Below are positions 1-64,000 of a stretch of 64,000 nucleotides of DNA, piece by piece (the first letter of the stretch is position 1; each line of letters starts with the position of its first letter). Source of the stretch: an uncultured Flavobacteriaceae bacterium. Its GTDB lineage: Bacteria; Bacteroidota; Bacteroidia; Flavobacteriales; Flavobacteriaceae. The stretch spans positions 124,001 through 188,000 of the forward strand of contig CANMFO010000005.1 in assembly GCA_947497245.1 (NCBI GenBank), in the 5' to 3' direction. Position numbers and translations under genes: made by a program. A model generated the notes under the pieces. That model had not been told where the DNA came from. It searched no databases and saw nothing but the letters and a program-made list of their open reading frames with translations.

Positions 1-173
1 GTTTTTTTCTTGAAGGCCGCATCCATTTTTGCCAGGGTGTTTTTGTAATAAGGAGCCTCAAAGTAAGGATCGGTTGCAATGGTATCGGTTGAAAAATAAA
101 AAAGTAGCCCAAGAACAAGTGCCAATGCGCCAAAAACCCGTAACAATCTCCGCTGCCATCTTTTAGTGCCCAT
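1..173 (-). CDS. N-terminal part of a membrane-anchored protein, cut by window edge
   Basis: The reverse strand opens with ATG at 173 and stays open to base 1, giving the first 57 residues. They show a basic start (MGTKRWQRRLLR), one hydrophobic segment at about residues 13-28 and then a polar region, which suggests a membrane-anchored or exported protein. The ATG follows directly on the TAG stop of the sialidase-like gene upstream, so the two are probably translationally coupled in the same minus-strand operon. No family is recognisable from this fragment. Confidence 0.6.
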   Translation of the reverse strand, partial: MGTKRWQRRLLRVFGALALVLGLLFYFSTDTIATDPYFEAPYYKNTLAKMDAAFKKK

Positions 174-1256
174 CTATTCGATTTTCGAAGGATCTATGAC
201 TACGTATTTCACTGTTTTTCTGTTCCATGTATAGACCAGGTGTACTTTGCCGTCATCAGCTTGGATTATGGTGGGATATGAATATTCCTCGCCTTCTTTG
301 TCAGTCGTTTCACGTAGCGGTTCCAATTCAATTGCGCGTTTCCAAGTTTTTCCATCCTTGGAAATCCCTAAGCTGAGAGGCACACGGTCGCCCCAATTTT
401 TGTCCGTGGGATTATAGATCAAAATATGGCGACCATCTTTTAAGGTTACGCCGTCGATCCCCGAATTCGGATTGGGGAGTGATGTAGCCATCATTTCTCC
501 CCAAGTCTTACCATTGTCCTCGGACCAGTTCTGTGAGACCGTACCGTTTTTTGTGCGACTCAGTAACTGTAGCCTTTCATTTCCATGGTTTAGAACCACG
601 GGCTGGATGGCCCCGAATTCCTTGGGGTCGTTCAGAGGTTCTGTTTTGGTCCATGTTTTGGCACTATCACTACTTTGTTCTACATGGATGGTCCAATCTC
701 CCGAGGTGCTCTCGTTGCTCGATGGCGAAACAATGGTACCATTCTCCAATTGGATAGGTTGATTTTTTATGGGCCCTAAAATTCCATCTGGAAGCGCTAT
801 GGGTTCCGACCAAGTTTTGCCATCATCTTCGGAGGTAATGTAAAGCCCCCACCATTCCTGGGGACTCGGCCCCACCTTATAGAAAAGGTATAGGGGCTGC
901 CCCCTGGGCTTGAACAAAACCGGATTCCAACAGGGATGGCGTGTGCCATCTTCCTGTACCCCGTTTGCCACCTCTACCGGTGTGGACCAACGTCCATTCG
1001 CATTTAGAGATACCCAAATGCCCACGTCCTTATTTTTTTCCTCGGTGCCACCGAACCACGAGGCTATGACCGTCCCGTTGCTTATCTCAACGGTCGATGC
1101 ATGGCATTCCGGTGTCAATGCATCTGCTATTTCATAGATGAATTCTTGCGTTGAAACGGCGGGGTGATCTGTTGATATGAGCGGTGGCAATTTGACGGGC
1201 CTGTCTTGGCAGGACAGAAAAAATACCGAAAATGCCACCCAATAAAATGCTTTCAT
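174..1256 (-). CDS. BNR/sialidase-fold lipoprotein (exo-alpha-sialidase-like)
   Basis: This is a 360-residue exported protein. An upstream ATG at 1316 is possible, but the one at 1256 starts a clear lipoprotein signal (MKAFYWVAFSVFFLSC), so the protein is probably membrane-anchored with its Cys lipidated. Three Asp-box-like repeats are visible (SEDDGKTWSEP, SEDNGKTWGE, SKDGKTWKRA), the signature of six-bladed BNR propellers. The N-terminal part has the block ECHASTVEISNGTVIASWFG seen in BNR_2 proteins. I see no clear F/YRIP arginine motif of classical sialidases, so the substrate is open and a non-sialic glycosidase or a sugar-binding role is possible. It ends a minus-strand run of secreted hydrolases and sits downstream of a BASS transporter gene. 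Confidence 0.75.
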   Translation of the reverse strand: MKAFYWVAFSVFFLSCQDRPVKLPPLISTDHPAVSTQEFIYEIADALTPECHASTVEISNGTVIASWFGGTEEKNKDVGIWVSLNANGRWSTPVEVANGVQEDGTRHPCWNPVLFKPRGQPLYLFYKVGPSPQEWWGLYITSEDDGKTWSEPIALPDGILGPIKNQPIQLENGTIVSPSSNESTSGDWTIHVEQSSDSAKTWTKTEPLNDPKEFGAIQPVVLNHGNERLQLLSRTKNGTVSQNWSEDNGKTWGEMMATSLPNPNSGIDGVTLKDGRHILIYNPTDKNWGDRVPLSLGISKDGKTWKRAIELEPLRETTDKEGEEYSYPTIIQADDGKVHLVYTWNRKTVKYVVIDPSKIE

Positions 1257-1317
1257 CACGTTTGTGCTAAGGTTCAAAAAAAAATATTTAGTCGGGGCGA
1301 AGGCCCCCAGGATCAAT

Positions 1318-2178
1318 TCAATCCTTTACGCCCAAGGACTTTCTTGTTAAAATAATCAGGGTTGCCGAAACATACATCAAAAGGCCATAGGTTGCGGGAA
1401 CTATGGAAAATTCGACATTGTTCAAGGCAATGGTTGCCAGGGTAATGGCCAACGTTCCATTTTGTATCCCGGTTTCAATGGAAATACTTATCGCCTGTCG
1501 CCGATTTAATTTGAAGAGCACGGCCAATAAAAAACCAATGGACATCGTAAAAATGTTGAGCAATATGGCCGGAAGGCCCGCTTCCCTCAAATAGCTCATG
1601 AAAACATCCCGAATACTATATGTAATACCTATGACGACCAAAACGAATATAAGCGCCGAAGCCACTTTTATGGGTTTTTCCATTCGGGACGCAAATTCGC
1701 CGAACCTATGTTTTGTCCACATACCCAAGGCTACGGGAATCAAAACGATTATCGTCAATTGTTTGATCATGGTCAGCGCATCCACACGTATGGCCTGACT
1801 TTCGTTTGAAAACTCTTGTACCGCAAACTGAACGATCAGCGGTATCGTGAAAATCGTCAGGACGCTGGCGACCGCCGTTAAGGAAACCGATAGCGCCAAA
1901 TCGCCCTTGGCCAAAAAAGTCAGCATATTTGATGTCGGGCCACCGGGGCAGGCCGCCAAAAGCATAAGGCCGATAGCCGTTGTTGGCGAAAGTTCCAATG
2001 CCGTGGCCAATGTATAGCCTATCAGGGGCAGAAATACAATCTGGCAACAAAGACCGATGATTATTGCCTTAGGAAAAACGAATACTCTTTTAAAATCACT
2101 TAAGGTCAGCGATAGCCCCATCCCGAACATTATAATGATCAGGGAAATGGCTAGTATGATTCCTGTGGTAGAATCCAT
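1318..2178 (-). CDS. Bile acid:sodium symporter (BASS/SBF) family transporter
   Basis: A 286-residue, very hydrophobic protein with about nine to ten membrane segments. The N-terminal FGMGLSLTLSDFKRV and the later ACPGGPTSNMLTFLAKGD are typical of the SBF fold; the second is the conserved sodium/substrate-site segment. Family members carry organic anions (bile acids, pantoate, keto acids) with Na+. The gene lies between two secreted-enzyme genes on the same strand, so uptake of an acidic product released by these enzymes is a reasonable inference. The length is on the short side of normal but complete. A near-perfect 18-bp palindrome lies about 48 bp upstream of the start. Confidence 0.85.
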   Translation of the reverse strand: MDSTTGIILAISLIIIMFGMGLSLTLSDFKRVFVFPKAIIIGLCCQIVFLPLIGYTLATALELSPTTAIGLMLLAACPGGPTSNMLTFLAKGDLALSVSLTAVASVLTIFTIPLIVQFAVQEFSNESQAIRVDALTMIKQLTIIVLIPVALGMWTKHRFGEFASRMEKPIKVASALIFVLVVIGITYSIRDVFMSYLREAGLPAILLNIFTMSIGFLLAVLFKLNRRQAISISIETGIQNGTLAITLATIALNNVEFSIVPATYGLLMYVSATLIILTRKSLGVKD

Positions 2179-2225
2179 AGGTTGGACTTTCTAGATAAGC
2201 GGGTTTGCCTACAAATAAACCCATT

Positions 2226-2243
2226 TTGGCAACATGGTGCCAA
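2226..2243. promoter_or_regulatory. 18-bp near-palindrome upstream of the BASS transporter gene
   Basis: TTGGCAACATGGTGCCAA is symmetric apart from one base pair (TTGGCA and TGCCAA arms). It sits 48 bp upstream of the transporter start in a 164-bp gap, a position that fits an operator. No cognate regulator can be named from the sequence. Confidence 0.35.
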
Positions 2244-2342
2244 TGTTATCTTATTTGTTATACATTAAATATTATCAATCAATACACAAAGTAGGTCCAA
2301 ATATCGGTAAAACCAAAACGATGCATTTGGACCGGGATTTCT

Positions 2343-3371
2343 TTATTTTGAAGCATCGAAACGCTCCATAATTTCCTGCCAATTGGTAAAGATGATGCCT
2401 TCATCCTTAAAGAATTGGATCAGCTCCGGGTCAGAGAACATTTGTGCTTCCCATGATCGTTGCTGCCAAGAACCCGTAATACTTTTAAGGTTGTCGGTCA
2501 GCACCGAGGGATGAAAAATGATTTCGGTCAAGCCGGGATCCAAGCCTTGCACCAATTTTTTGAAATTGTCGATTTTCTCGGTATAGGAACTGGCTTTGGG
2601 AGCACTTGAAAAATAATCCAATTGGGGCAATTTATACCCCTTGATCAGTTCTACCACTTCGTCGTTCAAAGGGTAGCCTTGGCTTCTGAACTCGGCCAGT
2701 ACCTTGGGTTTGGATAGGTCGATAATGTTCGCGGGAATGCCGTACTCCTGTGCGACCTTTATGTACGCCCTTACGTAGCTCGGATGCCCGAACAGGGTAC
2801 CCATATGTGTATCGATGTGATCGGGCCGATGGCCCCAGGCTATGGATTGTTCGATCTGGGCCCTGATTTCCTTTTCGACCTCTTCCGCCGAGGCGTGTTG
2901 CACCACCTGCATGACCGAGTGCCACATTTTGTTGTCCCCATCCAATAGGCCCGGAACCTCTTCATCTGGGGTTATCGGCCCCCAACGGTACGTCTTCCAT
3001 TCGCTGGTCAGGGTCAGGTGAAGGCCCACATCCATTTTTGGATTGTTTTTGGCCCAGGAGATAAATGCTTCGGCATTAGGGCAGGGAACCATTACCGCAG
3101 CGGACTGGATCACGCCATCGACCAACTGTTTTTCGGCCGCTTCATTGGCTTCGGGGCACATGCCAATGTCATCTGCATGAAGCATTATCACTTTTTTCCC
3201 AGCGGGCCAGCCCAATTTTTCGGCCCAGGTTTCGGGCGCTTCGGTCATCGTTTCCACATATTGCGAACCGTCGGCCAGCTCATTACCACTTTTTTTCTTT
3301 TCACCGCAGCTGGCAAGGAAAAGCGGGAAACAGAGCCCGATGGCCACTTTGCTTACATTTGATTTTTTCAT
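2343..3371 (-). CDS. YdjC/ChbG-like polysaccharide deacetylase, lipoprotein
   Basis: A 342-residue protein with a lipoprotein signal (LFLASC, Cys at about residue 22), so it is expected in the periplasm or on a membrane. Residues from about 60 carry the YdjC family start VIMLHADDIGMCPEANEA (metal-binding Asp pair). Later HRPDHIDTHMGTLFGHP supplies the metal His and catalytic residues. Family members remove N-acetyl groups from amino sugars or chito-oligosaccharides; most are cytoplasmic, so the lipoprotein form points to a role in outer degradation of an acetylated substrate. It follows the alpha/beta hydrolase gene by 10 bp in the same operon. Confidence 0.8.
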   Translation of the reverse strand: MKKSNVSKVAIGLCFPLFLASCGEKKKSGNELADGSQYVETMTEAPETWAEKLGWPAGKKVIMLHADDIGMCPEANEAAEKQLVDGVIQSAAVMVPCPNAEAFISWAKNNPKMDVGLHLTLTSEWKTYRWGPITPDEEVPGLLDGDNKMWHSVMQVVQHASAEEVEKEIRAQIEQSIAWGHRPDHIDTHMGTLFGHPSYVRAYIKVAQEYGIPANIIDLSKPKVLAEFRSQGYPLNDEVVELIKGYKLPQLDYFSSAPKASSYTEKIDNFKKLVQGLDPGLTEIIFHPSVLTDNLKSITGSWQQRSWEAQMFSDPELIQFFKDEGIIFTNWQEIMERFDASK

Positions 3372-3381
3372 TTTTGAAATT

Positions 3382-4302
3382 TTAAAGATGTTTCTTAAAC
3401 CAGTTCAAGCCATCCCCATAGATAATATCAAGGGGTGCGTCCCTGTGCTTGGCGTCGTACCAAATAATCTCTTTGGGGTCCTTGGCGGCATAAAAAAGCA
3501 GCTTGCTCATCGCCGGTGGTACGATTTCGTCATTTTTCGCATTGAGCATCAAAAACGGTCGTGGAGAAATTTGCTCCACAAAATTAAGCGGCTCTATAAT
3601 GCTCACAAAATCCTTCGCTTCGGAAGAAAGTGCATTTTCCCCGTACAACAGGTTCAACTGACCGCCGGCCAAGGCGATAACCGGAACCTTGATTCTGTTT
3701 TCGACACCGCAAAAGACCGTACCAATGATACCGCCGAGACTGATGCCGTAATACCCGATCCTGTTATGATCCAGTTCTTTTCGGGTTTCGATAAAATCGA
3801 TCGCGCGACGTAGGTCAAAGACGGTCTGGGAGATAACATTGCGCGTCCAATATTTATAATCACCGGTCAAATCAAAATCATACACGTCGTTCTTTCGATC
3901 CCCATGGTCGCTAATATCGATTCGCAGTACCGCAAAGCCGTTTTTTAGAAAAAGATCATTTCCATATTCGACATAATCGACCGCTTTATGATCACCGAGG
4001 CCGTGCATCAAAATAACAAGGGGTACAGGGGTCGTTCCCTTTTTAGGAAGGCTCAAAAGTGCGGTCACCCTTTTGTCGTGAACGCTATTGTACCCCACCG
4101 AAAACAATTTAAACCCGGTGGTGTCGATAATCGTTCGCACGGAATCTTTTAAGGGAATGCGCTGATCATATTCATAATAGGAAGTTACTTTCAGGCCCTC
4201 GCTCGTATCGTTGGCAAGCTTAAAGGCGGTCAGGCCAACCAAGAGCAGGGCAACAATTGCCATACTCCAATTCCTAACTTTTTTAAAGGACTTCGTCATC
4301 AT
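3382..4302 (-). CDS. Exported alpha/beta hydrolase
   Basis: A 306-residue alpha/beta hydrolase with one N-terminal hydrophobic segment (about residues 13-28), so probably membrane-anchored or exported. It shows the oxyanion region LVILMHGLGDHK, the nucleophile elbow GYYGISLGG, and late Asp and His (NAKNDEIVPP, AKHRDAP) that would complete a Ser-Asp-His triad. The fold resembles dienelactone hydrolase/acetyl xylan esterase relatives, so an esterase role is likely but unproven. The start overlaps the end of the PqaA-type gene by 20 bp (ATGATG at 4302/4299), which indicates coupling. Confidence 0.8.
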   Translation of the reverse strand: MMTKSFKKVRNWSMAIVALLLVGLTAFKLANDTSEGLKVTSYYEYDQRIPLKDSVRTIIDTTGFKLFSVGYNSVHDKRVTALLSLPKKGTTPVPLVILMHGLGDHKAVDYVEYGNDLFLKNGFAVLRIDISDHGDRKNDVYDFDLTGDYKYWTRNVISQTVFDLRRAIDFIETRKELDHNRIGYYGISLGGIIGTVFCGVENRIKVPVIALAGGQLNLLYGENALSSEAKDFVSIIEPLNFVEQISPRPFLMLNAKNDEIVPPAMSKLLFYAAKDPKEIIWYDAKHRDAPLDIIYGDGLNWFKKHL

Positions 4303-5683
4303 CGGCTAGATACATTCTGGTGCTCTTGGTATATGACCCACCATTTCCATCTGTATATTCCAAATCGATGTAAAAGGCCTTATATCCTTTCTTTGGAAAG
4401 GAAACCTTTTGTGCGGTTTCTTTTCCTTTGGGCGGTGTTATTTTGGTCGATTTCCATTCTTCATCCCTGAAATCGCGATCTTCGGAATCGGCCGACCAGA
4501 GGTAGGCATTTTTAAGATCTTCTGAATGGGACACTACGGAAAGAGTCGCTGAATTTTGATCCGTACTCAGCTTGTAATTCATATCTGCATAGGGTTTCTT
4601 GGCCAAGGTCTGTCCCCAAAACCCGCTCAATGCCTTTAATGCACTTTCCCCGCCATCGAGGTTATGGCCGGCATTGGGCGTATAGTGAATGTAGTTCTCC
4701 CCGGGTATGTCCTTGATATAGTTTTTTATGGCATCAACGGGCCAATACTCATCATTGGTGCCGATGAATATTAGTTTGGGCATGGTCAATTTTTCACGAT
4801 ACGAATAGGGATCGATCATTTGCGTAAGCGCATTGCCATCTTCGGTATTTACCGTCTGCGGAATTTCCAATTTGATGTAGTCGTTTATCTGCTCGCTGTA
4901 TTCATTCCATGCCGTGAGATGGTAATCTAAGCTTACGGGCATGTTCAGAACGTCTATGACCATGGGTCCGATGGCCTCGACCCTTTCATCACTGGCACCT
5001 GTCAACCAGGTTGTCCATCCGCGCTTGGAAGCTCCGGCAACGGTAAACCTTGTAATGTCTTTCTTGAGGATTTGTTCTGAGAATTCCTGTATGGCATCCA
5101 TTCCGCGAACGGCACTTTTTACCATTGGAAAAAGTAGGGGCCAAGTGAGGTCTTTATCTTGTTTATAATTGTGAAGTGTAAATGATATCAATTGGTCTTC
5201 CACCAAGTCTCCGTCATACAAGGGCTGCATAGGTACTTGTCGTATTATTGAAACGATGGCCTTATTCTTTTGTGCCATCAATGCCATAGGTGCGGTTTCG
5301 TCCCGATCCTCCGGTGGGGTCCATTTGGGCATGCCATCTTTTAGCCTTCCTCCCGTGATGAACAATAGCGATCCATCGTAATTTATTTCCTTGGGCACCA
5401 ATACGGTCAGCTGATGTTTCCAGACATGGTCTCGCCAAGTTTGACTGGTCAATAAAAGGTTATAGGCTTTCACTTCGCCCAATTCAAAAGAATCTTTGAC
5501 CTCCCACGCATATGAACTATCAACGGTTTTCAAATAACTTTCCAGAGCGGTCTTGGGGGTTACTTCAATTTCTTCGGCTACTGCGGTTTCCGCCTTTTTT
5601 TCGGGATTCTCCCGGCAAGAGGTCAAAAGTAAAATTGGAATCAGAAGTAAAACGGTAAACGATCTTTTCATGGTATGCATCAA
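4283..5683 (-). CDS. PhoPQ-activated pathogenicity-related (PqaA-type) lipoprotein
   Basis: A 466-residue protein with a lipoprotein signal ending in LLTSC. The blocks TSQTWRDHVWKHQLTVLVP, GASKRGWTTWLTGASD and AIGPMVIDVLN are the PhoPQ_related family (alpha/beta-hydrolase fold with an elbow GASKRGW). NDEYWPVD and NAGHNLDGG give the other two triad positions. The biochemical substrate of this family is not settled. Here it stands between a ceramidase-like protein (6 bp away) and an alpha/beta hydrolase, so it is probably one of several hydrolases for one complex substrate. Confidence 0.85.
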   Translation of the reverse strand: MMHTMKRSFTVLLLIPILLLTSCRENPEKKAETAVAEEIEVTPKTALESYLKTVDSSYAWEVKDSFELGEVKAYNLLLTSQTWRDHVWKHQLTVLVPKEINYDGSLLFITGGRLKDGMPKWTPPEDRDETAPMALMAQKNKAIVSIIRQVPMQPLYDGDLVEDQLISFTLHNYKQDKDLTWPLLFPMVKSAVRGMDAIQEFSEQILKKDITRFTVAGASKRGWTTWLTGASDERVEAIGPMVIDVLNMPVSLDYHLTAWNEYSEQINDYIKLEIPQTVNTEDGNALTQMIDPYSYREKLTMPKLIFIGTNDEYWPVDAIKNYIKDIPGENYIHYTPNAGHNLDGGESALKALSGFWGQTLAKKPYADMNYKLSTDQNSATLSVVSHSEDLKNAYLWSADSEDRDFRDEEWKSTKITPPKGKETAQKVSFPKKGYKAFYIDLEYTDGNGGSYTKSTRMYLADDDEVL

Positions 5684-5688
5684 TTGAT

Positions 5689-6981
5689 TTATTGTGGTTT
5701 AGGATTGTTTTTTATCATGTCCATCAGTTCCGATATCAGAATTTCTCCGGTCATTTCACCGAGACTGGTACGACTTACGTAATCATATCGTTCAAAGCTG
5801 TTGAAATCTTCCTTTGTCAGAATATACCCGAAGGCATCATTGGTAAGCCCGAAGAGAAAAGGATGCTCCGTGGGCATCTTTCTTTTTAAATAAAATCCGA
5901 TGTTGGGCAATGCCTCTCCAGGAATGGTTAAAATCTGGGCCGAGCCTATGTTCAAAAGATTGAGGGTCGTACTAATGGAACTTTCGTCCGCTGAACCCAT
6001 ACTTAAAGGTGAATTCTTTAAAATGAAACGCAACATTTCCGAATCGACAGGAAAAACCACTTTCTTGTTTGCGGAAAAGATGGCCGGGTTTTCTTGGACC
6101 CTGGCCTTGGCAACTATGCGCAAAGCCTCATCGGCCAATAGGTTTCCTATTCTTTTGCATTCTTCCCAATCGCGCGTTTCTTTTCCATGCTCCAATCGGT
6201 TATCCGCAGTCACCATTCCACCTTGGGCGCCGTTCATAAAAATCGCCATACCGCCTGTTTTTTCCTCGATCCTATCATAAAGTGGCCCGACCATATCGGG
6301 GCTCAAGATCTCCCGGTCATTGCCGATCACCTCCGGGTGGATGGCATAGTTGACCAAAGTGACCAAGGGTCTGTCTTTGTTTTTTCCCGTTGTGCCAATG
6401 GCTTGAATCACTCCACAACGCGGGTCGTACAATTGGGGGGCATAGTAATTATAGGCAATTTTACCCTCTGCCCTGTCAACCGCGATTTTTAGGCTGGCCG
6501 GCTCCCTGTTCTTATACGCTTCGTTTACGGCATCAGCTATTTGCACGGTACACCAATCCAAATACTGAAGGTCCGCCCCATGATTCCCGTTTTCATCGGG
6601 AAAGGCGTAGGCATCGGGAGCACTATGGGTATGCGTTGCGCCAATGAGAATATTGTTAAAAGGGATATCCTTTATCAGTTTTCTGGACTTATTTCCCAGA
6701 GCGGCCGGCCAGCCCAAGTTATCTATGTTGACTATGGCAATTTTTTCACCACCACTTTCCAGGACCATAGCTCGCGCATATAGGTCCCCCTTTTTGGTAG
6801 TGACCGGTTTTGGGGTTCCCACACCGCCAGAGACCGCGATCAGTGGATCCGGGGTCAAAACCCGTTTTGCAGAGCCAACCAACAATTCCTGGGATTGGAT
6901 GGAAAAGGAGAAAAGAAAGTAGAAGGAAATCAAGGGAAGAACCCTGTTGAACCTTCGGGTCTCGAACATACTAGTTTTCAT
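5689..6981 (-). CDS. Neutral/alkaline non-lysosomal ceramidase N-domain protein
   Basis: A 430-residue exported protein (signal about residues 1-30, ending SIQSQE). It shows the neutral ceramidase N-terminal domain: VGSAKRVLTPDPLIAVSGG, the zinc-site block ILIGATHTHSAPDAY, a later NYAIHPEVIG His and FMNGAQGGMVTAD. Full ceramidases are about 650-700 residues; this short form lacks the C-terminal domain and is common in glycan loci, where its reaction is unknown. It is the first gene of the minus-strand hydrolase operon. A regulatory element shared with the araC-type gene lies 40 bp upstream. Confidence 0.8.
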   Translation of the reverse strand: MKTSMFETRRFNRVLPLISFYFLFSFSIQSQELLVGSAKRVLTPDPLIAVSGGVGTPKPVTTKKGDLYARAMVLESGGEKIAIVNIDNLGWPAALGNKSRKLIKDIPFNNILIGATHTHSAPDAYAFPDENGNHGADLQYLDWCTVQIADAVNEAYKNREPASLKIAVDRAEGKIAYNYYAPQLYDPRCGVIQAIGTTGKNKDRPLVTLVNYAIHPEVIGNDREILSPDMVGPLYDRIEEKTGGMAIFMNGAQGGMVTADNRLEHGKETRDWEECKRIGNLLADEALRIVAKARVQENPAIFSANKKVVFPVDSEMLRFILKNSPLSMGSADESSISTTLNLLNIGSAQILTIPGEALPNIGFYLKRKMPTEHPFLFGLTNDAFGYILTKEDFNSFERYDYVSRTSLGEMTGEILISELMDMIKNNPKPQ

Positions 6982-7020
6982 GTTGACTTTTTGGAAAACA
7001 ATGGAAGCTTGTCTTTTTGA

Positions 7021-7081
7021 TAAAATTAGCTGTAAATAATTAAATGAGGGGTTAAGATTTAATGCATAATTAATAAAATAT
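7021..7081 (-). promoter_or_regulatory. Promoter/operator element shared with the region upstream of the AraC gene
   Basis: Plus-strand blocks TAAAATTAG (7021), GGGTTAAGAT (7049) and TAAAATAT (7074) recur with identical spacing at 18261-18321. Read on the minus strand, TAATTTTA resembles the Bacteroidota -7 box (TAnnTTTG) and ATCTTAACCC covers the -33 position. It would drive the ceramidase-like gene start at 6981. Confidence 0.5.
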
Positions 7082-7132
7082 CTGAAATGTGTTGATGGAT
7101 TTCCCTATAGTTTTGAGAGGAGCCAAATATGG

Positions 7133-7164
7133 GATTTAACATTTAGGTGGCCATATGTTAAATC
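7133..7164. promoter_or_regulatory. Inverted repeat upstream of the PKD-SusC-SusD genes
   Basis: Two perfect 10-bp arms, GATTTAACAT and ATGTTAAATC, are separated by 12 bp. They sit 52 bp upstream of the PKD lipoprotein start in the divergent 234-bp intergenic region. The layout fits an operator for a dimeric regulator. Confidence 0.4.
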
Positions 7165-7215
7165 TATGTCTGGAAACAACTTCAGTTTTACACAGCTTTT
7201 AAAATAGAACGTGTT

Positions 7216-8166
7216 ATGAATAAAACAAACGTAAAGGTAATTTTGGGATCTTTGTTTTGCTTCTTGCTAATGCTGTCTTCCTGCAGTTCCGACGACAATG
7301 CGGTACCGGAAAACTTTCCTTTTGCCGCGGACATCTTCCATAGTGTAAAGGGAAGAAAAGTTGCTTTTCAGGGTTTGACCCATAGTGCTACGGCCTGGGC
7401 CTGGGATTTTGGCGATGGTACAACAAGTTCCGAAAAGAATCCCATACACATATATTCCCAGGGGGGGTATTACACTGCCGTTTTAACGGCCACGGATGCC
7501 AATGGGGCCACATTGGTAAAGCAAGTTGAATTGGCCATTGATATCACACCTTATGTATTGTTGACCGGAGGGGCTACCGCCACTGCGGGCAAAACATGGA
7601 AACTTTCAAGCGCTCATTCCGATAGTGATTATTTTGCCAATGCGGATGCCGACCTTTCAGCGTTCGCCGGCACACCTGTACCCTTGCCTGCAGGTATCTT
7701 CGGCGCAGGTTTGGGCATGGGTGAAGTATATGAAGATGAATTTACCTTTCATTTCGACGGTAGCTATTCAATCGATGTAAAGGCAGATGGGGCCGCTTTC
7801 AGTGGCTTGCTGTTTCAGTTTGTATCTACGGGCGGTGCTGGGATCGTAAACGACGGCGGGGCCGATTTTGGATTGTGCACCGGCCAGTACACCCCCGAGG
7901 CAAATGCCACATTCAGCTATACGGAAAAAGAAAATATGACCATCCCATCGGTACATGGGTCAGGGGGAATGTTGAGCTATAGTGGGGTAAGCACCCTTGA
8001 CTTTTCAGGTACCGCTTATGTTGGCTTTAAAGACTTCGAGCAAAAAGTCATAGTACAGGATATTTCGGACAATTCCATGCGACTGGTCATGTTTCTAGCC
8101 GCATCGCAAGACTTTGTGGGTGTGAATACGAACGCACTTGTTTTGACCTTTGAGGCCGTGAAATAG
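7216..8166 (+). CDS. PKD-domain lipoprotein
   Basis: A 316-residue lipoprotein (signal MNKTNVKVILGSLFCFLLML followed by SSC). Residues about 40-105 form one PKD domain: WAWDFGDGTTSSEKNPIHIY, then YTAVLTATDANGA. The C-terminal 200 residues contain a segment starting around TAGKTWKLSSAHSD, often seen in surface glycan-binding lipoproteins next to SusCD genes, but I cannot name the family. It lies 53 bp before the SusC gene, so it probably belongs to the same operon as a surface-exposed binding protein. Confidence 0.75.
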   Translation: MNKTNVKVILGSLFCFLLMLSSCSSDDNAVPENFPFAADIFHSVKGRKVAFQGLTHSATAWAWDFGDGTTSSEKNPIHIYSQGGYYTAVLTATDANGATLVKQVELAIDITPYVLLTGGATATAGKTWKLSSAHSDSDYFANADADLSAFAGTPVPLPAGIFGAGLGMGEVYEDEFTFHFDGSYSIDVKADGAAFSGLLFQFVSTGGAGIVNDGGADFGLCTGQYTPEANATFSYTEKENMTIPSVHGSGGMLSYSGVSTLDFSGTAYVGFKDFEQKVIVQDISDNSMRLVMFLAASQDFVGVNTNALVLTFEAVK

Positions 8167-8219
8167 CTTTGACAGTATAGAATCAATCAAAAAATGATAA
8201 CAAATACACAATACTGATT

Positions 8220-11200
8220 ATGGACACGCATACTTACATCCAAAATAATGTCGCGCGGGTATCGGCTTGTTTTTCTTTTGTACTCTTACTATTATTCAGT
8301 TCAAATGTAAGCGCCCAAACCGTTACGGGTGCCGTTACGGGTGCGGAAGACGGAATGCCCCTGCCAGGTGTCACTGTTGTGATAAAGGGCACCAATAATG
8401 GAGTGTCCGCAGACTTCGACGGTAGGTACAGTATCGAGGTGCCCGACGCCAATAGTATCTTGCTGTTTTCTTACCTAGGGTTTGAGACCCAAGAGATCGT
8501 CGTCGGGGGTCGATCGACCATAGATGTTTCATTGAATACAAGCGCTCAAGCCTTGGATGAGGTCGTTGTAACCGCACTGGGTATTAAAAGGGAACAAAAG
8601 TCGTTGGGGTACTCCGTCGAGAACGTGGCTTCGGAAGAATTGACAAGGGTGGCCCAAGAAAATGTTTTGAATTCATTGTCGGGTAAAGTGGCAGGGGTGA
8701 CCTTGAACAATACCGGGGGAGCAGGTTCCTCCGTGAGCATGGTCATCAGGGGAGCCATTTCTTTGAGCTCGGACAACCAACCCTTGTTTGTTGTAGATGG
8801 GGTGCCCATAGCCAATACGTTGAACAACATCGGCGGTTTTGGCGATAGAAACCCGGTTGATTACGGTAATGCGATTTCCGATTTGGACCCTCAAAGTATT
8901 GAAAACGTCAGTATTTTAAAGGGCCCCAGTGCAGCGGCCCTTTATGGCTCAAGGGCGGGCAACGGGGTCGTTCTGATTACCACAAAAAAGGCCAATGATA
9001 AAGAGAAGATGAAGGTCAGTTTTTCCACCAATACCGTTTTCGATGTACCTGTTCGATTTTTGGAAATACAATCGCAATTTGCCAATGGCTACTTTTCATA
9101 TTCACCGGAATCGCAAGGGGGTAGCAACATCCTTCCCGATGTGATTCCAGCAGGTGGTAACGGCGGGCCTGAACTTGACCGCGGATATTTTGCCGTGCAA
9201 TGGAACTCTCCTAGAGATGCCAATGGCGTGCCCATTCCCACGGAATTGAAGTCCTACCCGGACAATGTTAAGAAATTTGTTCAGACCGGTATAACCACTA
9301 CCAATAGTTTAACGATTACGAACAGTACCGAATCCATGAACTATAGGGTAGGGGTGACCGCTTTGGATAACTCGGGTATCATACCCAACTCCGATTTTAA
9401 AAGGAACAGTCTTTCGATTTCGGCTTCCTCAAAATTCAGCGATAAACTAACGGCAAGTACCAATGTCAATGTTGTCCATAGCTATGCCGATAATAGGCCG
9501 GCTTCGAATAGGGGAACCAACCCTTTGCAGGCAGCATATAGCGTACCTGCCAATATTAATATCCTGGACGTGAAGGATTATAAGCTGCCGGGCACCGATG
9601 TTTTTAATTTTTCAGATGATTATCCCAATCCCTACTTTATGGCCAATGAAATAAACAATAGCTTCTCCCGGTTCCGGGTCTACGGTAATTTTGCCTTGGA
9701 TTGGCAGATTTCACCATCCTTCAACATTCGAAGTAGCTATAACCTAAATAGTTTTAACCAGACCCAGGAGACGAAAATGGCCCCTGGCTATAACCGAGAG
9801 CCGAACAACGGGACCTATGGGATAGCAAAAACCGATGGCCTGGAGACGAATATTGACCTTTTGGCGACCTTTACCAAGGATCTGGGCGATTTTGATATGA
9901 CGATTTCCGCAGGTGGAAACCTAATGTACCAAAAGAATAGGGGACTCAGCAATTCGGCCGCAACAAGGGCCGGACTCATCGTACCGAATCTTTTCACGGT
10001 AGACAATATAGCCCCAACTTCTTTGAGATATTCCAGTTTTACCACTGAACGGGCCATAAACAGTGTTTTCGGCCTGGCGAATTTTGGGTTTATGGATATG
10101 TTGTATTTGGACGTTACCGCTAGAAACGATTGGTCCAGTACCTTACCGGTGGATAATCGTTCCTATTTCTACCCTTCGGCCTCCCTGAGTTTCTTGGTCA
10201 GTGAACTGGTTAAGATCCCTAAAGTCGACCTATTAAAGGTAAGGGCTGGTTGGGCCCGGGTAGGAAACGATACAAACCCTTATCAATTGGGAGCTTTTTT
10301 CAACAATCAGGGCCAATGGGACAATGCCGTTCTCTACAGTGCCCAAGGCGGGTTGAATACACCGAATCTTGAACCTGAGGAAGCGACTTCCCAGGAGTTG
10401 GGAATCGATTTGACCATGTTCTCCAACCGACTGCGGTTCGAGGGCACGTACTATATGGTGGAAAATAGAAATCAAATAGTTCCCAATATCCCCATCCCAG
10501 GTTCATCGGGGTATAATAGTGTCAGCATCAATGCAGGGGTTTTGGAGAGTACAGGTTTTGAGCTTTCACTTGGATTTACACCTGTTCGCACCGAGAACTG
10601 GAATTGGGATTTGAATCTAAACTATACGACCAACGAATCCAAGATTTTGGAATTGTCCGACGGAGTGGACTATATAGAGTTTTGGAGCGACAACAAAAGT
10701 GTTTCCAGAGGCTATGTCGCCAATGCGGCGACCGGGGAAGATGGATTGGTCGGAAATATTTATTCACCTAAAATCAGAAGGGTCACCGACGTGAATTCCC
10801 CCTATTACAACTACCCACTTCTGGGCCAGGGCGAAGATGCAGAGTGGTTGGCCGAAGAGGAGCGCGTAAAGGTGGGCAACTACAATCCTGATTTTGTAAT
10901 GGGGCTGCAGACCAGTTTATCCTATAAGAACGTTTCATTGAACATGACCTTCGATTGGCGTTCGGGCGGGCAGTACATGTCACAGACTTCGAGATACCTT
11001 ACCGAAGACGGCTATAGCCAACAGATTTTGGATAATCTTGTGAACCCGGGAATTGCCACCGCAGGACCAGAACTCAAACAGTGGGTCTTGGACAATGCCG
11101 ACCAATTGATTTATGGCGAAAACTTCCTTTCCATTGGCGGCCCTCCGGGCAATGGTGGATTTCCTGAGGATTTAGGGGGCAGCGTCGTATACGACGGTAT

Positions 11201-11618
11201 TTTCAATGCAGGTGTGGTCGGCACACATGATGAGAACGGTAATTTTATTTTGGATTATGAGAACCTGGGAGATGTTGGAACGGCCTTTATTCCTTTCTCG
11301 GTCGCCAATCCCTGGGATTTTGGAACCCCCCATATGTTCGATGCGGACTTTATCAAACTTCGGGAGATCTCCCTTACCTATGATTTTCCCAAAAAGTTTC
11401 TTGAAAAATCGGGGATAGACAATCTGAGCTTTTCCCTTTACAGCAGGAACATCATGCTGTGGACCAAAGATTCGGCTTTCGGGGTGGATCCTGAGAGGGC
11501 CTTTCAGGCCGAAACAAGCTCGGGCAATAGAGGCACACAATTCAAACAAGGCATAGAACGCTATAACATTGAACCGTGGTTGGTTCCGATTGGATTAAAA
11601 GTTGGGATAACGTTTTAA
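8220..11618 (+). CDS. SusC/RagA-family TonB-linked outer membrane receptor
   Basis: A 1132-residue outer-membrane transporter. After a signal peptide (about residues 1-32, ending NVSAQ) comes a carboxypeptidase-regulatory-like domain (TVTGAVTGAEDGMPLPGVTV, residues about 33-105). The SusC signature ALDEVVVTALGIKREQ and a plug domain follow (LSGKVAGVTLNN, then SAAALYGSRAGNGVVLITTK). The rest is a long beta-barrel ending in F. There is no STN domain, unlike the second SusC here, so this one is not expected to signal through FecR. It pairs with the SusD gene 22 bp downstream. Confidence 0.95.
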   Translation: MDTHTYIQNNVARVSACFSFVLLLLFSSNVSAQTVTGAVTGAEDGMPLPGVTVVIKGTNNGVSADFDGRYSIEVPDANSILLFSYLGFETQEIVVGGRSTIDVSLNTSAQALDEVVVTALGIKREQKSLGYSVENVASEELTRVAQENVLNSLSGKVAGVTLNNTGGAGSSVSMVIRGAISLSSDNQPLFVVDGVPIANTLNNIGGFGDRNPVDYGNAISDLDPQSIENVSILKGPSAAALYGSRAGNGVVLITTKKANDKEKMKVSFSTNTVFDVPVRFLEIQSQFANGYFSYSPESQGGSNILPDVIPAGGNGGPELDRGYFAVQWNSPRDANGVPIPTELKSYPDNVKKFVQTGITTTNSLTITNSTESMNYRVGVTALDNSGIIPNSDFKRNSLSISASSKFSDKLTASTNVNVVHSYADNRPASNRGTNPLQAAYSVPANINILDVKDYKLPGTDVFNFSDDYPNPYFMANEINNSFSRFRVYGNFALDWQISPSFNIRSSYNLNSFNQTQETKMAPGYNREPNNGTYGIAKTDGLETNIDLLATFTKDLGDFDMTISAGGNLMYQKNRGLSNSAATRAGLIVPNLFTVDNIAPTSLRYSSFTTERAINSVFGLANFGFMDMLYLDVTARNDWSSTLPVDNRSYFYPSASLSFLVSELVKIPKVDLLKVRAGWARVGNDTNPYQLGAFFNNQGQWDNAVLYSAQGGLNTPNLEPEEATSQELGIDLTMFSNRLRFEGTYYMVENRNQIVPNIPIPGSSGYNSVSINAGVLESTGFELSLGFTPVRTENWNWDLNLNYTTNESKILELSDGVDYIEFWSDNKSVSRGYVANAATGEDGLVGNIYSPKIRRVTDVNSPYYNYPLLGQGEDAEWLAEEERVKVGNYNPDFVMGLQTSLSYKNVSLNMTFDWRSGGQYMSQTSRYLTEDGYSQQILDNLVNPGIATAGPELKQWVLDNADQLIYGENFLSIGGPPGNGGFPEDLGGSVVYDGIFNAGVVGTHDENGNFILDYENLGDVGTAFIPFSVANPWDFGTPHMFDADFIKLREISLTYDFPKKFLEKSGIDNLSFSLYSRNIMLWTKDSAFGVDPERAFQAETSSGNRGTQFKQGIERYNIEPWLVPIGLKVGITF

Positions 11619-11640
11619 CAAAATTTAAACTGAAATCGCT

Positions 11641-13299
11641 ATGAAGAAAGCTTATAACAATAAAATAGCCCCATTGGTTTTAGGACTCATCCTTTTGGCT
11701 TCCTGTCATGGGTTGGAAGAATTGAACGAAAACCCGGATCAGATAGGTTCGGAAAATGTCGATCCGAACCTTTTGATGCCCACCGTGATCAACGGGGCGG
11801 GTAAGGCCGTTGTCGGTTTGGGCTTTGGTGACCTCGCCGGCGTAATGCAGCATACCCAAAAAGATGGATGGTCCAGCGGCCACAATGCCTATGATTGGAG
11901 CAACGACTCGCATAGTTGGAACGGATATTACTCGCTCTTGACCAACAACAAAACCATGATAGAGAAGGCGGAAGAGAGCAATCTCGATTTTCACCGTGGC
12001 GTAGGGCTTGTAATGAAATCGTATTTGTTCGGGTTGATTACGGACTTATGGGGAGATGCACCGTATACCAATGCCTTGCGCGGGGATGAAGGATTTGAAT
12101 TCTTCGATGCGCCATTCGATGACCAAAAAGCAATCTACGAAGGGATTTTGGCAGACCTGAACACGGCCAATTCACTTTTGTCCAAAGACCAGGATTCTTA
12201 CTTTAGTATTCAGGGAGACCAGGATATTTTGTTTGGTGGCGAAGTGGCCAAATGGCGAAAGTTCGCCAATTCACTGGCGTTGAGGTATTATATGCGCCTG
12301 TCGGCCAAAGAGTCCGCGTGGGCAGAGCAGGGAATTAGGAATTTGCTGTCCAACCCTCAATTATTTCCAATGATTTTGGATGCCTCGGATGATGCGAACA
12401 TGTCTTATGTCGGAAATACAAGGGATGATTCCTGGCCAACAAATACCAAGTTCGATGCCGATCCGCAGGGTGCCTATTTTAGGATAAAAATGGCCAAGAC
12501 CCTGGTCGATGCCCTTAAGGCGCTCGATGATCCGCGATTAGGGATCTGGGCAAATGAAATAGACGTGCCTTTGGTCCTGGAGGTGGGTGCCCCCGATGGT
12601 ACCGATTTTGTTGAAAATGGAGAGCGGCACGTTGCCGAGGATATTGTCGATGCCTACGAGGCTATTTTGGGCTTTCCGGTGGATTATGACAAGGAATACG
12701 TAGGGCTTCCGACGGCGATAGCTTTTGGCGCGGCCTACAATTTAAGCGAAAACGTCAATCAGGGTACGCTTAACCTGCACGTTTCACAACTGAACGATAT
12801 CTACAAAGAGGCCAGCGGCGATCTGCTGCAGGCCAGGTTGATGTCCGCTGCGGAGGTCAACTTTATACTCGCAGAGGCGGCAACAAAGGGTTGGGCCCCG
12901 GGCGCTCCCGAAGCGTATTACAACGAGGCGATACAACAGTCTTTTAATGCCTGGGGAATCGGCGATGCCTTTAGCACGTACATTGCTGGACCTGCGGCTT
13001 ACGGTGGCCTGGAAGACATTCTCGAGCAAAAATGGATAGCTAGTTGGTCCGCCGCCGCTGAATCCTGGTTCGACTATAGAAGAACGGGGATTCCTAACTT
13101 ACAGGCGGGAGAGGCATCCAAAAGGTCCGCACTCCCCTTGCGGTTCTACTATCATATTGATGAGATAGACAACAACTCGGTCAATGCCGAAGAGGCAATA
13201 AACAAGCTAGAGACCACAGAGTTTAAAGGAGATGACGCAAGTAACAACAGCGCGTGGTCAAAGATGTGGTTGCTGCAGGGCACGAACAAGCCCTATTAA
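11641..13299 (+). CDS. SusD/RagB-family nutrient-binding lipoprotein (SusD-like 2 type)
   Basis: A 552-residue outer-membrane lipoprotein (signal ending LILLASC). NENPDQIGSENVDPNLLMPT, the FGLITDLWGDAPYTNAL region, the EVNFILAEAATKGW TPR-like helix and EQKWIASWSAAAESWFDYRR near the C-terminus are typical of the SusD-like_2 branch. It forms the lid over the SusC transporter and binds the ligand; the ligand cannot be told from sequence. A hydrophobic, sphingolipid-like or acylated glycan substrate is suggested only by the divergent hydrolase operon. Confidence 0.92.
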   Translation: MKKAYNNKIAPLVLGLILLASCHGLEELNENPDQIGSENVDPNLLMPTVINGAGKAVVGLGFGDLAGVMQHTQKDGWSSGHNAYDWSNDSHSWNGYYSLLTNNKTMIEKAEESNLDFHRGVGLVMKSYLFGLITDLWGDAPYTNALRGDEGFEFFDAPFDDQKAIYEGILADLNTANSLLSKDQDSYFSIQGDQDILFGGEVAKWRKFANSLALRYYMRLSAKESAWAEQGIRNLLSNPQLFPMILDASDDANMSYVGNTRDDSWPTNTKFDADPQGAYFRIKMAKTLVDALKALDDPRLGIWANEIDVPLVLEVGAPDGTDFVENGERHVAEDIVDAYEAILGFPVDYDKEYVGLPTAIAFGAAYNLSENVNQGTLNLHVSQLNDIYKEASGDLLQARLMSAAEVNFILAEAATKGWAPGAPEAYYNEAIQQSFNAWGIGDAFSTYIAGPAAYGGLEDILEQKWIASWSAAAESWFDYRRTGIPNLQAGEASKRSALPLRFYYHIDEIDNNSVNAEEAINKLETTEFKGDDASNNSAWSKMWLLQGTNKPY

Positions 13300-13603
13300 G
13301 ATTTTTTATCAGTGTTTGGTAGGGAGGTTTTTCGTTTGAAGGGCCTCCTTTTCTTAAATAGTGCATTCATACCTTTCCTGACCGGCCCGAAGATAGGGTA
13401 TGCCGCTAAACCGTTGGGTTCCACGGCCCAAAAATTTTGACAATATCGGTTTTTTGGCTTTGTGAATTGGTATTCCCTATGGGCCAAATAGTAGTAATGC
13501 ACGGACAGTGCGAGAGGTTAAAATATAATATGTTTCGTACAACATTGTTGTTGTGCAGGTTTTGATTAAACCCTTTATTTGTTAATACACAAACAGTTTT
13601 CAT
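13300..13603. other. Intergenic region SusD to lyase, weak terminator-like hairpin
   Basis: A GGAGG (13323) / CCTCC (13344) stem with a long loop followed by TTTTCTT lies just after the SusD stop and may end that operon. The remainder is AT-rich towards the next start and could hold a promoter for the lyase gene; I see no convincing consensus boxes or coding sequence. Confidence 0.35.
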
Positions 13604-14527
13604 ATGAAATTCCCCTTAAAAGGTATTATTCCGCCTTTGGTCACCCCTTTACTGGAAAATAAAGCCCTAGATAGTATGGGCCTGAACAATCTCATCGAGT
13701 ATCTTTTAGAGGGCGGGGTTCACGGGATTTTTCTATTGGGAACTAATGGGGAAGGACCAAGTTTGGGTTATGGCCTAAGGAAGCAATTGATAAGCGAGGC
13801 TTGCGAAATTGTTCAGGGCAGGGTCCCTGTATTGGTCGGTATTACCGATACTTCTTTCGAAGCAGCTTTGGAGATTGCCCATCATTCAAAAGAAGCGGGT
13901 GCGGATGCTCTTGTTGTGGCACCACCTTTCTATTTTCCAATTTCCGAACAGGAAATGATCGAATACCTGGGGGAATTGGCACCTTTGTTGCCCCTACCTT
14001 TCCTTTTGTACAACATCCCCAGTTGTACCAAATTGCATTTGGGGGTCGATGCGGTCAGAAAAGCCAAGAATCTTGGGGCCATCGGTGTAAAGGACAGCTC
14101 GGGCGATATTGCATCTTTGCACGAGATTATAGAAGAGTTTAAAAATGAGCCTGATTTTTCGGTGATAGTCGGCAACGAGCTTTTTTTGTCCGATACCATT
14201 GTCAGGGGCGCACATGGTGCGGTTGCCGGTGGAGCGAACTTTTTCCCCAGGTTGTTTGTGGAACTGTACGATGCATGTCTAAAGAAAGATGCCAATGGCA
14301 TTGATGAACTCAGCAACCAAGTCCTGAAAATAGATGAGACCATCTACAATGTTGAGAATTCCCCGACCCGTAGCATGAAAGCGATAAAATGTGCGCTATC
14401 GATCATGGGCATTTGTGGCGATCATATGGCACCACCGCTGGGTCAACTCGATACGGCTCAGCGGACCAAGGTCAAGAACCATTTGCAGGCCTTCGATTAT
14501 GGCAAACATTCCAACTCCACCATATAG
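13604..14527 (+). CDS. Dihydrodipicolinate synthase/N-acetylneuraminate lyase family aldolase (copy 1)
   Basis: A 307-residue class I aldolase of the DapA/NanA family. It shows the GxxGE-type loop (FLLGTNGEGPSL), the Tyr of the active site (LLYNIPSCTK) and the Schiff-base Lys (GAIGVKDSSGD). The KDSSGD form is that of keto-deoxy-sugar-acid aldolases rather than classical N-acetylneuraminate lyase (GVKFT), so cleavage or formation of a 2-keto-3-deoxy acid is more likely than sialic acid breakdown. It is clearly paralogous to the protein encoded at 18375. Cytoplasmic. It starts its own transcription unit or follows susD by readthrough, and is followed by the PHP gene. Confidence 0.85.
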   Translation: MKFPLKGIIPPLVTPLLENKALDSMGLNNLIEYLLEGGVHGIFLLGTNGEGPSLGYGLRKQLISEACEIVQGRVPVLVGITDTSFEAALEIAHHSKEAGADALVVAPPFYFPISEQEMIEYLGELAPLLPLPFLLYNIPSCTKLHLGVDAVRKAKNLGAIGVKDSSGDIASLHEIIEEFKNEPDFSVIVGNELFLSDTIVRGAHGAVAGGANFFPRLFVELYDACLKKDANGIDELSNQVLKIDETIYNVENSPTRSMKAIKCALSIMGICGDHMAPPLGQLDTAQRTKVKNHLQAFDYGKHSNSTI

Positions 14528-14553
14528 CATAAAAAACGGATAGCATTGTTGAA

Positions 14554-15996
14554 ATGGAAAGAGCGGGAATACAAAAGTTAATTGTTGTAATACTGATTCT
14601 CCTTATTTTTTTGTTGGCCAACGTCTTCCATTTTCAAGTGCATTTTGAAAACGCCCTGACCCTTCAGCAAGAGATGGCGTTTGACGTAAAAATATCCATC
14701 TGGCGCATTCTTTTTGAACCCATCATTGGCCCCCTCTTATATGCGAACCGATCGCTATACGCTCTGGAGGAACTGCCTTTGGCATTGTTGTGGCTTGTGG
14801 TTTTTTACATGGTCCATGGTTTGGTCGGGATTTTTAAATTACGACAGGGCAGAAAAAAAAGCAGTGTTGAAATGCTGTTGGACCTACCCCTCTTTTTGGG
14901 CATTTGCTTTACCATTTTTGTTTTGGTACTGTTCATTCCAATGCCCAACAATACCATAGTGAACCATTCAAAAGATACCATTTTGGTAACTACGCACGCG
15001 CATACCGAATTCAGTCATGACGGATTGATCTCTCAAAGGAAAATGTGGGAATGGCATAAAAAAAATGGGTTCGACGCTTTCTTCATTACGGATCATGCGA
15101 ATCATAAAAAGAGCTTGCAATTCGCCCAAGATCAAAAAAATGGAAAGTTTGCACCGAATCCCTTGGTCATGGTGGGACAAGAGCATTCGGGTACCAACCA
15201 TATGAGCCTATTGGGGCTCAACGGTAAATTTGAAACGAAGGGAATGACTGATAAGGCCGTTATCGACTCGGTGCATCGATATGGTGGAGCGGTAATAATA
15301 AATCATTGGTTTGATGGAAAGGGTAAGGGGAAGGAATTGTACAAAGAACTTGGGGCAGATGGTTTTGAGATCGAAAACTCTGGGAAGGATCTCTATTATG
15401 ACAGAAACATCTTTGAAAAACTCAGGAAGTTTTGTGAAAAAAACGAACTGACAATGATAGGGGGGCTGGATTTTCACGGTTATGGAAGGGTGTGCTCGTT
15501 GTACAACGCCCTTAAAATACCGAATTGGGAGAGTTTGAACGATGGCGCAAAACAGCAAGCGATCTTGGATATTTTGAAAAGCGGTACGCAGGAAAAGATC
15601 AAGGTTTTGCTCTATAAGGACAGACCTTTTTATCAAAAAAAGTATGTATGGTTCCGACCCTTTATTACGGTCATCAATTATTTTAGGACATTAAACATAT
15701 GGCAGGTACTTTCTTGGGTCTTTTGGTTGTTGCTTTTTCAGTTTATCGGGAAGCGTATTAAAAGGGTTTTTTTCCCACCCAGGACCAGGCTTATAGGGTT
15801 GGCGCTGGCCAGTGCCATATTTATTGTCGTGCTGGCCATCATGTATTATTTTAGGGGCGTGGCGGTCAAGGGCTATAGTGAGATATATACGGAATATAGC
15901 TTTCTTCTTGGGCCAATAGGTTTGGCACTTCTGCTATATGCTTTGGCACTTGCATATTTTCGGTTCTTTAAGCCGAAAAGGACAACCGCTCTGTAA
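14554..15996 (+). CDS. Membrane-embedded PHP-domain phosphoesterase-like protein
   Basis: A 480-residue protein with about four N-terminal membrane segments (residues about 7-25, 45-62, 75-92, 107-130). A PHP-type metal hydrolase domain follows at about 145-335, and about three C-terminal membrane segments close the protein. The PHP metal-binding motifs are visible: THAHTEFSHDG, FFITDHANH, VGQEHSGTNH, VIINHW and GLDFHGYG. PHP proteins hydrolyse phosphate esters or nucleic acid ends; a membrane-wrapped version suggests a lipid- or envelope-linked substrate, which is inference. It stands between a lyase and a polytopic membrane protein gene, apparently co-transcribed. Confidence 0.7.
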   Translation: MERAGIQKLIVVILILLIFLLANVFHFQVHFENALTLQQEMAFDVKISIWRILFEPIIGPLLYANRSLYALEELPLALLWLVVFYMVHGLVGIFKLRQGRKKSSVEMLLDLPLFLGICFTIFVLVLFIPMPNNTIVNHSKDTILVTTHAHTEFSHDGLISQRKMWEWHKKNGFDAFFITDHANHKKSLQFAQDQKNGKFAPNPLVMVGQEHSGTNHMSLLGLNGKFETKGMTDKAVIDSVHRYGGAVIINHWFDGKGKGKELYKELGADGFEIENSGKDLYYDRNIFEKLRKFCEKNELTMIGGLDFHGYGRVCSLYNALKIPNWESLNDGAKQQAILDILKSGTQEKIKVLLYKDRPFYQKKYVWFRPFITVINYFRTLNIWQVLSWVFWLLLFQFIGKRIKRVFFPPRTRLIGLALASAIFIVVLAIMYYFRGVAVKGYSEIYTEYSFLLGPIGLALLLYALALAYFRFFKPKRTTAL

Positions 15997-16065
15997 AAAG
16001 AGGGGTCAAATCGGACCCCAATTGCAAAAGGCACGGTTCGCGAAGGAATTTTAAAACATATTGAA

Positions 16066-17352
16066 TTGGATATAAAAAAACAGGGTATCGGAGTATTGAT
16101 AGTGGCCATGTCCCTTGCAACGGCATGGGCGATCAGAGGTCAATTTGGTCACGAACAGGGAGCCGCTTGGGCGGGCGCTATTGGCGCCTTGGCGTTGATC
16201 TTGGTTTCCAATAGGAAAGATTGGTATTCAAAAATGCCCATTATAGCGTTGGCATCAGCTATTGGTTGGGGGGCTGGCGGTATGATCAGTTACGGTATGG
16301 TGGTCGGTTATGGCAGGGCCGATAATTTTATCAATGCTTTTTATGGCCTAAGTATGCTCTTCGTCATCGGCGCATTATTTGGGTTGTTGGGTGGTGGCCT
16401 AGTGGGCCTTGCTCTCGATTCAACAAAAAAAAACAGGGTCAATTGGGGGGCTTTGGTATCAGAAATGGTGGCAGGCGGCTTGCTGACCTATTTTTTTCTG
16501 ATCGAACAAATTGGGTTCAGGATGACTCCACCTAGATCGGAAGCCTGGGCCCTTATTTTGGGAGCTGGCCTGGCCATGCTGTTGCATATGGCCCGAACAA
16601 AGAGGAATTCCGCGATACGGGTCGCTATTTTTTCCGCTCTTGGGGGTGGTTTTGGTTTTGGCTTCGGAAACTTTTTGCAAGTTGCGGGCAACGTAGCGGA
16701 AATTCCGTTTAACATGTGGAATGTTATGGAATACAGTATAGGTTTTTTTGGAGGCCTAGGTATGGCCTATGGAGTATTCTCCTCTTCTTGGCCGATCGAT
16801 GAAGCGATAAAGCCCAAAACCTGGGCCACCCGATCCGCTTTGTTCGCTCTTCTGGTTTTTATCCCATTGATCGTTTATCGCGAGTCTTTGACATACGGTT
16901 CTTTTTTGGAACGCTTGGGAGAAGTTCCAAATCTCGAACCAATAGCTTTGGCCAGTACAACTTTCATCGCAATCGTTTTATTTTTGGTGGCAGTGCTGCT
17001 ATTTTACAAGTTGTGGGACAATATATATACGAAGAAGGATGTTGCACTATTTTTGTTCGTTTACCTGGGCCTGTATACTTTGTCAAGCTATGTGGTTATC
17101 GGGCTTTTTGCAGGCAAAACAGCCCTGAATCACCAGCTGTACGTCTTGAACATTGTTCTGCTTTTTATACTATCCCGCCGTACCAAGGTGGATTGGCCCG
17201 AAGAGGTGACCGACCAAATAACTGCCAGGAAATGGTTGGTTTATGTATTGGTGATACTGGCATTTATGGCCTTTCTTTCGCTGATAGCTATCGGTATCCA
17301 TGATGAATTGCCCGGAAGCCACGATCGGTTTGGGATAGGGTGGAAAGAATAA
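16066..17352 (+). CDS. Polytopic membrane protein of unknown function
   Basis: About 428 residues with roughly twelve hydrophobic segments rich in Gly and Ala (IRGQFGHEQGAAWAGAIGAL near the N-terminus). No transporter signature that I recognise is present. The reading frame has no ATG at its beginning; TTG at 16066 (TTG GAT ATA AAA) is the best start, with the in-frame ATG only at about residue 15 inside the first membrane segment. It lies 69 bp downstream of the PHP gene and is convergent with the AraC gene, so it probably works with the PHP protein or as a transporter for the locus. Confidence 0.65.
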   Translation: MDIKKQGIGVLIVAMSLATAWAIRGQFGHEQGAAWAGAIGALALILVSNRKDWYSKMPIIALASAIGWGAGGMISYGMVVGYGRADNFINAFYGLSMLFVIGALFGLLGGGLVGLALDSTKKNRVNWGALVSEMVAGGLLTYFFLIEQIGFRMTPPRSEAWALILGAGLAMLLHMARTKRNSAIRVAIFSALGGGFGFGFGNFLQVAGNVAEIPFNMWNVMEYSIGFFGGLGMAYGVFSSSWPIDEAIKPKTWATRSALFALLVFIPLIVYRESLTYGSFLERLGEVPNLEPIALASTTFIAIVLFLVAVLLFYKLWDNIYTKKDVALFLFVYLGLYTLSSYVVIGLFAGKTALNHQLYVLNIVLLFILSRRTKVDWPEEVTDQITARKWLVYVLVILAFMAFLSLIAIGIHDELPGSHDRFGIGWKE

Positions 17353-17386
17353 CGGACAAGTATCGGAGCTCCAATTTGGACACGGG

Positions 17387-18235
17387 CTACCTAAAGTTTT
17401 TACGGTAGTCGGAAGGGGTTTTGCCCATGTTCGCTTTGAAGTAGTGATTGAAGTTTGCCAGATTGTTATATCCGCTTTCAAAACAGATCTGGGTAATTTG
17501 TTTGTCGGTCTCTGCCAAAAGTTTCGCAGCTATTCCCACCCGAACGTTCTTTACGTATTCCATGAAGGTATGTCCCGTTTTCTTTTTGAAGAATCGGCAA
17601 AATGAACTGGGGGCCATGTTCAACACGGCGGATGCTTCTTCCAACTTAATGCCCTCTTGAATATTTTGGAAAACATATTCATAAACCTTATTTACCTTCT
17701 CAATATTTTTGGAAAAGACGGAGGAACCGTTCATGGGATTGGATAACCTGTCCCTATCCTCTATTTTTATTAGATGGTTGAATATCTTGAGTAAACCGAT
17801 ATAATATTCAAGGCCTTCGCTTTGGGACATATCGACCAAAATTTTTCTTATTTCAGTGTCATCTTCAATTTTGAAACGTATACCGCGATTGGACAGTTTT
17901 AGCAAAGCGACCACTTTTTCAAGTTCGGGCATTTTAAAAAAATCGGAATCAACGATATTCTCTGAAAAATGGGTGACGATACAAGTGGGCTCCTCATTGT
18001 TTTCCGTGTCCAAAACCTCCCAGCAATGTGGAAGGTTAGGGCCCATTAGGACCAGGTCCCCTTTCTCAAATCCGGAAATATTGTCGCCGACGATTCTTCT
18101 GCCAACTCCCGAGGTTATATAATTCAGTTCAAAGTTCTTATGGGAATGTATTCTTGCATTGGACGAAAGCGGTAATTTGCGCGATATAAAAGAGTGGTTG
18201 TTGGGCACGAAAATTTTTTCACAAACAAACTCCAT
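17387..18235 (-). CDS. AraC-family transcriptional regulator with cupin sensor domain
   Basis: A 282-residue regulator. Residues about 20-100 form an AraC-type cupin (NARIHSHKNFELNYITSG, GDLVLMGPNLPHCWE). The C-terminal 100 residues carry two helix-turn-helix motifs (LEEASAVLNMAPSSFCRFFK and ITQICFESGYNNLANFNHYF), ending PSDYRKNFR. Such proteins sense a small sugar-like ligand. It is divergent from the second lyase gene, and the element upstream of it recurs in front of the ceramidase-like operon, so autoregulation and control of both units is a reasonable inference. Confidence 0.9.
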   Translation of the reverse strand: MEFVCEKIFVPNNHSFISRKLPLSSNARIHSHKNFELNYITSGVGRRIVGDNISGFEKGDLVLMGPNLPHCWEVLDTENNEEPTCIVTHFSENIVDSDFFKMPELEKVVALLKLSNRGIRFKIEDDTEIRKILVDMSQSEGLEYYIGLLKIFNHLIKIEDRDRLSNPMNGSSVFSKNIEKVNKVYEYVFQNIQEGIKLEEASAVLNMAPSSFCRFFKKKTGHTFMEYVKNVRVGIAAKLLAETDKQITQICFESGYNNLANFNHYFKANMGKTPSDYRKNFR

Positions 18236-18260
18236 GTCTAAGTATATTAACTCTTCTTAC

Positions 18261-18321
18261 TAAAATTAGGGATTTTTTTTTAATAAAAGGGTTAAGATAA
18301 CATAAGATTTATGTAAAATAT
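18261..18321 (-). promoter_or_regulatory. Promoter/operator element of the AraC gene, shared with 7021-7081
   Basis: Blocks TAAAATTAG (18261), GGGTTAAGAT (18289) and TAAAATAT (18314) are identical in sequence and spacing to those at 7021. On the minus strand the -7-like TAATTTTA lies 26 bp before the AraC start. Confidence 0.5.
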
Positions 18322-18347
18322 TGGTGGCATGAGGTCGTTATTTAAAG

Positions 18348-18369
18348 TTACTTTGTTCTAACAAAGTAA
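18348..18369. promoter_or_regulatory. Inverted repeat overlapping the leader of the second lyase gene
   Basis: Perfect 9-bp arms TTACTTTGT and ACAAAGTAA flank TCTA and end 5 bp before the ATG at 18375. TTACTTTG also resembles a -7 box. It could be an operator or an mRNA hairpin covering the ribosome binding region. Confidence 0.45.
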
Positions 18370-18374
18370 ACTGT

Positions 18375-19286
18375 ATGGGTTTGGACTTGAGGGGTATAAT
18401 CCCTCCCATGGTCACACCGCTGACCGAAGACAACAATTTGGATGATAAAAGTTTGAAAGGACTCATAGAGCACTTAATTTCTGGAGGCGTGCACGGTATT
18501 TTTCTGCTGGGATCGAATGGTGAGGCCCCAAGCTTGACATATGCCTTGCGGCAAGAGCTGGTAACAAAAGCGTGCCAATATATAGATGGGCGGGTTCCTG
18601 TTCTTGTGGGTATTACGGATGCCTGGTTCGAAGGTTCAATTGCCATGGCAGCGCATTCGAAAGCTTCAGGGGCGGATGCCGTCGTTATCGCCCCACCTTA
18701 CTACTATCCGATTACCAATATTGAAATGAACGGGTATTTGAACAGTTTGATACCTGAATTGCCTTTGCCTTTCTTGCTTTATAACATGCCAAGTTGCACC
18801 AAAATGAACCTTTCAATTGAAACCATTGACATTGCGAGGGAGTTGGGCGCTTTGGGCATTAAGGACAGTTCTGGGGACCTCGACTATTTGTACGGCCTTA
18901 TCGAGGCGTTTCGTGATTCACCGGAATTTGCCATAATTGTGGGGACAGAAGGGTTTTTGCCCGAGACCATTGAACATGGAGGTCATGGCGCCGTTGCTGG
19001 CGGTGCGAATTTTTTTCCAAGAATGTTCGTCGATCTGTACAATGCGTCATTGGCGAAGGATGAAAACAGAATTGTTGAAATTCGAAGAAATGTTTCCCAT
19101 CTTTACAACACGATCTACAGTGTGGGGAAAGATGCTTCCAGAATAACAAAGGGCATCAAATGTGCTCTTTCGGTTATGGGGATTTGCGAAGACCATATGG
19201 CACTTCCCTTGCGCAGGTTCGATGCCGGGGATAGGGAGACCATAAAATACCATATTGAGAATTTTGAAAATAACCTGGTGGGATAA
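18375..19286 (+). CDS. Dihydrodipicolinate synthase/N-acetylneuraminate lyase family aldolase (copy 2)
   Basis: A 303-residue paralogue of the 13604 protein, sharing most of its motifs: FLLGSNGEAPSL, LLYNMPSCTK (active Tyr) and GALGIKDSSGD (Schiff-base Lys). The two probably handle related 2-keto acids or have split roles. It starts an apparent operon with an SSS symporter (12 bp downstream) and a Gfo/Idh/MocA oxidoreductase, a usual arrangement for uptake and breakdown of an acidic sugar. Divergent from the AraC gene, which probably controls it. Confidence 0.85.
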   Translation: MGLDLRGIIPPMVTPLTEDNNLDDKSLKGLIEHLISGGVHGIFLLGSNGEAPSLTYALRQELVTKACQYIDGRVPVLVGITDAWFEGSIAMAAHSKASGADAVVIAPPYYYPITNIEMNGYLNSLIPELPLPFLLYNMPSCTKMNLSIETIDIARELGALGIKDSSGDLDYLYGLIEAFRDSPEFAIIVGTEGFLPETIEHGGHGAVAGGANFFPRMFVDLYNASLAKDENRIVEIRRNVSHLYNTIYSVGKDASRITKGIKCALSVMGICEDHMALPLRRFDAGDRETIKYHIENFENNLVG

Positions 19287-19298
19287 TATGAAAATCAA

Positions 19299-20777
19299 AT
19301 GAACTACCAACTTGAAATGGTCGATACGGCCATCCTGGTCATTTACGGATTGGTAATGATCGGAATGGGCGCTTATTTTTTGCGAAAAACCAAAACTTCC
19401 GATGAGTTCATGGTTGCCGGAAGGGGCATTCCGGCTTGGGCCGCGGGTATCGCGGTAATGAGTGCCTACACTAGCAGTATATCCTACATTGCGGTGCCGG
19501 GAAAGGCATTCGATGAAAATTGGCATCCGTTGATCTTTGCCCTGACCGCATTGCCGGTGGCCTGGTTTGTGACCAAATATGTCATTCCGCATTATAGAAA
19601 GCATAAAATAATCTCGGTCTATAAATATCTTGAAGATAAAATCGGAGACTGGGGCCGGGTGTATGCCTCCTTGTCTTTCGTATTGTTCATGATAGGGAGG
19701 ACCGCGGTGATACTGTACCTTTCCTCACTTTTGTTGACCTCGTTTGTCGATGTGGATATTGCAACATTGATATTGGCCATTGGCGTTATGACCATCGCCT
19801 ATACTTTAATGGGAGGCATGGAAGCTGTTATATGGACGGATGTCATGCAATCGATCATTATGGTCGGCGGACTTTTGTTCAGTGCCTATATTTTGACCAC
19901 AGAGGTTTTTGCCGAACCCGATTTCCTGATTCAAAGGGTGTTCGATGAAAACAAATTCAGTTTGGGCGATACATCACTTTCATTGAGTAGTAGGACCGTT
20001 TGGGTCATGATCATTTACGGGCTGACCGAGAATATCAGAAACTTGATGGCCGATCAGAACTATACGCAGAAATATAGTTCCGTCGCTACCGAAAAAAAAG
20101 CCAAAAAATCGGTTTGGATCGCGATGCTCATTTATCTGCCCTTGACCGCTATTTTTCTGTACATCGGTACCGCAATGTTCGCTTTTTACTCGGGCTCGGG
20201 ACATATTCTCGATCCCTCGATACTAAAGGGCGATGAGGTTTTTCCATTCTTTATTGCCACGGAATTACCGGCCGGACTCAAAGGTCTAATAATCGCCGCC
20301 ATACTTGCAGCATCGATGAGTACGGTGGATTCTGCACTGAATTCTTCGGCCACGGTGCTCTATTTGGACTATTACAAAAAATACTTTAGGCCAAATGCTT
20401 CCGAAAGGAGCAGCATTGGTTTTCTTCGTTCCATAACGATTGTCTGGGGTTTTCTCGGTATCGCTTTCGCCCTTTTGTTAATTGATGCCAAAAGCGCCCT
20501 GGATATTTGGTGGCAGATTTCGGGCATATTCGGCGGCGGTATTTTAGGGTTGTTCCTATTGGCGCTTTTCAACGCAAGGATTACACCTGCGCAGGGAATC
20601 ATTTCTGTCGTTTTTAGCATATTGATTATTATCTGGGGCACTTTTTTAAGGGAATTGCCGCCGGGTTACACCTGGCTGGAGTGCACACTCGACCCTATCA
20701 TTGTCGGAGCGGTCTCAACTGTTGGTCTGTTATTTCTAGCACTTGGTTTTGTCGTGTTGAACAAACGGGGGAAATAG
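19299..20777 (+). CDS. Sodium:solute symporter (SSS) family transporter
   Basis: A 492-residue inner-membrane protein with about 13 membrane segments. SDEFMVAGRGIPAWAAGIAV, the Na+-site region SAYTSSISYIAVPGKAF, the Arg/Thr-rich FMIGRTAVILYLSSLLL and AAILAASMSTVDSALNSSAT mark the SSS family, in the sugar/sialate-like branch that often accompanies lyase genes. It would import a carbohydrate or carboxylate with Na+, fitting a marine organism. Co-transcribed with the lyase upstream and the oxidoreductase downstream. Confidence 0.9.
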   Translation: MNYQLEMVDTAILVIYGLVMIGMGAYFLRKTKTSDEFMVAGRGIPAWAAGIAVMSAYTSSISYIAVPGKAFDENWHPLIFALTALPVAWFVTKYVIPHYRKHKIISVYKYLEDKIGDWGRVYASLSFVLFMIGRTAVILYLSSLLLTSFVDVDIATLILAIGVMTIAYTLMGGMEAVIWTDVMQSIIMVGGLLFSAYILTTEVFAEPDFLIQRVFDENKFSLGDTSLSLSSRTVWVMIIYGLTENIRNLMADQNYTQKYSSVATEKKAKKSVWIAMLIYLPLTAIFLYIGTAMFAFYSGSGHILDPSILKGDEVFPFFIATELPAGLKGLIIAAILAASMSTVDSALNSSATVLYLDYYKKYFRPNASERSSIGFLRSITIVWGFLGIAFALLLIDAKSALDIWWQISGIFGGGILGLFLLALFNARITPAQGIISVVFSILIIIWGTFLRELPPGYTWLECTLDPIIVGAVSTVGLLFLALGFVVLNKRGK

Positions 20778-20810
20778 TTTCATGTTACGGTAATTTTGTG
20801 TTTTGCTGCT

Positions 20811-21803
20811 ATGGGTAAAAAAGTACAATGGGGAATTTTGGGCGCTGCGACCATTGCAAGGGAGCAAGTGATCCCCGCAATGTTGAAAAGTAAACATTGT
20901 CGCGTTATGGCCATTGCCTCAAGGGATGGGAAGAAGGCGGAAAAAATTGCGAAGGAATTCCGTATACCAAAACATTATGAAGGCTATCAGGAGCTTTTGA
21001 ACGATCCGGAAATTGAGTCGGTCTATATTCCGTTACCGAACCATCTGCATGTGGAATGGGCAAAAAAAGCGTTGATAGCGGGCAAACACGTACTTGTTGA
21101 AAAGCCAATTGCCCTGAGTAGCGAAGCGGCAAGGGAATTGTTGGAAACGGCAAGGGAACATCCCGAACTTAAGATTACGGAGGCATTTATGTACAAGTAC
21201 CATCCGCAGTGGGTCGAGGTAAGACAAATGGTCGATGACGGTAAAATCGGCAAGCTGAAGACCATTCAATCTTCTTTTTCCTTTTTTGAGGATGATGCCG
21301 ATCATATTGTGAACAACAGGAAATTCGGAGGGGGAAGTTTGATGGATATAGGATGTTATTCCATTTCTATTTCACGATTGCTTCACGGAAGTGAACCAAA
21401 AAGCGTTATGGCCAATATCGAATATCATCCTGAATTTGACGTCGATATATTGGCAAATGGAATTCTTGAATTTGAGGAGGGGAGTTCTTCCTTTTTTTGT
21501 GCAACACAGTTGGTGGAGAATCAACAGCTTGAAATTTTTGGTACTGGGGGCAGCATCAGATTTGAGCTGCCGTTTAATCCCCCGAACGATAGGCCTTCCA
21601 AAATTTGGTTGACCGAACAAGATGTGACGACCGAAGTGGAATTTGAAATATGTGATCAATATACACTTCAGGCCGATGTTTTTTCTTTGGCAATTTTGGA
21701 AGATACCGAAACACCCGTGCATTTGGAAGACGCCATCTCCAATATGCTTGTTATTGAAAAAATGCACGAAAGCAATACATCGGGTCGGCGCGTGAATTTA
21801 TAA
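20811..21803 (+). CDS. Gfo/Idh/MocA-family NAD(P)-dependent oxidoreductase
   Basis: A 330-residue dehydrogenase. A TTG at 20796 is open in frame, but ATG at 20811 gives the usual start MGKKVQWGILGAATIARE with its Rossmann motif (GILGAA). Other family marks are VYIPLPNHLHVEWAKKAL, the conserved HVLVEKPIAL Lys-Pro and GGGSLMDIGCYSIS. Members oxidise or epimerise sugars and inositols. It is the third gene of the lyase-symporter unit, 33 bp after the symporter stop. Confidence 0.88.
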   Translation: MGKKVQWGILGAATIAREQVIPAMLKSKHCRVMAIASRDGKKAEKIAKEFRIPKHYEGYQELLNDPEIESVYIPLPNHLHVEWAKKALIAGKHVLVEKPIALSSEAARELLETAREHPELKITEAFMYKYHPQWVEVRQMVDDGKIGKLKTIQSSFSFFEDDADHIVNNRKFGGGSLMDIGCYSISISRLLHGSEPKSVMANIEYHPEFDVDILANGILEFEEGSSSFFCATQLVENQQLEIFGTGGSIRFELPFNPPNDRPSKIWLTEQDVTTEVEFEICDQYTLQADVFSLAILEDTETPVHLEDAISNMLVIEKMHESNTSGRRVNL

Positions 21804-21893
21804 TGGTTTGGCTTTGACCAGTAACCCAATATGATATGGTGGTGCTGGTCCCATGCCGGACATAAAACAGTTTTGAAACAAAAAAATCAAATA

Positions 21894-23279
21894 ATGAAAA
21901 CCAAAAAAAACCTGGGAATCTGGGCCATGGCTCTGATGTTGAATTTTATCCTGAACGCCCAAGAGGGCAAACACCATGGTCATAGCCATTACGCTGAACA
22001 CGATTCGGTGTCCGCACATAAACTGATTTTTCCTTCGCGCACACCAGACAGGGTGATAGCGAACCTTACGGTTGACCCTGCGCATAGTTTTGCCGTCAAC
22101 TGGAGAACCGACCAACAGGTAGATATCGGTATTGTGGAAGTTTCCTTGGCCACTGACGGTCCGGAATTTTTGCTGCGCGAAGTACGTAAGATCAATGCAG
22201 TTTCCCAAAAGTTCGAAAATCAAAACAGAAATGAACCTTTGGTCAAGGCCACTTACCACTCGGCCGTGATCCGAAACCTTCAACCGGGTACCACCTATGT
22301 ATATCGTGTTGGGAACGGACGTGAAGACAATGGGTATTGGAGCGAATGGTTTCAGTTTACTACCGCCCGGACCGATATGGAGGAGCCCTTTAGTTTTATC
22401 TATTTCGGCGATGCCCAAAACAATGTGAAATCATTATGGTCGCGCGTCATTCGAAATTCCTATAGACAATTCCCGGAGGTGGACTTTATGTTGCATGCCG
22501 GCGATTTGATCAACGATAGGGATGCAAACCTGGAATGGGGAGAATGGTTTCATGCCGGTAGTTTTATCCACGCGACGGTACCGAGCATAATGACACCGGG
22601 GAACCACGAATATAGGGATGGAGTGCTGTCCGCTCTGTGGAGGCCACAATTTACATTGCCCATGAACGGCCCTATCGACGAATTGAAGGAAACGTGCTAT
22701 GCCATAGATTATCAAGACATGAAACTGATCTCGATAGATGCCGAGGGCTTCGATGAAAGTTTGGAGGCACGTACGGCCCAAGTAAAATGGTTGGATTCTG
22801 TTTTGCGGTCGAACACGAAAAAATGGACGACCATTACCATGCACTATCCGATTTATTCAACGGCCAAGGGAAGAGACAACAAAGAGCTCAGGGAGGCCCT
22901 GAAACCCTTGATGGACAAGTACGGTGTCGATTTGGTCCTTCAAGGCCATGACCATACCTATGCAAGGGGGTATGTGGAGAACGAGGGCAAGGGTCTCACC
23001 GTTGTAAAAGATGCCGGTACCATCTATGCGGTTTCGGTCAGCGGACCAAAAATGTACGAATCCCAAGACCGGGAATGGATGGTTAGGAGAGGGGAATATA
23101 CCCAGTTGTTCCAGATAATAACGGTCTCGGAAAATTCTATAAAATATGGCGCATACACCCCTGTGGGAACACTTTATGATGCGTTTGAACTTGTCAAGAA
23201 AAGAGGGAGGAAGAAACTCATAAACAAAGTGCCCAAAAGCGCGATCAGATTGAAAAAAACCTTTGTCAAGCCCGAGTAG
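21894..23279 (+). CDS. Purple acid phosphatase-like metallophosphoesterase, exported
   Basis: A 461-residue exported enzyme. The ATG at 21894 precedes a signal peptide ending ILNAQE; the upstream ATG at 21831 would add a non-signal extension. Residues about 45-160 form a fibronectin-III-like purple acid phosphatase N domain (LQPGTTYVYRVGNG). The metallophosphoesterase core follows: FIYFGDAQNN (in place of GDxG), LHAGDLINDRD, TPGNHEYRDG, ITMHYPIYST and LQGHDHTYAR. All metal ligands are present. A short His-rich stretch (HHGHSHYAEH) follows the signal and may bind metal. It should release phosphate from organic esters in the periplasm. Confidence 0.87.
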   Translation: MKTKKNLGIWAMALMLNFILNAQEGKHHGHSHYAEHDSVSAHKLIFPSRTPDRVIANLTVDPAHSFAVNWRTDQQVDIGIVEVSLATDGPEFLLREVRKINAVSQKFENQNRNEPLVKATYHSAVIRNLQPGTTYVYRVGNGREDNGYWSEWFQFTTARTDMEEPFSFIYFGDAQNNVKSLWSRVIRNSYRQFPEVDFMLHAGDLINDRDANLEWGEWFHAGSFIHATVPSIMTPGNHEYRDGVLSALWRPQFTLPMNGPIDELKETCYAIDYQDMKLISIDAEGFDESLEARTAQVKWLDSVLRSNTKKWTTITMHYPIYSTAKGRDNKELREALKPLMDKYGVDLVLQGHDHTYARGYVENEGKGLTVVKDAGTIYAVSVSGPKMYESQDREWMVRRGEYTQLFQIITVSENSIKYGAYTPVGTLYDAFELVKKRGRKKLINKVPKSAIRLKKTFVKPE

Positions 23280-23824
23280 GTTTGGGTTAAGCCGGTTTTC
23301 CGATAATCGAAGTAACGTCCTGCGGCGCCTAAAACAGGTCTGGTTTTCCAAGAGGCCAAAATGCTAAACCTCCGTCTCCGTAATGATCGATGGGAAGCGA
23401 TGTTGCCCGAAGGCCGACCCCAAGATCAAGATTTACGATCAGGCCCACATTGCGGTAGGTGAAGCTTTCGAATTAGGGCAAAATATGTTCTTTTATTGGT
23501 ACGTCCCATTACCCGCTTCATAGGTGGAATGGGGAATATGACCAATGGAGGTAAGGGTTTTGTCCAATTCATATGGAAAATTAACCATATGGGATACATC
23601 TTTGATCATTACTGAAAAGCTGCAACAACGGTAACATGGTGCATTTTTATTGTTCCTTGGATCATAAAGTGGGCTTTGGGACAAAAATCCAAAAAAAAAT
23701 CTTTTGCTTGGCGAAGGGGTGGAAATCCATGGGAGGGTTAATATATGATGTATTTTAACCAATAATAATGAAACAACAAGTTGAGTAGATCTGTAATTTT
23801 AGCTGCTGATCAAATAAGGAAAGC
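23280..23824. other. 545-bp intergenic region with a possible decayed gene
   Basis: No intact gene is present. Parts of the minus strand look like former coding sequence in three different frames (see the pseudogene entry). The last 100 bp before the ATG at 23825 are AT-rich and contain TAATTTTA, a weak -7-like box for the next gene. Confidence 0.4.
23329..23472 (-). pseudogene. Possible remnant of a minus-strand coding sequence
   Basis: A 47-codon open stretch has protein-like composition (VGLIVNLDLGVGLRAT, HYGDGGLAFWPLGKP). Neighbouring protein-like pieces lie in the two other minus frames (LDKTLTSIGHIPHSTYEAG upstream, GAAGRYFDYRKTG downstream). This would fit a frameshifted, truncated gene, but the family is not recognised and chance is possible. 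Confidence 0.22.
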
Positions 23825-26023
23825 ATGAGAAAATTGGTACTGATTTTGAGCCTGGTCTGGGCTGTTGCTTCAAACGCGCAACAATATGTCGACGAACCCT
23901 ATATGCAAGACTTTGCTGAAAAATATGAATTGCGCGATGGAATACGGGGTACATCCCTTCTCCAAGTACGAAGTGATAGAAATGGGGCAATAAAGGTTCT
24001 TTCTTCGAACGGACTTTTAAATGCTTACGACAATGAATTGGCATCCGATCTACAGTACAGACCATTGTCCGATATGGAAATTGTTGCATTGGAGGCCTAT
24101 AAAGAGCAGTTCGTTTACTTGACCGACAAATCCGTGTTGAGCAATGCATGGGGCGGAAAGTTCGAAGTGGAGCACGGTCTAAATTCACCTGGACTTTTTA
24201 CCATTGCCTCGGATTTTACGGTTCTGGTGGCCTCGTCGGATGAGTTGAGGCTATTGAAGGATGGAAAAAGTATTTGGAGCGAACAACGGGCAGGATTAAA
24301 CCCTAAAGCACTTCTTTTTGACGAAGAAAACCAAAAACTGTTGGTACTCACCTCAGACGCCATTTATGGAATAGCCCTGGCAAACCCTAAACTTCAAAAG
24401 ATATACGAAGGTTCTGACCTGACCGCTATGGCGGTTTACCAAAATGGGATAATTGTGGGCTCAGGCAAGGGCTTGGTCACCTTGTCGGGAGAAGCGTACC
24501 GGAGAAGCGAAATCGACCGGAAATTACCCTGGACGGAAATTACAGTGGTCAAAACTATCAAAGGTGAGCTATGGTTTGGATCGACCCGGGGGGCGTTTAA
24601 ACTTCGCGCCGATGGGAAGTATGATTATTACGCTTCCAAGAGATGGTTGGTCGATGATCATGTTGTCGATATAGCCTCGGGCCCTGACAACAGTGTGCTG
24701 ATAGTTACAAAGGAAGGTTTGTCCCAAATCAATTTTAGAACGATGACCCTGTTTGAAAAGGCGGCTTATTTTCAAAAAATTCAACGCTTGCGGCATATTC
24801 GATATGGTTTGACCGCCAATCTCTCCTTGAAGACCCCTGGTGACCTGGCGACAGGGTATTATCGCGATACCGACAATGATGGACTATGGACCTCGATGTA
24901 TTTGGCCGGGGAACTTTTTCGCTATGCCGTTACAAAAGATGACGATGCCAAACAGAATGCCTATGAGGCCTTTGAGGCAATGGAACGCCTTACGGACATC
25001 ACTCCCATGCACGGTTTCCCGGCAAGATCGTACGAACGCGATGGTTATGAGGTAGGGCTTCATGCCAATGGATTCTCAGAGGAATGGTATAAAAAGCATG
25101 TTGCCGAAAACGGAAGGATCTGGCGCCTGACGGAGGACAAAAAGTGGCGATGGAAATCAACTACCAGTAGCGATGAGACCTGCGGCCATTTCTTTGTGTA
25201 TGCCCTCTTTGCCGAACTTGTTCCGGATCTGGAATGGAAAAACCGGGCAATACACCAGATTAAGATCCAAATGGACCATATCATGGATAATAATTGGTAT
25301 TTGGTGGATTGGAACGGCAAACCAACGGCATGGGGCAGATGGAATCCGAAATACGTCAATGGTTTCCCCATAAGTGTGGGTGACAGACGGTTGAATTCCA
25401 CCCTCCTGCTATCATTTCTGCAAACGGCATATCGTTTTACCAGGGATGAAAAATACGAGAAGGCCGCACGCAAATTGATAAAAAGGCACGGCTATGATGA
25501 GAACGCCAATCGGCCGGCCACGGTGATCGGGTACGTTGAAGGAGAGTATTTAAGTGATAAGTGGAACCATTCAGATGATGAGATGTACTTTTTGACCGTT
25601 CCCGGGTTTGTAAATTACTCTTTTTCCGAGGAACAGAGAAAGAATCATTTTGAATCGGTTAAGAGCCATTGGGAAGTAGAACGGTCGGAGAAAAACCCTT
25701 TGTGGAATTATCTTTTTGCCCTAGCGGGAGGTGAAAAAATCGATAGTGAGGCGTCGGCGTGGTGGTTACGTGAATTTCCCATGGATTTGGTCGATTGGAA
25801 GGTTGATAACGGTCACCGAAAAGATCTGACCCTGATAGAGCCGAATTTTAGGAGTCAAACCTATGCCGAGGTATTGCCCGGAGATGAGCGGGTGCTGCAC
25901 AAGCACAATGGAGCCTATAGAAATAATGGCGGCAGCGACGGGAACCAAGAGTATGCCCCTTACATTTATCTGTTGCCCTATTGGGCGGGCCGATATGTCG
26001 GAGCCATAAGTCCCCCGCATTGA
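23825..26023 (+). CDS. Exported protein: propeller-like N part and alpha-helical toroid-like C part
   Basis: A 732-residue exported protein (signal about 1-19, ending SNAQQ). Residues about 40-320 look like a repeat-built beta-propeller of the two-component-regulator kind (GIIVGSGKGLVTLSG, ELWFGSTRGAFKL). Residues about 340-730 are helix-rich with paired aromatic and acidic motifs (YYRDTDNDGLWTSMYLAGEL, SSDETCGHFFVYALFAE, YAPYIYLLPYWAGRY). They resemble (alpha/alpha)6 barrels of glycoside hydrolases or lyases. The conserved DNDGLWTS and SSDETCGH segments are candidate active-site loops. I cannot assign a CAZy family. It seems to be transcribed alone. Confidence 0.7.
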   Translation: MRKLVLILSLVWAVASNAQQYVDEPYMQDFAEKYELRDGIRGTSLLQVRSDRNGAIKVLSSNGLLNAYDNELASDLQYRPLSDMEIVALEAYKEQFVYLTDKSVLSNAWGGKFEVEHGLNSPGLFTIASDFTVLVASSDELRLLKDGKSIWSEQRAGLNPKALLFDEENQKLLVLTSDAIYGIALANPKLQKIYEGSDLTAMAVYQNGIIVGSGKGLVTLSGEAYRRSEIDRKLPWTEITVVKTIKGELWFGSTRGAFKLRADGKYDYYASKRWLVDDHVVDIASGPDNSVLIVTKEGLSQINFRTMTLFEKAAYFQKIQRLRHIRYGLTANLSLKTPGDLATGYYRDTDNDGLWTSMYLAGELFRYAVTKDDDAKQNAYEAFEAMERLTDITPMHGFPARSYERDGYEVGLHANGFSEEWYKKHVAENGRIWRLTEDKKWRWKSTTSSDETCGHFFVYALFAELVPDLEWKNRAIHQIKIQMDHIMDNNWYLVDWNGKPTAWGRWNPKYVNGFPISVGDRRLNSTLLLSFLQTAYRFTRDEKYEKAARKLIKRHGYDENANRPATVIGYVEGEYLSDKWNHSDDEMYFLTVPGFVNYSFSEEQRKNHFESVKSHWEVERSEKNPLWNYLFALAGGEKIDSEASAWWLREFPMDLVDWKVDNGHRKDLTLIEPNFRSQTYAEVLPGDERVLHKHNGAYRNNGGSDGNQEYAPYIYLLPYWAGRYVGAISPPH

Positions 26024-26094
26024 TGCAAGCGAATGGAATAGGCTGTTGGGTAATGGAAAAGTATTTTCATAAAAAGATGGGGCCGGCCTCCCGT

Positions 26095-26571
26095 TCAATG
26101 GTCAGGAGTGTCCTTTAACTCCATTAGGGTGGACTGGGAGGAGGCGCAAAGCTTCCTTTTTCCCCGCGCAACGATAAACACATCCGATCGGCATACGGTG
26201 AGGGTCTTCCCGTACTTCAATACCCTGGAGGTTCCGATCAGGAGTTCGCCCTGGCCCGGTGCAAGCAGATTCAGTTTAAATTCCACCGTCAGTATGGAAG
26301 AGAACTCCCCCATTAACGAAAAACATGCGTATCCTGCGGTGTTGTCCGCGATCGTGGCGATGATTCCGGCATGAAAGAAGCCGTGCTGTTGGGTCAAGCT
26401 AGGCTGAAACGGGAGTTGTATTTCACAGTAGCCGGGTTGCACCTCGATCAATTTGGCCCCGATAAGCTCCATAAACCGTTGATTTCCAAAGCTGTCACGC
26501 ACCCTGTCCTTGTATCCGCTGTATTTGGGTGCAAAAACATCCTCACCGTACCCGTTGTTTGTTGTTGCCAT
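26095..26571 (-). CDS. PaaI-family hotdog-fold thioesterase
   Basis: A 158-residue hotdog-fold protein. QHGFFHAGIIATIADNTAGY is the PaaI-type signature (the H-G-G-x..D region with Asp in ADN as the likely catalytic residue). ILTVEFKLNLLAPGQGELL and VCRSDVFIV complete the fold. Family members hydrolyse acyl-CoA thioesters in the cytoplasm. It is a single gene convergent with the 23825 gene (71 bp between stops); no link to neighbours is apparent. Confidence 0.85.
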   Translation of the reverse strand: MATTNNGYGEDVFAPKYSGYKDRVRDSFGNQRFMELIGAKLIEVQPGYCEIQLPFQPSLTQQHGFFHAGIIATIADNTAGYACFSLMGEFSSILTVEFKLNLLAPGQGELLIGTSRVLKYGKTLTVCRSDVFIVARGKRKLCASSQSTLMELKDTPDH

Positions 26572-26763
26572 ATTTTAAGATAACGCTTTTGTTTTCTCCC
26601 TATCCTGGCAATAGGGTGGTCTGTTTGAGGTGAAAATTAGCAAAAATTCGCTGCTGGTATGTTAACAATGCGGTTCATTCCCGGTTCAAAGCCGTTCACG
26701 TATCCCAACCGGATCGTTCAGGGCTGCCGCCCAAGTCCTGGCAATGATGGAAATTCTCTTGGG

Positions 26764-28047
26764 CTACCTGTTGCTGAAGGAGTAGACCATTTCCGTATTG
26801 TTGTGATTTACAAGCTGTAGGGCGGTTACCATACCTAGTGGATCTCCCTCAAATCCGAACCGTATCCCCATGATCTGGCCCAGGTCGTTGGTGTAGGGTA
26901 TTGATACGGTTTTGTTGCCATCTACTTCCAGGGTCAGGGTTCGGTCTGAAATCTTAAGGTTGAGGTCATGTTCCTTGTTGAAATCGAACCGCAAAAGGGC
27001 GAGGTCGTATTTCTCGCTGGTGAAGGCCTCGTTATCTCCAAATTTAATTTCGAACGGTTTGGAACAATGGTTGCCCATAAAAGGAACGATAAGCTTGTTC
27101 TTGTTCCCCAAAAGTACGATCCTGCCCCGTTTGCAAAGCGTTGCGGTCTCCTGTCTGTCTTCGAACCCTACGGTAGTTGCCAGGCTAAAGTTGTCGCCCT
27201 TGAAATTGACAAAGGGCGGGGTCAAATGATAGATCAGTTCCTTGTCATTGATATTTCCCCCCAGGGAGTCCACAAATGATGGCCTAAGTCTTAAGCCCGA
27301 AAACCCGGGATCCGTTGCATTTTGAAAATAATCCACGGAAAAACCTTTTGTGAGCGTGGTAAGCCAATCCTCGGATTTCAACACCACATCTTTCTCTTTT
27401 ACAACAGTGTTCTCCTTCAACAATTTGGCCCGGTATACCCCAGGATAATAATACATCCCAATGGTGGCGTGTTCATCGGGCCTTATCCTCACATCAATTC
27501 TATTGTCATCCCCGTACAATCGTATGGTTCTGTCGGATTGCCTTTTCTCCAGCGAATCGATTTCAAATTTTACGGCTTTGGGAAACTTGCCCGCCAAGAC
27601 CTCGCTCTGGAAGACAATTTCGTTATGGTGACCCTCCGAATCGTTTGAAAAGAACATAAAGGGCAAAGCACCCAAGGCCAGTAGGAGAAGTAGCCCGAGA
27701 AGTTGTATCCCTCGTCGCTTTGAAGAAAAAATGGAAGTCCCATCGAATACAACAGGCTCCCCATTCAGTTGTTCTTGAAGCTTAAATTCCCTCCAAGAAG
27801 CTACTCCCAAAAAGTTCACCAGCACTTCGAGCGTACTGGCGCTGGGGAAATTGCGGTATTTGACCCTTCCCCAGATCCGTTTGAGGGTGGTTTCGCTGAG
27901 CCTAGCTCTGGTCCGGTCAAATATAAGGTTGCTCAGGTTAGTGAAGTCCCTGGCTTCCCACTCATGGGCCGGACCCCAATCCAATTGGGCTTCGATCAAT
28001 GCCTTACATTTTTTGAGTGCCCTTAAATCCAAATCTGTTTTGCCCAT
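26764..28047 (-). CDS. Membrane-anchored protein with N-terminal HTH-like domain
   Basis: A 427-residue protein. The first 95 residues (LSETTLKRIWGRVKYRNFP, STLEVLVNFLGVASWREFK) form a helix-rich domain. It is widespread at the N-terminus of Bacteroidota proteins and resembles a helix-turn-helix. One membrane segment follows at about residues 116-134 (LLGLLLLLALGALPFMFF), then a 290-residue, probably periplasmic beta-rich region. The layout is that of a one-component membrane-bound sensor, as in ToxR/CadC, but DNA binding is inferred. It is divergent from the secreted-protein gene at 28468, a possible target. Confidence 0.6.
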   Translation of the reverse strand: MGKTDLDLRALKKCKALIEAQLDWGPAHEWEARDFTNLSNLIFDRTRARLSETTLKRIWGRVKYRNFPSASTLEVLVNFLGVASWREFKLQEQLNGEPVVFDGTSIFSSKRRGIQLLGLLLLLALGALPFMFFSNDSEGHHNEIVFQSEVLAGKFPKAVKFEIDSLEKRQSDRTIRLYGDDNRIDVRIRPDEHATIGMYYYPGVYRAKLLKENTVVKEKDVVLKSEDWLTTLTKGFSVDYFQNATDPGFSGLRLRPSFVDSLGGNINDKELIYHLTPPFVNFKGDNFSLATTVGFEDRQETATLCKRGRIVLLGNKNKLIVPFMGNHCSKPFEIKFGDNEAFTSEKYDLALLRFDFNKEHDLNLKISDRTLTLEVDGNKTVSIPYTNDLGQIMGIRFGFEGDPLGMVTALQLVNHNNTEMVYSFSNR

Positions 28048-28467
28048 GGAAGAAAGCTAAAAGTTGCATAAAGATGGACCAAATGATACGATCTGTAAAA
28101 GGAAGAACACGCTCCCTGTTGCATCTTCAATACCAAAATAGCGAAATACAGACGAACTATGTGTTAAAGGTTTCTTATAGCATGAATATGAAAAATACCA
28201 GTTCTTTTTTGGAGACCGCAGTAGTGCCATTTGCAAATGATTTGGCAAGGAACCTGGAAAAGGAGGAAGGCAGCGGGATGGTCCCCGGGAATAAGACGGC
28301 AACAAGGCCTGGATAAAGAACCTCCGGGCTTTTGGGGATTTGGATGGGAGATTATTCAAACCGCCCGGGGCCAAAAGTGAATAGGATTGTTCCACAATGT
28401 ATGGGATTGTCTCCCTTGGGATTGCCGGGTTTTTATAATTTTCCTTCGTAGGCCTAAACGAAATCAT
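28048..28467. other. 420-bp divergent intergenic region
   Basis: The region separates the membrane sensor-like gene from the secreted-protein gene. Open frames here (for example on the plus strand up to 28316) have no recognisable protein features. CTTTTGG near 28337 and CCAAAAG near 28371 form a short distant inverted repeat. No clear promoter boxes or RNA gene were recognised. Confidence 0.4.
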
Positions 28468-29061
28468 ATGCAAAGTGGCATGGTACGGTTATTTTTGGAG
28501 ACGACAAGGGGTGCCAAGGTACGTCTCAGCTTGGCACTACTTGCCTCAAACCTGGTCCTTGTGGGTGCCTTTTCCCAAGAGCATAAAAGTGAGGAAGGTA
28601 TTCTGGCACAGCCCAAAAAAACGCATACGGACCTTAAGGGATTAAAGGGAAAATGGGAAGGCACTTTTAAATGGACTGGGGATATACAGGCCACCGGATT
28701 GAATACGGTTGGGTATTACCTTACCGGAAACGGGTCCACGATTATTGAAAACATGATCGCGGAAGACGGTACCGCAAGCATGTCCAGTGCCTACTATTTG
28801 GACGAACCCTCATTGAAAATGACCCATTTTTGTGCCGCAAAGAACCATCCCAGACTTGTGGCGACGGATTATGGGCACGATACGAACCGCATCAAGTTCA
28901 AAATAATCGATATCACCAACCTAAGCCATGAAAAGGCAGGCCATGTTTATGAGGTGCACCTAGAACTCCTGGATTCAAATCACCTGAACATCACCTTTAA
29001 ATATATCAGGGACGGTAAGATAAGTACGGAGGCAATACAACTGGAACTAAACAACTCTTAA
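28468..29061 (+). CDS. Secreted protein, DUF1579/lipocalin-like
   Basis: A 197-residue protein. ATG at 28468 (or 28480) precedes a signal-like segment (LSLALLASNLVLVGAFSQ). The mature part begins LKGLKGKWEGTFKWTGD and continues as short beta strands (VGYYLTGNGSTIIENM, HLELLDSNHLNITFKYI). This is the pattern of small secreted barrel proteins annotated as DUF1579-like. Function unknown. It is followed after 14 bp by the PD40 protein gene and then by the acyltransferase-like gene, so the three may form one operon. Confidence 0.6.
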   Translation: MQSGMVRLFLETTRGAKVRLSLALLASNLVLVGAFSQEHKSEEGILAQPKKTHTDLKGLKGKWEGTFKWTGDIQATGLNTVGYYLTGNGSTIIENMIAEDGTASMSSAYYLDEPSLKMTHFCAAKNHPRLVATDYGHDTNRIKFKIIDITNLSHEKAGHVYEVHLELLDSNHLNITFKYIRDGKISTEAIQLELNNS

Positions 29062-29075
29062 TCCAATATGAAGCA

Positions 29076-29945
29076 ATGAAAATAGGGATATCAACTTTAA
29101 GTACATTATTGCTCTGGGTTCTGGCGACCCACGCCATATACGCACAAGCCACCCCGGAACAAGTGGCCCCGGGAATTATTTCCAACAACCGTGAATACTG
29201 TACCACGCTCACCCCCGATGGTAAGACCATGTATTTTGTTCGGCAATTTGAAAACGGTGATGCGATTATGCGTACCGATCTAAAAGATGGTACATGGTCG
29301 ACCCCCAAAAAAGTCAATTTCACCGGCGTATACGAAGATACAGACCCGCTGTTGTCCCCCGATGGGCAGACCCTGTATTTTATGACCAACAGGAATAGGG
29401 ATCAAAATGGGTCCAAAAAAGATTATGACCTCTGGGCCGTAGAGTGGAAGAACGGGGATTGGGATACCCCCTATAGGCTTCCAGATTTTATCAATACCTC
29501 CTTTACAGAAGGATTTCCCTCGGTGGCCTCCAACGGCACCCTTTATTTCTTTAGGGCCAACAAGGCGGTCCGTTCTGATCATGATATCTGGGTTTCGGAA
29601 AAAATAGGCGGTGGTTTCGATACCCCTCGAAAACTTAAGGGCAATATCAACACGGAAGAATGGGACGGTCATCCGTTTGTGGATGCCGGTCACGAGTACC
29701 TGATTTTCTATTCGTACAAAGAAGGTGGGTTTGGAAGTTGTGATCTGTATATCTCCTTCTACCAGGACGGCACATGGGACAATCCAAAGAATTTGGGAAA
29801 CACCATCAATGCCGATACCTGTGAGATGGTCCCTTTTGTTACGCGCGATGGCAACACACTTTACTTTTCCAGGATAGAGAACGGTCACCGGAATATTTAC
29901 CAGGTAGATTTTGCCCAGCTGAAGGAAAAGTTACGGAACAATTAA
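29076..29945 (+). CDS. Exported PD40/TolB-like beta-propeller protein
   Basis: A 289-residue exported protein (signal about residues 1-24, ending AIYAQA). It contains repeated PD40 motifs: TLTPDGKTMYFVRQ, LLSPDGQTLYFMTNR, SVASNGTLYFFRAN and VTRDGNTLYFSR, each starting a propeller blade as in TolB. Such proteins bind other envelope proteins or ligands; a catalytic role is not evident. It is in a probable operon with the secreted protein gene before it and the membrane acyltransferase-like gene after it (20 bp). Confidence 0.8.
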   Translation: MKIGISTLSTLLLWVLATHAIYAQATPEQVAPGIISNNREYCTTLTPDGKTMYFVRQFENGDAIMRTDLKDGTWSTPKKVNFTGVYEDTDPLLSPDGQTLYFMTNRNRDQNGSKKDYDLWAVEWKNGDWDTPYRLPDFINTSFTEGFPSVASNGTLYFFRANKAVRSDHDIWVSEKIGGGFDTPRKLKGNINTEEWDGHPFVDAGHEYLIFYSYKEGGFGSCDLYISFYQDGTWDNPKNLGNTINADTCEMVPFVTRDGNTLYFSRIENGHRNIYQVDFAQLKEKLRNN

Positions 29946-29965
29946 CCCTATAACCAATATTTGAT

Positions 29966-31153
29966 ATGGTTTCCGTAAAATCCGCAAGGATACCGTCCAT
30001 CGATATTTTAAGGGGCATGGTTATGATACTTATGGCCTTGGACCACGTAAGGGATTATTTTCATCTGGGTTCCTTTACCGCCAACGACCCCATGGATTTG
30101 GAGACGACCACACCCACACTATTTTTTACAAGGGCAATCACACATTTTAGTGCACCGATCTTCGTTTTTCTGGCTGGGACTTCGGCTTTCCTGTACGGCG
30201 CCAAGAAGACAAAAAGCGCCCTGTTCCATTTTCTGATTACCCGTGGGCTATGGCTCATGTTGCTCGAAATTGTATTGAACAACTTTATTTGGTGGTTCGA
30301 TATCTCCTATAGTTTTGTGCTGCTTCAGGTTATTTGGGCCATAGGTATGAGCATGGTATTGCTCTCCTTTTTGATCTACTTGCCCAAAAAGGCACTTTTG
30401 GTTCTGGGGATATGCATAGTGGCCGGTCATAACCTCTTGGAAACCGTTTCATTTCAAGGTTCGGATATGAAATCGGTTTTCTGGTATATCTTTTTCCAGG
30501 TAAAGTATTTACAAATGGACTCTGGACAGGTATTTTTGTTTGGCTATCCGGTGATTCCCTGGTTGGGCATTATGGTGCTGGGGTATTGTTTTGGGACCTT
30601 GTACAAGCCGGATTGTGATCCGGCCCTTCGAAGAAAAGTGCTTTTGCCCTTGGGAGTTACCGGGATCTTGTTGTTCTTTTTGCTCCGATCCATGAACGGT
30701 TACGGCGACCCCCTGCCCTGGGCCGTGCAAAAGACACCAATTTATACCTTATTGTCATTTTTTAATGTTGCTAAATACCCACCGTCCCTACTGTTTACGT
30801 TGATCACCCTTGGTCCGGCATTGATCGCCCTCAGCTTTATGGAAAGATGGAAAGGGAAATTCAGCACAATACTCCTGGTCTTCGGTAGGGTGCCCTTGTT
30901 CTATTATTTCCTGCACGTATTGGTCATACACACGGTGGCCCTATTGGCCTTGGAATTATCCGGAGGGAACTGGAGGGACTTCATCCTTACCAGTGAAGCT
31001 TTTTCGAGTGATAGGCTCGCCAACTTTGGATATCCGCTTATCGGCGTCTATTTATTGTGGTTGGGGCTGATCGTACTGTTGTACCCCTTGTGCAAATGGT
31101 ATATGGCCTATAAGGCAGGGAACCGGCAAAAATGGTGGTTGAAGTACCTATGA
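29966..31153 (+). CDS. DUF1624/heparan-alpha-glucosaminide acetyltransferase-like membrane protein
   Basis: A 395-residue membrane protein with about ten membrane segments. The N-terminal block IPSIDILRGMVMILMALDHV, then RAITHFSAPIFVFLAGTSAF, is the DUF1624/HGSNAT catalytic-domain signature. The conserved LDHVRD His lies near the lumenal/periplasmic face and is the likely acyl-transfer residue in the human enzyme family. Bacterial members are thought to move acyl groups onto envelope glycans, but substrates are unknown. It appears to be the last gene of a three-gene unit and is convergent with the cupredoxin-propeller gene. Confidence 0.82.
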   Translation: MVSVKSARIPSIDILRGMVMILMALDHVRDYFHLGSFTANDPMDLETTTPTLFFTRAITHFSAPIFVFLAGTSAFLYGAKKTKSALFHFLITRGLWLMLLEIVLNNFIWWFDISYSFVLLQVIWAIGMSMVLLSFLIYLPKKALLVLGICIVAGHNLLETVSFQGSDMKSVFWYIFFQVKYLQMDSGQVFLFGYPVIPWLGIMVLGYCFGTLYKPDCDPALRRKVLLPLGVTGILLFFLLRSMNGYGDPLPWAVQKTPIYTLLSFFNVAKYPPSLLFTLITLGPALIALSFMERWKGKFSTILLVFGRVPLFYYFLHVLVIHTVALLALELSGGNWRDFILTSEAFSSDRLANFGYPLIGVYLLWLGLIVLLYPLCKWYMAYKAGNRQKWWLKYL

Positions 31154-31299
31154 CCCGGTTTTTCAGGCGAGGGAACCGTCGAAAGGCAGGTGACGGGCAA
31201 TATACGGGGTGACCGTGGTATCCCAACTAGTGGCCCAGAGGAGGGAAAAGGATACAACCGGGACCCAATGGGATGTCCTGCGGGGCATTTTTCACCCCA

Positions 31300-34074
31300 T
31301 CATTTGCCCAATTCGCCCATCCTGCGCTGTACATGGGTTTTAAAGGTCGGTATCTTCGCATTTTTGGCCATTTGTGACAGGCGTTCGGAGTCGATGGTTG
31401 CCAAGGGTTCGGCCGCATACCACAACATCAAGGGCAGGTTGTGGTCTGTGGCATCTTCAAGCCTTTGTGTTAGGGACTCCAATACTTCCCAGCGTTCATT
31501 GGGGTCCAATCGCAGCATGCCCGAAGCAAGATATAGCCGCACCAGCGCAGATTTGTCATTTTTTGCCATGTTCCCAAAACGCTCCAAAATAGGCCCCGAG
31601 ACTTTCTTGTCTTCCGTCAACAATTGGATCGCCCAACTTCTGATATACTCATCCGGATTTGTCAGCAGGTCCCCAAGGTCTTTTTCTGTAAGTCCATTGG
31701 TAACATGAAGTGTCCACAATGCCCTCAATTTTCGGGTCGGTTCCGGATGGTCGGCCAATATTTTTTTCAACGCTTCATGCACCTTGGCATTTGCCCCGCG
31801 CTGCTGTAGAAGGGTTCTGGCCTGCCTTACATACCATTCGTTCGCATGCAACTGATAATCAACCAATTCCATGTCCGAAGCCTTTGATAGGTCTACCTGT
31901 ACCCATTTATCGTCTTTGTGGGTAATTTTGAAAATACGGCCCAAAGTCTTGTCGTGCACGTCCGGATTGGGACTATGGCATTGGTTCTGATCGTACCAAT
32001 CAATGGCAAATACCGACCCACTGGGATCATATTTGAAATTCAACCATTGCGACCATGAATCGTTCATCACCAAAAAATCCTTTTTATGCGAGGCGATGTA
32101 TCCGGAACCCGATCGTGTCAAGAGATCGTTGTTGAGCCTGGCCCCATTGATATTGTTCATAAAAATGGTGTTGTGATATTCTTTGGGCCAGGTATCCCCG
32201 CCCAAATAGATCATGGCCCCGGCATGGGCATGGCCGCCACCTGCTGCTGCGGATCTAAAATTCCCAGCATGGGGCCCCCGGTCACCCAAGTAGTGCACAT
32301 GGTCCCCAATCGTTTTGATATCATCGTAGGTGTACGGATTGAAATGTTCCCCGCCCTGTCGCTGATAACGCGCCCCTTGGACGACATGGTACATGTGTGG
32401 GATAACGCATACGGTAATAAAGGGATGCCCATGATCGTTAAAGTCAATGCCCCATGGATTGCTGGTGCCCTCGGCAAAGATCTCGAACTCATGTCGCGTA
32501 GGGTGGTACCTCCATACGGCCGCATTGAGTTTGGTCCGCTCCTCGTCCGGAGCTCCGGGTTTGCCCACACTGGAATGGGTAAAAACACCATGAACACCGT
32601 ACAACCATCCGTCTGGTCCCCATCTGAGGTTGTTTAACACCTCATGGGTGTCCTCTAGGCCCCAGCCATCGAGTAGAATTTGGGGCGGTCCGGCAGGTTT
32701 GTCATTCGCCTCGTCAATGGGTATGAACAAAAGGTAGGGTGCGGCGCCGAGCCACACACCTCCCATACCCACTTCGATTCCGCTTGCAAGGTTCAGGCCG
32801 TCCGTGAAAACCTTTCGTTTGTCCAAGGTTCCGTCGCCGTTGGTGTCCTCAAAGATAAGGATGCGGTCCCTGCCCTTGCCCTTTTCCGCGGGTACCGGAT
32901 AGGTATGGCCTTCGACCACCCAAAGCCTGCCGCGTGCGTCCAGGGTAAAACTTATGGGGCGAACCACTTCGGGTTCCGAGGCCGCCAGTGTAATCTGGAA
33001 ATCCACCGGCAAAGTCATGGCCTTGGCCGCCTCCTTACCCGATAGGCCCGAATTGAGGACGGGATCCAGTGGTGGGAGTAAAATAATGTCTTCCTTGTTC
33101 AGTTCATTGGGAAAATTGGGTCGGCTGGGGTAGAACCGAAAATCGTCAAAATTGATGTGCGCCGATTTATCGTCCCCAATGTAAGGAATGGGGGAGGTTC
33201 CGGTTTCATTGTCCACGATTCGGATAAAAATATCCCTGTCCAAATACTCCTTCATGTCGGCAACAACAGGTTGCATGGTATTTCGGCCCTGGCCAGAGGA
33301 CGTAAAAACGATGGAATCGTTTTCCGCAAGTACCAGCTCCACACGGGTATCGGCCAAGGCGCCCCCGGATACCCTAAAGGCGGCAAAGGGATGCGTGACC
33401 TTAAAAGGGACCGAGGTAAGCGTTCCCTTTAACCTGTAATTGCTGGTTCCTCCGCTGCTTAAAAAATAATCACCATCAAACCCGATATGTTCGCCTTCCC
33501 CGTGCACTGCGGAAGGATTGATGAAAAGCGGGTCCTTGAATGCCGCACCCGTGGCTTTCCAATCGCTGAGGTTGCCCCTTTCGAACCCTACGTTCAAAGG
33601 TTTCCCATCTTTGATCGGGACGAGGCCAACTATGGCCGGGGGCGAAATAACACCTTCGACAATCTCAAACTTGCCCACCATTCCCGCGGCCCGATGCCCG
33701 GGAACGGTACAGTAATATACATCATCCGAGCTTGCGGTGAACGTAATGCTCGCACTCGATCCCTTTTCAAGGATGGTCTCACTTTTTAAGCCAATTTTCT
33801 CCAGTGCCACATCATGGGTCATGGTTTCACCATTGGTAATGGTGATCCGAACACGGTCTCCCAAGTTTGCCCTTAGGGTCGGGTTCCTGGTTCCGTCCTG
33901 TGCGAAATATCCCAGCATGGTGGCTTCAAGTGAATATTCACGATCGATAATGGTGGTATCGATACCTTTTTCAACTTCAGAAGTCCCTCCTTTTTCCTTT
34001 TGACGGCAACAAATCGTCATGCTGGTAAGCAGTAGGGCGACTAGGGCTACTTTCAATCTGAATTCTTTTTTCAT
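31300..34074 (-). CDS. Cupredoxin-propeller-HEAT lipoprotein (membrane-bound dehydrogenase-like)
   Basis: A 924-residue lipoprotein (signal ending TSMTICC). Residues about 45-140 form a plastocyanin/azurin-like domain with a complete type 1 copper set: His in MTHDVALE, Cys and His in YYCTVPGHRA and Met in AGM. A jelly-roll-like section follows, then at about 355-720 a propeller of the membrane-bound dehydrogenase family (FTLDARGRLWVVEGHTYPVP, LRWGPDGWLYGVHGVF, NPWGIDFNDHGHPF). The C-terminal 180 residues are HEAT-like helical repeats. The C-terminal CxxCH haem domain often seen in relatives is absent, so the copper domain may take over electron transfer. Substrate unknown. Confidence 0.8.
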   Translation of the reverse strand: MKKEFRLKVALVALLLTSMTICCRQKEKGGTSEVEKGIDTTIIDREYSLEATMLGYFAQDGTRNPTLRANLGDRVRITITNGETMTHDVALEKIGLKSETILEKGSSASITFTASSDDVYYCTVPGHRAAGMVGKFEIVEGVISPPAIVGLVPIKDGKPLNVGFERGNLSDWKATGAAFKDPLFINPSAVHGEGEHIGFDGDYFLSSGGTSNYRLKGTLTSVPFKVTHPFAAFRVSGGALADTRVELVLAENDSIVFTSSGQGRNTMQPVVADMKEYLDRDIFIRIVDNETGTSPIPYIGDDKSAHINFDDFRFYPSRPNFPNELNKEDIILLPPLDPVLNSGLSGKEAAKAMTLPVDFQITLAASEPEVVRPISFTLDARGRLWVVEGHTYPVPAEKGKGRDRILIFEDTNGDGTLDKRKVFTDGLNLASGIEVGMGGVWLGAAPYLLFIPIDEANDKPAGPPQILLDGWGLEDTHEVLNNLRWGPDGWLYGVHGVFTHSSVGKPGAPDEERTKLNAAVWRYHPTRHEFEIFAEGTSNPWGIDFNDHGHPFITVCVIPHMYHVVQGARYQRQGGEHFNPYTYDDIKTIGDHVHYLGDRGPHAGNFRSAAAGGGHAHAGAMIYLGGDTWPKEYHNTIFMNNINGARLNNDLLTRSGSGYIASHKKDFLVMNDSWSQWLNFKYDPSGSVFAIDWYDQNQCHSPNPDVHDKTLGRIFKITHKDDKWVQVDLSKASDMELVDYQLHANEWYVRQARTLLQQRGANAKVHEALKKILADHPEPTRKLRALWTLHVTNGLTEKDLGDLLTNPDEYIRSWAIQLLTEDKKVSGPILERFGNMAKNDKSALVRLYLASGMLRLDPNERWEVLESLTQRLEDATDHNLPLMLWYAAEPLATIDSERLSQMAKNAKIPTFKTHVQRRMGELGK

Positions 34075-34139
34075 AACGGTTCGATCGAATGGTACTTTTC
34101 TTTAATCACGATAATAGGTAAATGCCCTTTGGCCATTGC

Positions 34140-35270
34140 TTATTTTTTTTGGTCAAATGTAAACTCGGGCAACCTTATCTGCTCCCCTCCCTGGAGCGCC
34201 GATTCATGGGCCAAGATCCCCACGCAGGTGATATTGGCCGATTGCTTGGCATTGGGGTAGGGTTCCTTTTCCCGTACCAGGGCATTTACGAATTCGTGCA
34301 CCAAATGTGGATGGGACCCGCCATGACCAGCTCCCTGTTCAAAGGAAAGGTGTTGGTTCTCATCGGTATCATATACCCCTTGGGTGGTGAAATGCTGTAT
34401 TTCCCTGGGCAACAGTTTTGCAAAATCAGGACATTCCACTTCCTCAGGGATTTCGGGCTCCGGTTTTTTGGCGGTATGCACTACCAGGGGTTTTCCCTCG
34501 ATCAACGGCCATTCCACCGACTTCTTTGAACCGTACACCTCGAAACTTTCCCGATACTGCCGGGCCACGTCGAAAAGGGAACGGTAAACCTGCGCACTTA
34601 GATCGGAATTTCGAAACTTAATGTGGGTGGTCTCTACCGCAAAGGGCGAATTGTAGTGTGGTATCAATTCCTCCCGTATGGTTCCGGAACCAAAGCAGGA
34701 AACGTATTCGGCTTCGTTCCTGGCCAGGCCCAGTACGGGACCTACACAATGGGTAGCGTAATGCATGGGCGGCAGTCCCGGCCAATAATTGGGCCATCCG
34801 TCCATATCCTGCTGGTGACTGGCCTTTAGAAATTGTATTTTCCCCAGTTCCCCTTTTTCATATAGCTCTTTCATATATAAAAACTCCCTGGCGTAGACCA
34901 CGGTTTCCATCATCATGTAGGTAAGTCCCGTTTCTTGGGTCAAGCGGACAATTTCCCTACATTCTTTTACAGTGGTCGCCATGGGTACGGTGCAGGCAAC
35001 ATGTTTCCCGGCTTTCAACGCCTTTATGGACTGGGTGCCGTGGTCCGGGATGGGAGTGTTTATGTGCACTGCATCGATGTCCGGATCCTGTAACAAATCG
35101 TCGTAGGAGGTGTACGTTTTTTTAATGCCGAAGGCCTCCCCAAGGCGGTCTAACTTGGATTTGTTTCGCTGGCAGATGGCCGTTAGTTCCGCGTGGGGGT
35201 GTTTTTGGTAAATTGGAATGAACTCCGCCCCAAAGCCAAGCCCCACGATCGCTATTTTTACTTTTTTCAT
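34140..35270 (-). CDS. Gfo/Idh/MocA-family oxidoreductase
   Basis: A 376-residue cytoplasmic dehydrogenase. The upstream ATG at 35306 is less likely than 35270, which gives MKKVKIAIVGLGFGAEFIP with the Rossmann glycines at the very start. INTPIPDHGTQSIKALKAGK and HVACTVPMATT take the place of the usual EKP motif: the conserved Lys of EKP is replaced (TVP). That is a notable change for a member of this family and may indicate a different reaction. It lies 65 bp downstream of the cupredoxin-propeller gene's start and is divergent from the XylR-type regulator gene. Confidence 0.82.
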   Translation of the reverse strand: MKKVKIAIVGLGFGAEFIPIYQKHPHAELTAICQRNKSKLDRLGEAFGIKKTYTSYDDLLQDPDIDAVHINTPIPDHGTQSIKALKAGKHVACTVPMATTVKECREIVRLTQETGLTYMMMETVVYAREFLYMKELYEKGELGKIQFLKASHQQDMDGWPNYWPGLPPMHYATHCVGPVLGLARNEAEYVSCFGSGTIREELIPHYNSPFAVETTHIKFRNSDLSAQVYRSLFDVARQYRESFEVYGSKKSVEWPLIEGKPLVVHTAKKPEPEIPEEVECPDFAKLLPREIQHFTTQGVYDTDENQHLSFEQGAGHGGSHPHLVHEFVNALVREKEPYPNAKQSANITCVGILAHESALQGGEQIRLPEFTFDQKK

Positions 35271-35562
35271 AGAGTTGCTTTTAAAAGGAGGCCAGGGGCC
35301 GTCCAATACCCTTATGGGACCGACCGGATTCGATCCAGTACGGCCGTTTTCTTAAATCCCGTTTTGGGCAATGACCGGTAGGTCCACTTCACCTATGCCA
35401 GGACATTGCAACGTGTTCTATACAAATGTATGAATGACCAAGACCAATATCAATACGAAATATGGTTAAACAATTTAGATATTTTACCAAGAAGCCAATA
35501 GGAAGGATATGGCCCAATATGTAAGATGTTTTAAATCATTTCGTTGTAATCGCCTTTATAAC

Positions 35563-35602
35563 GGTATTTTTTTAACACAATGCTGCATTTGTTAAAAATA
35601 CC
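35563..35602. promoter_or_regulatory. 40-bp imperfect inverted repeat, probable operator
   Basis: The left arm GGTATTTTTTTAACACAATGC and right arm GCATTTGTTAAAAATACC pair almost throughout, around a perfect AATGCTGCATT core. It is 141 bp before the regulator start and 293 bp before the oxidoreductase start. The long symmetry suits a dimeric XylR-type regulator acting in both directions. Confidence 0.45.
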
Positions 35603-35653
35603 TTTCTTTACGTATCGTGCCTGTACAAGGTAGTAATACCTATATTTGAATTA

Positions 35654-35672
35654 GATATATAACATGTATATC
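35654..35672. promoter_or_regulatory. 19-bp palindrome upstream of the XylR-type regulator gene
   Basis: GATATATAACATGTATATC has perfect 6-bp outer arms (GATATA, TATATC). It is AT-rich and 71 bp before the regulator start, so it could also be part of a promoter. Confidence 0.25.
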
Positions 35673-35742
35673 CAATTCTTCATGGTGCACGTTTTCCGCC
35701 ATGCGGTTTTAAGTATGGAAATGGGCCTGTCCGGCAATTGAC

Positions 35743-37023
35743 ATGATGCGGCGGACAACGGCGATTAGAAAGGCAAGCATGAAAAGTATGGACAAGAGGA
35801 TTACAAAAAGGCGCTACAAAGTGGCCCTTCTCATGGAAACTTCCAATGAGTACGCGAGAGGTATCATTAAGGGAATCTATGGGTACATCAAGGAGCACGA
35901 TCAATGGGATGTCTATTTGGGCGAATACAGTCGGGGAGAGCCCAATCCCGAATGGTTGTTGTCCTGGAAGGGAGATGGTATCATCGCACGTATCGAAAAC
36001 AAGGAAATTGCCCAACTGATCAATCTTTGCGGTTTGCCGACCGTTGATACCAGCTCGGCCAATTTGGTCCCCGGAATCCCGTGGGTGGAAACCGACGATA
36101 AAAAGATAGCAGAATTGGCCTATGGGCATTTGAAAGGGTGTGGGTTAAAAAATTTTGCATTCGTCGGATCTGATTTCAACTGGTCCAAATGGCGCGCGGA
36201 CCACTTTATCAACTTGCTTAAGGCGGATGGCAGGCCGTATTACGTTTACAATGTATCCATCAACCGGAAAATGAACCTGGTGGAACAACAAAGGGATATG
36301 GAATCTTGGTTGGCCACCCTTCCCAAACCAATAGGGGTTTTCGCCGCTTACGATCAATTGGGCCGATTGATTATCGATTCCAGCCACAAGCTGGGTTTTA
36401 TGGTTCCCGAGGAAATTGCGGTCATTGGTGTGGACAATGACCCACTGATATGTGAACTTTGCTCTCCGCCCCTTACCAGTATAATTCCCGATACCCATAC
36501 CACCGGTTATTTGGCCGCGGCTATTTTGGAATCTCTAATGAAGGGCCGCAAAAACATCAAGATCACCAATTTGATAGCGCCATCGGGGGTTAAAAAACGA
36601 CGGTCGACAGATTCGTTGGCCATCGACGACCCGTTTATTTCCAAAGCCCTGCACTATATTTACGAGCATGCCACCACAGGTACCTTCAATATTAAGGAAA
36701 TCCTTGCTTTTGTTCCGATGACACGCAGGGTGTTCGAAAAAAAATTCTACGAAACCGTGGGAAGGACCCCGTATAAGGAATCCCAACGAATCAGGGTAAA
36801 CCGCATAAAGGAACTGCTCGGTGAGACCGATCTAGGGCTGCTGGAAATTTCGGAAAAAATCGGTTTTGAGCATGTGTCGTACATGAGCTATCTGTTTAAA
36901 AGGGAGACCGGAACCTCCCCGATAGCGTACCGGCAGATGGTCAAAAAACATCTGGAACCGTATCGGCTCCCAAACCCTTTGGACCGGCTCCAGACCACCG
37001 GAATCAGGGAAAGGTCGGGATAA
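35743..37023 (+). CDS. XylR-type regulator: LacI-like sensor plus AraC DNA-binding domain
   Basis: A 426-residue cytoplasmic regulator. Residues about 22-290 are a periplasmic-binding-protein-like sensor (RRYKVALLMETSNEYARG, GVFAAYDQLGRLIID, VIGVDNDPLICELCSPPLTS). The C-terminal 110 residues hold an AraC HTH pair (IKEILAFVPMTRRVFEKKFY and LLEISEKIGFEHVSYMSYLF). This is the architecture of XylR from E. coli, which senses a sugar. Starts at 35743, 35779 and 35788 are all possible. It precedes the sulfatase group on the same strand and probably controls this and the divergent oxidoreductase gene. Confidence 0.88.
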   Translation: MMRRTTAIRKASMKSMDKRITKRRYKVALLMETSNEYARGIIKGIYGYIKEHDQWDVYLGEYSRGEPNPEWLLSWKGDGIIARIENKEIAQLINLCGLPTVDTSSANLVPGIPWVETDDKKIAELAYGHLKGCGLKNFAFVGSDFNWSKWRADHFINLLKADGRPYYVYNVSINRKMNLVEQQRDMESWLATLPKPIGVFAAYDQLGRLIIDSSHKLGFMVPEEIAVIGVDNDPLICELCSPPLTSIIPDTHTTGYLAAAILESLMKGRKNIKITNLIAPSGVKKRRSTDSLAIDDPFISKALHYIYEHATTGTFNIKEILAFVPMTRRVFEKKFYETVGRTPYKESQRIRVNRIKELLGETDLGLLEISEKIGFEHVSYMSYLFKRETGTSPIAYRQMVKKHLEPYRLPNPLDRLQTTGIRERSG

Positions 37024-37290
37024 GCGGCAAGACGGTCTTCGGGCAACCCCATCGAACAAACATGGGTATTTTACCGAAATGGATGGGTCGTTCCCCGTAC
37101 CCAAACAGGAGGTCGACAACAATGAGGGATTGCCCGAGGCCGACCAAAGTTCCGGATATGGAAGAAAGGGGGCCGGGTGCGTTGGTAAAGCCGCCCAGGG
37201 AGAAAACGGGCCTGTTTTTCTTTGTTTGGAGGGATTTATCGATTTTTAACCAGAATTCAGTACTTTATGGATCGAATCAACCGAAAAAAA

Positions 37291-38847
37291 ATGAAACACT
37301 GTAGCAAACTGCTCGCTCTTTTGGTATGCACTGCGGTCCTCTCCCCCGTATCGGGCCAAGAGGAGGGAAGGCCGAATATTATCTACATCATGTCCGACGA
37401 CCATGCTTCGCACGCCATAAGTGCCTACAACGGCATTTATAAAGATGTGGCGCCCACACCGAACATCGATAGATTGGCAAAAGAGGGAATGCTGTTTTCC
37501 AATGCGTTTTGTACGAACAGTATTTGTGGTCCGAGCAGGGCCGCCATCCTAACAGGTAAATACAGTCACCTGAACGGATTCTATAAGAACGAGGGGGGCG
37601 ATCCGTTCAACGGAAACCAGGAAACCTTTCCCAAAGTGCTGCAGAGGGAAGGCTACACCACCGCGATCATCGGAAAATGGCATTTGTGGAGCGAACCCAC
37701 AGGATTCGATTATTTTAAGTACCACACCCTAAATGGCGAACAGGGCAGCTATTGGGACCCCGTCTACAACGATAACGGGGAGCTTGTTAAGGAAGAGGGG
37801 TACGCCACCAACCTTACCGGCGATTTTGCTTTGGATTGGCTGGAAAATAAACGGGACAAGTCCAAACCGTTTATGTTGATGTTCCAGTTCAAGGCGCCCC
37901 ATCGGCCTTGGTACCCCGACCGTAAATATGAAAATTTGTTTGAGGGTATGGAAATGCCCTACCCGGAAACGTTCAACGACAACTATGCCACCAGGGAGCT
38001 TACGGCAGGGAAGACCATGATGACCATTGAAAACCACCTGACACATAAAGATCTGAAAATGGTACCTCCCCAAGGACTTTCCCGTGATGCGTTTAAGAAG
38101 TGGGAGCGATTGGGCGACAAGGGAGAATATATCTCGCCTTCCGATACGCTGACCGGTATGGCCTTGAAAAAATGGAAATACCAGCGGTACATCAAAGATT
38201 ACCTGGCCTGTATACGGTCGGTCGATGACAACATCGGGAGACTTTTGAAGTATTTGGATGAAAGTGGCCTTACCGAGGACACCATTATCATTTACACCGC
38301 GGATCAGGGTTTTTATTTGGGAGATCACGGATGGTACGACAAGCGGTTCATGTACGAGCAATCCCTGAGAATGCCATTTATTATTAGATACCCCGGAAAA
38401 ATAAAAGCGGGACAAAAAAATGGCAATACCATTCTGAACATAGATTTTGCCCCCACTATTTTGGATATGGCCGGGGTGGCCCCGCCATCCGATATTCAAG
38501 GGAAGAGCTTTGTTCCGGTACTTATGGGGGAAAGTTCAAAAGATTTTAGGAACGCGGTATACTATCATTATTATGAATTTCCCAAATGGCACAATGTACA
38601 ACCGCATTATGGCATCAGAACGGACAGGTACAAATTGATCCATTTCTATTATGATGTGGATGTTTGGGAATTGTACGACCTAAAAACCGATCCCAACGAA
38701 ATGACCAATAGCTACGCTGACCGGGATAAAAGGGGTTTGGTCAGAAGGTTGAAACGAAAACTGGCAAAACTTCAAAAAGAATATGGCGACGATGTTTCCC
38801 TGGAACAAATGAGGGAGGTAACAAGAAAAGGAATGATAGAATACTAA
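37291..38847 (+). CDS. S1-family sulfatase, exported
   Basis: A 518-residue sulfatase. The ATG at 37291 directly precedes a signal peptide (LLALLVCTAVLSPVSGQ); the ATG at 37222 would add an unlikely leader. Metal ligands appear in YIMSDDHASH and ADQGFYLGDHGWYDK. The formylglycine motif is CGPSRAAILTG, a full match to C-x-P-S-R, with GKWHLWSEP downstream. It should remove sulfate esters from a marine glycan in the periplasm. The overall pattern resembles N-acetylglucosamine-6-sulfatase-like S1 members, but the substrate is not certain. It is followed by the LamG lipoprotein gene after 11 bp. Confidence 0.92.
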   Translation: MKHCSKLLALLVCTAVLSPVSGQEEGRPNIIYIMSDDHASHAISAYNGIYKDVAPTPNIDRLAKEGMLFSNAFCTNSICGPSRAAILTGKYSHLNGFYKNEGGDPFNGNQETFPKVLQREGYTTAIIGKWHLWSEPTGFDYFKYHTLNGEQGSYWDPVYNDNGELVKEEGYATNLTGDFALDWLENKRDKSKPFMLMFQFKAPHRPWYPDRKYENLFEGMEMPYPETFNDNYATRELTAGKTMMTIENHLTHKDLKMVPPQGLSRDAFKKWERLGDKGEYISPSDTLTGMALKKWKYQRYIKDYLACIRSVDDNIGRLLKYLDESGLTEDTIIIYTADQGFYLGDHGWYDKRFMYEQSLRMPFIIRYPGKIKAGQKNGNTILNIDFAPTILDMAGVAPPSDIQGKSFVPVLMGESSKDFRNAVYYHYYEFPKWHNVQPHYGIRTDRYKLIHFYYDVDVWELYDLKTDPNEMTNSYADRDKRGLVRRLKRKLAKLQKEYGDDVSLEQMREVTRKGMIEY

Positions 38848-38858
38848 ACCCCTGCCCG

Positions 38859-39695
38859 ATGAAAAACCTATTGATCATATCCATGTCCATCGCAATGATC
38901 GGTTGTGCCCGGTCCAAAGGGAACGGGAGCAAAGGAACGGCGGCAAATGCCGACCAAGAGCGGCAAGACGTCAAAACGGTACATGACCTGCCCGATCTGG
39001 TCTCTTTTTGGGATTTTGGATCGGAAACGCCACTGGTGGGTACGGGCAGGGAAGAGTACGTGCTAAAAAAGGCAAATGAGTTGGTATCCATTGATGAGAT
39101 GGATGGGGTTAAGTGCATTGACCTGAAGGAAGGGGGGTATTTATATATCCCCAGAAAGGATTGTCCCGCCCTGGATTTCCACGGTGAAAATTCCAATTTT
39201 ACCATTATCGCGAGAATAAACCGCGGAAAAAAGTCCTACGAGCAGTGCGAGGCCATTGCGGGCATGTGGAACGAGACCCAAAAGAAGCGACAGTATTACC
39301 TTTTTCTAAACCTATTGCAAAAAGAGAGCGGAGATCAGGTCTGTGGCCATGTATCCTATGTGGGCGGACCCACGCCCGGCGAAAAATGGGCGACCGACGC
39401 ATCCATTGGAAAAACAAGGATTGCCTATGGCGAATGGGTAACCGTGGCGTTCTCCTTCGATGGGGCCTACGCCAAGTCGTATTTGAACGGGAAGCTCGAC
39501 CGTAGGGAAGGGCTCAATCCGTATCCATTTGAGCATGGCCTTTTTGATGGCGGGGAGCAAGGTTCCGATTTTACCGTGGGGGCCGTGGACCGATTGGGCG
39601 AAATGGGGAACTATTTTGTTGGGGGAATTGCCCAACTGGCCATTTTCGACAGGGCGTTGTCGGAAAGTGAGATAGGGACACTGCACCTGAAATGA
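38859..39695 (+). CDS. LamG/concanavalin-like lipoprotein
   Basis: A 278-residue lipoprotein (MKNLLIISMSIAMIGC, Cys at residue 16). The mature part has a LamG/laminin-G-type jelly roll: LVSFWDFGSETPL, FTIIARINRGKKS, WVTVAFSFDGAYAKSYLNGK and GGIAQLAIFDRALSESEIG, the last being typical of the domain end. These domains bind sugars or act as carbohydrate-handling lids. It lies between two sulfatase genes in one operon and so probably binds the sulfated glycan. Confidence 0.85.
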   Translation: MKNLLIISMSIAMIGCARSKGNGSKGTAANADQERQDVKTVHDLPDLVSFWDFGSETPLVGTGREEYVLKKANELVSIDEMDGVKCIDLKEGGYLYIPRKDCPALDFHGENSNFTIIARINRGKKSYEQCEAIAGMWNETQKKRQYYLFLNLLQKESGDQVCGHVSYVGGPTPGEKWATDASIGKTRIAYGEWVTVAFSFDGAYAKSYLNGKLDRREGLNPYPFEHGLFDGGEQGSDFTVGAVDRLGEMGNYFVGGIAQLAIFDRALSESEIGTLHLK

Positions 39696-39780
39696 CCCGG
39701 ACCGAGCTCAGTGGTTTTCCGTGTTCATTGGGTACTGGAAAGCCCAATAATACCATGGGAACCCCTAAGACAACAGCACT

Positions 39781-41643
39781 ATGAAAGTAATTGTATCCGG
39801 CCTTTTTGCCATTTTAACGTTTTCTTGCTCGGTGGGGGAAGAAGTACCGCCCCCGAACATTCTATGGATCGTAAGCGAGGACAACAGTCCTTTTTTGGGA
39901 TGTTATGGAGATTCGTTCGCCACGACCCCAAATTTGGACAAACTGGCAAAATCCGGATTTCTATATACCCATGCCTATGCCAATGCCCCGGTCTGCGCCC
40001 CCGCCCGGAATACGATAATCACCGGGGTCTATGCCAACAGCAATGGCCATCAGCATATGCGGAGCAAAAACAACAAATCGGAAACGGTACGGTATTTTCC
40101 AAAATATTTGAGGGAGGCCGGATACTATTGCACCAACAACAGGAAAGAGGATTACAATATCAACGAAGAGCAGACAAAGGATATTTGGGACGAATCTTCG
40201 GCCCGGGCACACTATGGGAATCGTGTCCCAGGCCAACCGTTTTTCGCCGTTTTCAATATAGGTACATCCCATGAAAGTTCCATTCATAGGCCCATACCCG
40301 ATGACAGCTTGCGACATCGCCCGGAAGAGGTTGTCTTGCCCCCGTACCATCCGGATACGCCGGAGATGCGCCATGATTGGGCCCAATACTACGACAAAAT
40401 TGAAAAAATGGACGGGGAAGTGGGGGCCGTTCTAAGGGAACTGGAAGAAAGTGGGGAATCGGAAAACACAATTGTATTTTACTATGGCGATCATGGGGGA
40501 GTGTTGGCCAGAAGTAAGCGCTATGTATATGAATCGGGCACGCGGGTACCGTTTATCGTGCACGTTCCTGAAAAATATGGGCATCTGTACCCCATGGAAA
40601 AAGTCGGTGGCAAAGTGGACCGGCTCATCAGTTTTGTCGATTTGGCCCCGACATTACTGAGCATACTGGATATCCAAATTCCCGATTTCATGCAGGGCAA
40701 GGCCTTTCTCGGGGCTCAAAAGACCGAAGATCCAGACCATGCTTTTATGTTCAGGGGAAGAATGGACGAGCGGTATGACATGAGCCGTGCCGTACGCGAC
40801 CAAAAGTATCGGTACATTCGAAATTATATGCCATACCGAATTTACGGCCAGCCCCTGGAATATCTATGGCGCGCGCCATCGGTCGGATCTTGGGAGGCTG
40901 CCTATAGGGCCGGTGAGTGCAATGCGGCCCAAAGTGCCTTCTGGGAGACCAAACCTTCCGAGGAACTGTACGATACCGAGAACGATCCATGGGAGGTGAA
41001 CAACCTGGTGGCCGACCCCGAGTATCGGGAGGTCCTGGAAAAGATGCGGAGGGCCAACCGAAAGTGGATATTGGAAATAAACGATACGGGCTTTGTACCG
41101 GAAGGAGATCTTATGGAAAGAACAGGGCAGGTCCCGGCCTATGATTTTATGCGAAGTGGCGACCTGTCCCTTGTGCCCATACTCGATGCGGCGGAATTGG
41201 CCACGAACCCGACCGAGGAATCCATTTCAGCACTGGTTTCCTGTCTCCGTTCCGATGACGGGGCGATACGGTATTGGGGGGCAACCGGTCTATTGATATT
41301 GGGCGATGGGGCCCGATCGGCCCTGAAGGACATTGCGAAAGCCGCAAACGACGCTTCAATGAGCGTATCGATAGTAGCGGCAGAGGTATTGTACAGGCTC
41401 GGCGAGGAAAGCGAAGGAAAAAAAGCGTTGATAAGGGCCCTTCGGAACAAGAGCGTGCCCGTACGTACCCAGGCCCTCAATACCATCGACTGTATTGGTG
41501 TGGAAGATTCCGAAATTCAGCGGGCCGTGAAGGAACTGGTACGGACCGGGGATGGGAACAGCAGGGAATACGACATGCGGGCGGGTGCCTATTTGATAAA
41601 AAAATGGGGTCTTGGCGAAACCCGCACAAAAACACGGGAATAG
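39781..41643 (+). CDS. S1-family sulfatase with C-terminal HEAT repeats, lipoprotein
   Basis: A 620-residue lipoprotein sulfatase (ILTFSC near residue 17). Its catalytic parts are ILWIVSEDNSPFLGCYG (metal ligands), the formylglycine motif CAPARNTIITG (C-x-P-x-R with Ala in place of Ser) and YYGDHGGVLARSKRYVYESG. It resembles the heparan N-sulfatase-like S1 branch. Residues about 490-615 are HEAT-like helical repeats (VSIVAAEVLYRLGEESEGKK, VPVRTQALNTIDCIG), an unusual addition that may hold protein partners. Third gene of the sulfatase group; its stop is 65 bp from the convergent lantibiotic cluster. Confidence 0.88.
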   Translation: MKVIVSGLFAILTFSCSVGEEVPPPNILWIVSEDNSPFLGCYGDSFATTPNLDKLAKSGFLYTHAYANAPVCAPARNTIITGVYANSNGHQHMRSKNNKSETVRYFPKYLREAGYYCTNNRKEDYNINEEQTKDIWDESSARAHYGNRVPGQPFFAVFNIGTSHESSIHRPIPDDSLRHRPEEVVLPPYHPDTPEMRHDWAQYYDKIEKMDGEVGAVLRELEESGESENTIVFYYGDHGGVLARSKRYVYESGTRVPFIVHVPEKYGHLYPMEKVGGKVDRLISFVDLAPTLLSILDIQIPDFMQGKAFLGAQKTEDPDHAFMFRGRMDERYDMSRAVRDQKYRYIRNYMPYRIYGQPLEYLWRAPSVGSWEAAYRAGECNAAQSAFWETKPSEELYDTENDPWEVNNLVADPEYREVLEKMRRANRKWILEINDTGFVPEGDLMERTGQVPAYDFMRSGDLSLVPILDAAELATNPTEESISALVSCLRSDDGAIRYWGATGLLILGDGARSALKDIAKAANDASMSVSIVAAEVLYRLGEESEGKKALIRALRNKSVPVRTQALNTIDCIGVEDSEIQRAVKELVRTGDGNSREYDMRAGAYLIKKWGLGETRTKTRE

Positions 41644-41708
41644 ATGGTGGGGCCAACCGTGCCGGCGCCTACCTTCCGCCACCCGAAAAGGCCCAGATGC
41701 AATTTCCC

Positions 41709-42605
41709 TCAGTGCTCCACGTATTTTTTTCGGGCGATCATCGATTTGTAGTAGCGGTGCAGAAAATCGTAGCATACCAGTTCGTGCAACCGATTTTTGG
41801 ACTTGAAGAGCCGGTTCATGTGCATATGCAGGTAACTTGTCATCAGATCGTCAATTTGGGCCCCGCGATTTTCCTTCCCCGTCCGCTTTATTATTTCCGT
41901 GGCGATGGGTCCCATTTTCTTTCCCTTTGCCGCCAGAATGTTTAGAATGGGAGCATAATCGGGCTTTTCATGGGCCTCAAAAACCATAAACTCATCGATT
42001 CTCTTCCGCTCTTCCCTGTATTTGTCGTCCAGTTGTTTTTTTAAGGGCCTTGCCATCCCAAACTCAAGGGCGAAGCCCGTTTTCAAACGATCCATGATCC
42101 TCAGTTTGTCCGTATCGGTATATTGGAAATTTGTAAGGTGCGAGTCCATTGCCCGAAGTGCGAACAACCAACGCAGCACCTCTCCCTCGGCGCCATCGAT
42201 CATGTCCAGAAAGTCCACGATCATCTTACTGTCGCAGTGGAAGACCTCCTCCGCGAGTTCCATGGTATGTTCCCCGTAGCGTTCCAGTTCCCTTTGGTAG
42301 GTGTCGATCTGTATTTTCCAAATAAGGTCCTGCTCCACAAATGTCTTGAGATAGGGGTAGAGCGCATTTATGATACTTCCCACATTGTTCCGGTCCGAAT
42401 AGTGGAACCGCACCCGGATATGGTACTTGGGATCGGTATATCGGATGAAGAACCATTTATCTATGGCCCCTTGGTCCAACAATTCCCCAACTACCGGCCG
42501 GATGACCTGGGTAAGGACCTCGTCGGCCGTTTTATGGCCGGTATAGATCTTATAGTACAACCAACTATCGCCTAAAATAAAATTTCTTTGCACTGTTTTA
42601 TCCAT
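41709..42605 (-). CDS. Lantibiotic dehydratase elimination domain protein (thiopeptide-type/SpaB C-terminal)
   Basis: A 298-residue protein matching the stand-alone SpaB C-terminal/thiopeptide-type biosynthesis family: WLYYKIYTGHKTADEVL, the core IDKWFFIRYTDPKYHIRVRF and YQRELERYGEHTMELAEEVF. In full-length LanB this domain removes glutamate from glutamylated Ser/Thr to give dehydroalanine and dehydrobutyrine. Here it is a separate gene: its ATG overlaps the stop of the glutamylation gene by 8 bp (ATGGATAA), which keeps both in equal amounts. It is the last gene of the cluster. Confidence 0.88.
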   Translation of the reverse strand: MDKTVQRNFILGDSWLYYKIYTGHKTADEVLTQVIRPVVGELLDQGAIDKWFFIRYTDPKYHIRVRFHYSDRNNVGSIINALYPYLKTFVEQDLIWKIQIDTYQRELERYGEHTMELAEEVFHCDSKMIVDFLDMIDGAEGEVLRWLFALRAMDSHLTNFQYTDTDKLRIMDRLKTGFALEFGMARPLKKQLDDKYREERKRIDEFMVFEAHEKPDYAPILNILAAKGKKMGPIATEIIKRTGKENRGAQIDDLMTSYLHMHMNRLFKSKNRLHELVCYDFLHRYYKSMIARKKYVEH

Positions 42606-44859
42606 TGCTGTTGTTGTTGGGATCGCGGGCTAGCTTTTCCGCATTGAAAAACGATACGATCACCTGATTGGTATAATATTTTTCCTTTTGTTTTACAACG
42701 CCGTTTTCCGAGAACAGGAATTCGGTAAGTTTGAAGTCCGTTCTTTTCTCCACGGTGTCCAAGAACATTCTGACCGAGGTCAGGTTGGCAAAGTTTACCA
42801 AGAGTTCGTTGTCGCCATCTGCCAACTTGACGAACTGGGGGATCTTCAATTTTTCCCGGAACCTGGCCAGGTCTTGCGATAGCCCATCATCGTTGTTCTT
42901 TACGTTCAATAGGCCCGTTATGCGATTTTTTCGCAAATGCCAGGTGGCCTCGCGCAGTATGAGGTTCCCGTACTCCAAGCGGGGTAGGAACTCGTAGTTT
43001 TCCGCAAACGGATTTAGATTGACCCCCACTCCGGCACGGATCCCCTGGGTCTGCATATCGGCCAGAAAATGATAAATGGGAAGTGAGCCATGGGAGTAGT
43101 TATGCGCGTTGGTCAAATGCGGAACCACTTCTTTGTCGTACTTTTTTGACCGGAGCACTATCCTGTTGTTGTCCACGGATATCATAAGATCGTCCAACCT
43201 CAATTGGAACGGTCCCGGTTTGATCGATTTGGCCAGATAGGGAATCTCGTACCCGCGGAAATCGGGGCGCATGAGAATATTTCCCACCCTGGATTCCGGA
43301 AGGTGCACGATTTCTGCCAGGATCTTATTGTCGTTCATCTGGGCCTCCATCTCCAATATCTCCCTGGTGTGGTCATGGATTTTCGGATCGCCATGGCAGA
43401 AACGGCCTAGCAAATTGGCCGCACTGGAGCCGCCGCCACCGGCGAACTTTATTTTTTGTTTTCCGTTCTCGATGATGATTTCCGTTATGAACGAGAGCGT
43501 ATCGGGCAGATCGTCCCATATTGCCCCATAGTCCTCGAAGTCCTCGTCCTTCAGGTTCAGTACGTAGGCATTCTCCCGTATCGCCCCGAGAAGTTTTTTC
43601 TGGAACACGGAATAGATCGAGGTCCATTTTAGATCGATAAACGCTTGTCTGGGATCACTTTCGGGCAGCATGATCGAATCCACAAGTGGGTTGATGTCGC
43701 CAGCGCCCTGGTTCTGGACGTACCCAAGGCCCACTTCCGCATCGAGGGCGGTGGCCAAGGGTACTTCGCGTTGTTCGAACCTTTCGTAGAAGGCGTCCTT
43801 GAACAGGGTAAGGGCGTTCTCCGGCGGGCGCGGTGAAATTTTGTTCAATAGGGCAAATCCCCTTTTCAGCTCGTCGATGGTGCTTTCGTCCAGAACGTTC
43901 GTTTCGGGGTCCAATATCACATCGGTCTGGAACATGAACTTCAGTTCAAAACTGGTCCCCAGTTCCTTCAGGGAATCGGTGATGTCGAGGTACCGCGCCG
44001 GATCGTTGCCGATCGTACCGTCAATGGAGCATATTTTTCTTTCGGCCGTTTCCAAAGTGGACAGGAGGCTTTCCGTACCGTCCAATTTTTTGAGAACGGA
44101 ACAGATCTGGGCCAGGAACTCAGGGCCCGAGACCGAGGGTTCCAGTTCGCTGATGAGCACTTGGCCGGCCACAAGGGCATCGATGTAGGAAGAAGCCTCG
44201 TCGATGCTGATGTCACCACCCACCAGGACGTTCGCCAGATCGCTCAGCAAAGCGCCCTGTTCCGCCTGGGCGAGCACCATGCCGAGGTACGCGCTGTCGT
44301 CCGCGGCAACGATATTGTGGTGCCTTTTGCTGTCGACGTACTCGTATTCAACGTAGCGCAGTTGGTTTCCGGCCTTATAGATACTGGTGTTCGGATAAAA
44401 ATGGAGCTGTCCTTTGATCTGCGGACGGGTCACCAGGTCTTGTGAAAGCGCCACCAGATAGTTCATATCCAATCTGGTATGGCGGCGGTTCTCGGCGGCC
44501 TCCTTCAGGCCGACCTCGGTCCGGTCCCCGAAACGTCCCACGGAACATCCGGCGAACAGGCCGAAAGGAGTGCACCTGGAGGACATTCTCGAGAGGTATT
44601 TGAGCATGGAGAACTTTAGTTTTTCAATTTTTCGCCGATCTTCCAACTCTCCATCGACCCACCTCTGTATTTCGCCGGACAGTGAAGGGGAGGCAAGGAA
44701 CAGGGCCTCTTTGACGATCGGGTCGCCGACTATTTCTTTGAACGCACCATCGGAAACGCTTTTTTCGGAGGTGAATGCCCTGTACCAGCTAAATGGCAAT
44801 AGGGGGGTTCTCAGGACATAATTTTGAAAACTCTCGTAAGGCATGTTGTCCCTGGACAT
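42598..44859 (-). CDS. lanB: Lantibiotic dehydratase, glutamylation part (LanB N-terminal)
   Basis: A 753-residue protein of the Lant_dehydr_N family, which uses glutamyl-tRNA to glutamylate Ser/Thr of the precursor. Family features include the start YVLRTPLLPFSWYRAF, the block LKYLSRMSSRCTPFGLFAGC and the later MLPESDPRQAFIDLKWTSIY and GNLILREATWHLR. Classical LanB proteins are about 1000 residues; this one lacks the elimination domain, which is encoded by the next gene. The split form is known from the pinensin cluster of Chitinophaga. It starts 7 bp after the LanC stop. Confidence 0.9.
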   Translation of the reverse strand: MSRDNMPYESFQNYVLRTPLLPFSWYRAFTSEKSVSDGAFKEIVGDPIVKEALFLASPSLSGEIQRWVDGELEDRRKIEKLKFSMLKYLSRMSSRCTPFGLFAGCSVGRFGDRTEVGLKEAAENRRHTRLDMNYLVALSQDLVTRPQIKGQLHFYPNTSIYKAGNQLRYVEYEYVDSKRHHNIVAADDSAYLGMVLAQAEQGALLSDLANVLVGGDISIDEASSYIDALVAGQVLISELEPSVSGPEFLAQICSVLKKLDGTESLLSTLETAERKICSIDGTIGNDPARYLDITDSLKELGTSFELKFMFQTDVILDPETNVLDESTIDELKRGFALLNKISPRPPENALTLFKDAFYERFEQREVPLATALDAEVGLGYVQNQGAGDINPLVDSIMLPESDPRQAFIDLKWTSIYSVFQKKLLGAIRENAYVLNLKDEDFEDYGAIWDDLPDTLSFITEIIIENGKQKIKFAGGGGSSAANLLGRFCHGDPKIHDHTREILEMEAQMNDNKILAEIVHLPESRVGNILMRPDFRGYEIPYLAKSIKPGPFQLRLDDLMISVDNNRIVLRSKKYDKEVVPHLTNAHNYSHGSLPIYHFLADMQTQGIRAGVGVNLNPFAENYEFLPRLEYGNLILREATWHLRKNRITGLLNVKNNDDGLSQDLARFREKLKIPQFVKLADGDNELLVNFANLTSVRMFLDTVEKRTDFKLTEFLFSENGVVKQKEKYYTNQVIVSFFNAEKLARDPNNNSNG

Positions 44860-44866
44860 GTTTCGA

Positions 44867-46072
44867 TCAGCTTACCATTAAACATTCGTCCCAGGTGGTT
44901 TCAAAGTCCGCCAGATAGTCTATGATTACCAGCCCTATTCCACTGATGCCCTCGAGCAGTGAAACGTCGTTGGTCCATACGTTTACGTCCCTCCATTGCT
45001 TGTAACCGGCATAGCCGTCTTTATGGAAGGCTTTGTCCATGCCGTCGCGGATCCAGAACTCCACCGAATCTTTGAAGACGGGGTCCCCGGTCTCCCTGTA
45101 CGCCCTTGAGAACATCTGTGCTATACCATAGGAACCATGGCATACCGAGGCGTCTTTTACCAAGGTCTGTTTCGGGTCAACACGTTTGGCGGCGTGCTTT
45201 AGGGTATGGACAGCGGCTTCCCTAAGTGCCGGATCTTCAAGGACGTTGGAGGCCGACAACAGGCGCAGCCCGATCCCCAGATCCCCATAGCACCAGGCCA
45301 ATCTACTAAGGCTGTCGTGTTCCCCGTCCTGGGAAACATCGTTCGGAAACAGCGAAAAGGCCGCCTCTTCCCTTTTGTAGTACAATACGTAGTCGACCGC
45401 TTTTCTGAGCATGGTCCCTGTCCGCTCCCTAAAGTCTTGGTGTGGGTATAGTTTGGTCAGGATTGCGATGATGCCCGTTATCCCGTGGGAAATGCTGAGA
45501 TTGTACCTCTTTTCCTTAGTGCGGCGCTGTACGGAGATCCACTTCAGCTTGTCCTCCCCGTCCTGTTCGGCCAGGTCTTCGAGCAGGGAGACGAACTCCA
45601 AAAGGTACCCCCGGTACCGCTCCCTTAGTTTTTTCGATCTCGTGTTTTGGTACCGGCCGTGGAAATAGAGGGCGTAGCCTATCGCGCCATGGAGAAAATC
45701 GTAGTTGCTCCGCTTCATGTCCGAGATCATTGCCGAAGATAGGTAATCGTCCAGTCCGGAAAGGAGGCCATCGCTATCGACCTCCATAAAACCTTGGCTT
45801 TCCAAGTGGTCGATGACCCATGCCGCACCGCCGATCCCATCACAGAACGTGGGATAGCGATAACCCTGGTCGATCATCTCCAGGACACGGGACAAGATTT
45901 CCATGCCCAGCTCGGCGTGGGAATTCGTGTCCAGGTATTTGGAATAATAAAATTCGAACAGGGAAATACCGGACAGTCCAACGAGCGCACCGACATGTTC
46001 TTCGCCACGATGGTTTTGTTGTATCGCCCGGTCGATATCCCTTAGGTTTTCCAATAAAAATGCTTTGTCCAT
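44867..46072 (-). CDS. lanC: Lanthionine synthetase C-like cyclase (LanC)
   Basis: A 401-residue cyclase. ATG at 46072 (MDKAFLLENLRDIDRAI) fits better than the longer frame from 46129, which would run into the terminator hairpin. The LanC landmarks are in order: ISHGITGIIAIL, AWCYGDLGIGLRLL with the first zinc Cys, VCHGSYGIAQMF with zinc Cys and His, and WTNDVSLLEGISGIGLVI at the end. The enzyme joins Cys thiols to dehydrated Ser/Thr, giving (methyl)lanthionine rings. First enzyme gene after the precursor and the hairpin. Confidence 0.92.
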   Translation of the reverse strand: MDKAFLLENLRDIDRAIQQNHRGEEHVGALVGLSGISLFEFYYSKYLDTNSHAELGMEILSRVLEMIDQGYRYPTFCDGIGGAAWVIDHLESQGFMEVDSDGLLSGLDDYLSSAMISDMKRSNYDFLHGAIGYALYFHGRYQNTRSKKLRERYRGYLLEFVSLLEDLAEQDGEDKLKWISVQRRTKEKRYNLSISHGITGIIAILTKLYPHQDFRERTGTMLRKAVDYVLYYKREEAAFSLFPNDVSQDGEHDSLSRLAWCYGDLGIGLRLLSASNVLEDPALREAAVHTLKHAAKRVDPKQTLVKDASVCHGSYGIAQMFSRAYRETGDPVFKDSVEFWIRDGMDKAFHKDGYAGYKQWRDVNVWTNDVSLLEGISGIGLVIIDYLADFETTWDECLMVS

Positions 46073-46119
46073 AAGATCACATGCTATACTATAAATGAAC
46101 CATTGCCGTACGGCCAATG

Positions 46120-46146
46120 AAAAAACCATCAGAAAAACTGATGGTT
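46120..46146 (-). terminator. Hairpin with U-tract between precursor and LanC genes (attenuator)
   Basis: Read on the minus strand, AACCATCAG-TTTTT-CTGATGGTT is followed by a T-run. The 9-bp perfect stem lies 24 bp after the precursor stop. It should stop most transcripts, so that precursor mRNA exceeds enzyme mRNA, as in many RiPP operons. Confidence 0.75.
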
Positions 46147-46170
46147 ACATCTCAAAAAGATGGTGGGTCC

Positions 46171-46380
46171 TTAACAGCAAGAGATCGCGGCAGAGGTTCC
46201 GGATGTACAGTTCCCATTGGTACCATCGGTAGGACAACCGTAGGAACAACTGTTTATATTACTGGTGGGACAAAAAGAACTGGGACATACGCTTCCCCCT
46301 CCTGTAATGGACTGTGCGGTCAAACTTGAAATTTTTTCCTTGTTAAAGGACAATTTTCCTGAAAACTTTTGTTTTTTCAT
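46171..46380 (-). CDS. Class I lanthipeptide precursor peptide (LanA)
   Basis: A 69-residue peptide; ATG at 46380 (MKKQKF) is preferred over 46386. The leader (KLSFNKEKISSLTAQ then SITGG) matches the Bacteroidota leader style LxLNKExIxxL with a double-Gly cleavage site. The core from SVCPSSFCPTS to the end (TSAAISCC) carries seven Cys and about fourteen Ser/Thr, including a C-terminal CC pair. It would allow up to seven thioether rings if all Cys are used. The gene is upstream of LanC, LanB and the elimination protein in the same direction. No C39 peptidase or exporter gene lies near, so processing must come from elsewhere. Confidence 0.88.
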   Translation of the reverse strand: MKKQKFSGKLSFNKEKISSLTAQSITGGGSVCPSSFCPTSNINSCSYGCPTDGTNGNCTSGTSAAISCC

Positions 46381-46618
46381 GATCATGAATTTTTAAGATT
46401 AATACTTCTTTGAAAGTAGGAAAAATAAGCACAATATATTGTTAATTAAATACTAATGTTTTAATAATTGTGAAATTTGGAAATGGGTCGGGCGACACTG
46501 CTTAGGGCTAGAGGGGGATCGGCATGGGAACCGATCGGAAGCGCCGGGTCCTTTGTCGGGATGTTCACTGCCCTATGGTCATCGCGAGAAGATTTTTTAA
46601 AGTTCCCTTCGGGTTTTT
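46381..46618. other. Intergenic region upstream of the precursor gene
   Basis: The first 100 bp are very AT-rich and probably hold the precursor promoter, but no clear -33/-7 pair was found. The remainder is more GC-rich and leads into the 22-bp repeat array. No coding signal. Confidence 0.4.
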
Positions 46619-46816
46619 CCCGATAATGGGTGAGGATCACCTTGACAATCGCCGAAAGTATTCCTGATAATCAGTGAAAGTCATCCTGAAAATCACTTAA
46701 AGTGTTCCTGATAATCGGCGAAAGTCACTTTGACAATCGCCGAAAGTGTTCCTGATAACCGGTGAAAGTCATCTTGACCATCACCCAAAGTGCTCTTAAC
46801 AAGCATTGGATGTCTT
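46619..46816. repeat. 22-bp tandem repeat array, eight copies plus a decayed ninth
   Basis: Contiguous 22-bp units start at 46619, 46641, 46663, 46685, 46707, 46729, 46751 and 46773, with a degenerate unit at 46795. The consensus is close to CYTGAYAATCRSYGAAAGT. Odd units end AAAGTCAY and even units AAAGTGYT, so there is a 44-bp higher-order period. AAAGTCACTTT and CGGCG/CGCCG within units give short palindromes. There are no spacers, so it is not a CRISPR array. Confidence 0.9.
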
Positions 46817-46883
46817 TCTGGAAATAGGGAAAATCTATTGGAAAACCCAGGGCCAACGGATGGGCGTCCCAACGCGGGGCGGG

Positions 46884-47588
46884 TCATTGCGGTACCGTAA
46901 GGATATGGTGAAGTCGTCCGGCCCGTATACTGCCCTCCCGGGTATAGGCCCTTCGCACTTCCATCCTATATTCCCCTGCGGCAAGACCGGCCGGTACCAT
47001 GAACATGAGCCTGCCCTCGGTGAATATGGAGACCGAGCCGATCTTGGTGGCCCCACCACCGTCTTCGGGGACCAGGAAGATGCCCTCGTCTCCATTGGCG
47101 ATATCGAACTTGAGGCCCCGGCCACTTATCTCGCCGATATTGTCGGGCGTGAGCAGGTTATCCACAGTATGGCTGCCGTGGTCGGTGTACTGGACAGGGA
47201 ACGGCGCGGGCAGGGGCACGGTAATGCGCTCGCCACTGGCCGCCCGCATTTTCTTCTTTAGTTCGGTGCCCTCGCTCAGGGTGGCCCTAAAGTGGTGGCG
47301 CGCGTGGTCAAAGGGATCGGTGGCGCTGTTGAAGACCCCCCTTAGGCTGGGACGGTAATTGGCAATACGGGTGTTTACCGTATATCCCTCGGCAAGGGCA
47401 TTGGCGATCTCGCGCGCAAGCAGGTCCATAGTGGCGCGCATGTCCTCCCGACCGATGCCGGAGCCCCTGTTGGCCATCCTGTCCAACAGGTTCCTTTCCG
47501 AGAGGGCGCCCCTGGCCTGTATCCTACCGATCTTATGGTCCCCTTCAGGGCCTATGGACAGATCCTGTAAATAATACGGTATGTTCAT
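46884..47588 (-). CDS. HU-like DNA-binding/DUF4469 domain protein
   Basis: A 234-residue protein. Residues about 1-125 look like the HU-like domain found in Bacteroidota (QARGALSERNLLDRMANRGS, DLLAREIANALAEGYTVNT, RGVFNSATDPFDHARHHF). Residues about 130-234 fit DUF4469, an Ig-like domain (VDNLLTPDNIGEISGRGLKF, MFMVPAGLAAGEYRMEVRRA). Such proteins are common in Bacteroidetes, often near mobile or variable genes, and their role is unknown. It lies just beyond the 22-bp repeat array, so binding to it is a guess. The gene seems richer in GC than its surroundings. Confidence 0.75.
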   Translation of the reverse strand: MNIPYYLQDLSIGPEGDHKIGRIQARGALSERNLLDRMANRGSGIGREDMRATMDLLAREIANALAEGYTVNTRIANYRPSLRGVFNSATDPFDHARHHFRATLSEGTELKKKMRAASGERITVPLPAPFPVQYTDHGSHTVDNLLTPDNIGEISGRGLKFDIANGDEGIFLVPEDGGGATKIGSVSIFTEGRLMFMVPAGLAAGEYRMEVRRAYTREGSIRAGRLHHILTVPQ

Positions 47589-47739
47589 TATTGGAAGTTT
47601 TTAAGGGCCCCGTACGGAAACCGCGGTTATGGCCCGTAAAACTGGCAATAAAATAAAAGGGAAGAAAAACCCATGTAACAAACGGGGCTATTTGGGAATA
47701 GGTGGGCGGCGTGCGGTATATTATCTGTGGTGCGATGGG

Positions 47740-48390
47740 CTAGTCCCTCCTTGTTTTGGCAAGCAACGGTCCCAGTTCGCCCATGTCGTCGAAGCTGGTG
47801 ACGCCTCGCATATCCAACTGGGGGCCGTGGCCATTTTTGGTGTAGACAAAAACATCGAAACCGCCCGCCAATGCCGCTTGGACGCCCACGATGCTGTCCT
47901 CGACCACCGCGCATTCATCGGGCAGGAACCCCATGGCACTTGCAGCATGGAGAAAAATGGCCGGATCGGGCTTCCAGCGCTCTATGTCGTAGCAACTGAA
48001 CATTCTGTCCTGGAACCGATCGATCAGGCCGGTGGTCGCCAGATTGCCGCGAATCTTTTCCAAGGGACCACTGGAGGCAACGCAAAAGGGAACTTTGAGG
48101 TTTTGGAGCACGGAGTGGATCCCCGCTATGGGCTTCAGTTCTTTCTTGAAGGCCTGGAACGTCCTCCTTCGGTACTCCGCTTCAAAAGTTGGCGGCAAAC
48201 GTCCTTTGGCGCGGTCGTCCAGGTAGCGCATGATATCGTTCAGGGACTTTCCCAGAAACTCCCGTACCACAAATTCCAGATCAAGGGGCAGCCCCAGATC
48301 GCCGGCCATGGAGACCAGTACCTTGGCGGTGATCGTTTCACTGTCGACCAGGATTCCGTCGCAATCAAAAATAATACACTTGTACCCCAT
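47740..48390 (-). CDS. HAD-superfamily phosphatase/phosphoglucomutase-like hydrolase
   Basis: A 216-residue HAD protein (the longer frame from 48426 adds a less likely leader). Motif I is IIFDCDGILVDSE, motif II FCVASSG and motifs III/IV are RWKPDPAIFLHAASAMG and CAVVEDSIVGVQAA, the beta-phosphoglucomutase-like subgroup with a helical cap. It would cleave or isomerise a small sugar phosphate in the cytoplasm. It follows the PI-PLC/GDPD-alkaline phosphatase gene by 32 bp on the same strand, so the two are probably co-transcribed and may be part of the phosphate-ester locus. Confidence 0.85.
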   Translation of the reverse strand: MGYKCIIFDCDGILVDSETITAKVLVSMAGDLGLPLDLEFVVREFLGKSLNDIMRYLDDRAKGRLPPTFEAEYRRRTFQAFKKELKPIAGIHSVLQNLKVPFCVASSGPLEKIRGNLATTGLIDRFQDRMFSCYDIERWKPDPAIFLHAASAMGFLPDECAVVEDSIVGVQAALAGGFDVFVYTKNGHGPQLDMRGVTSFDDMGELGPLLAKTRRD

Positions 48391-48422
48391 GATATGGATT
48401 TGGCCCATCGGGCCATATTGTC

Positions 48423-50219
48423 TCAATCTGCCGTTTGACCGAGCACTTTAAGTATTTTTCCGAACACCTCATCGTTCCCATAAACGCCCTGAAACTCCCC
48501 GGATTTCGGACCATAGGCAAATAGGGGCACTAGGGCACCGGTGTGGTCATGGGTCGTAAAATCCCCTTCGATCATATAGTTTTCAAGATTTCCCTGTGGA
48601 ATGCTGAAACCGGATGTCTCATGGTCTGCGGTCACGATCACCAGTGTATTTTTGGAACTATCCGCAAATTTGACCGCCTCGGTTATGGCGCGGTCAAAAT
48701 CTATCCCCTCGGAAACAATGCCGGGCACATTGTTATGGTGCCCGTAACTGTCTATTTTTCCCCCTTCGACCATTAGGAAAAAAGGCGCGTTCTTGGAGCT
48801 CAAAAAGGCCAGTCCATGCTTGGTGGCCTCCGCCAGTACGTTTCCACGGCCTTCGAGAATGCTCGGCGACGTGCCCTTTGAAATAAAATGGCCGACCCTT
48901 TTTTCCTTGCTCCGGGCAATGGCGCCCGTACTTTCCAATGGGCGAAAGCCCATCTCGGTGGTTTTCTTTTGGAAGGTTTCCGAATTTCCGCCCACCAATA
49001 GTGAAAGCTTGCTCTTTGATAGGTCCGAAAGGATGCCGCTCTCGTCCGACCGGTCTTTTCTATGGGCGTAGAAGGCTGATGGCGTCGCACCGGTGATATC
49101 GTCGGTGGTAATACACCCCGAGACAAAACCGCGCTCATGGAGCAGTTCGGTGATGTTGGTCAAGGGCCTGCCCAGGGTATCGACCCCTATGGCGCGGTTG
49201 TTGGTCTTGCTTCCCGTGGCCAGGGCCGTGCCCGCGGCGGCCGAATCGGTCGTAAAATCGTCCGCGGACTGTGTTTTCAGGAAACCGATGCTCCTTAGCT
49301 GGGTGAGCGTCAACGCCCCGCCATTGGCCAGTAGCGAGGACGATATCTGGGTAAGTCCATTGCCGTCGCCGATCAGGAGGACCACGTTCCTTACGGGAAC
49401 GTCCTTTTGGTCGGTCGCAAAGGAGGGGGCGTACACTTCGGAACGGACCCCGTTGAAGTAGATGCGATCGTCCAAGGTGTTCAGATAGGCCGCCGAGGCG
49501 TAGGGCAGGTCGGTATTGATGAAGTCGACCCCGAGGTCCCTGAACGCCTTCCAGGCCGACTTGGAGTCGGGGGTGCCCCAAAACCGGAAGGGCTTGTTGT
49601 GGGCATGTGCGCTGTCGATCACCGCTTTTACCCTTTCCCGATCGGCGGCGGTCAACCTTCCCATGCCGTTCCAGGGGGAGTACTTTCTGAAGTTCAAACT
49701 GATCATGGCGACCTTGCCCCATGCGCCCCTGTGCCCGATATCCCGGAGGTCCTGGTGGTCGAAATGGATATGGGCGGGATAGTTGACATACTCGTCCGCT
49801 CTTGGCCGATTGCCCGATATGACAATGGAAATGCGTTCGTTGCCCGTGATATCGGGATAGTTTTCCAAGATGGACATCAGTTTTTTCAAACTTGAATAGG
49901 GCTCCGATTTTATGTCGACCAGCAATTGCAGTTCGCGCTGTTCCCCCAACTGTAGGGCCAACGCCTTTTGCAAGGGCCGTAGGTACAGGTTTTCAATGGT
50001 GCGGCCCTGCCTTATTTCGGATTCCCCATGTGTGGCGTACAGGGTGTCGTTCTTGAAAAAGACATCCACCTCGATGGAGCCCATGCCGTTGGCATAGGCG
50101 CTCCAGAACGGAACGTTTTGCAGATAGTCGTTGTGGGAGTGGATTTTGGGCGCCTGCGCCCTTCCAAGTTGAAGCGCGATACAAAAGATCAGAAGTGGGA
50201 CTAGGTGCTTTTTGAACAT
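48423..50219 (-). CDS. Fusion of PI-PLC/GDPD-like domain with alkaline phosphatase, exported
   Basis: A 598-residue exported protein. The ATG at 50219 (or 50222) precedes a signal peptide (LVPLLIFCIALQLGRAQ). Residues about 25-250 belong to the PI-PLC/GDPD TIM-barrel family: PKIHSHNDYLQNVPFW (catalytic His), GSIEVDVFFKND, YATHGESEI and FINTDLPYA. Residues about 275-595 are an alkaline phosphatase: VVLLIGDGNGL (metal Asp), TDSAAAGTALATGSKTNN (Ser nucleophile), SYGHHNN and VTADHETSGF. A phosphodiester could thus be opened by the first domain and the monoester hydrolysed by the second. The operator at 50336 lies 117 bp upstream. Confidence 0.88.
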   Translation of the reverse strand: MFKKHLVPLLIFCIALQLGRAQAPKIHSHNDYLQNVPFWSAYANGMGSIEVDVFFKNDTLYATHGESEIRQGRTIENLYLRPLQKALALQLGEQRELQLLVDIKSEPYSSLKKLMSILENYPDITGNERISIVISGNRPRADEYVNYPAHIHFDHQDLRDIGHRGAWGKVAMISLNFRKYSPWNGMGRLTAADRERVKAVIDSAHAHNKPFRFWGTPDSKSAWKAFRDLGVDFINTDLPYASAAYLNTLDDRIYFNGVRSEVYAPSFATDQKDVPVRNVVLLIGDGNGLTQISSSLLANGGALTLTQLRSIGFLKTQSADDFTTDSAAAGTALATGSKTNNRAIGVDTLGRPLTNITELLHERGFVSGCITTDDITGATPSAFYAHRKDRSDESGILSDLSKSKLSLLVGGNSETFQKKTTEMGFRPLESTGAIARSKEKRVGHFISKGTSPSILEGRGNVLAEATKHGLAFLSSKNAPFFLMVEGGKIDSYGHHNNVPGIVSEGIDFDRAITEAVKFADSSKNTLVIVTADHETSGFSIPQGNLENYMIEGDFTTHDHTGALVPLFAYGPKSGEFQGVYGNDEVFGKILKVLGQTAD

Positions 50220-50527
50220 CATAATGGGAGAATGGTTAAATTTCGTCGGACCTGAGGCGGACACAAAATGGTGCCATGACCGTCTAGGACAATACGAATA
50301 TAGGATTCCTGGCGATGTTCGCACAGATAAACTGCATGCAAACCTTTGCATTGTTAAAGTTCCCGATCAAAATGTGGAAAAAGATTTTATTTCTACTTTA
50401 ACCGCAGATTCACCTATGTCCATGGGGTATGGGCCCGGAGCAACGATCGGTCTGGAAAGCGATCACGACCGAGCCATACACCCCATGGAGGGGAGAATGT
50501 TTCAAGCAACACGAATTTGACCAGACC
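50220..50527. other. 308-bp divergent region between the two phosphate-ester hydrolase genes
   Basis: It contains the LacI-type palindrome at 50336-50351, near its middle. Possible -7-like boxes are TACTTTA (50394, plus strand) and TATATTCG (about 50300, minus strand), neither with a convincing partner. No RNA gene recognised. Confidence 0.6.
50336..50351. promoter_or_regulatory. LacI-type operator, copy 1
   Basis: ATGCAAACCTTTGCAT, palindromic but for its central CC, is identical at 52313 and 60974. It lies between divergent hydrolase genes and could control both. The likely binder is the LacI protein encoded at 59914. Confidence 0.75.
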
Positions 50528-52183
50528 ATGAAAATGATCCTATTGAGAATCAAACCTTTCGCCCTTATCCCGTTGTTGATCGCGGTGGGCTGCACGAGCA
50601 GGGAAAAAAACAGGTACAAAGCCCTTGAGAACCAACATGTCATAGTGATCGGTGTGGATGCCATGAGTCCCGATGGCATTATAAACGCCGATACGCCCGT
50701 ACTGGACAAAATTATGGAAAACGGTGCCCATACCCTGAATGCCAGGGGCGTTCTCCCCACCAGCAGCAGTACAAACTGGGCCTCCATGGTTTCCGGCGCA
50801 GGTCCGGAGCAGCATGGGGTGACCTCGAACGGATGGGAGCGCGACGATCATGGCATACCGCCCATGCTCACAGGGAGGGAAGAGATTTTCCCCACTATCT
50901 TTGGGGTATCGCGGGCGCAGCGCCCGGAACTCGAAATGGGCGCCATCTACACCTGGGACGGGTTCGGAAGGCTCATTGAACGGAGCGCACTGAGCTACGA
51001 TACGACGGAACCAACGGACGAAGCGACCTTGGAGAAGGCCAAAAGCTATATCCAGGAAAAAAAGCCGGACTTTCTCTTCATTCATTTTGACGACGTGGAC
51101 CATGTCGGGCATGATATGGGCCACAAGACACCGGCGTACTACGAGGCGGTGTCCAAGGTCGATGGGCAGATAGGGGCGATCGTCCAAGCGACCAAGGACG
51201 CCGGGATATTCGATGAAACCGTGTTCATCATCTCCGCGGACCACGGGGGCATCGGTTATGGCCATGGCGGGGAAACCCTGGATGAACTTGAGATACCCTT
51301 TATGGTATACGGCAAGGGCATTAAAAAAGGGTATTCGATCAAGCACGCGGTCTATACCTATGACAATGCGGCCACAGTGGCCACGCTGCTCGGCCTGAAG
51401 CAACCCTATGCCTGGATCGGAAAACCGGTAACCAGTGCTTTCGCAGGTGCCCCGGAACCGGAACTGGAGGGGCAAAAGACCCTGATCGCAAGCCCCGTGA
51501 TCCATCCGAAGCCCAATCTGTACGACCCGGCAGGCGGTCTCTTTATCGATGAACGGCCAAAAGTGGTGATCGAGTCGCGGAACAATTCCGAGATCCGGTA
51601 CACCCTGGACGGATCGGTACCCGACGAAAGCTCGGAGCGGTACACAGGGCCCTTTGAACTGTCCGAGAGCGGGGTGGTCACGGCCAAGGCATTTCTGGGG
51701 GACCAACAGGAGAGCAACCCGACCACCGCATACTTCAGGCTGGTCAAAAAAGATTCCGGGAACGGGATACACTATTCCTATTTTGAGGGCATGGATTGGA
51801 AATTTCTTCCCGTGTTCGAAAACCTGGGGCCGATCAAGAAGGGAACGGTATACGAGTTCCGGATCGGCGATATCAACCAGCGGAGCGGCCAATTCGGTAT
51901 CCGATATACCGCGTCGCTAAAAATAGAACGGCCGGGTGAATACCGATTTTACCTCAATTCCGATGATGGAAGCAAATTGTACATCGATGGAAATCTGGTC
52001 GTGGACAACGATGGCGGCCATGGCACCATAGAACGGATGGGGAGCGTTTCACTGGACAAGGGAATGTACCCGATTACGGTGGACTACCACAACCAGGGCG
52101 GAGGCGCATGGCTGGATGCCTTTTACAAAGGCCCGGGCGTGCCCAAACAGATCATTCCGGCAAATGTACTGTTCGTGCCTTGA
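50528..52183 (+). CDS. Alkaline-phosphatase-superfamily phosphodiesterase lipoprotein with chitobiase-C-like and PA14 domains
   Basis: A 551-residue lipoprotein; ATG at 50528 precedes LLIAVGC. Residues about 25-330 are a type I phosphodiesterase/nucleotide-pyrophosphatase-like domain: VIGVDAMSPDG (metal Asp), LPTSSSTNWASMVSG (the nucleophile region, Ser in place of the usual Thr), FDDVDHVGHDMGH and ISADHGGIGYGHGG. A chitobiase/hexosaminidase C-terminal-like domain (IRYTLDGSVPDESSERYTG) follows at about 355-425. A PA14 domain (LNSDDGSKLYIDGNLVVDND) closes the protein at about 445-550, both probably binding a glycan. It should split phosphate esters at the cell surface; operator copy 1 is 177 bp upstream. 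Confidence 0.87.
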   Translation: MKMILLRIKPFALIPLLIAVGCTSREKNRYKALENQHVIVIGVDAMSPDGIINADTPVLDKIMENGAHTLNARGVLPTSSSTNWASMVSGAGPEQHGVTSNGWERDDHGIPPMLTGREEIFPTIFGVSRAQRPELEMGAIYTWDGFGRLIERSALSYDTTEPTDEATLEKAKSYIQEKKPDFLFIHFDDVDHVGHDMGHKTPAYYEAVSKVDGQIGAIVQATKDAGIFDETVFIISADHGGIGYGHGGETLDELEIPFMVYGKGIKKGYSIKHAVYTYDNAATVATLLGLKQPYAWIGKPVTSAFAGAPEPELEGQKTLIASPVIHPKPNLYDPAGGLFIDERPKVVIESRNNSEIRYTLDGSVPDESSERYTGPFELSESGVVTAKAFLGDQQESNPTTAYFRLVKKDSGNGIHYSYFEGMDWKFLPVFENLGPIKKGTVYEFRIGDINQRSGQFGIRYTASLKIERPGEYRFYLNSDDGSKLYIDGNLVVDNDGGHGTIERMGSVSLDKGMYPITVDYHNQGGGAWLDAFYKGPGVPKQIIPANVLFVP

Positions 52184-52312
52184 CCATTTTCCCTTAATTT
52201 TTTGGAAATTCTATGTTCCAGACCACTTTTTACCGGTTTCGGGAAACCCGTAACGGATATTCGGGAACGACGTTCCCTAAAGTTTAAATAAGGGGCAACC
52301 CCATGTAAATCT

Positions 52313-52328
52313 ATGCAAACCTTTGCAT
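52313..52328. promoter_or_regulatory. LacI-type operator, copy 2
   Basis: ATGCAAACCTTTGCAT, identical to the copies at 50336 and 60974. It ends 9 bp before a possible -33 TTG and 180 bp before the ECF sigma start, so it would control the sigma, FecR and SusCD genes. Confidence 0.75.
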
Positions 52329-52337
52329 AGCATTTCC

Positions 52338-52368
52338 TTGCCGTTCCCTCGTTTAATTAATATCTTAA
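52338..52368 (+). promoter_or_regulatory. Possible promoter of the ECF sigma gene
   Basis: TTG (52338) and TATCTTAA (52361) have a 20-bp spacer, close to the Bacteroidota TTG/TAnnTTTG pattern. The -7 box has two mismatches. The leader would be about 130 bases long. Confidence 0.3.
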
Positions 52369-52507
52369 TGTTCGGAAAGCTAGGGAAGTACCGATTTTTT
52401 TGGAGCCCGGGCACACATATTGTTCTGATAACGAAAACATAAGATCGAGCTTACGGCCATCCGGCCATTTTGGTATAACATTGCGGTAAAACAAAGAGTT
52501 AAGGAAA

Positions 52508-53095
52508 TTGGAAGAGTGCAATATATATAGGGAAAAGATTCTTGAGGATCTTAAAAATGGCGATAAATATGCCTTCAAGGTGATTTTTGACTCGTACCAT
52601 AAAAGACTCTATCCCTTTGTTTTTTCGATGACGAAATCCAGTCCCGCGACCGAAGATATTCTTCAGGAGGTATTCCTGAAAATCTGGTTGCACAGGGAAA
52701 CCTTGGATTCACAAAACTCCCTGAGCCCGTACATTTTTACGATTGCCCGAAACCTTACCTATAACTATTTGAGAAGCGTGGCCAACAATGAACAACTGAA
52801 ACGGCAAATGTGGGAAAACCTTTCGGTCTTGGACCGAAAGACCGAAAATTTACTCCAGTTCAAGGAATATGAAAACATCCTGAGCGCCATTCTAACAAAG
52901 CTGCCCGAGCAAAAAATGAAGATTTTTATCCTTTCCAAGCGACAGGGAAAGAGCAATCAGGAGATTGCCGAACTACTGGAAATTTCCCCGAAGACCGTCA
53001 AAAACCACCTTTGGAAGGCACTGCAACTCATTCGGGTCCAACTACAACCTTATATCGCCCATGTCCTAATGGTGTGTTTGCCCCTCTTTGGGTAG
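52508..53095 (+). CDS. ECF sigma factor (FecI-like)
   Basis: A 195-residue sigma factor. There is no ATG at the beginning; TTG at 52508 (reading MEECNIYREKILEDL) is the only start that keeps region 2. Region 2 is SSPATEDILQEVFLKIWLHR, and region 4 is SNQEIAELLEISPKTVKNHL within a LPEQKMKIF context. With FecR 126 bp downstream and an STN-domain SusC, it forms a cell-surface signalling chain that turns on transporter transcription when ligand arrives. The rare start may keep its level low. Confidence 0.9.
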   Translation: MEECNIYREKILEDLKNGDKYAFKVIFDSYHKRLYPFVFSMTKSSPATEDILQEVFLKIWLHRETLDSQNSLSPYIFTIARNLTYNYLRSVANNEQLKRQMWENLSVLDRKTENLLQFKEYENILSAILTKLPEQKMKIFILSKRQGKSNQEIAELLEISPKTVKNHLWKALQLIRVQLQPYIAHVLMVCLPLFG

Positions 53096-53221
53096 CACCG
53101 CCCCCTCGTTTACAATTTTTTTTATAAAAGACCACTTTGATCTGGGACTTTTGGTGCTTTCAGGTGTATTACATGTATAGCACCCTTGTTAAACAATAAT
53201 TTGAGCTGAAGAAAACTGGGA

Positions 53222-54442
53222 ATGAAGAAACCGTTCGATCTAAAGAAAACATTCGAAAAGTTTGTGAACAATACGCTAACAAAATCGGAGTACGATACCT
53301 TAATGGGGTGTATTGAAAAAGGGGAGAACAAGGAAGAACTGGAGCGGATACTGGACGAATTTCTGCGCGAGAGCGAGGCTGCTGACGGGGAGGGTACCCC
53401 AGAGGACCTTTACCAAAAAATTAGGGTGGAAATGGAGAACAAGAAAGTATATGGATCGCAGAAAAAGGTACGGTCGATGAAAAAAAAAGGAAGGGCATTT
53501 TGGTATGGTGCGGCCGCATCTGCCGTTCTTTTGGCGGGCTTGTTCTATGGCCTCCAAGAGGAACTTTTCTTGCCTGAGCCGGTTGCTCCCACCGTCAAAG
53601 TAGTAGACCCGAACGCCATTACCCTGAAACAGGGCGATGGGAATGTCAGTGTGGTCGATGAAAACGGGGAACGAAATATCGTGGACACCGAAGGAAACAT
53701 AATCGGGTCGCAAAAGGGGAACCAATTGAACTATAAGGTGGTCAAGGACGGCGTCCCACGGGAACTGGTCTTCAACGAACTGACCGTTCCGTATGGCAAA
53801 CGGTTCGACCTGGTGCTTTCCGATGGCACACAGATAAAACTGAATGCGGGCACTTCGATCAGGTACCCCGTACAGTTTATCAAGGGAAACGAAAGAAAGG
53901 TGTACCTGAGGGGCGAGGCCTATTTTGATGTGGCCAAGGATGAACAACATCCCTTTGTCGTGAATGCGAACGAAGTCAACGTGCAGGTTTTGGGCACCGA
54001 GTTCAACGTGTCGTTCTACCCGGAGGATGCCAACATAAACACGGTTTTGGTGGAGGGCGCGGTCAATTTATACGAGGAGAAAAATCTTGATGCCGTAACT
54101 GTCCTGACCCCCGGGAACATGGCTTCCTGGAACAGGTCGGAAAAGGAGATGTCCGTAAAAAAAGTGGACATAAGCCTGCATACGGCTTGGAAGGACGGGA
54201 TATTGCTCTTCAAGGGGACCCCGTTCAACAGTATCCGCAAAAAACTGGAACGCCACTTTGACATCTCCATAGAAAACCAGTACCCATTTTTGGAAGACCA
54301 GGTCTATACGGCCACCTTCCAGGAGGAGGGCATTGAGGAAATATTGAATGCCTTTAAAGAGGACACTCCCTTTTCATACGAAATGGGGAATGGCGGAATA
54401 ACCATATTGAACACTGACAGATCTACTGACCAAAAACGATGA
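53222..54442 (+). CDS. FecR-family anti-sigma factor
   Basis: A 406-residue inner-membrane protein. A cytoplasmic N-terminal part (residues about 1-88) would hold the sigma factor. One membrane segment follows at about 92-110 (FWYGAAASAVLLAGLFYGL). The periplasmic FecR domain is at about 190-290 (LTVPYGKRFDLVLSDGTQIK, LRGEAYFDVAKDEQHPFVV, VLGTEFNVSFYPED), and a C-terminal DUF4974 domain is at about 320-395 (NSIRKKLERHFDISIENQ). The DUF4974 part contacts the STN domain of the SusC next to it. Confidence 0.93.
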   Translation: MKKPFDLKKTFEKFVNNTLTKSEYDTLMGCIEKGENKEELERILDEFLRESEAADGEGTPEDLYQKIRVEMENKKVYGSQKKVRSMKKKGRAFWYGAAASAVLLAGLFYGLQEELFLPEPVAPTVKVVDPNAITLKQGDGNVSVVDENGERNIVDTEGNIIGSQKGNQLNYKVVKDGVPRELVFNELTVPYGKRFDLVLSDGTQIKLNAGTSIRYPVQFIKGNERKVYLRGEAYFDVAKDEQHPFVVNANEVNVQVLGTEFNVSFYPEDANINTVLVEGAVNLYEEKNLDAVTVLTPGNMASWNRSEKEMSVKKVDISLHTAWKDGILLFKGTPFNSIRKKLERHFDISIENQYPFLEDQVYTATFQEEGIEEILNAFKEDTPFSYEMGNGGITILNTDRSTDQKR

Positions 54443-54580
54443 TGCCTATGAAATGAACCCTTTGAAGCTTAGATGACAAGAATCTCTTTATATAAAAAGG
54501 CCGGAAAATGTTGCAGCATTTCCCGACCTGTACTGAAGATTCAACCAAAATTAAGTCGAATCAACAACCTCAACGAAAAT

Positions 54581-57500
54581 ATGAAAAAAATCAGCTCTTG
54601 CGGATCGTTTCTCTACGAACGGTTTTGCAAACACAACTTGAAAATGAAACTAACGACGATCTTAATCATAGTTTCCCTATTCCAGATTCAAGCCAACACC
54701 TATTCCCAAAAAGCGAAGGTCACCTTGAATCTAGAAAATGTAACTGTGGAAAAGGTGTTCTCCGAAATAGAGGCACAATCAAAATTCAGGTTCCTGTACA
54801 ACCATGAAAAGGTAAATGTAAACAGGAAAGTATCCATTAACGCGGACAAGCTTCCCATTTCAGATGTTCTGGAGTCCATTTTTAGGAATACGGACATCTA
54901 CTTCCTGGTGAAGCGGAAACAGATCATTTTGAAGACCGGAAAAGTTAGGCCCCCTGTTCCCATAGCGGAAGAAGAGGACCAGGAACTACAGATTAGCGGC
55001 ACCGTAACGGACGGGGACGGAGTGCCCTTGCCAGGGGCCAATATACTTGAAAAGGGTACCACCAATGGTACACAGAGCGATTTCGACGGCAATTTTTTGA
55101 TAACCGTTGCCGATGAAAATGCGGTTCTGGTGGTCTCCTATATTGGTTTTGCGCCGCAGGAAATCCCTGTAAACGGCCAAAGCAATATTACCGTCCAGAT
55201 GCAGGCGGACGCCAGTGACCTGGAAGAGGTGGTCGTAGTGGGCTATGGAATCCAGAAAAAATCCGATGTTACCGGCTCCATCGCTTCCATAAAGAGCGAA
55301 AATTTTAACAAAGGGGTTGTGGCGAATCCCGGCCAACTTTTACAGGGCAAACTGGCGGGTGTCAATGTTTCCAATGTAAGTGGGGAACCTGGCGCTGCCC
55401 AAAATATCATTATCCGTGGTGTGGGGAGTTTGCGATCGGGCACAACACCACTTTTCGTGATCGATGGTTTTGTCATAGACAATGCCAGTACCGGGGTGGC
55501 CTCAAACCCCTTGAACTTTATAAACCCGCAGGATATAGCTTCTATTGACGTGTTGAAAGATGCTTCCGCGGCAGCAATTTATGGAGCGCGGGCGGCCAAT
55601 GGGGTAATTGTGATCACCACCAAAAAAGGAGTGGCGGGGAAAACAGAAATGAATTTGTCGATATCCACGGCAATATCCTCCATAGCAAACCCAATGGACG
55701 TGTTCAGCGCCAGTGAATTTAGAAATCAGGTGGCAGCGGTCGGAGGTACCCTATTTGATGGGGGTGCGGATACCGATTGGCAGGACGAACTGACCCGGAC
55801 CGGTGTTTCCAAGAATGTCAACTTTTCCATGAGCGGAGGCGCTTCGGATAAGTTTTCCTATTATGTTTCTACCGGTTTGGACGATCAAGAGGGTACCTTT
55901 AACAACAGTGCTTTAAAACGATACTCTGGTCGGGTGAATCTGACCCAAAAGGCACTGAAAGGACGTTTCAACGTAGATTTCAACTTAACCGCTTCCCGAA
56001 CGGTAAACGAAAGACCGGACACCGGATCGATAGTAGTGGATGCATTGCAATTGAACCCCACCATACCGGTATTCACCAATGGGGAACCCACTTTTTTGGA
56101 TGAAAGACTGAACCCTGCTGTCCGTAATCGGATTTTCACCGATGAGGCCATCAGCAACCGTATTTTAGCGAATATCCTACCCTCATTGGAAATTATAGAC
56201 GGACTGACCTATAAATTGAACCTGGGTATCGACTATGCTTCCACCAACCGCGATGAACAACGTATTCCTTATACACTGTTGGAAGGTTTTGAGGACGGTT
56301 TTTTGAACACCACCTCCACAATCAACAGCAATACCTTGATCGAAAACACTTTGACCTATAACTTCAGTCAGGGCAAGCACAACGCAATCGTATTGGTAGG
56401 ACATTCCTATCAGGAAACCACCTTCGAGCGAAAGCGACTTGAACTGGACGGATTTGCCGACAACGGCATAGAACCCAGGTACCAAGATCAGATCAGTACA
56501 GAGGTTCTTCCCACTACCCTGGAATCAGATGCTTTTAAAAATGAACAACAGTCTTTTTTCGGCAGGTTGAACTATACCTATGACGACAAATACTTGTTAA
56601 CGGCCACCATGAGGGCGGATGGTTCATCGCGGTTTGGCGCGAACAATAAATATGGGTATTTCCCCTCGGTTGCCTTGGGATGGAATATTACCAAAGAAAG
56701 TTTCCTGGCCGATAACGATGTGTTCAATACCCTGAAGTTACGTGCAAGTTGGGGCCAGACCGGGAATCAGGACGGGCTCGCCAGTAAAGTAAGTTTGGCA
56801 AGTTTTATTGATTCCAAGATTGAAAATGATACCTATCCCCTAAACCCGAATGCCAGTAGCTTGGACGATTATCCCTTTGGGACCATTGCGGTGCGTACCC
56901 CGGACCCTGGTCTTCAGTGGGAGGTCAGTACACAGACCAACGTGGGCTTGGACTTTGCCCTGTTCGGTAACAAGATAACAGGAGCGTTGGACTATTTCAA
57001 CAAGGTAACCAGTGATGTGCTGCATCTGTCCAATAGAATAGATCCAATACAACCTACGGTACAGTTTTGGACCAATATTCCCGATATGGAAATCAAGAAT
57101 ACAGGGGTGGAGTTCGCACTGGACTATCGAGGTAATTTTGGCGAAGATTTTACCTTCAATATTGGCGGCAATATATCATATACCGACAATAAGGTGGTAG
57201 ACTCCCCATTTGCGGTCATTACCACAGGAGTTGCCCAGGGTGCCGGGCAAACAGGAGCCACCATCAATGGCTATATCAACGATGAGCCTATAGGTGCCTT
57301 TTATATGAAGGAGTTTATCGGTATCGGTGCCGATGGGTTGAATCAATTTAGGGACGTGGTCCCCGATGGGGAATCTTTGGACAATGACAGAATTGTGGTG
57401 GGGAGCGCATTACCTGATGTTCTTTATGCATTTTATTTTAGTTCCAATTATAAGAATTTTGACTTTGAGTTGAACTTCAATGGGGTTTCCGGCAATAAGA

Positions 57501-57892
57501 TCTATAACCATACGGCGATGACATTGTTTTCCAATGGGCAGTTGAGTAGAAGTCTGAATACCACCGATTTTGCCGTTCAGTTTCCCAATGAAGACCTGAG
57601 CAATTCCAACGAGGTTTCTACCCGTTATCTGGAAGATGGTAGTTTCCTGCGCTTGCAGAATGCCACCTTGGGCTATACACTGGATCCAAGCAATGTTGGA
57701 TTCGGGGATTGGGTAAGCAATATCCGCATTACCGTAACAGGGCAAAACCTGTTCGTGATCACGGATTATTCGGGTTTTGATCCAGAGGTAAATACGGGCA
57801 ATGAATCGAATGGCACGCAAACCTTTGGTATCGACCGGTTTACCTATCCTTCCCCAAGAACATTATTGTTGGGCCTTAATGTATCTTTTTAA
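54581..57892 (+). CDS. SusC-family TonB-linked receptor with STN signalling domain
   Basis: A 1103-residue outer-membrane receptor. ATG at 54581 is preferred over 54473; a long signal region ends near QANTYSQ. Residues about 45-120 are the STN domain (VTLNLENVTVEKVFSEIEAQ, ADKLPISDVLESIF), which reports ligand to FecR. A carboxypeptidase-regulatory-like domain is at about 130-215 (DGVPLPGANILEKGTTNGTQ). The SusC signature DLEEVVVVGYGIQKKSDVTG and plug (LQGKLAGVNVSN, AAAIYGARAANGVIVITTK) follow, then the barrel ending NVSF. Its cargo is inferred from the regulon as an inositol phosphate or related phosphodiester. Confidence 0.95.
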   Translation: MKKISSCGSFLYERFCKHNLKMKLTTILIIVSLFQIQANTYSQKAKVTLNLENVTVEKVFSEIEAQSKFRFLYNHEKVNVNRKVSINADKLPISDVLESIFRNTDIYFLVKRKQIILKTGKVRPPVPIAEEEDQELQISGTVTDGDGVPLPGANILEKGTTNGTQSDFDGNFLITVADENAVLVVSYIGFAPQEIPVNGQSNITVQMQADASDLEEVVVVGYGIQKKSDVTGSIASIKSENFNKGVVANPGQLLQGKLAGVNVSNVSGEPGAAQNIIIRGVGSLRSGTTPLFVIDGFVIDNASTGVASNPLNFINPQDIASIDVLKDASAAAIYGARAANGVIVITTKKGVAGKTEMNLSISTAISSIANPMDVFSASEFRNQVAAVGGTLFDGGADTDWQDELTRTGVSKNVNFSMSGGASDKFSYYVSTGLDDQEGTFNNSALKRYSGRVNLTQKALKGRFNVDFNLTASRTVNERPDTGSIVVDALQLNPTIPVFTNGEPTFLDERLNPAVRNRIFTDEAISNRILANILPSLEIIDGLTYKLNLGIDYASTNRDEQRIPYTLLEGFEDGFLNTTSTINSNTLIENTLTYNFSQGKHNAIVLVGHSYQETTFERKRLELDGFADNGIEPRYQDQISTEVLPTTLESDAFKNEQQSFFGRLNYTYDDKYLLTATMRADGSSRFGANNKYGYFPSVALGWNITKESFLADNDVFNTLKLRASWGQTGNQDGLASKVSLASFIDSKIENDTYPLNPNASSLDDYPFGTIAVRTPDPGLQWEVSTQTNVGLDFALFGNKITGALDYFNKVTSDVLHLSNRIDPIQPTVQFWTNIPDMEIKNTGVEFALDYRGNFGEDFTFNIGGNISYTDNKVVDSPFAVITTGVAQGAGQTGATINGYINDEPIGAFYMKEFIGIGADGLNQFRDVVPDGESLDNDRIVVGSALPDVLYAFYFSSNYKNFDFELNFNGVSGNKIYNHTAMTLFSNGQLSRSLNTTDFAVQFPNEDLSNSNEVSTRYLEDGSFLRLQNATLGYTLDPSNVGFGDWVSNIRITVTGQNLFVITDYSGFDPEVNTGNESNGTQTFGIDRFTYPSPRTLLLGLNVSF

Positions 57893-57911
57893 TCAAAAAA
57901 TTGTTTCAAAA

Positions 57912-59657
57912 ATGAAAAATAAAATAATTATAGGATTACTGGCAATAAGCTCCTTCTTAAATTGGAACTGTACCGATTTGGAAGAGGAAAGATTGGACGA
58001 AGCTGAATTTGGAGGACAGGCGGAAGTGATTAGCGGTGTCATAGCGCCAGCGTATGGCTATGTTTCCTGGGTCTGGAGGCATACAAACTACTACGGCCTG
58101 CAACTTATCCCCTCGGACGAGGCGATCCTGCCCTTTCGTGGTGGAACGGATTGGTTCGACGGCGGTAAGTTCTTGGCGACCCATCAACACAACTTTACGC
58201 CTACCAACGATCTGATCGGTGATGGCTGGAATGAGCTTGCTACCAATATTTCCAGGACATTGGCGGCCATTGAAGTATTGACCCCCCTTTCGGAGGAGGG
58301 AAATAGTGAAGCTACTTCGGCCCTGTATGAGATGAGGGCGTTGAGGGCGTATTTGAATATGCTGATGCTGGACAGTTGGGGCCTGATTCTCAAAAAAGAG
58401 GCGTCGACCGAACGTTCGGAAGTCCTTAGGGCCCAAGAGGCCATCGACTATATTGAAAGCGAACTGCTGGCGGTTGTAGATGTGATCAACACCAACTTGG
58501 GACCTGGTAGGATCAACCAGGCAGCGGTCTGGGGCTTTTTGGCCCGATTATATCTCAACGCGGCGGTATATAGAGATCCATACGGTACACCCAATTTTAG
58601 CACGGAAGACATGGGCCGTGTGTTACAGTATACCGATAACATTATCAATTCGGGGGCCTATTCATTGTCTCCAGAGTACTTTGACCTGTTCAATGATGAC
58701 AACAATAGCAACGCCGAGTTGATTTTTGCCCTGGATCAAAGAGGTATTTTGAGAAGGGAACACAGTCGGTGGGCGTACTGGTCCATTGCCGGTTCCATGT
58801 TTCCTAGACCGGAGTTCCCAAGTGCCGATGGCACCGACGGTCCCGCTTTTACCTCTGACTTTATACAGACCTGGATCGATGCCTATGGAGCTGTAGATCC
58901 CGCTGAGGCGGATGCACGGTTTTATCAACAGAACACCATTGTCCCTGACGCGCTACAAGATCTGACAGGACTTTCGCCCTTGAACGATGAAGATCACTTT
59001 TATTGCATTGTTCCCGAAGAATTTGAAATGGACAGAGGAATCATACGCGGTACTCAATGGGGACCTCGAAAAGGTGAAGATGGTGAGTTTCTTACTTGTG
59101 ACGGTGGTGAAGTTCGGATTTATCCTGTTTTACAGAGAAAGGGCAATGGCCCCGATAGGGATGTGGGCTATGTGAACCACGTCCTGGACGTTAACTTTAC
59201 CAACGAGGGTTCATTTCACAATACCGGTTACCGCTGTTCCAAATACCAGTTTAGCCGCACCTCGCCGAATGGCAACAATTTTAGTAGTGTGGACCTGGTG
59301 TTGATGCGGTTGGCCGAGATTTATTTGATGCGCGCAGAGGCTAAATTAAGGAATGGGGATGCGGCCGGTGCTTTGGCAGACGTCAACATGGTTAGGGCAT
59401 CGAGAACGGCCCGCCCAGCACAAACCCCGGCAGCATTGACTTCCCTTGATTTGGACATCCTTTTCCGCGAGAGGGGTTTTGAGCTCTATTGGGAAGGCTT
59501 TAGACGGGGCGACCAAATACGTTTTGGTAAATACGAAGATTCGTGGACCGATAAGACCGATTCCGATGTGAACCGAAGATTGTTCCCGATTCCGCAAAGT
59601 GCCGTTGATGCCGCTTCGGGCATAGATGGCTTCTTGGAACAGAATCAGGGATATTAG
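57912..59657 (+). CDS. SusD/RagB-family nutrient-binding lipoprotein
   Basis: A 581-residue lipoprotein; ATG at 57912 starts the signal, with the Cys in LNWNCTDLEEE. Typical SusD parts are ALYEMRALRAYLNMLMLDSW, the helix EIYLMRAEAKLRNGDAAGAL and RERGFELYWEGFRRGDQIRF, which mark the classical SusD branch. The SusD gene at 11641 is of another branch. It forms the lid of the transporter encoded 19 bp upstream and binds the ligand at the surface. A terminator-like hairpin follows its stop. Confidence 0.94.
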   Translation: MKNKIIIGLLAISSFLNWNCTDLEEERLDEAEFGGQAEVISGVIAPAYGYVSWVWRHTNYYGLQLIPSDEAILPFRGGTDWFDGGKFLATHQHNFTPTNDLIGDGWNELATNISRTLAAIEVLTPLSEEGNSEATSALYEMRALRAYLNMLMLDSWGLILKKEASTERSEVLRAQEAIDYIESELLAVVDVINTNLGPGRINQAAVWGFLARLYLNAAVYRDPYGTPNFSTEDMGRVLQYTDNIINSGAYSLSPEYFDLFNDDNNSNAELIFALDQRGILRREHSRWAYWSIAGSMFPRPEFPSADGTDGPAFTSDFIQTWIDAYGAVDPAEADARFYQQNTIVPDALQDLTGLSPLNDEDHFYCIVPEEFEMDRGIIRGTQWGPRKGEDGEFLTCDGGEVRIYPVLQRKGNGPDRDVGYVNHVLDVNFTNEGSFHNTGYRCSKYQFSRTSPNGNNFSSVDLVLMRLAEIYLMRAEAKLRNGDAAGALADVNMVRASRTARPAQTPAALTSLDLDILFRERGFELYWEGFRRGDQIRFGKYEDSWTDKTDSDVNRRLFPIPQSAVDAASGIDGFLEQNQGY

Positions 59658-59687
59658 TAGTTTTGTTAGTTTAGTTTTGATAAGGGT

Positions 59688-59718
59688 GGGCAGTTCATTG
59701 CCTGCCCTTATTGTATTT
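59688..59718 (+). terminator. Terminator-like hairpin after the SusD gene
   Basis: GGGCAG (59688-59693) and CTGCCC (59702-59707) pair over an 8-base loop, followed by the T-rich TTATTGTATTT. It would separate susCD from the LacI gene. Confidence 0.5.
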
Positions 59719-59913
59719 CAAATACGCAGTTTTTCGCTCGTTGGGCCCCTCCCGATTAAATTGGGTCCGCCATCCTTTGGAGATTCCAGCGAGAACTGTT
59801 TTTTTTTCGTATTTTGGATTTGGTATTGCAAATGTCCGGTCTCGAGGTCCGCGGTACATGTCCGAAGGCCCGAAAGGGAAAGTGGAGCTTGAAAGGTTAA
59901 ATATTGGTATATC

Positions 59914-60939
59914 ATGAAAAAGGGTCGCGTAACAATCACGGATATTGCCCGTGAGCTCAATATTGCCCCCTCCACGGTTTCGAGGGCCTTGAAGGACCAT
60001 CCCGCCTTAAAAAAGGAGACCAAGGAAGCGGTGAAGGCTTTGGCCGAGAAATTGGATTATCAGCCAAACCTTTTGGCGCTGAACCTTTTACAGAAAAAGT
60101 CAAACACCATCGGGGTGATCGTCCCGGAGATTACCAGTCACTTCTTCTCCGCCATAATTACGGGCATCCAAGATGTGATCGGCACTTCGGATTACAATAT
60201 CATGATATGTCTTTCCAACGAATCTTTCGATGAGGAAAAGACCTTGATCGAGAAATTGTCCAAACTGCCGGTGGACGGCGTGCTGGTGTCCCCATCCTCC
60301 GAAACGAAGGACTTTGACCATTTTCGACGCCTTCAAAAAAATGGTACCCCCGTGGTGGTCTTTGACAGGGATTGCCCGGGATTGGAATCGGACAAGGTTT
60401 TGGTCGATGACTACTCAGGGGCCTTTCAGGCAGTGGAATACCTTATCCGGTCGGGTTGCAAGAGAATTGCGCACTTGGGGGGACCCGTGAACCTGAGTAC
60501 AACAAAACATCGCCTTTTGGGATACCTCGATGCGCTGGAAAAAAACAAGGTGCCCGTTCAGAAAAAGTATATTGTGCACGTACCCGGATTTTCACATAAA
60601 GATGGCCTTAAACCCACTAAAAAACTATTGAGACTGGAAGACCCACCGGACGCCATTTTTGCCATGAACGACAACATTGCCATCTCCGCAATGCATATTG
60701 CGGAAAAATTGGGATTTGGGATCCCCGGGGACATTTCGATCGTGGGTTTTGACGACCAGCCCAATTCCTCGTACTTTACCCCCTCGCTGTCAACGGTCTG
60801 GCAGCCGGTCTATAGTATCGGAATGCTCTCGGCACGGATTCTGTTACATCGATTGGACGAGCCGGACGCCCCATTGGAATTTAGACATGAAAGCTTTAGG
60901 CCGGAACTGGTAATACGGGGATCTTCAAGGAAAATATGA
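59914..60939 (+). CDS. LacI/GalR-family transcriptional regulator
   Basis: A 341-residue regulator. The N-terminal HTH is ITDIARELNIAPSTVSRAL (residues about 8-26), followed by the hinge with YQPNLLALNLLQKK. The sugar-binding part starts NTIGVIVPEITSHFFSAII, with DAIFAMNDNIAISAMHIAEK and SIVGFDDQPNSSYFTPSLST later. It stands between the SusCD genes and the inositol operon, and one of three identical palindromes lies 35 bp after its stop. It is therefore the best candidate for the protein binding ATGCAAACCTTTGCAT. The inducer is likely to be inositol or a pathway intermediate, which is inference. Confidence 0.93.
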   Translation: MKKGRVTITDIARELNIAPSTVSRALKDHPALKKETKEAVKALAEKLDYQPNLLALNLLQKKSNTIGVIVPEITSHFFSAIITGIQDVIGTSDYNIMICLSNESFDEEKTLIEKLSKLPVDGVLVSPSSETKDFDHFRRLQKNGTPVVVFDRDCPGLESDKVLVDDYSGAFQAVEYLIRSGCKRIAHLGGPVNLSTTKHRLLGYLDALEKNKVPVQKKYIVHVPGFSHKDGLKPTKKLLRLEDPPDAIFAMNDNIAISAMHIAEKLGFGIPGDISIVGFDDQPNSSYFTPSLSTVWQPVYSIGMLSARILLHRLDEPDAPLEFRHESFRPELVIRGSSRKI

Positions 60940-60973
60940 TGGAGTGCAAAGGCCGACACAACAGTGCCGGTTT

Positions 60974-60989
60974 ATGCAAACCTTTGCAT
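60974..60989. promoter_or_regulatory. LacI-type operator, copy 3
   Basis: ATGCAAACCTTTGCAT, identical to copies at 50336 and 52313, lies 97 bp before the inositol operon's first start. Its right half (TTTG at 60983) also serves as the -33 box of a probable promoter, so a bound LacI protein would block transcription. Confidence 0.78.
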
Positions 60990-61014
60990 TGCCTTTTGGT
61001 ACGGAATACTTTTC
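60983..61014 (+). promoter_or_regulatory. Probable promoter of the inositol catabolic operon
   Basis: TTTG (60983) and TACTTTTC (61007) with a 20-bp spacer match the Bacteroidota TTTG/TAnnTTTG pattern except for the last base. The -33 box lies inside the operator. Confidence 0.45.
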
Positions 61015-61085
61015 AACACCGATTTTTTATCGTTTTTTTATGAAAGAATGCCCTTGCAGCGGTAGGCTGTTAAACTCAGGTATAT

Positions 61086-62027
61086 ATGGTGGTTTCCCCT
61101 AGAACTTTCTTTAAGAGATGTTATGGCAAATATGCCATAGCGGCCGTGAACGTTTTTACGATGGAACAGGTACTTGGTCTGTTCCGTGCGGGGCAAAGGG
61201 CCAATGCACCGTTTATTGTACAGACCACCCCGGTGGCCCGGAATTATGCCCATACCGATATGCTGTTGGGAATGATCGATTCGGCGTCCAGGATATATCC
61301 CAAAACGGTCTATGCGGTCCATTTGGACCATGGCGACCAGGAACATGCTTTTGATGCGGTGGAATCGAACAAATACAACTCTGTGATGATCGATGCTTCC
61401 CACCACGATTTTGGGACCAACGTGCAAAGAACACGTGCCGTGGTCGGGAAAGCACATGAAAAAGATGTGGTCGTGGAAGCTGAATTGGGCGTACTGAGTG
61501 GTGTGGAGGACGATATTTCGATTGATGAAAAACACGCAAAATATACCCAGCCTTCACAAGTTAGGCAGTTTGTACAACAGACCGATTGTGATAGTCTGGC
61601 AGTGGCAGTGGGCACCAGCCATGGCGCGTATAAATTTTCAGGTGGCCAAGGGATTCAGTTCGATATACTGCAGGAAATTCAGGAATGCCTCCCAGGATTT
61701 CCCATTGTGCTCCACGGGGGGTCCGCTGTGGACAAGAAAGAAATAAACAGAATAAACCGCAGCGGTGGCACCCTGAAAGAAGGGGCAGCGGGAATTTCCC
61801 CGGAAGAGATCGTCAAATCGATCCAATACGGTATCTGCAAGATCAACATCGCAACGGATACCAGACTGTTGTGGACGAGGGTGCACCGGGAGTTTTTTAA
61901 GGAGACCCCTGAACTTTTCGATCCCATTGTACCAGGGAAAAAATACATGGAGGCCTACACGGATTTTATGTTGCAAAAATTCGAACTGTTGGGAGCCACG
62001 GGCAAAGCAAATGAATTCATTAAATAA
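61086..62027 (+). CDS. iolJ: Class II ketose-bisphosphate aldolase, probable 6-phospho-5-dehydro-2-deoxygluconate aldolase
   Basis: A 313-residue zinc-dependent aldolase. AIAAVNVFTMEQVLGLFRA, the zinc block VYAVHLDHGDQEHAF, NSVMIDASHHDFG, VVVEAELGVLSGVEDD and IVLHGGSAV follow the fructose-bisphosphate aldolase family. In the inositol pathway this enzyme splits 6-phospho-5-dehydro-2-deoxygluconate into malonate semialdehyde and dihydroxyacetone phosphate. That role is given here by the neighbours (iolB, iolC, iolD), not by a specific motif. It is first in the operon, 8 bp before iolB. Confidence 0.85.
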   Translation: MVVSPRTFFKRCYGKYAIAAVNVFTMEQVLGLFRAGQRANAPFIVQTTPVARNYAHTDMLLGMIDSASRIYPKTVYAVHLDHGDQEHAFDAVESNKYNSVMIDASHHDFGTNVQRTRAVVGKAHEKDVVVEAELGVLSGVEDDISIDEKHAKYTQPSQVRQFVQQTDCDSLAVAVGTSHGAYKFSGGQGIQFDILQEIQECLPGFPIVLHGGSAVDKKEINRINRSGGTLKEGAAGISPEEIVKSIQYGICKINIATDTRLLWTRVHREFFKETPELFDPIVPGKKYMEAYTDFMLQKFELLGATGKANEFIK

Positions 62028-62035
62028 AGGAACCT

Positions 62036-62908
62036 ATGGGAAAGCAATCTCCATTACTAGTAAAACCGAAAACAGAATCGGCCGTTTATCACAGGATAAC
62101 CCCTGAATCGGCCAATTGGAACTATTTATATTTTGAAGCGCGAAAAATGGCCCGCGGAGAAACATGGGAACACGATACCCAGGACAATGAACTGGTCATT
62201 GTGCTGTTGGGCGGTAATTTTATGGTGGAAAGTGATAAGGGAAAGTGGGAGACCGTAAATGGCAGAAAGGATGTCTTTAGCGGTGTGGCACATACCCTTT
62301 ACCTGCCCAGGCGGACAAAATTTACCCTGACCGCCACCAGTGATGCCCTGGATATTGCCTATGGCTGGAGCGGATCCGATGGGGACTTCCCCGCAAAATT
62401 CGTTACTCCCGAGGAGACTCCAGTGGTTATTTTCGGAGGCGATAATGCGACCCGCCAGTTCAACGACTTGGTACCTCCCGGTTTCGGGTGCCATAGCATT
62501 GTGGTAAGGGAGGTATACACCCCATCAGGGAATTGGAGTTCTTTTCCGGCCCACAAACACGACGAACGTATTCTGGCAGAGGACGGCACCGTGTTGGAGC
62601 CCATCCAGGAAGAAACCTATTTCTATAAATTTCAAAAACCTGAAGCGTATGCCATTCAACAGGTGTATACCAAAGATCGGTCGCTGGACGAGATTGTAAG
62701 GCCCCGGCACGACGATGTGGTCATGATTCCAAAGGGATTTCACCCTGTGGTGGCCGAACATGGTTTTCACTGCTATTACCTCAATTTTCTGGCGGGTACG
62801 GATCAATGCCTGGCGAATACCACCGACCCCGATCACGAGTGGATATATGGTTCCTGGGCCTCTCAGGACAAAAGACTGCCCCTGGTTACCGCAGAGATGA
62901 ATAAATAA
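62036..62908 (+). CDS. iolB: 5-deoxy-glucuronate isomerase
   Basis: A 290-residue cupin-type isomerase. Matching family segments are YLYFEARKMARGETWEHDT, GNWSSFPAHKHDER with the metal His residues, ETYFYKFQKPEAYAIQQVY and VMIPKGFHPVVAEHGFHCYY. It converts 5-deoxy-D-glucuronate into 5-dehydro-2-deoxy-D-gluconate in the cytoplasm, the step before the kinase encoded 8 bp downstream. The length and order are as in other Iol operons. Confidence 0.92.
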   Translation: MGKQSPLLVKPKTESAVYHRITPESANWNYLYFEARKMARGETWEHDTQDNELVIVLLGGNFMVESDKGKWETVNGRKDVFSGVAHTLYLPRRTKFTLTATSDALDIAYGWSGSDGDFPAKFVTPEETPVVIFGGDNATRQFNDLVPPGFGCHSIVVREVYTPSGNWSSFPAHKHDERILAEDGTVLEPIQEETYFYKFQKPEAYAIQQVYTKDRSLDEIVRPRHDDVVMIPKGFHPVVAEHGFHCYYLNFLAGTDQCLANTTDPDHEWIYGSWASQDKRLPLVTAEMNK

Positions 62909-62916
62909 GACGACAG

Positions 62917-63927
62917 ATGGCTAAAAAATTTGATGTTATCACTTTCGGAAGGTCCTCAATCGACCTGTACTCCCAGAATATCGGTTCCCCCTTCAATGAT
63001 ATTCAAGGCTTCGATGCCTTTGTGGGCGGTTCTCCTTTGAATATTGCCGTAGGTTGCGCAAGACTGGGGGTGAAAACAAGCTTGCTCACCGCAGTGGGCG
63101 ACGATAAGGTGGGGGAATTTATTGTGAACTTTCTGGATAGGGAAGGGGTGAATACGGACTGTGTCCCGATAAAGGACACGGCCCGAAGCAGCGCGGTGGT
63201 ATTGGGGATAGAACCACCGGATAGGTTTCCCTTGGTATTTTACCGCGACAATGCCGCCGACAGTCAGGTCGATATCGATGATGTGGACAGGGCCAATATT
63301 CCGGAGCATCGGATCTTGCTGATCAATGGTACGGCCATGAACATGGAACCCTCAAGAAGCGCAACCTTCTATGCCGCGGAAGTAGCCGGAAAAAACAATG
63401 TCGGGGTAGTTCTGGACTTGGATTTCCGGGCGGACCAATGGCACGATTACAGGGCCTACGGAATAACGATGCGTGCAGTACTGCCACGGGTAAAAATAGC
63501 GATCGGCACGGAAGAGGAAATACTGGCCGCGACCATGGAGAATACCTCCCAGGTAACCATAAAGGATCAGCAAATATCGGCCCCGGAAATCAAAGGGGAT
63601 ATAGACGGATCCATAGAGCGTTTGTTGGCGACCGGAATAGAAACCTTGATAGTCAAAAGGGGAAAGGATGGTGCGAGCATCTACGGAACGGATGGTGCAA
63701 GGCAGGATGTACCGGGATTTCCCGTGGATATTTTGAACATTCTCGGCGCGGGCGATGCCTTTGCCAGCGGATTCCTCTATGGCGTTCTGCAAGGCTGGGA
63801 CCTGTACAAAGCCTGTCGGATGGGAAATGCCAGCGGGGCGCACGTGGTGACCCAGAAGGGATGTGCCAACTTCATGCCCACCTTGAAGGAATCTTTGGAT
63901 TTTATTGAAAAAAACGGCGGATTTTAA
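62917..63927 (+). CDS. iolC: 5-dehydro-2-deoxygluconokinase
   Basis: A 336-residue pfkB-family sugar kinase. FDVITFGRSSIDLYSQNIGS is the IolC-type start, FVGGSPLNIAVGCARLG the substrate-binding region and NILGAGDAFASGFLYG the ATP/anion-hole motif with the catalytic Asp. It phosphorylates 5-dehydro-2-deoxygluconate, giving the substrate of the aldolase encoded two genes upstream. It follows iolB by 8 bp and precedes iolD by 12 bp. Confidence 0.93.
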   Translation: MAKKFDVITFGRSSIDLYSQNIGSPFNDIQGFDAFVGGSPLNIAVGCARLGVKTSLLTAVGDDKVGEFIVNFLDREGVNTDCVPIKDTARSSAVVLGIEPPDRFPLVFYRDNAADSQVDIDDVDRANIPEHRILLINGTAMNMEPSRSATFYAAEVAGKNNVGVVLDLDFRADQWHDYRAYGITMRAVLPRVKIAIGTEEEILAATMENTSQVTIKDQQISAPEIKGDIDGSIERLLATGIETLIVKRGKDGASIYGTDGARQDVPGFPVDILNILGAGDAFASGFLYGVLQGWDLYKACRMGNASGAHVVTQKGCANFMPTLKESLDFIEKNGGF

Positions 63928-63939
63928 ATTATAGTTGAA

Positions 63940-64000
63940 ATGGATGTAAAAAAACTTACGGTGGCACAGGCCACCATAGAATATCTGAAAAATCAATATG
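63940..64000 (+). CDS. iolD: Start of 3D-(3,5/4)-trihydroxycyclohexane-1,2-dione acylhydrolase, cut by window edge
   Basis: Only the first 20 codons lie in the window (MDVKKLTVAQATIEYLKNQY). LTVAQA..xFLxNQY is how IolD, a thiamine-diphosphate enzyme that opens the inositol-derived ring, normally begins, and the position after iolC supports it. The length and active site cannot be checked here. Confidence 0.7.
   Translation, partial: MDVKKLTVAQATIEYLKNQY

Follow-up and report, generated by a model that had tools for sequence, protein, structure and literature searches.

Outer-membrane SusCD pairs combined with phosphoesterases have been described in Flavobacterium johnsoniae, in which two phosphate utilization systems (PUS) are induced on Pi depletion. 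The available text of PMC8115612 places PusCD2, FecR and PhoA1 (pf00245 + pf13653) in PUSII and a metallophosphatase, PI-PLC-C1 and an ECF sigma factor in PUSI, and it proposes phosphodiesters such as lipid head groups as the PUS substrate. For inositol catabolism, the accessible part of a survey of iol clusters reports the gene order iolB-C-D-E for Flavobacteria and finds such clusters to be rare, in 2% of 810 Flavobacteriaceae species (PMC9430895). LacI-family inositol regulators are known as IolR, of which the sections at hand tabulate 7 groups (PMC4052901).

The locus analyzed here lies in a 64,000-nucleotide stretch of DNA (the window) from an uncultured Flavobacteriaceae bacterium. It resembles the PUS in having SusCD with FecR or an ECF sigma factor, a pf13653-carrying alkaline phosphatase and a metallophosphatase, whereas iol genes and a LacI operator go unmentioned in the available text on the PUS (PMC8115612). 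The surveyed iolB-C-D-E order is shared, here within a complete iolJBCD-A-E-G set, whereas the words LacI and TonB are absent from the survey's main text as available (PMC9430895). A LacI-family protein as the putative regulator of inositol genes is likewise shared with the IolR groups, although the accessible main text describing them contains neither the word Bacteroidetes nor Flavobacteri (PMC4052901). A preliminary description of this DNA knew of no SusCD-based system for inositol phosphates; since SusCD with phosphoesterases resembles the published F. johnsoniae PUS, as far as its available text goes (PMC8115612), that half is not new, but the coupling of a SusCD-phosphoesterase module to inositol catabolism under a LacI operator is. 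This half appears related to the Pi-starvation PUS module, and here the LacI operator couples it to breakdown of the organic moiety. The proteins may be orthologous to PusCD2 and PhoA1 of F. johnsoniae: the Pfam pair is the same, and a Flavobacterium MAG (L254) carries SusC-SusD (72%)-GDPD-AP in the same order as the PUSII locus tags.

Gene organization of the locus

The genes, their order and their strands were confirmed as described. Delimited in the preliminary description at 48423-64000, the locus does consist of contiguous genes there, but its minus-strand unit runs at the left into a HAD phosphatase gene and its plus-strand operon extends ~7.8 kb past the window end. The HAD phosphatase gene (47740-48426, minus strand; PF13419/PF00702) overlaps by 4 bp the gene for a GDPD-like and alkaline phosphatase fusion, GDPD-AP (48423-50222, minus strand; PF13653, PF00245), for which the ORF is listed to 50351 and the likely start, with a signal peptide, is at 50222. 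The two genes probably form one operon, and HAD phosphatase orthologues lie near GDPD-AP or iol genes in genomes G217, G006 and G219 and also in loci L183, L184 and L201. Copy 1 of a putative LacI-type operator (50336-50351) separates GDPD-AP from a divergent gene for a type I phosphodiesterase lipoprotein (50429-52183, plus strand, likely start ~50528; CHB_HEX_C_1 and PA14 domains), whose nearest solved structures are PA14 proteins and the ENPP family.

All further genes in the window's part of the locus lie on the plus strand. Operator copy 2 (52313-52328) stands upstream of genes for a FecI-like ECF sigma factor (52508-53095; TIGR02985 at 145 bits, cut-off 126.4), a FecR anti-sigma factor (53222-54442; PF04773, PF16344), SusC with an STN domain (54473-57892; TIGR04056 at 754 bits, PF07660) and a SusD lipoprotein (57912-59657; PF07980; 57912 is the likely start of an ORF listed from 57801), the SusC/SusD pair thus adjoining phosphomono- and phosphodiesterases. 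A LacI-family regulator (59914-60939; PF00356, PF13377), with seven orthologues 62-80% identical to it, is followed by operator copy 3 (60974-60989), an iolJ-like class II aldolase (61086-62027; PF01116) whose function is named by context, iolB (62036-62908; TIGR04378 at 297 bits, NCBIfam cut-off 205), iolC (62917-63927; TIGR04382 at 379 bits, NCBIfam cut-off 300) and the first bases of iolD (63940-64000), a gene that runs past the window end and is completed in the right flank of the same genome (908 bits against a cut-off of 715). The preliminary description had pointed to this flank for iolG, iolE and iolA, and all three are present along with the rest of iolD: the operon continues through iolD, an SSS symporter, iolA, iolE, iolG and an EEP phosphatase (L005:3941-11793), giving a complete iol cluster in one operon, iolJBCD-symporter-iolAEG-EEP. 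The iolB, iolC, iolD, iolG and iolA products exceed their profile cut-offs, and iolE, at 209 bits, lies below its cut-off of 290. Operator copy 4 (L005:13906-13921) precedes a metallophosphatase gene, which is on the other strand, and the phosphoesterases of the putative regulon number five (GDPD-AP, phosphodiesterase, HAD, EEP and metallophosphatase).

Domain identity of the GDPD-AP fusion

Of the PI-PLC/GDPD-alkaline phosphatase fusion proposed previously, the GDPD-like and alkaline phosphatase parts stand, but the PI-PLC assignment is not supported by fold, motif or profiles. GDPD_2 was the sole domain match in the N-terminal half, where no PI-PLC domain (PF00388 / PF16670) was found and the weak profile matches were to GDPD; PF16670 (PI-PLC-C1) was not found anywhere in the genome. 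The 50 matches listed for a model of the full-length fusion were all alkaline phosphatases, so the N-terminal part was modelled on its own (pLDDT 85.8); its nearest folds were SMaseD/PLD and GDPD enzymes, at a TM of about 0.5-0.6. SMaseD is itself placed in the GDPD-like class. Residues H28, H30, E51, D53, H65 and D103, which we take to be those of the GDPD pattern, are invariant in 12 fusion sequences (a His/Glu-x-Asp/His pattern in a TIM barrel). By fold and motif the N-terminal domain is GDPD/SMaseD-like, not PI-PLC, and a GDPD activity is putative.

A repeated LacI-type operator

The 16-mer ATGCAAACCTTTGCAT is identical in copies 1-3, and these shared copies support the earlier proposal that one LacI-type operator governs the hydrolases, SusCD and iol genes. 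The accompanying claim of an identical 16-bp palindrome before each of three units holds for the three identical copies, but the 7-bp arms flank a CC/GG center, so the palindrome is not perfect, and copy 1 lies between divergent genes. At ≤3 mismatches the window contains 6 strand matches, compared with a mean of 0.90 and a maximum of 3 in shuffled sequence (0/100 shuffles reach 6); genome-wide, at ≤2 mismatches, there are 12 strand matches versus 3 for a backward-read control. A chance origin of the repeats is excluded. Four copies precede five units near LacI, comprising GDPD-AP with HAD, the divergent phosphodiesterase, ECF/FecR/SusCD, iolJBCD-symporter-iolAEG-EEP and the metallophosphatase, and of two operator-like sites elsewhere in the genome one precedes an EEP phosphatase and a GH92 mannosidase. 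The traits of a LacI regulon are therefore present, namely a LacI-family gene and a repeated near-palindromic putative operator that stands before the units and is kept with the LacI orthologue.

Of the 8 relatives belonging to the LacI/iol type, 7 carry the operator and G099 lacks it; the search gave 44 strand matches versus 2 for the backward control, at 0 to 5 sites per genome. At ≤1 mismatch, 18/22 sites fall at LacI, iol, SusCD, hydrolase or GH92 units, 2/22 at G292's second LacI locus and 2/22 elsewhere (G212:C5, G217:C12); inspection of the neighborhood of G212:C5 revealed no known part. Across 80 named SusD loci, several of which share genomes with the other locus sets used, an operator occurs in 9/12 with iol or LacI in reach versus 3/68 of the others, one of the three (L247, genome G219) having iol ~20 kb away. 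The iol loci L185, L241 and L257 have no operator in reach; in G020, the genome of L241, one stands before iolJ just outside the reach of that locus. L196 (Arenibacter troitsensis) has LacI and the operator with no iol gene in its flank. An inverted motif, ACCAT-N9-ATGGT, upstream of SusC at iol-less loci was rejected as coding sequence, the 3' end of GDPD-AP.

Conservation among relatives

SusD orthologues of at least 53% identity occur in 24 further genomes among 299 searched, and LacI, operator, iol and SusCD co-occur in several relatives from several genera, in differing gene orders. Cultured relatives with the locus include Maribacter antarcticus DSM 21422 and Ulvibacterium marinum CCMM003. 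The hydrolase-SusCD-iol block thus recurs in part of the relatives, as had been anticipated, but iolB is absent from 19/25 genomes with a SusD orthologue, 6 of which have neither iolB nor MIOX. SusCD with phosphoesterases is commoner without iol than with it, and the flank examined holds no phosphoesterase at L181, four Arenibacter loci and L241, and likewise at 15 iol-less loci. A GDPD-AP was scored as full-length above 400 bits. In Arenibacter F26102, GDPD-AP is on a separate contig, 19.9 kb of which contain no operator. Some SusCD copies are adjoined by phosphonate genes (PbfA, PhnW/Y/A) and purple acid phosphatases. GH92 alpha-mannosidases, among the 80 SusD loci, are confined to iol-bearing ones (6). 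Within its own genus the locus, judged by SusD, is found in 1/10 genomes. Branches with and without iol or operator are mixed on the SusD tree (9 changes, of which supported branches force at least 6), on which independent-pair tests offered pairs too few for significance.

Proposed function and alternative explanations

The interpretation in the preliminary description is partly supported overall. We put at roughly 0.7 the probability that the locus is a LacI-controlled regulon for gaining and burning inositol from phosphate-ester compounds; its substrate, regulation and transport we infer from sequence. The best reading is that it yields carbon and phosphate from phosphoester inositol head groups, probably mannosylated in part. 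Secreted or surface phosphodiesterases would cleave phosphodiesters, SusCD would move the phosphorylated ligand through the outer membrane, and periplasmic GDPD-AP, metallophosphatase and EEP would strip phosphate. A Na+ symporter would then import inositol for conversion by the iol enzymes to acetyl-CoA, DHAP and CO2, the end products of the iol pathway. LacI derepression would follow on inositol or an iol intermediate, and ECF/FecR with the STN domain would let the cell also sense the ligand at its outer membrane.

An unlikely alternative is a phosphate utilization system that scavenges phosphorus from many phospholipid head groups, inositol being one leaving group that is eaten when present. 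Its part types match those of F. johnsoniae PUSII and PUSI, which are induced on Pi depletion according to the available text (PMC8115612), and the 19/25 iolB-less SusD genomes and the phosphonate and purple acid phosphatase genes beside some copies are in its favor, but the units here carry a LacI-type operator in common with iol, and that operator, at ≤1 mismatch, has 0 sites at the loci of the 19 iolB-less genomes (family draw) and occurs at few of those named loci that have neither iol nor LacI in reach. The inositol phosphates named in the preliminary description need qualification. Use of phytate or soluble inositol polyphosphates, to which the several phosphomonoesterase-type domains together with iol genes could point, is weakened because no beta-propeller phytase (PF02333, the one phytase family searched) was found in the genome; the GDPD and phosphodiesterase domains indicate diesters, and we regard this option as very improbable. 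GH92 in many iol-bearing relatives suggests instead a mannosylated inositol-phosphate glycolipid, which the earlier account lacked, and the same observation makes a (mannosylated) inositol-phosphate head group, not plain phytate, the probable ligand. We give least credence to the idea that a broad LacI regulator controls an iol operon and a SusCD/phosphatase locus that are unrelated and adjacent by chance; the single occurrence in the genus and the mixed SusD branches would fit it, but pairing and operator recur across genera in differing gene orders and the operator sites per genome are few.

A more specific and doubtful extension is that the regulon dismantles GPI anchors or glycoinositolphospholipids, or else fungal/algal mannosyl-inositol-phosphoceramides or actinobacterial PIMs. 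SusCD would then import a lipid-free phospho-glycan, GH92 and a mannosyl-6-phosphatase-like EEP would remove mannose and its phosphate, and a PIG-L deacetylase, GH4 and a NagB-like deaminase would process glucosamine. GDPD-AP, phosphodiesterase and metallophosphatase would handle phosphoinositol, PbfA or PhnW/Y/A would take aminoethylphosphonate side groups, and iol would consume inositol, with one LacI operator tuning all. Mannan-type loci with GH92 and an EEP mannosyl-6-phosphatase (4c1r, which presumably originates from a mannan locus) share SusCD, GH92 and EEP with the relatives and with C1 of this genome, but the locus here is tied to inositol catabolism and no endo-mannanase is among the domains found.

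Eukaryotic plankton, fungi and protists commonly contain inositol phospholipids and GPI anchors. The papers listed in a literature search described neither the recycling of these lipids by particle-degrading Bacteroidota nor a SusCD-type locus for a GPI- or glycoinositolphospholipid-type ligand. A single operator that links capture at the outer membrane to removal of phosphate and breakdown of inositol, and in relatives to mannose removal too, defines a testable gene set and illustrates how a carbon-utilization locus may arise by rewiring of an uptake module for phosphorus scavenging.

Association with MIOX

For the main reading, a regulon that gains and burns inositol, we also considered MIOX, counted at >300 bits (43 genomes; 3 weaker genomes above the cut-off were left out). 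Either iolB or true MIOX is present in 19/25 genomes with a SusD orthologue versus 39/274 without. Plain co-occurrence with MIOX was rejected as proof, since it partly reflects genome size and is also seen with a control SusD (8/16). With genomes <3.7 Mb left out (n=101 at ≥3.7 Mb), iolB or MIOX is found in 16/22 with SusD versus 21/79 without (p 1.2e-4, ignoring phylogeny), compared with 8/16 versus 29/85 for the neighboring SusD used as control (p 0.18). The MIOX association is not seen between 3.7 and 4.25 Mb (0/5) and is carried by larger genomes. At 25/30 MIOX loci, the best of a search not limited to SusD genomes, a gene within ~1.5 kb of MIOX encodes an SSS symporter that shares 60-74% identity with the iol-operon symporter. 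At five iol-less loci the SusCD block is near a glucuronate isomerase and a TRAP transporter, and MIOX is present in 5/5 of these genomes; glucuronate isomerase is the step after MIOX.

Gene content and the fusion enzyme

Gene calls and domain scans of the window, which spans C5:124001-188000 in a genome of 5.25 Mb and 99.91% completeness, bore out the gene list of the preliminary description, which had proposed inositol-phosphate/phosphoinositide utilisation under one LacI-type operator and had suggested looking for iolG, iolE and iolA to the right. All three are present in the right flank (L005) on the same contig, completing a single-strand operon that reads iolJ-iolB-iolC-iolD-SSS symporter-iolA-iolE-iolG-EEP phosphatase. 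In a profile search of this flank iolD, iolA and iolG passed their NCBIfam cut-offs; iolE, at 209 bits, fell short of its cut-off of 290 and is therefore regarded as a divergent family member. On the left side, the HAD phosphatase gene and the gene for the GDPD-like/alkaline phosphatase fusion (GDPD-AP) overlap by 4 bp. A lanthipeptide-type cluster adjoins the locus (42598-46129, minus strand; lantibiotic dehydratase, PF04738, 478 bits, and LanC-like cyclase, PF05147), and a separate PUL lies directly downstream (L005:15328-19814, continuing in L006) with a second LacI, SusC/SusD, a symporter-like gene, two proteins that we take from their sequence to be GH31-like and one presumably sulfatase-like gene.

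The protein had been described as a PI-PLC/GDPD-alkaline phosphatase fusion, of which the PI-PLC part was not borne out. In its C-terminal half the fusion matches TAB5 alkaline phosphatase. A model of the N-terminal half alone (pLDDT 85.8) has SMaseD/PLD enzymes of the GDPD-like class as its nearest neighbours, followed by GlpQ-type GDPDs, at modest TM-scores of ~0.5-0.6; the invariant residues of this half include H28, H30, E51, D53, H65 and D103. By these criteria the half does not qualify as a PI-PLC, and the fusion enzyme is GDPD-like.

A shared predicted operator

The window contains three copies of the predicted LacI operator, ATGCAAACCTTTGCAT, which has 7-bp arms around a CC/GG centre. 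One copy lies between the GDPD-AP and phosphodiesterase genes, which are divergent, one precedes the ECF/FecR/SusCD unit and one precedes iolJ. Genome-wide, at ≤2 mismatches, there were 12 strand matches versus 3 for a backward-read control. Three additional sites at this threshold keep the 14-base core TGCAAA-SS-TTTGCA: C5:197905 precedes a secreted metallophosphatase, C5:75655 precedes another ECF/FecR/SusCD unit, and C1:19013 lies ~106 bp upstream of the gene for an EEP phosphatase, after which GH92 follows; in two more matches the core is broken. The core is invariant in 45 site records, which include our own genome and count some genomes twice, selection at ≤1 mismatch building in part of this invariance. 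The C5:75655 site is also followed, beyond its SusCD genes, by a metallophosphatase with a PA14 domain (L260:9094-10998).

Conservation in relatives

Among 299 family genomes, 16 carry iolB above cut-off and nine of these have the present iol set, with LacI visible in eight, the contig of the ninth (G099) being cut. Around this iol type are orthologous SusC/SusD, GDPD-AP, metallophosphatase, EEP and HAD genes in varying orders and subsets, from most of the set within ~23 kb, without ECF/FecR, in G006 to only iol and LacI within ~20 kb either side in G292. The operator is present in 7/8 relatives of the LacI/iol type, at 22 sites: 18 at LacI, iol, SusCD, hydrolase or GH92 units, two at another LacI locus in G292 and two elsewhere. 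The other seven iolB genomes have a different iol set, and the regions examined there showed no LacI, SusCD/hydrolase orthologue or operator (≤1 mismatch). Relatives also hold a second, divergent iolE/iolB/iolG/iolC-like set at 25-43% identity (L052:5092-8884 and L069).

By SusD search the locus is missing from the nine other genomes of the genus, three of them <90% complete; the block is therefore accessory and perhaps moved by transfer. A SusD tree with 81 rows requires nine changes of the iol/operator label, at least six of them on well-supported branches, so the iol/SusCD coupling was repeatedly gained or lost, and we infer that regulator and operator moved together with the block.

A known uptake module and its tie to inositol

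SusD orthologues (≥53% identity) occur in 25/299 genomes, only six of which have iolB, while 32 genomes encode a full-length GDPD-AP, of which 22 have SusD. In a scan of named genomes, covering the SusD loci of the best 80 of 381 relatives with flanks of ≤10 kb either side, SusC was found at 77, GDPD-AP at 53, some phosphoesterase at 59 and iol at 11. Some iol-less loci have extra PI-PLC-C1, purple acid phosphatase, alkaline phosphatase or phosphonate genes. In PMC8115612, SusCD-phosphoesterase loci of this kind in F. johnsoniae are termed phosphate utilisation systems (PUS), and their PhoA1 has the same two Pfam domains as the fusion here; this half of the system is thus a known, PUS-like module. 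What is new is its tie to inositol under LacI, which was not found in the literature searched, a body lying mostly outside subscription journals. In two relatives the SusCD locus is adjoined by PhnW, PhnY and a piece of PhnA (2-aminoethylphosphonate) and a GlpT-like transporter (L181:11-5968; L184:12803-17242 onward).

Two lines, physical and regulatory linkage to iol and co-occurrence with myo-inositol oxygenase (MIOX), say that inositol would be the point of the system. Where iol or LacI was within reach of a named SusD locus, 9/12 loci had the operator, versus 3/68 others; among iolB-less loci of the family draw it was found at 0/19. MIOX occurs in 13/19 SusD-orthologue genomes without iolB versus 29/264, and in 5/5 genomes whose iol-less SusCD locus lies near UxaC and a TRAP transporter. 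An adjacent SSS symporter sharing 60-74% identity with the iol-operon symporter was found at 25/30 MIOX loci (L150-L179), and the same symporter kind would therefore serve both routes; MIOX together with this symporter makes up another inositol cassette of the family. Genome size matters to the association: among 101 genomes of ≥3.7 Mb, iolB or MIOX accompanied SusD in 16/22 versus 21/79 (p 1.2e-4, kinship ignored), a control SusD showed no such association in the same genomes (8/16 versus 29/85, p 0.18), and in the 3.7-4.25 Mb band the association was absent (1/6 versus 13/54). The original observation was right, and its core idea, a predicted function in inositol-phosphoester uptake and catabolism, is well supported in silico, with the amendment that the uptake-plus-phosphatase half is the PUS-like module and the fusion GDPD-like.

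Mannose, glucosamine and the candidate ligand

In Maribacter antarcticus, Maribacter 4G9, two Ulvibacterium and an uncultured relative, the stretch from SusD to LacI contains a GH92 alpha-mannosidase. G006, G219 and G112 have GH92 of a second group close to LacI or SusCD, with an operator separating this GH92 from LacI in the latter two; the orthologue of this group in our genome is the one behind the C1 operator-like site. In the named SusD set, GH92 (>60% identity) accompanied 6/15 loci with iol, LacI or operator versus 0/65 others (Fisher p 1.7e-5, kinship ignored); independent pairs pointed in the same direction two to three times and never in the opposite one, too few for a test. The flanks of G292, G020, the Arenibacter loci, L184 and L185 showed no GH92. 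Among solved GH92 structures the nearest are alpha-1,2-mannosidases, and the EEP protein encoded in the iol operon closely resembles structure 4c1r, named mannosyl-6-phosphatase. The ligand is likely a phosphorylated inositol head group, mannosylated in many relatives.

A GPI-like glycan comes into consideration because mannose and glucosamine genes match moieties of such a glycan; we consider this reading unlikely, and its glucosamine part, based on one genome, is weak. The second LacI copy of G292 (62%; L278, on G292:C19) sits between two perfect palindromes of the same kind with a CG centre, with SusCD to one side and, to the other, an SSS symporter next to GH4 and a PIG-L deacetylase. On the operator-free side of the C5:75655 unit, our own genome has GH4, a symporter and a NagB-like gene. 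The PUL that contains the C1 site (L067, C1:8000-27900) has, besides the GH92 and EEP genes behind that site, SusCD, a paralogue of the phosphodiesterase (52%), a purple-acid-phosphatase-like gene and PbfA, a 1-hydroxy-2-aminoethylphosphonate ammonia-lyase (661 bits, cut-off 525).
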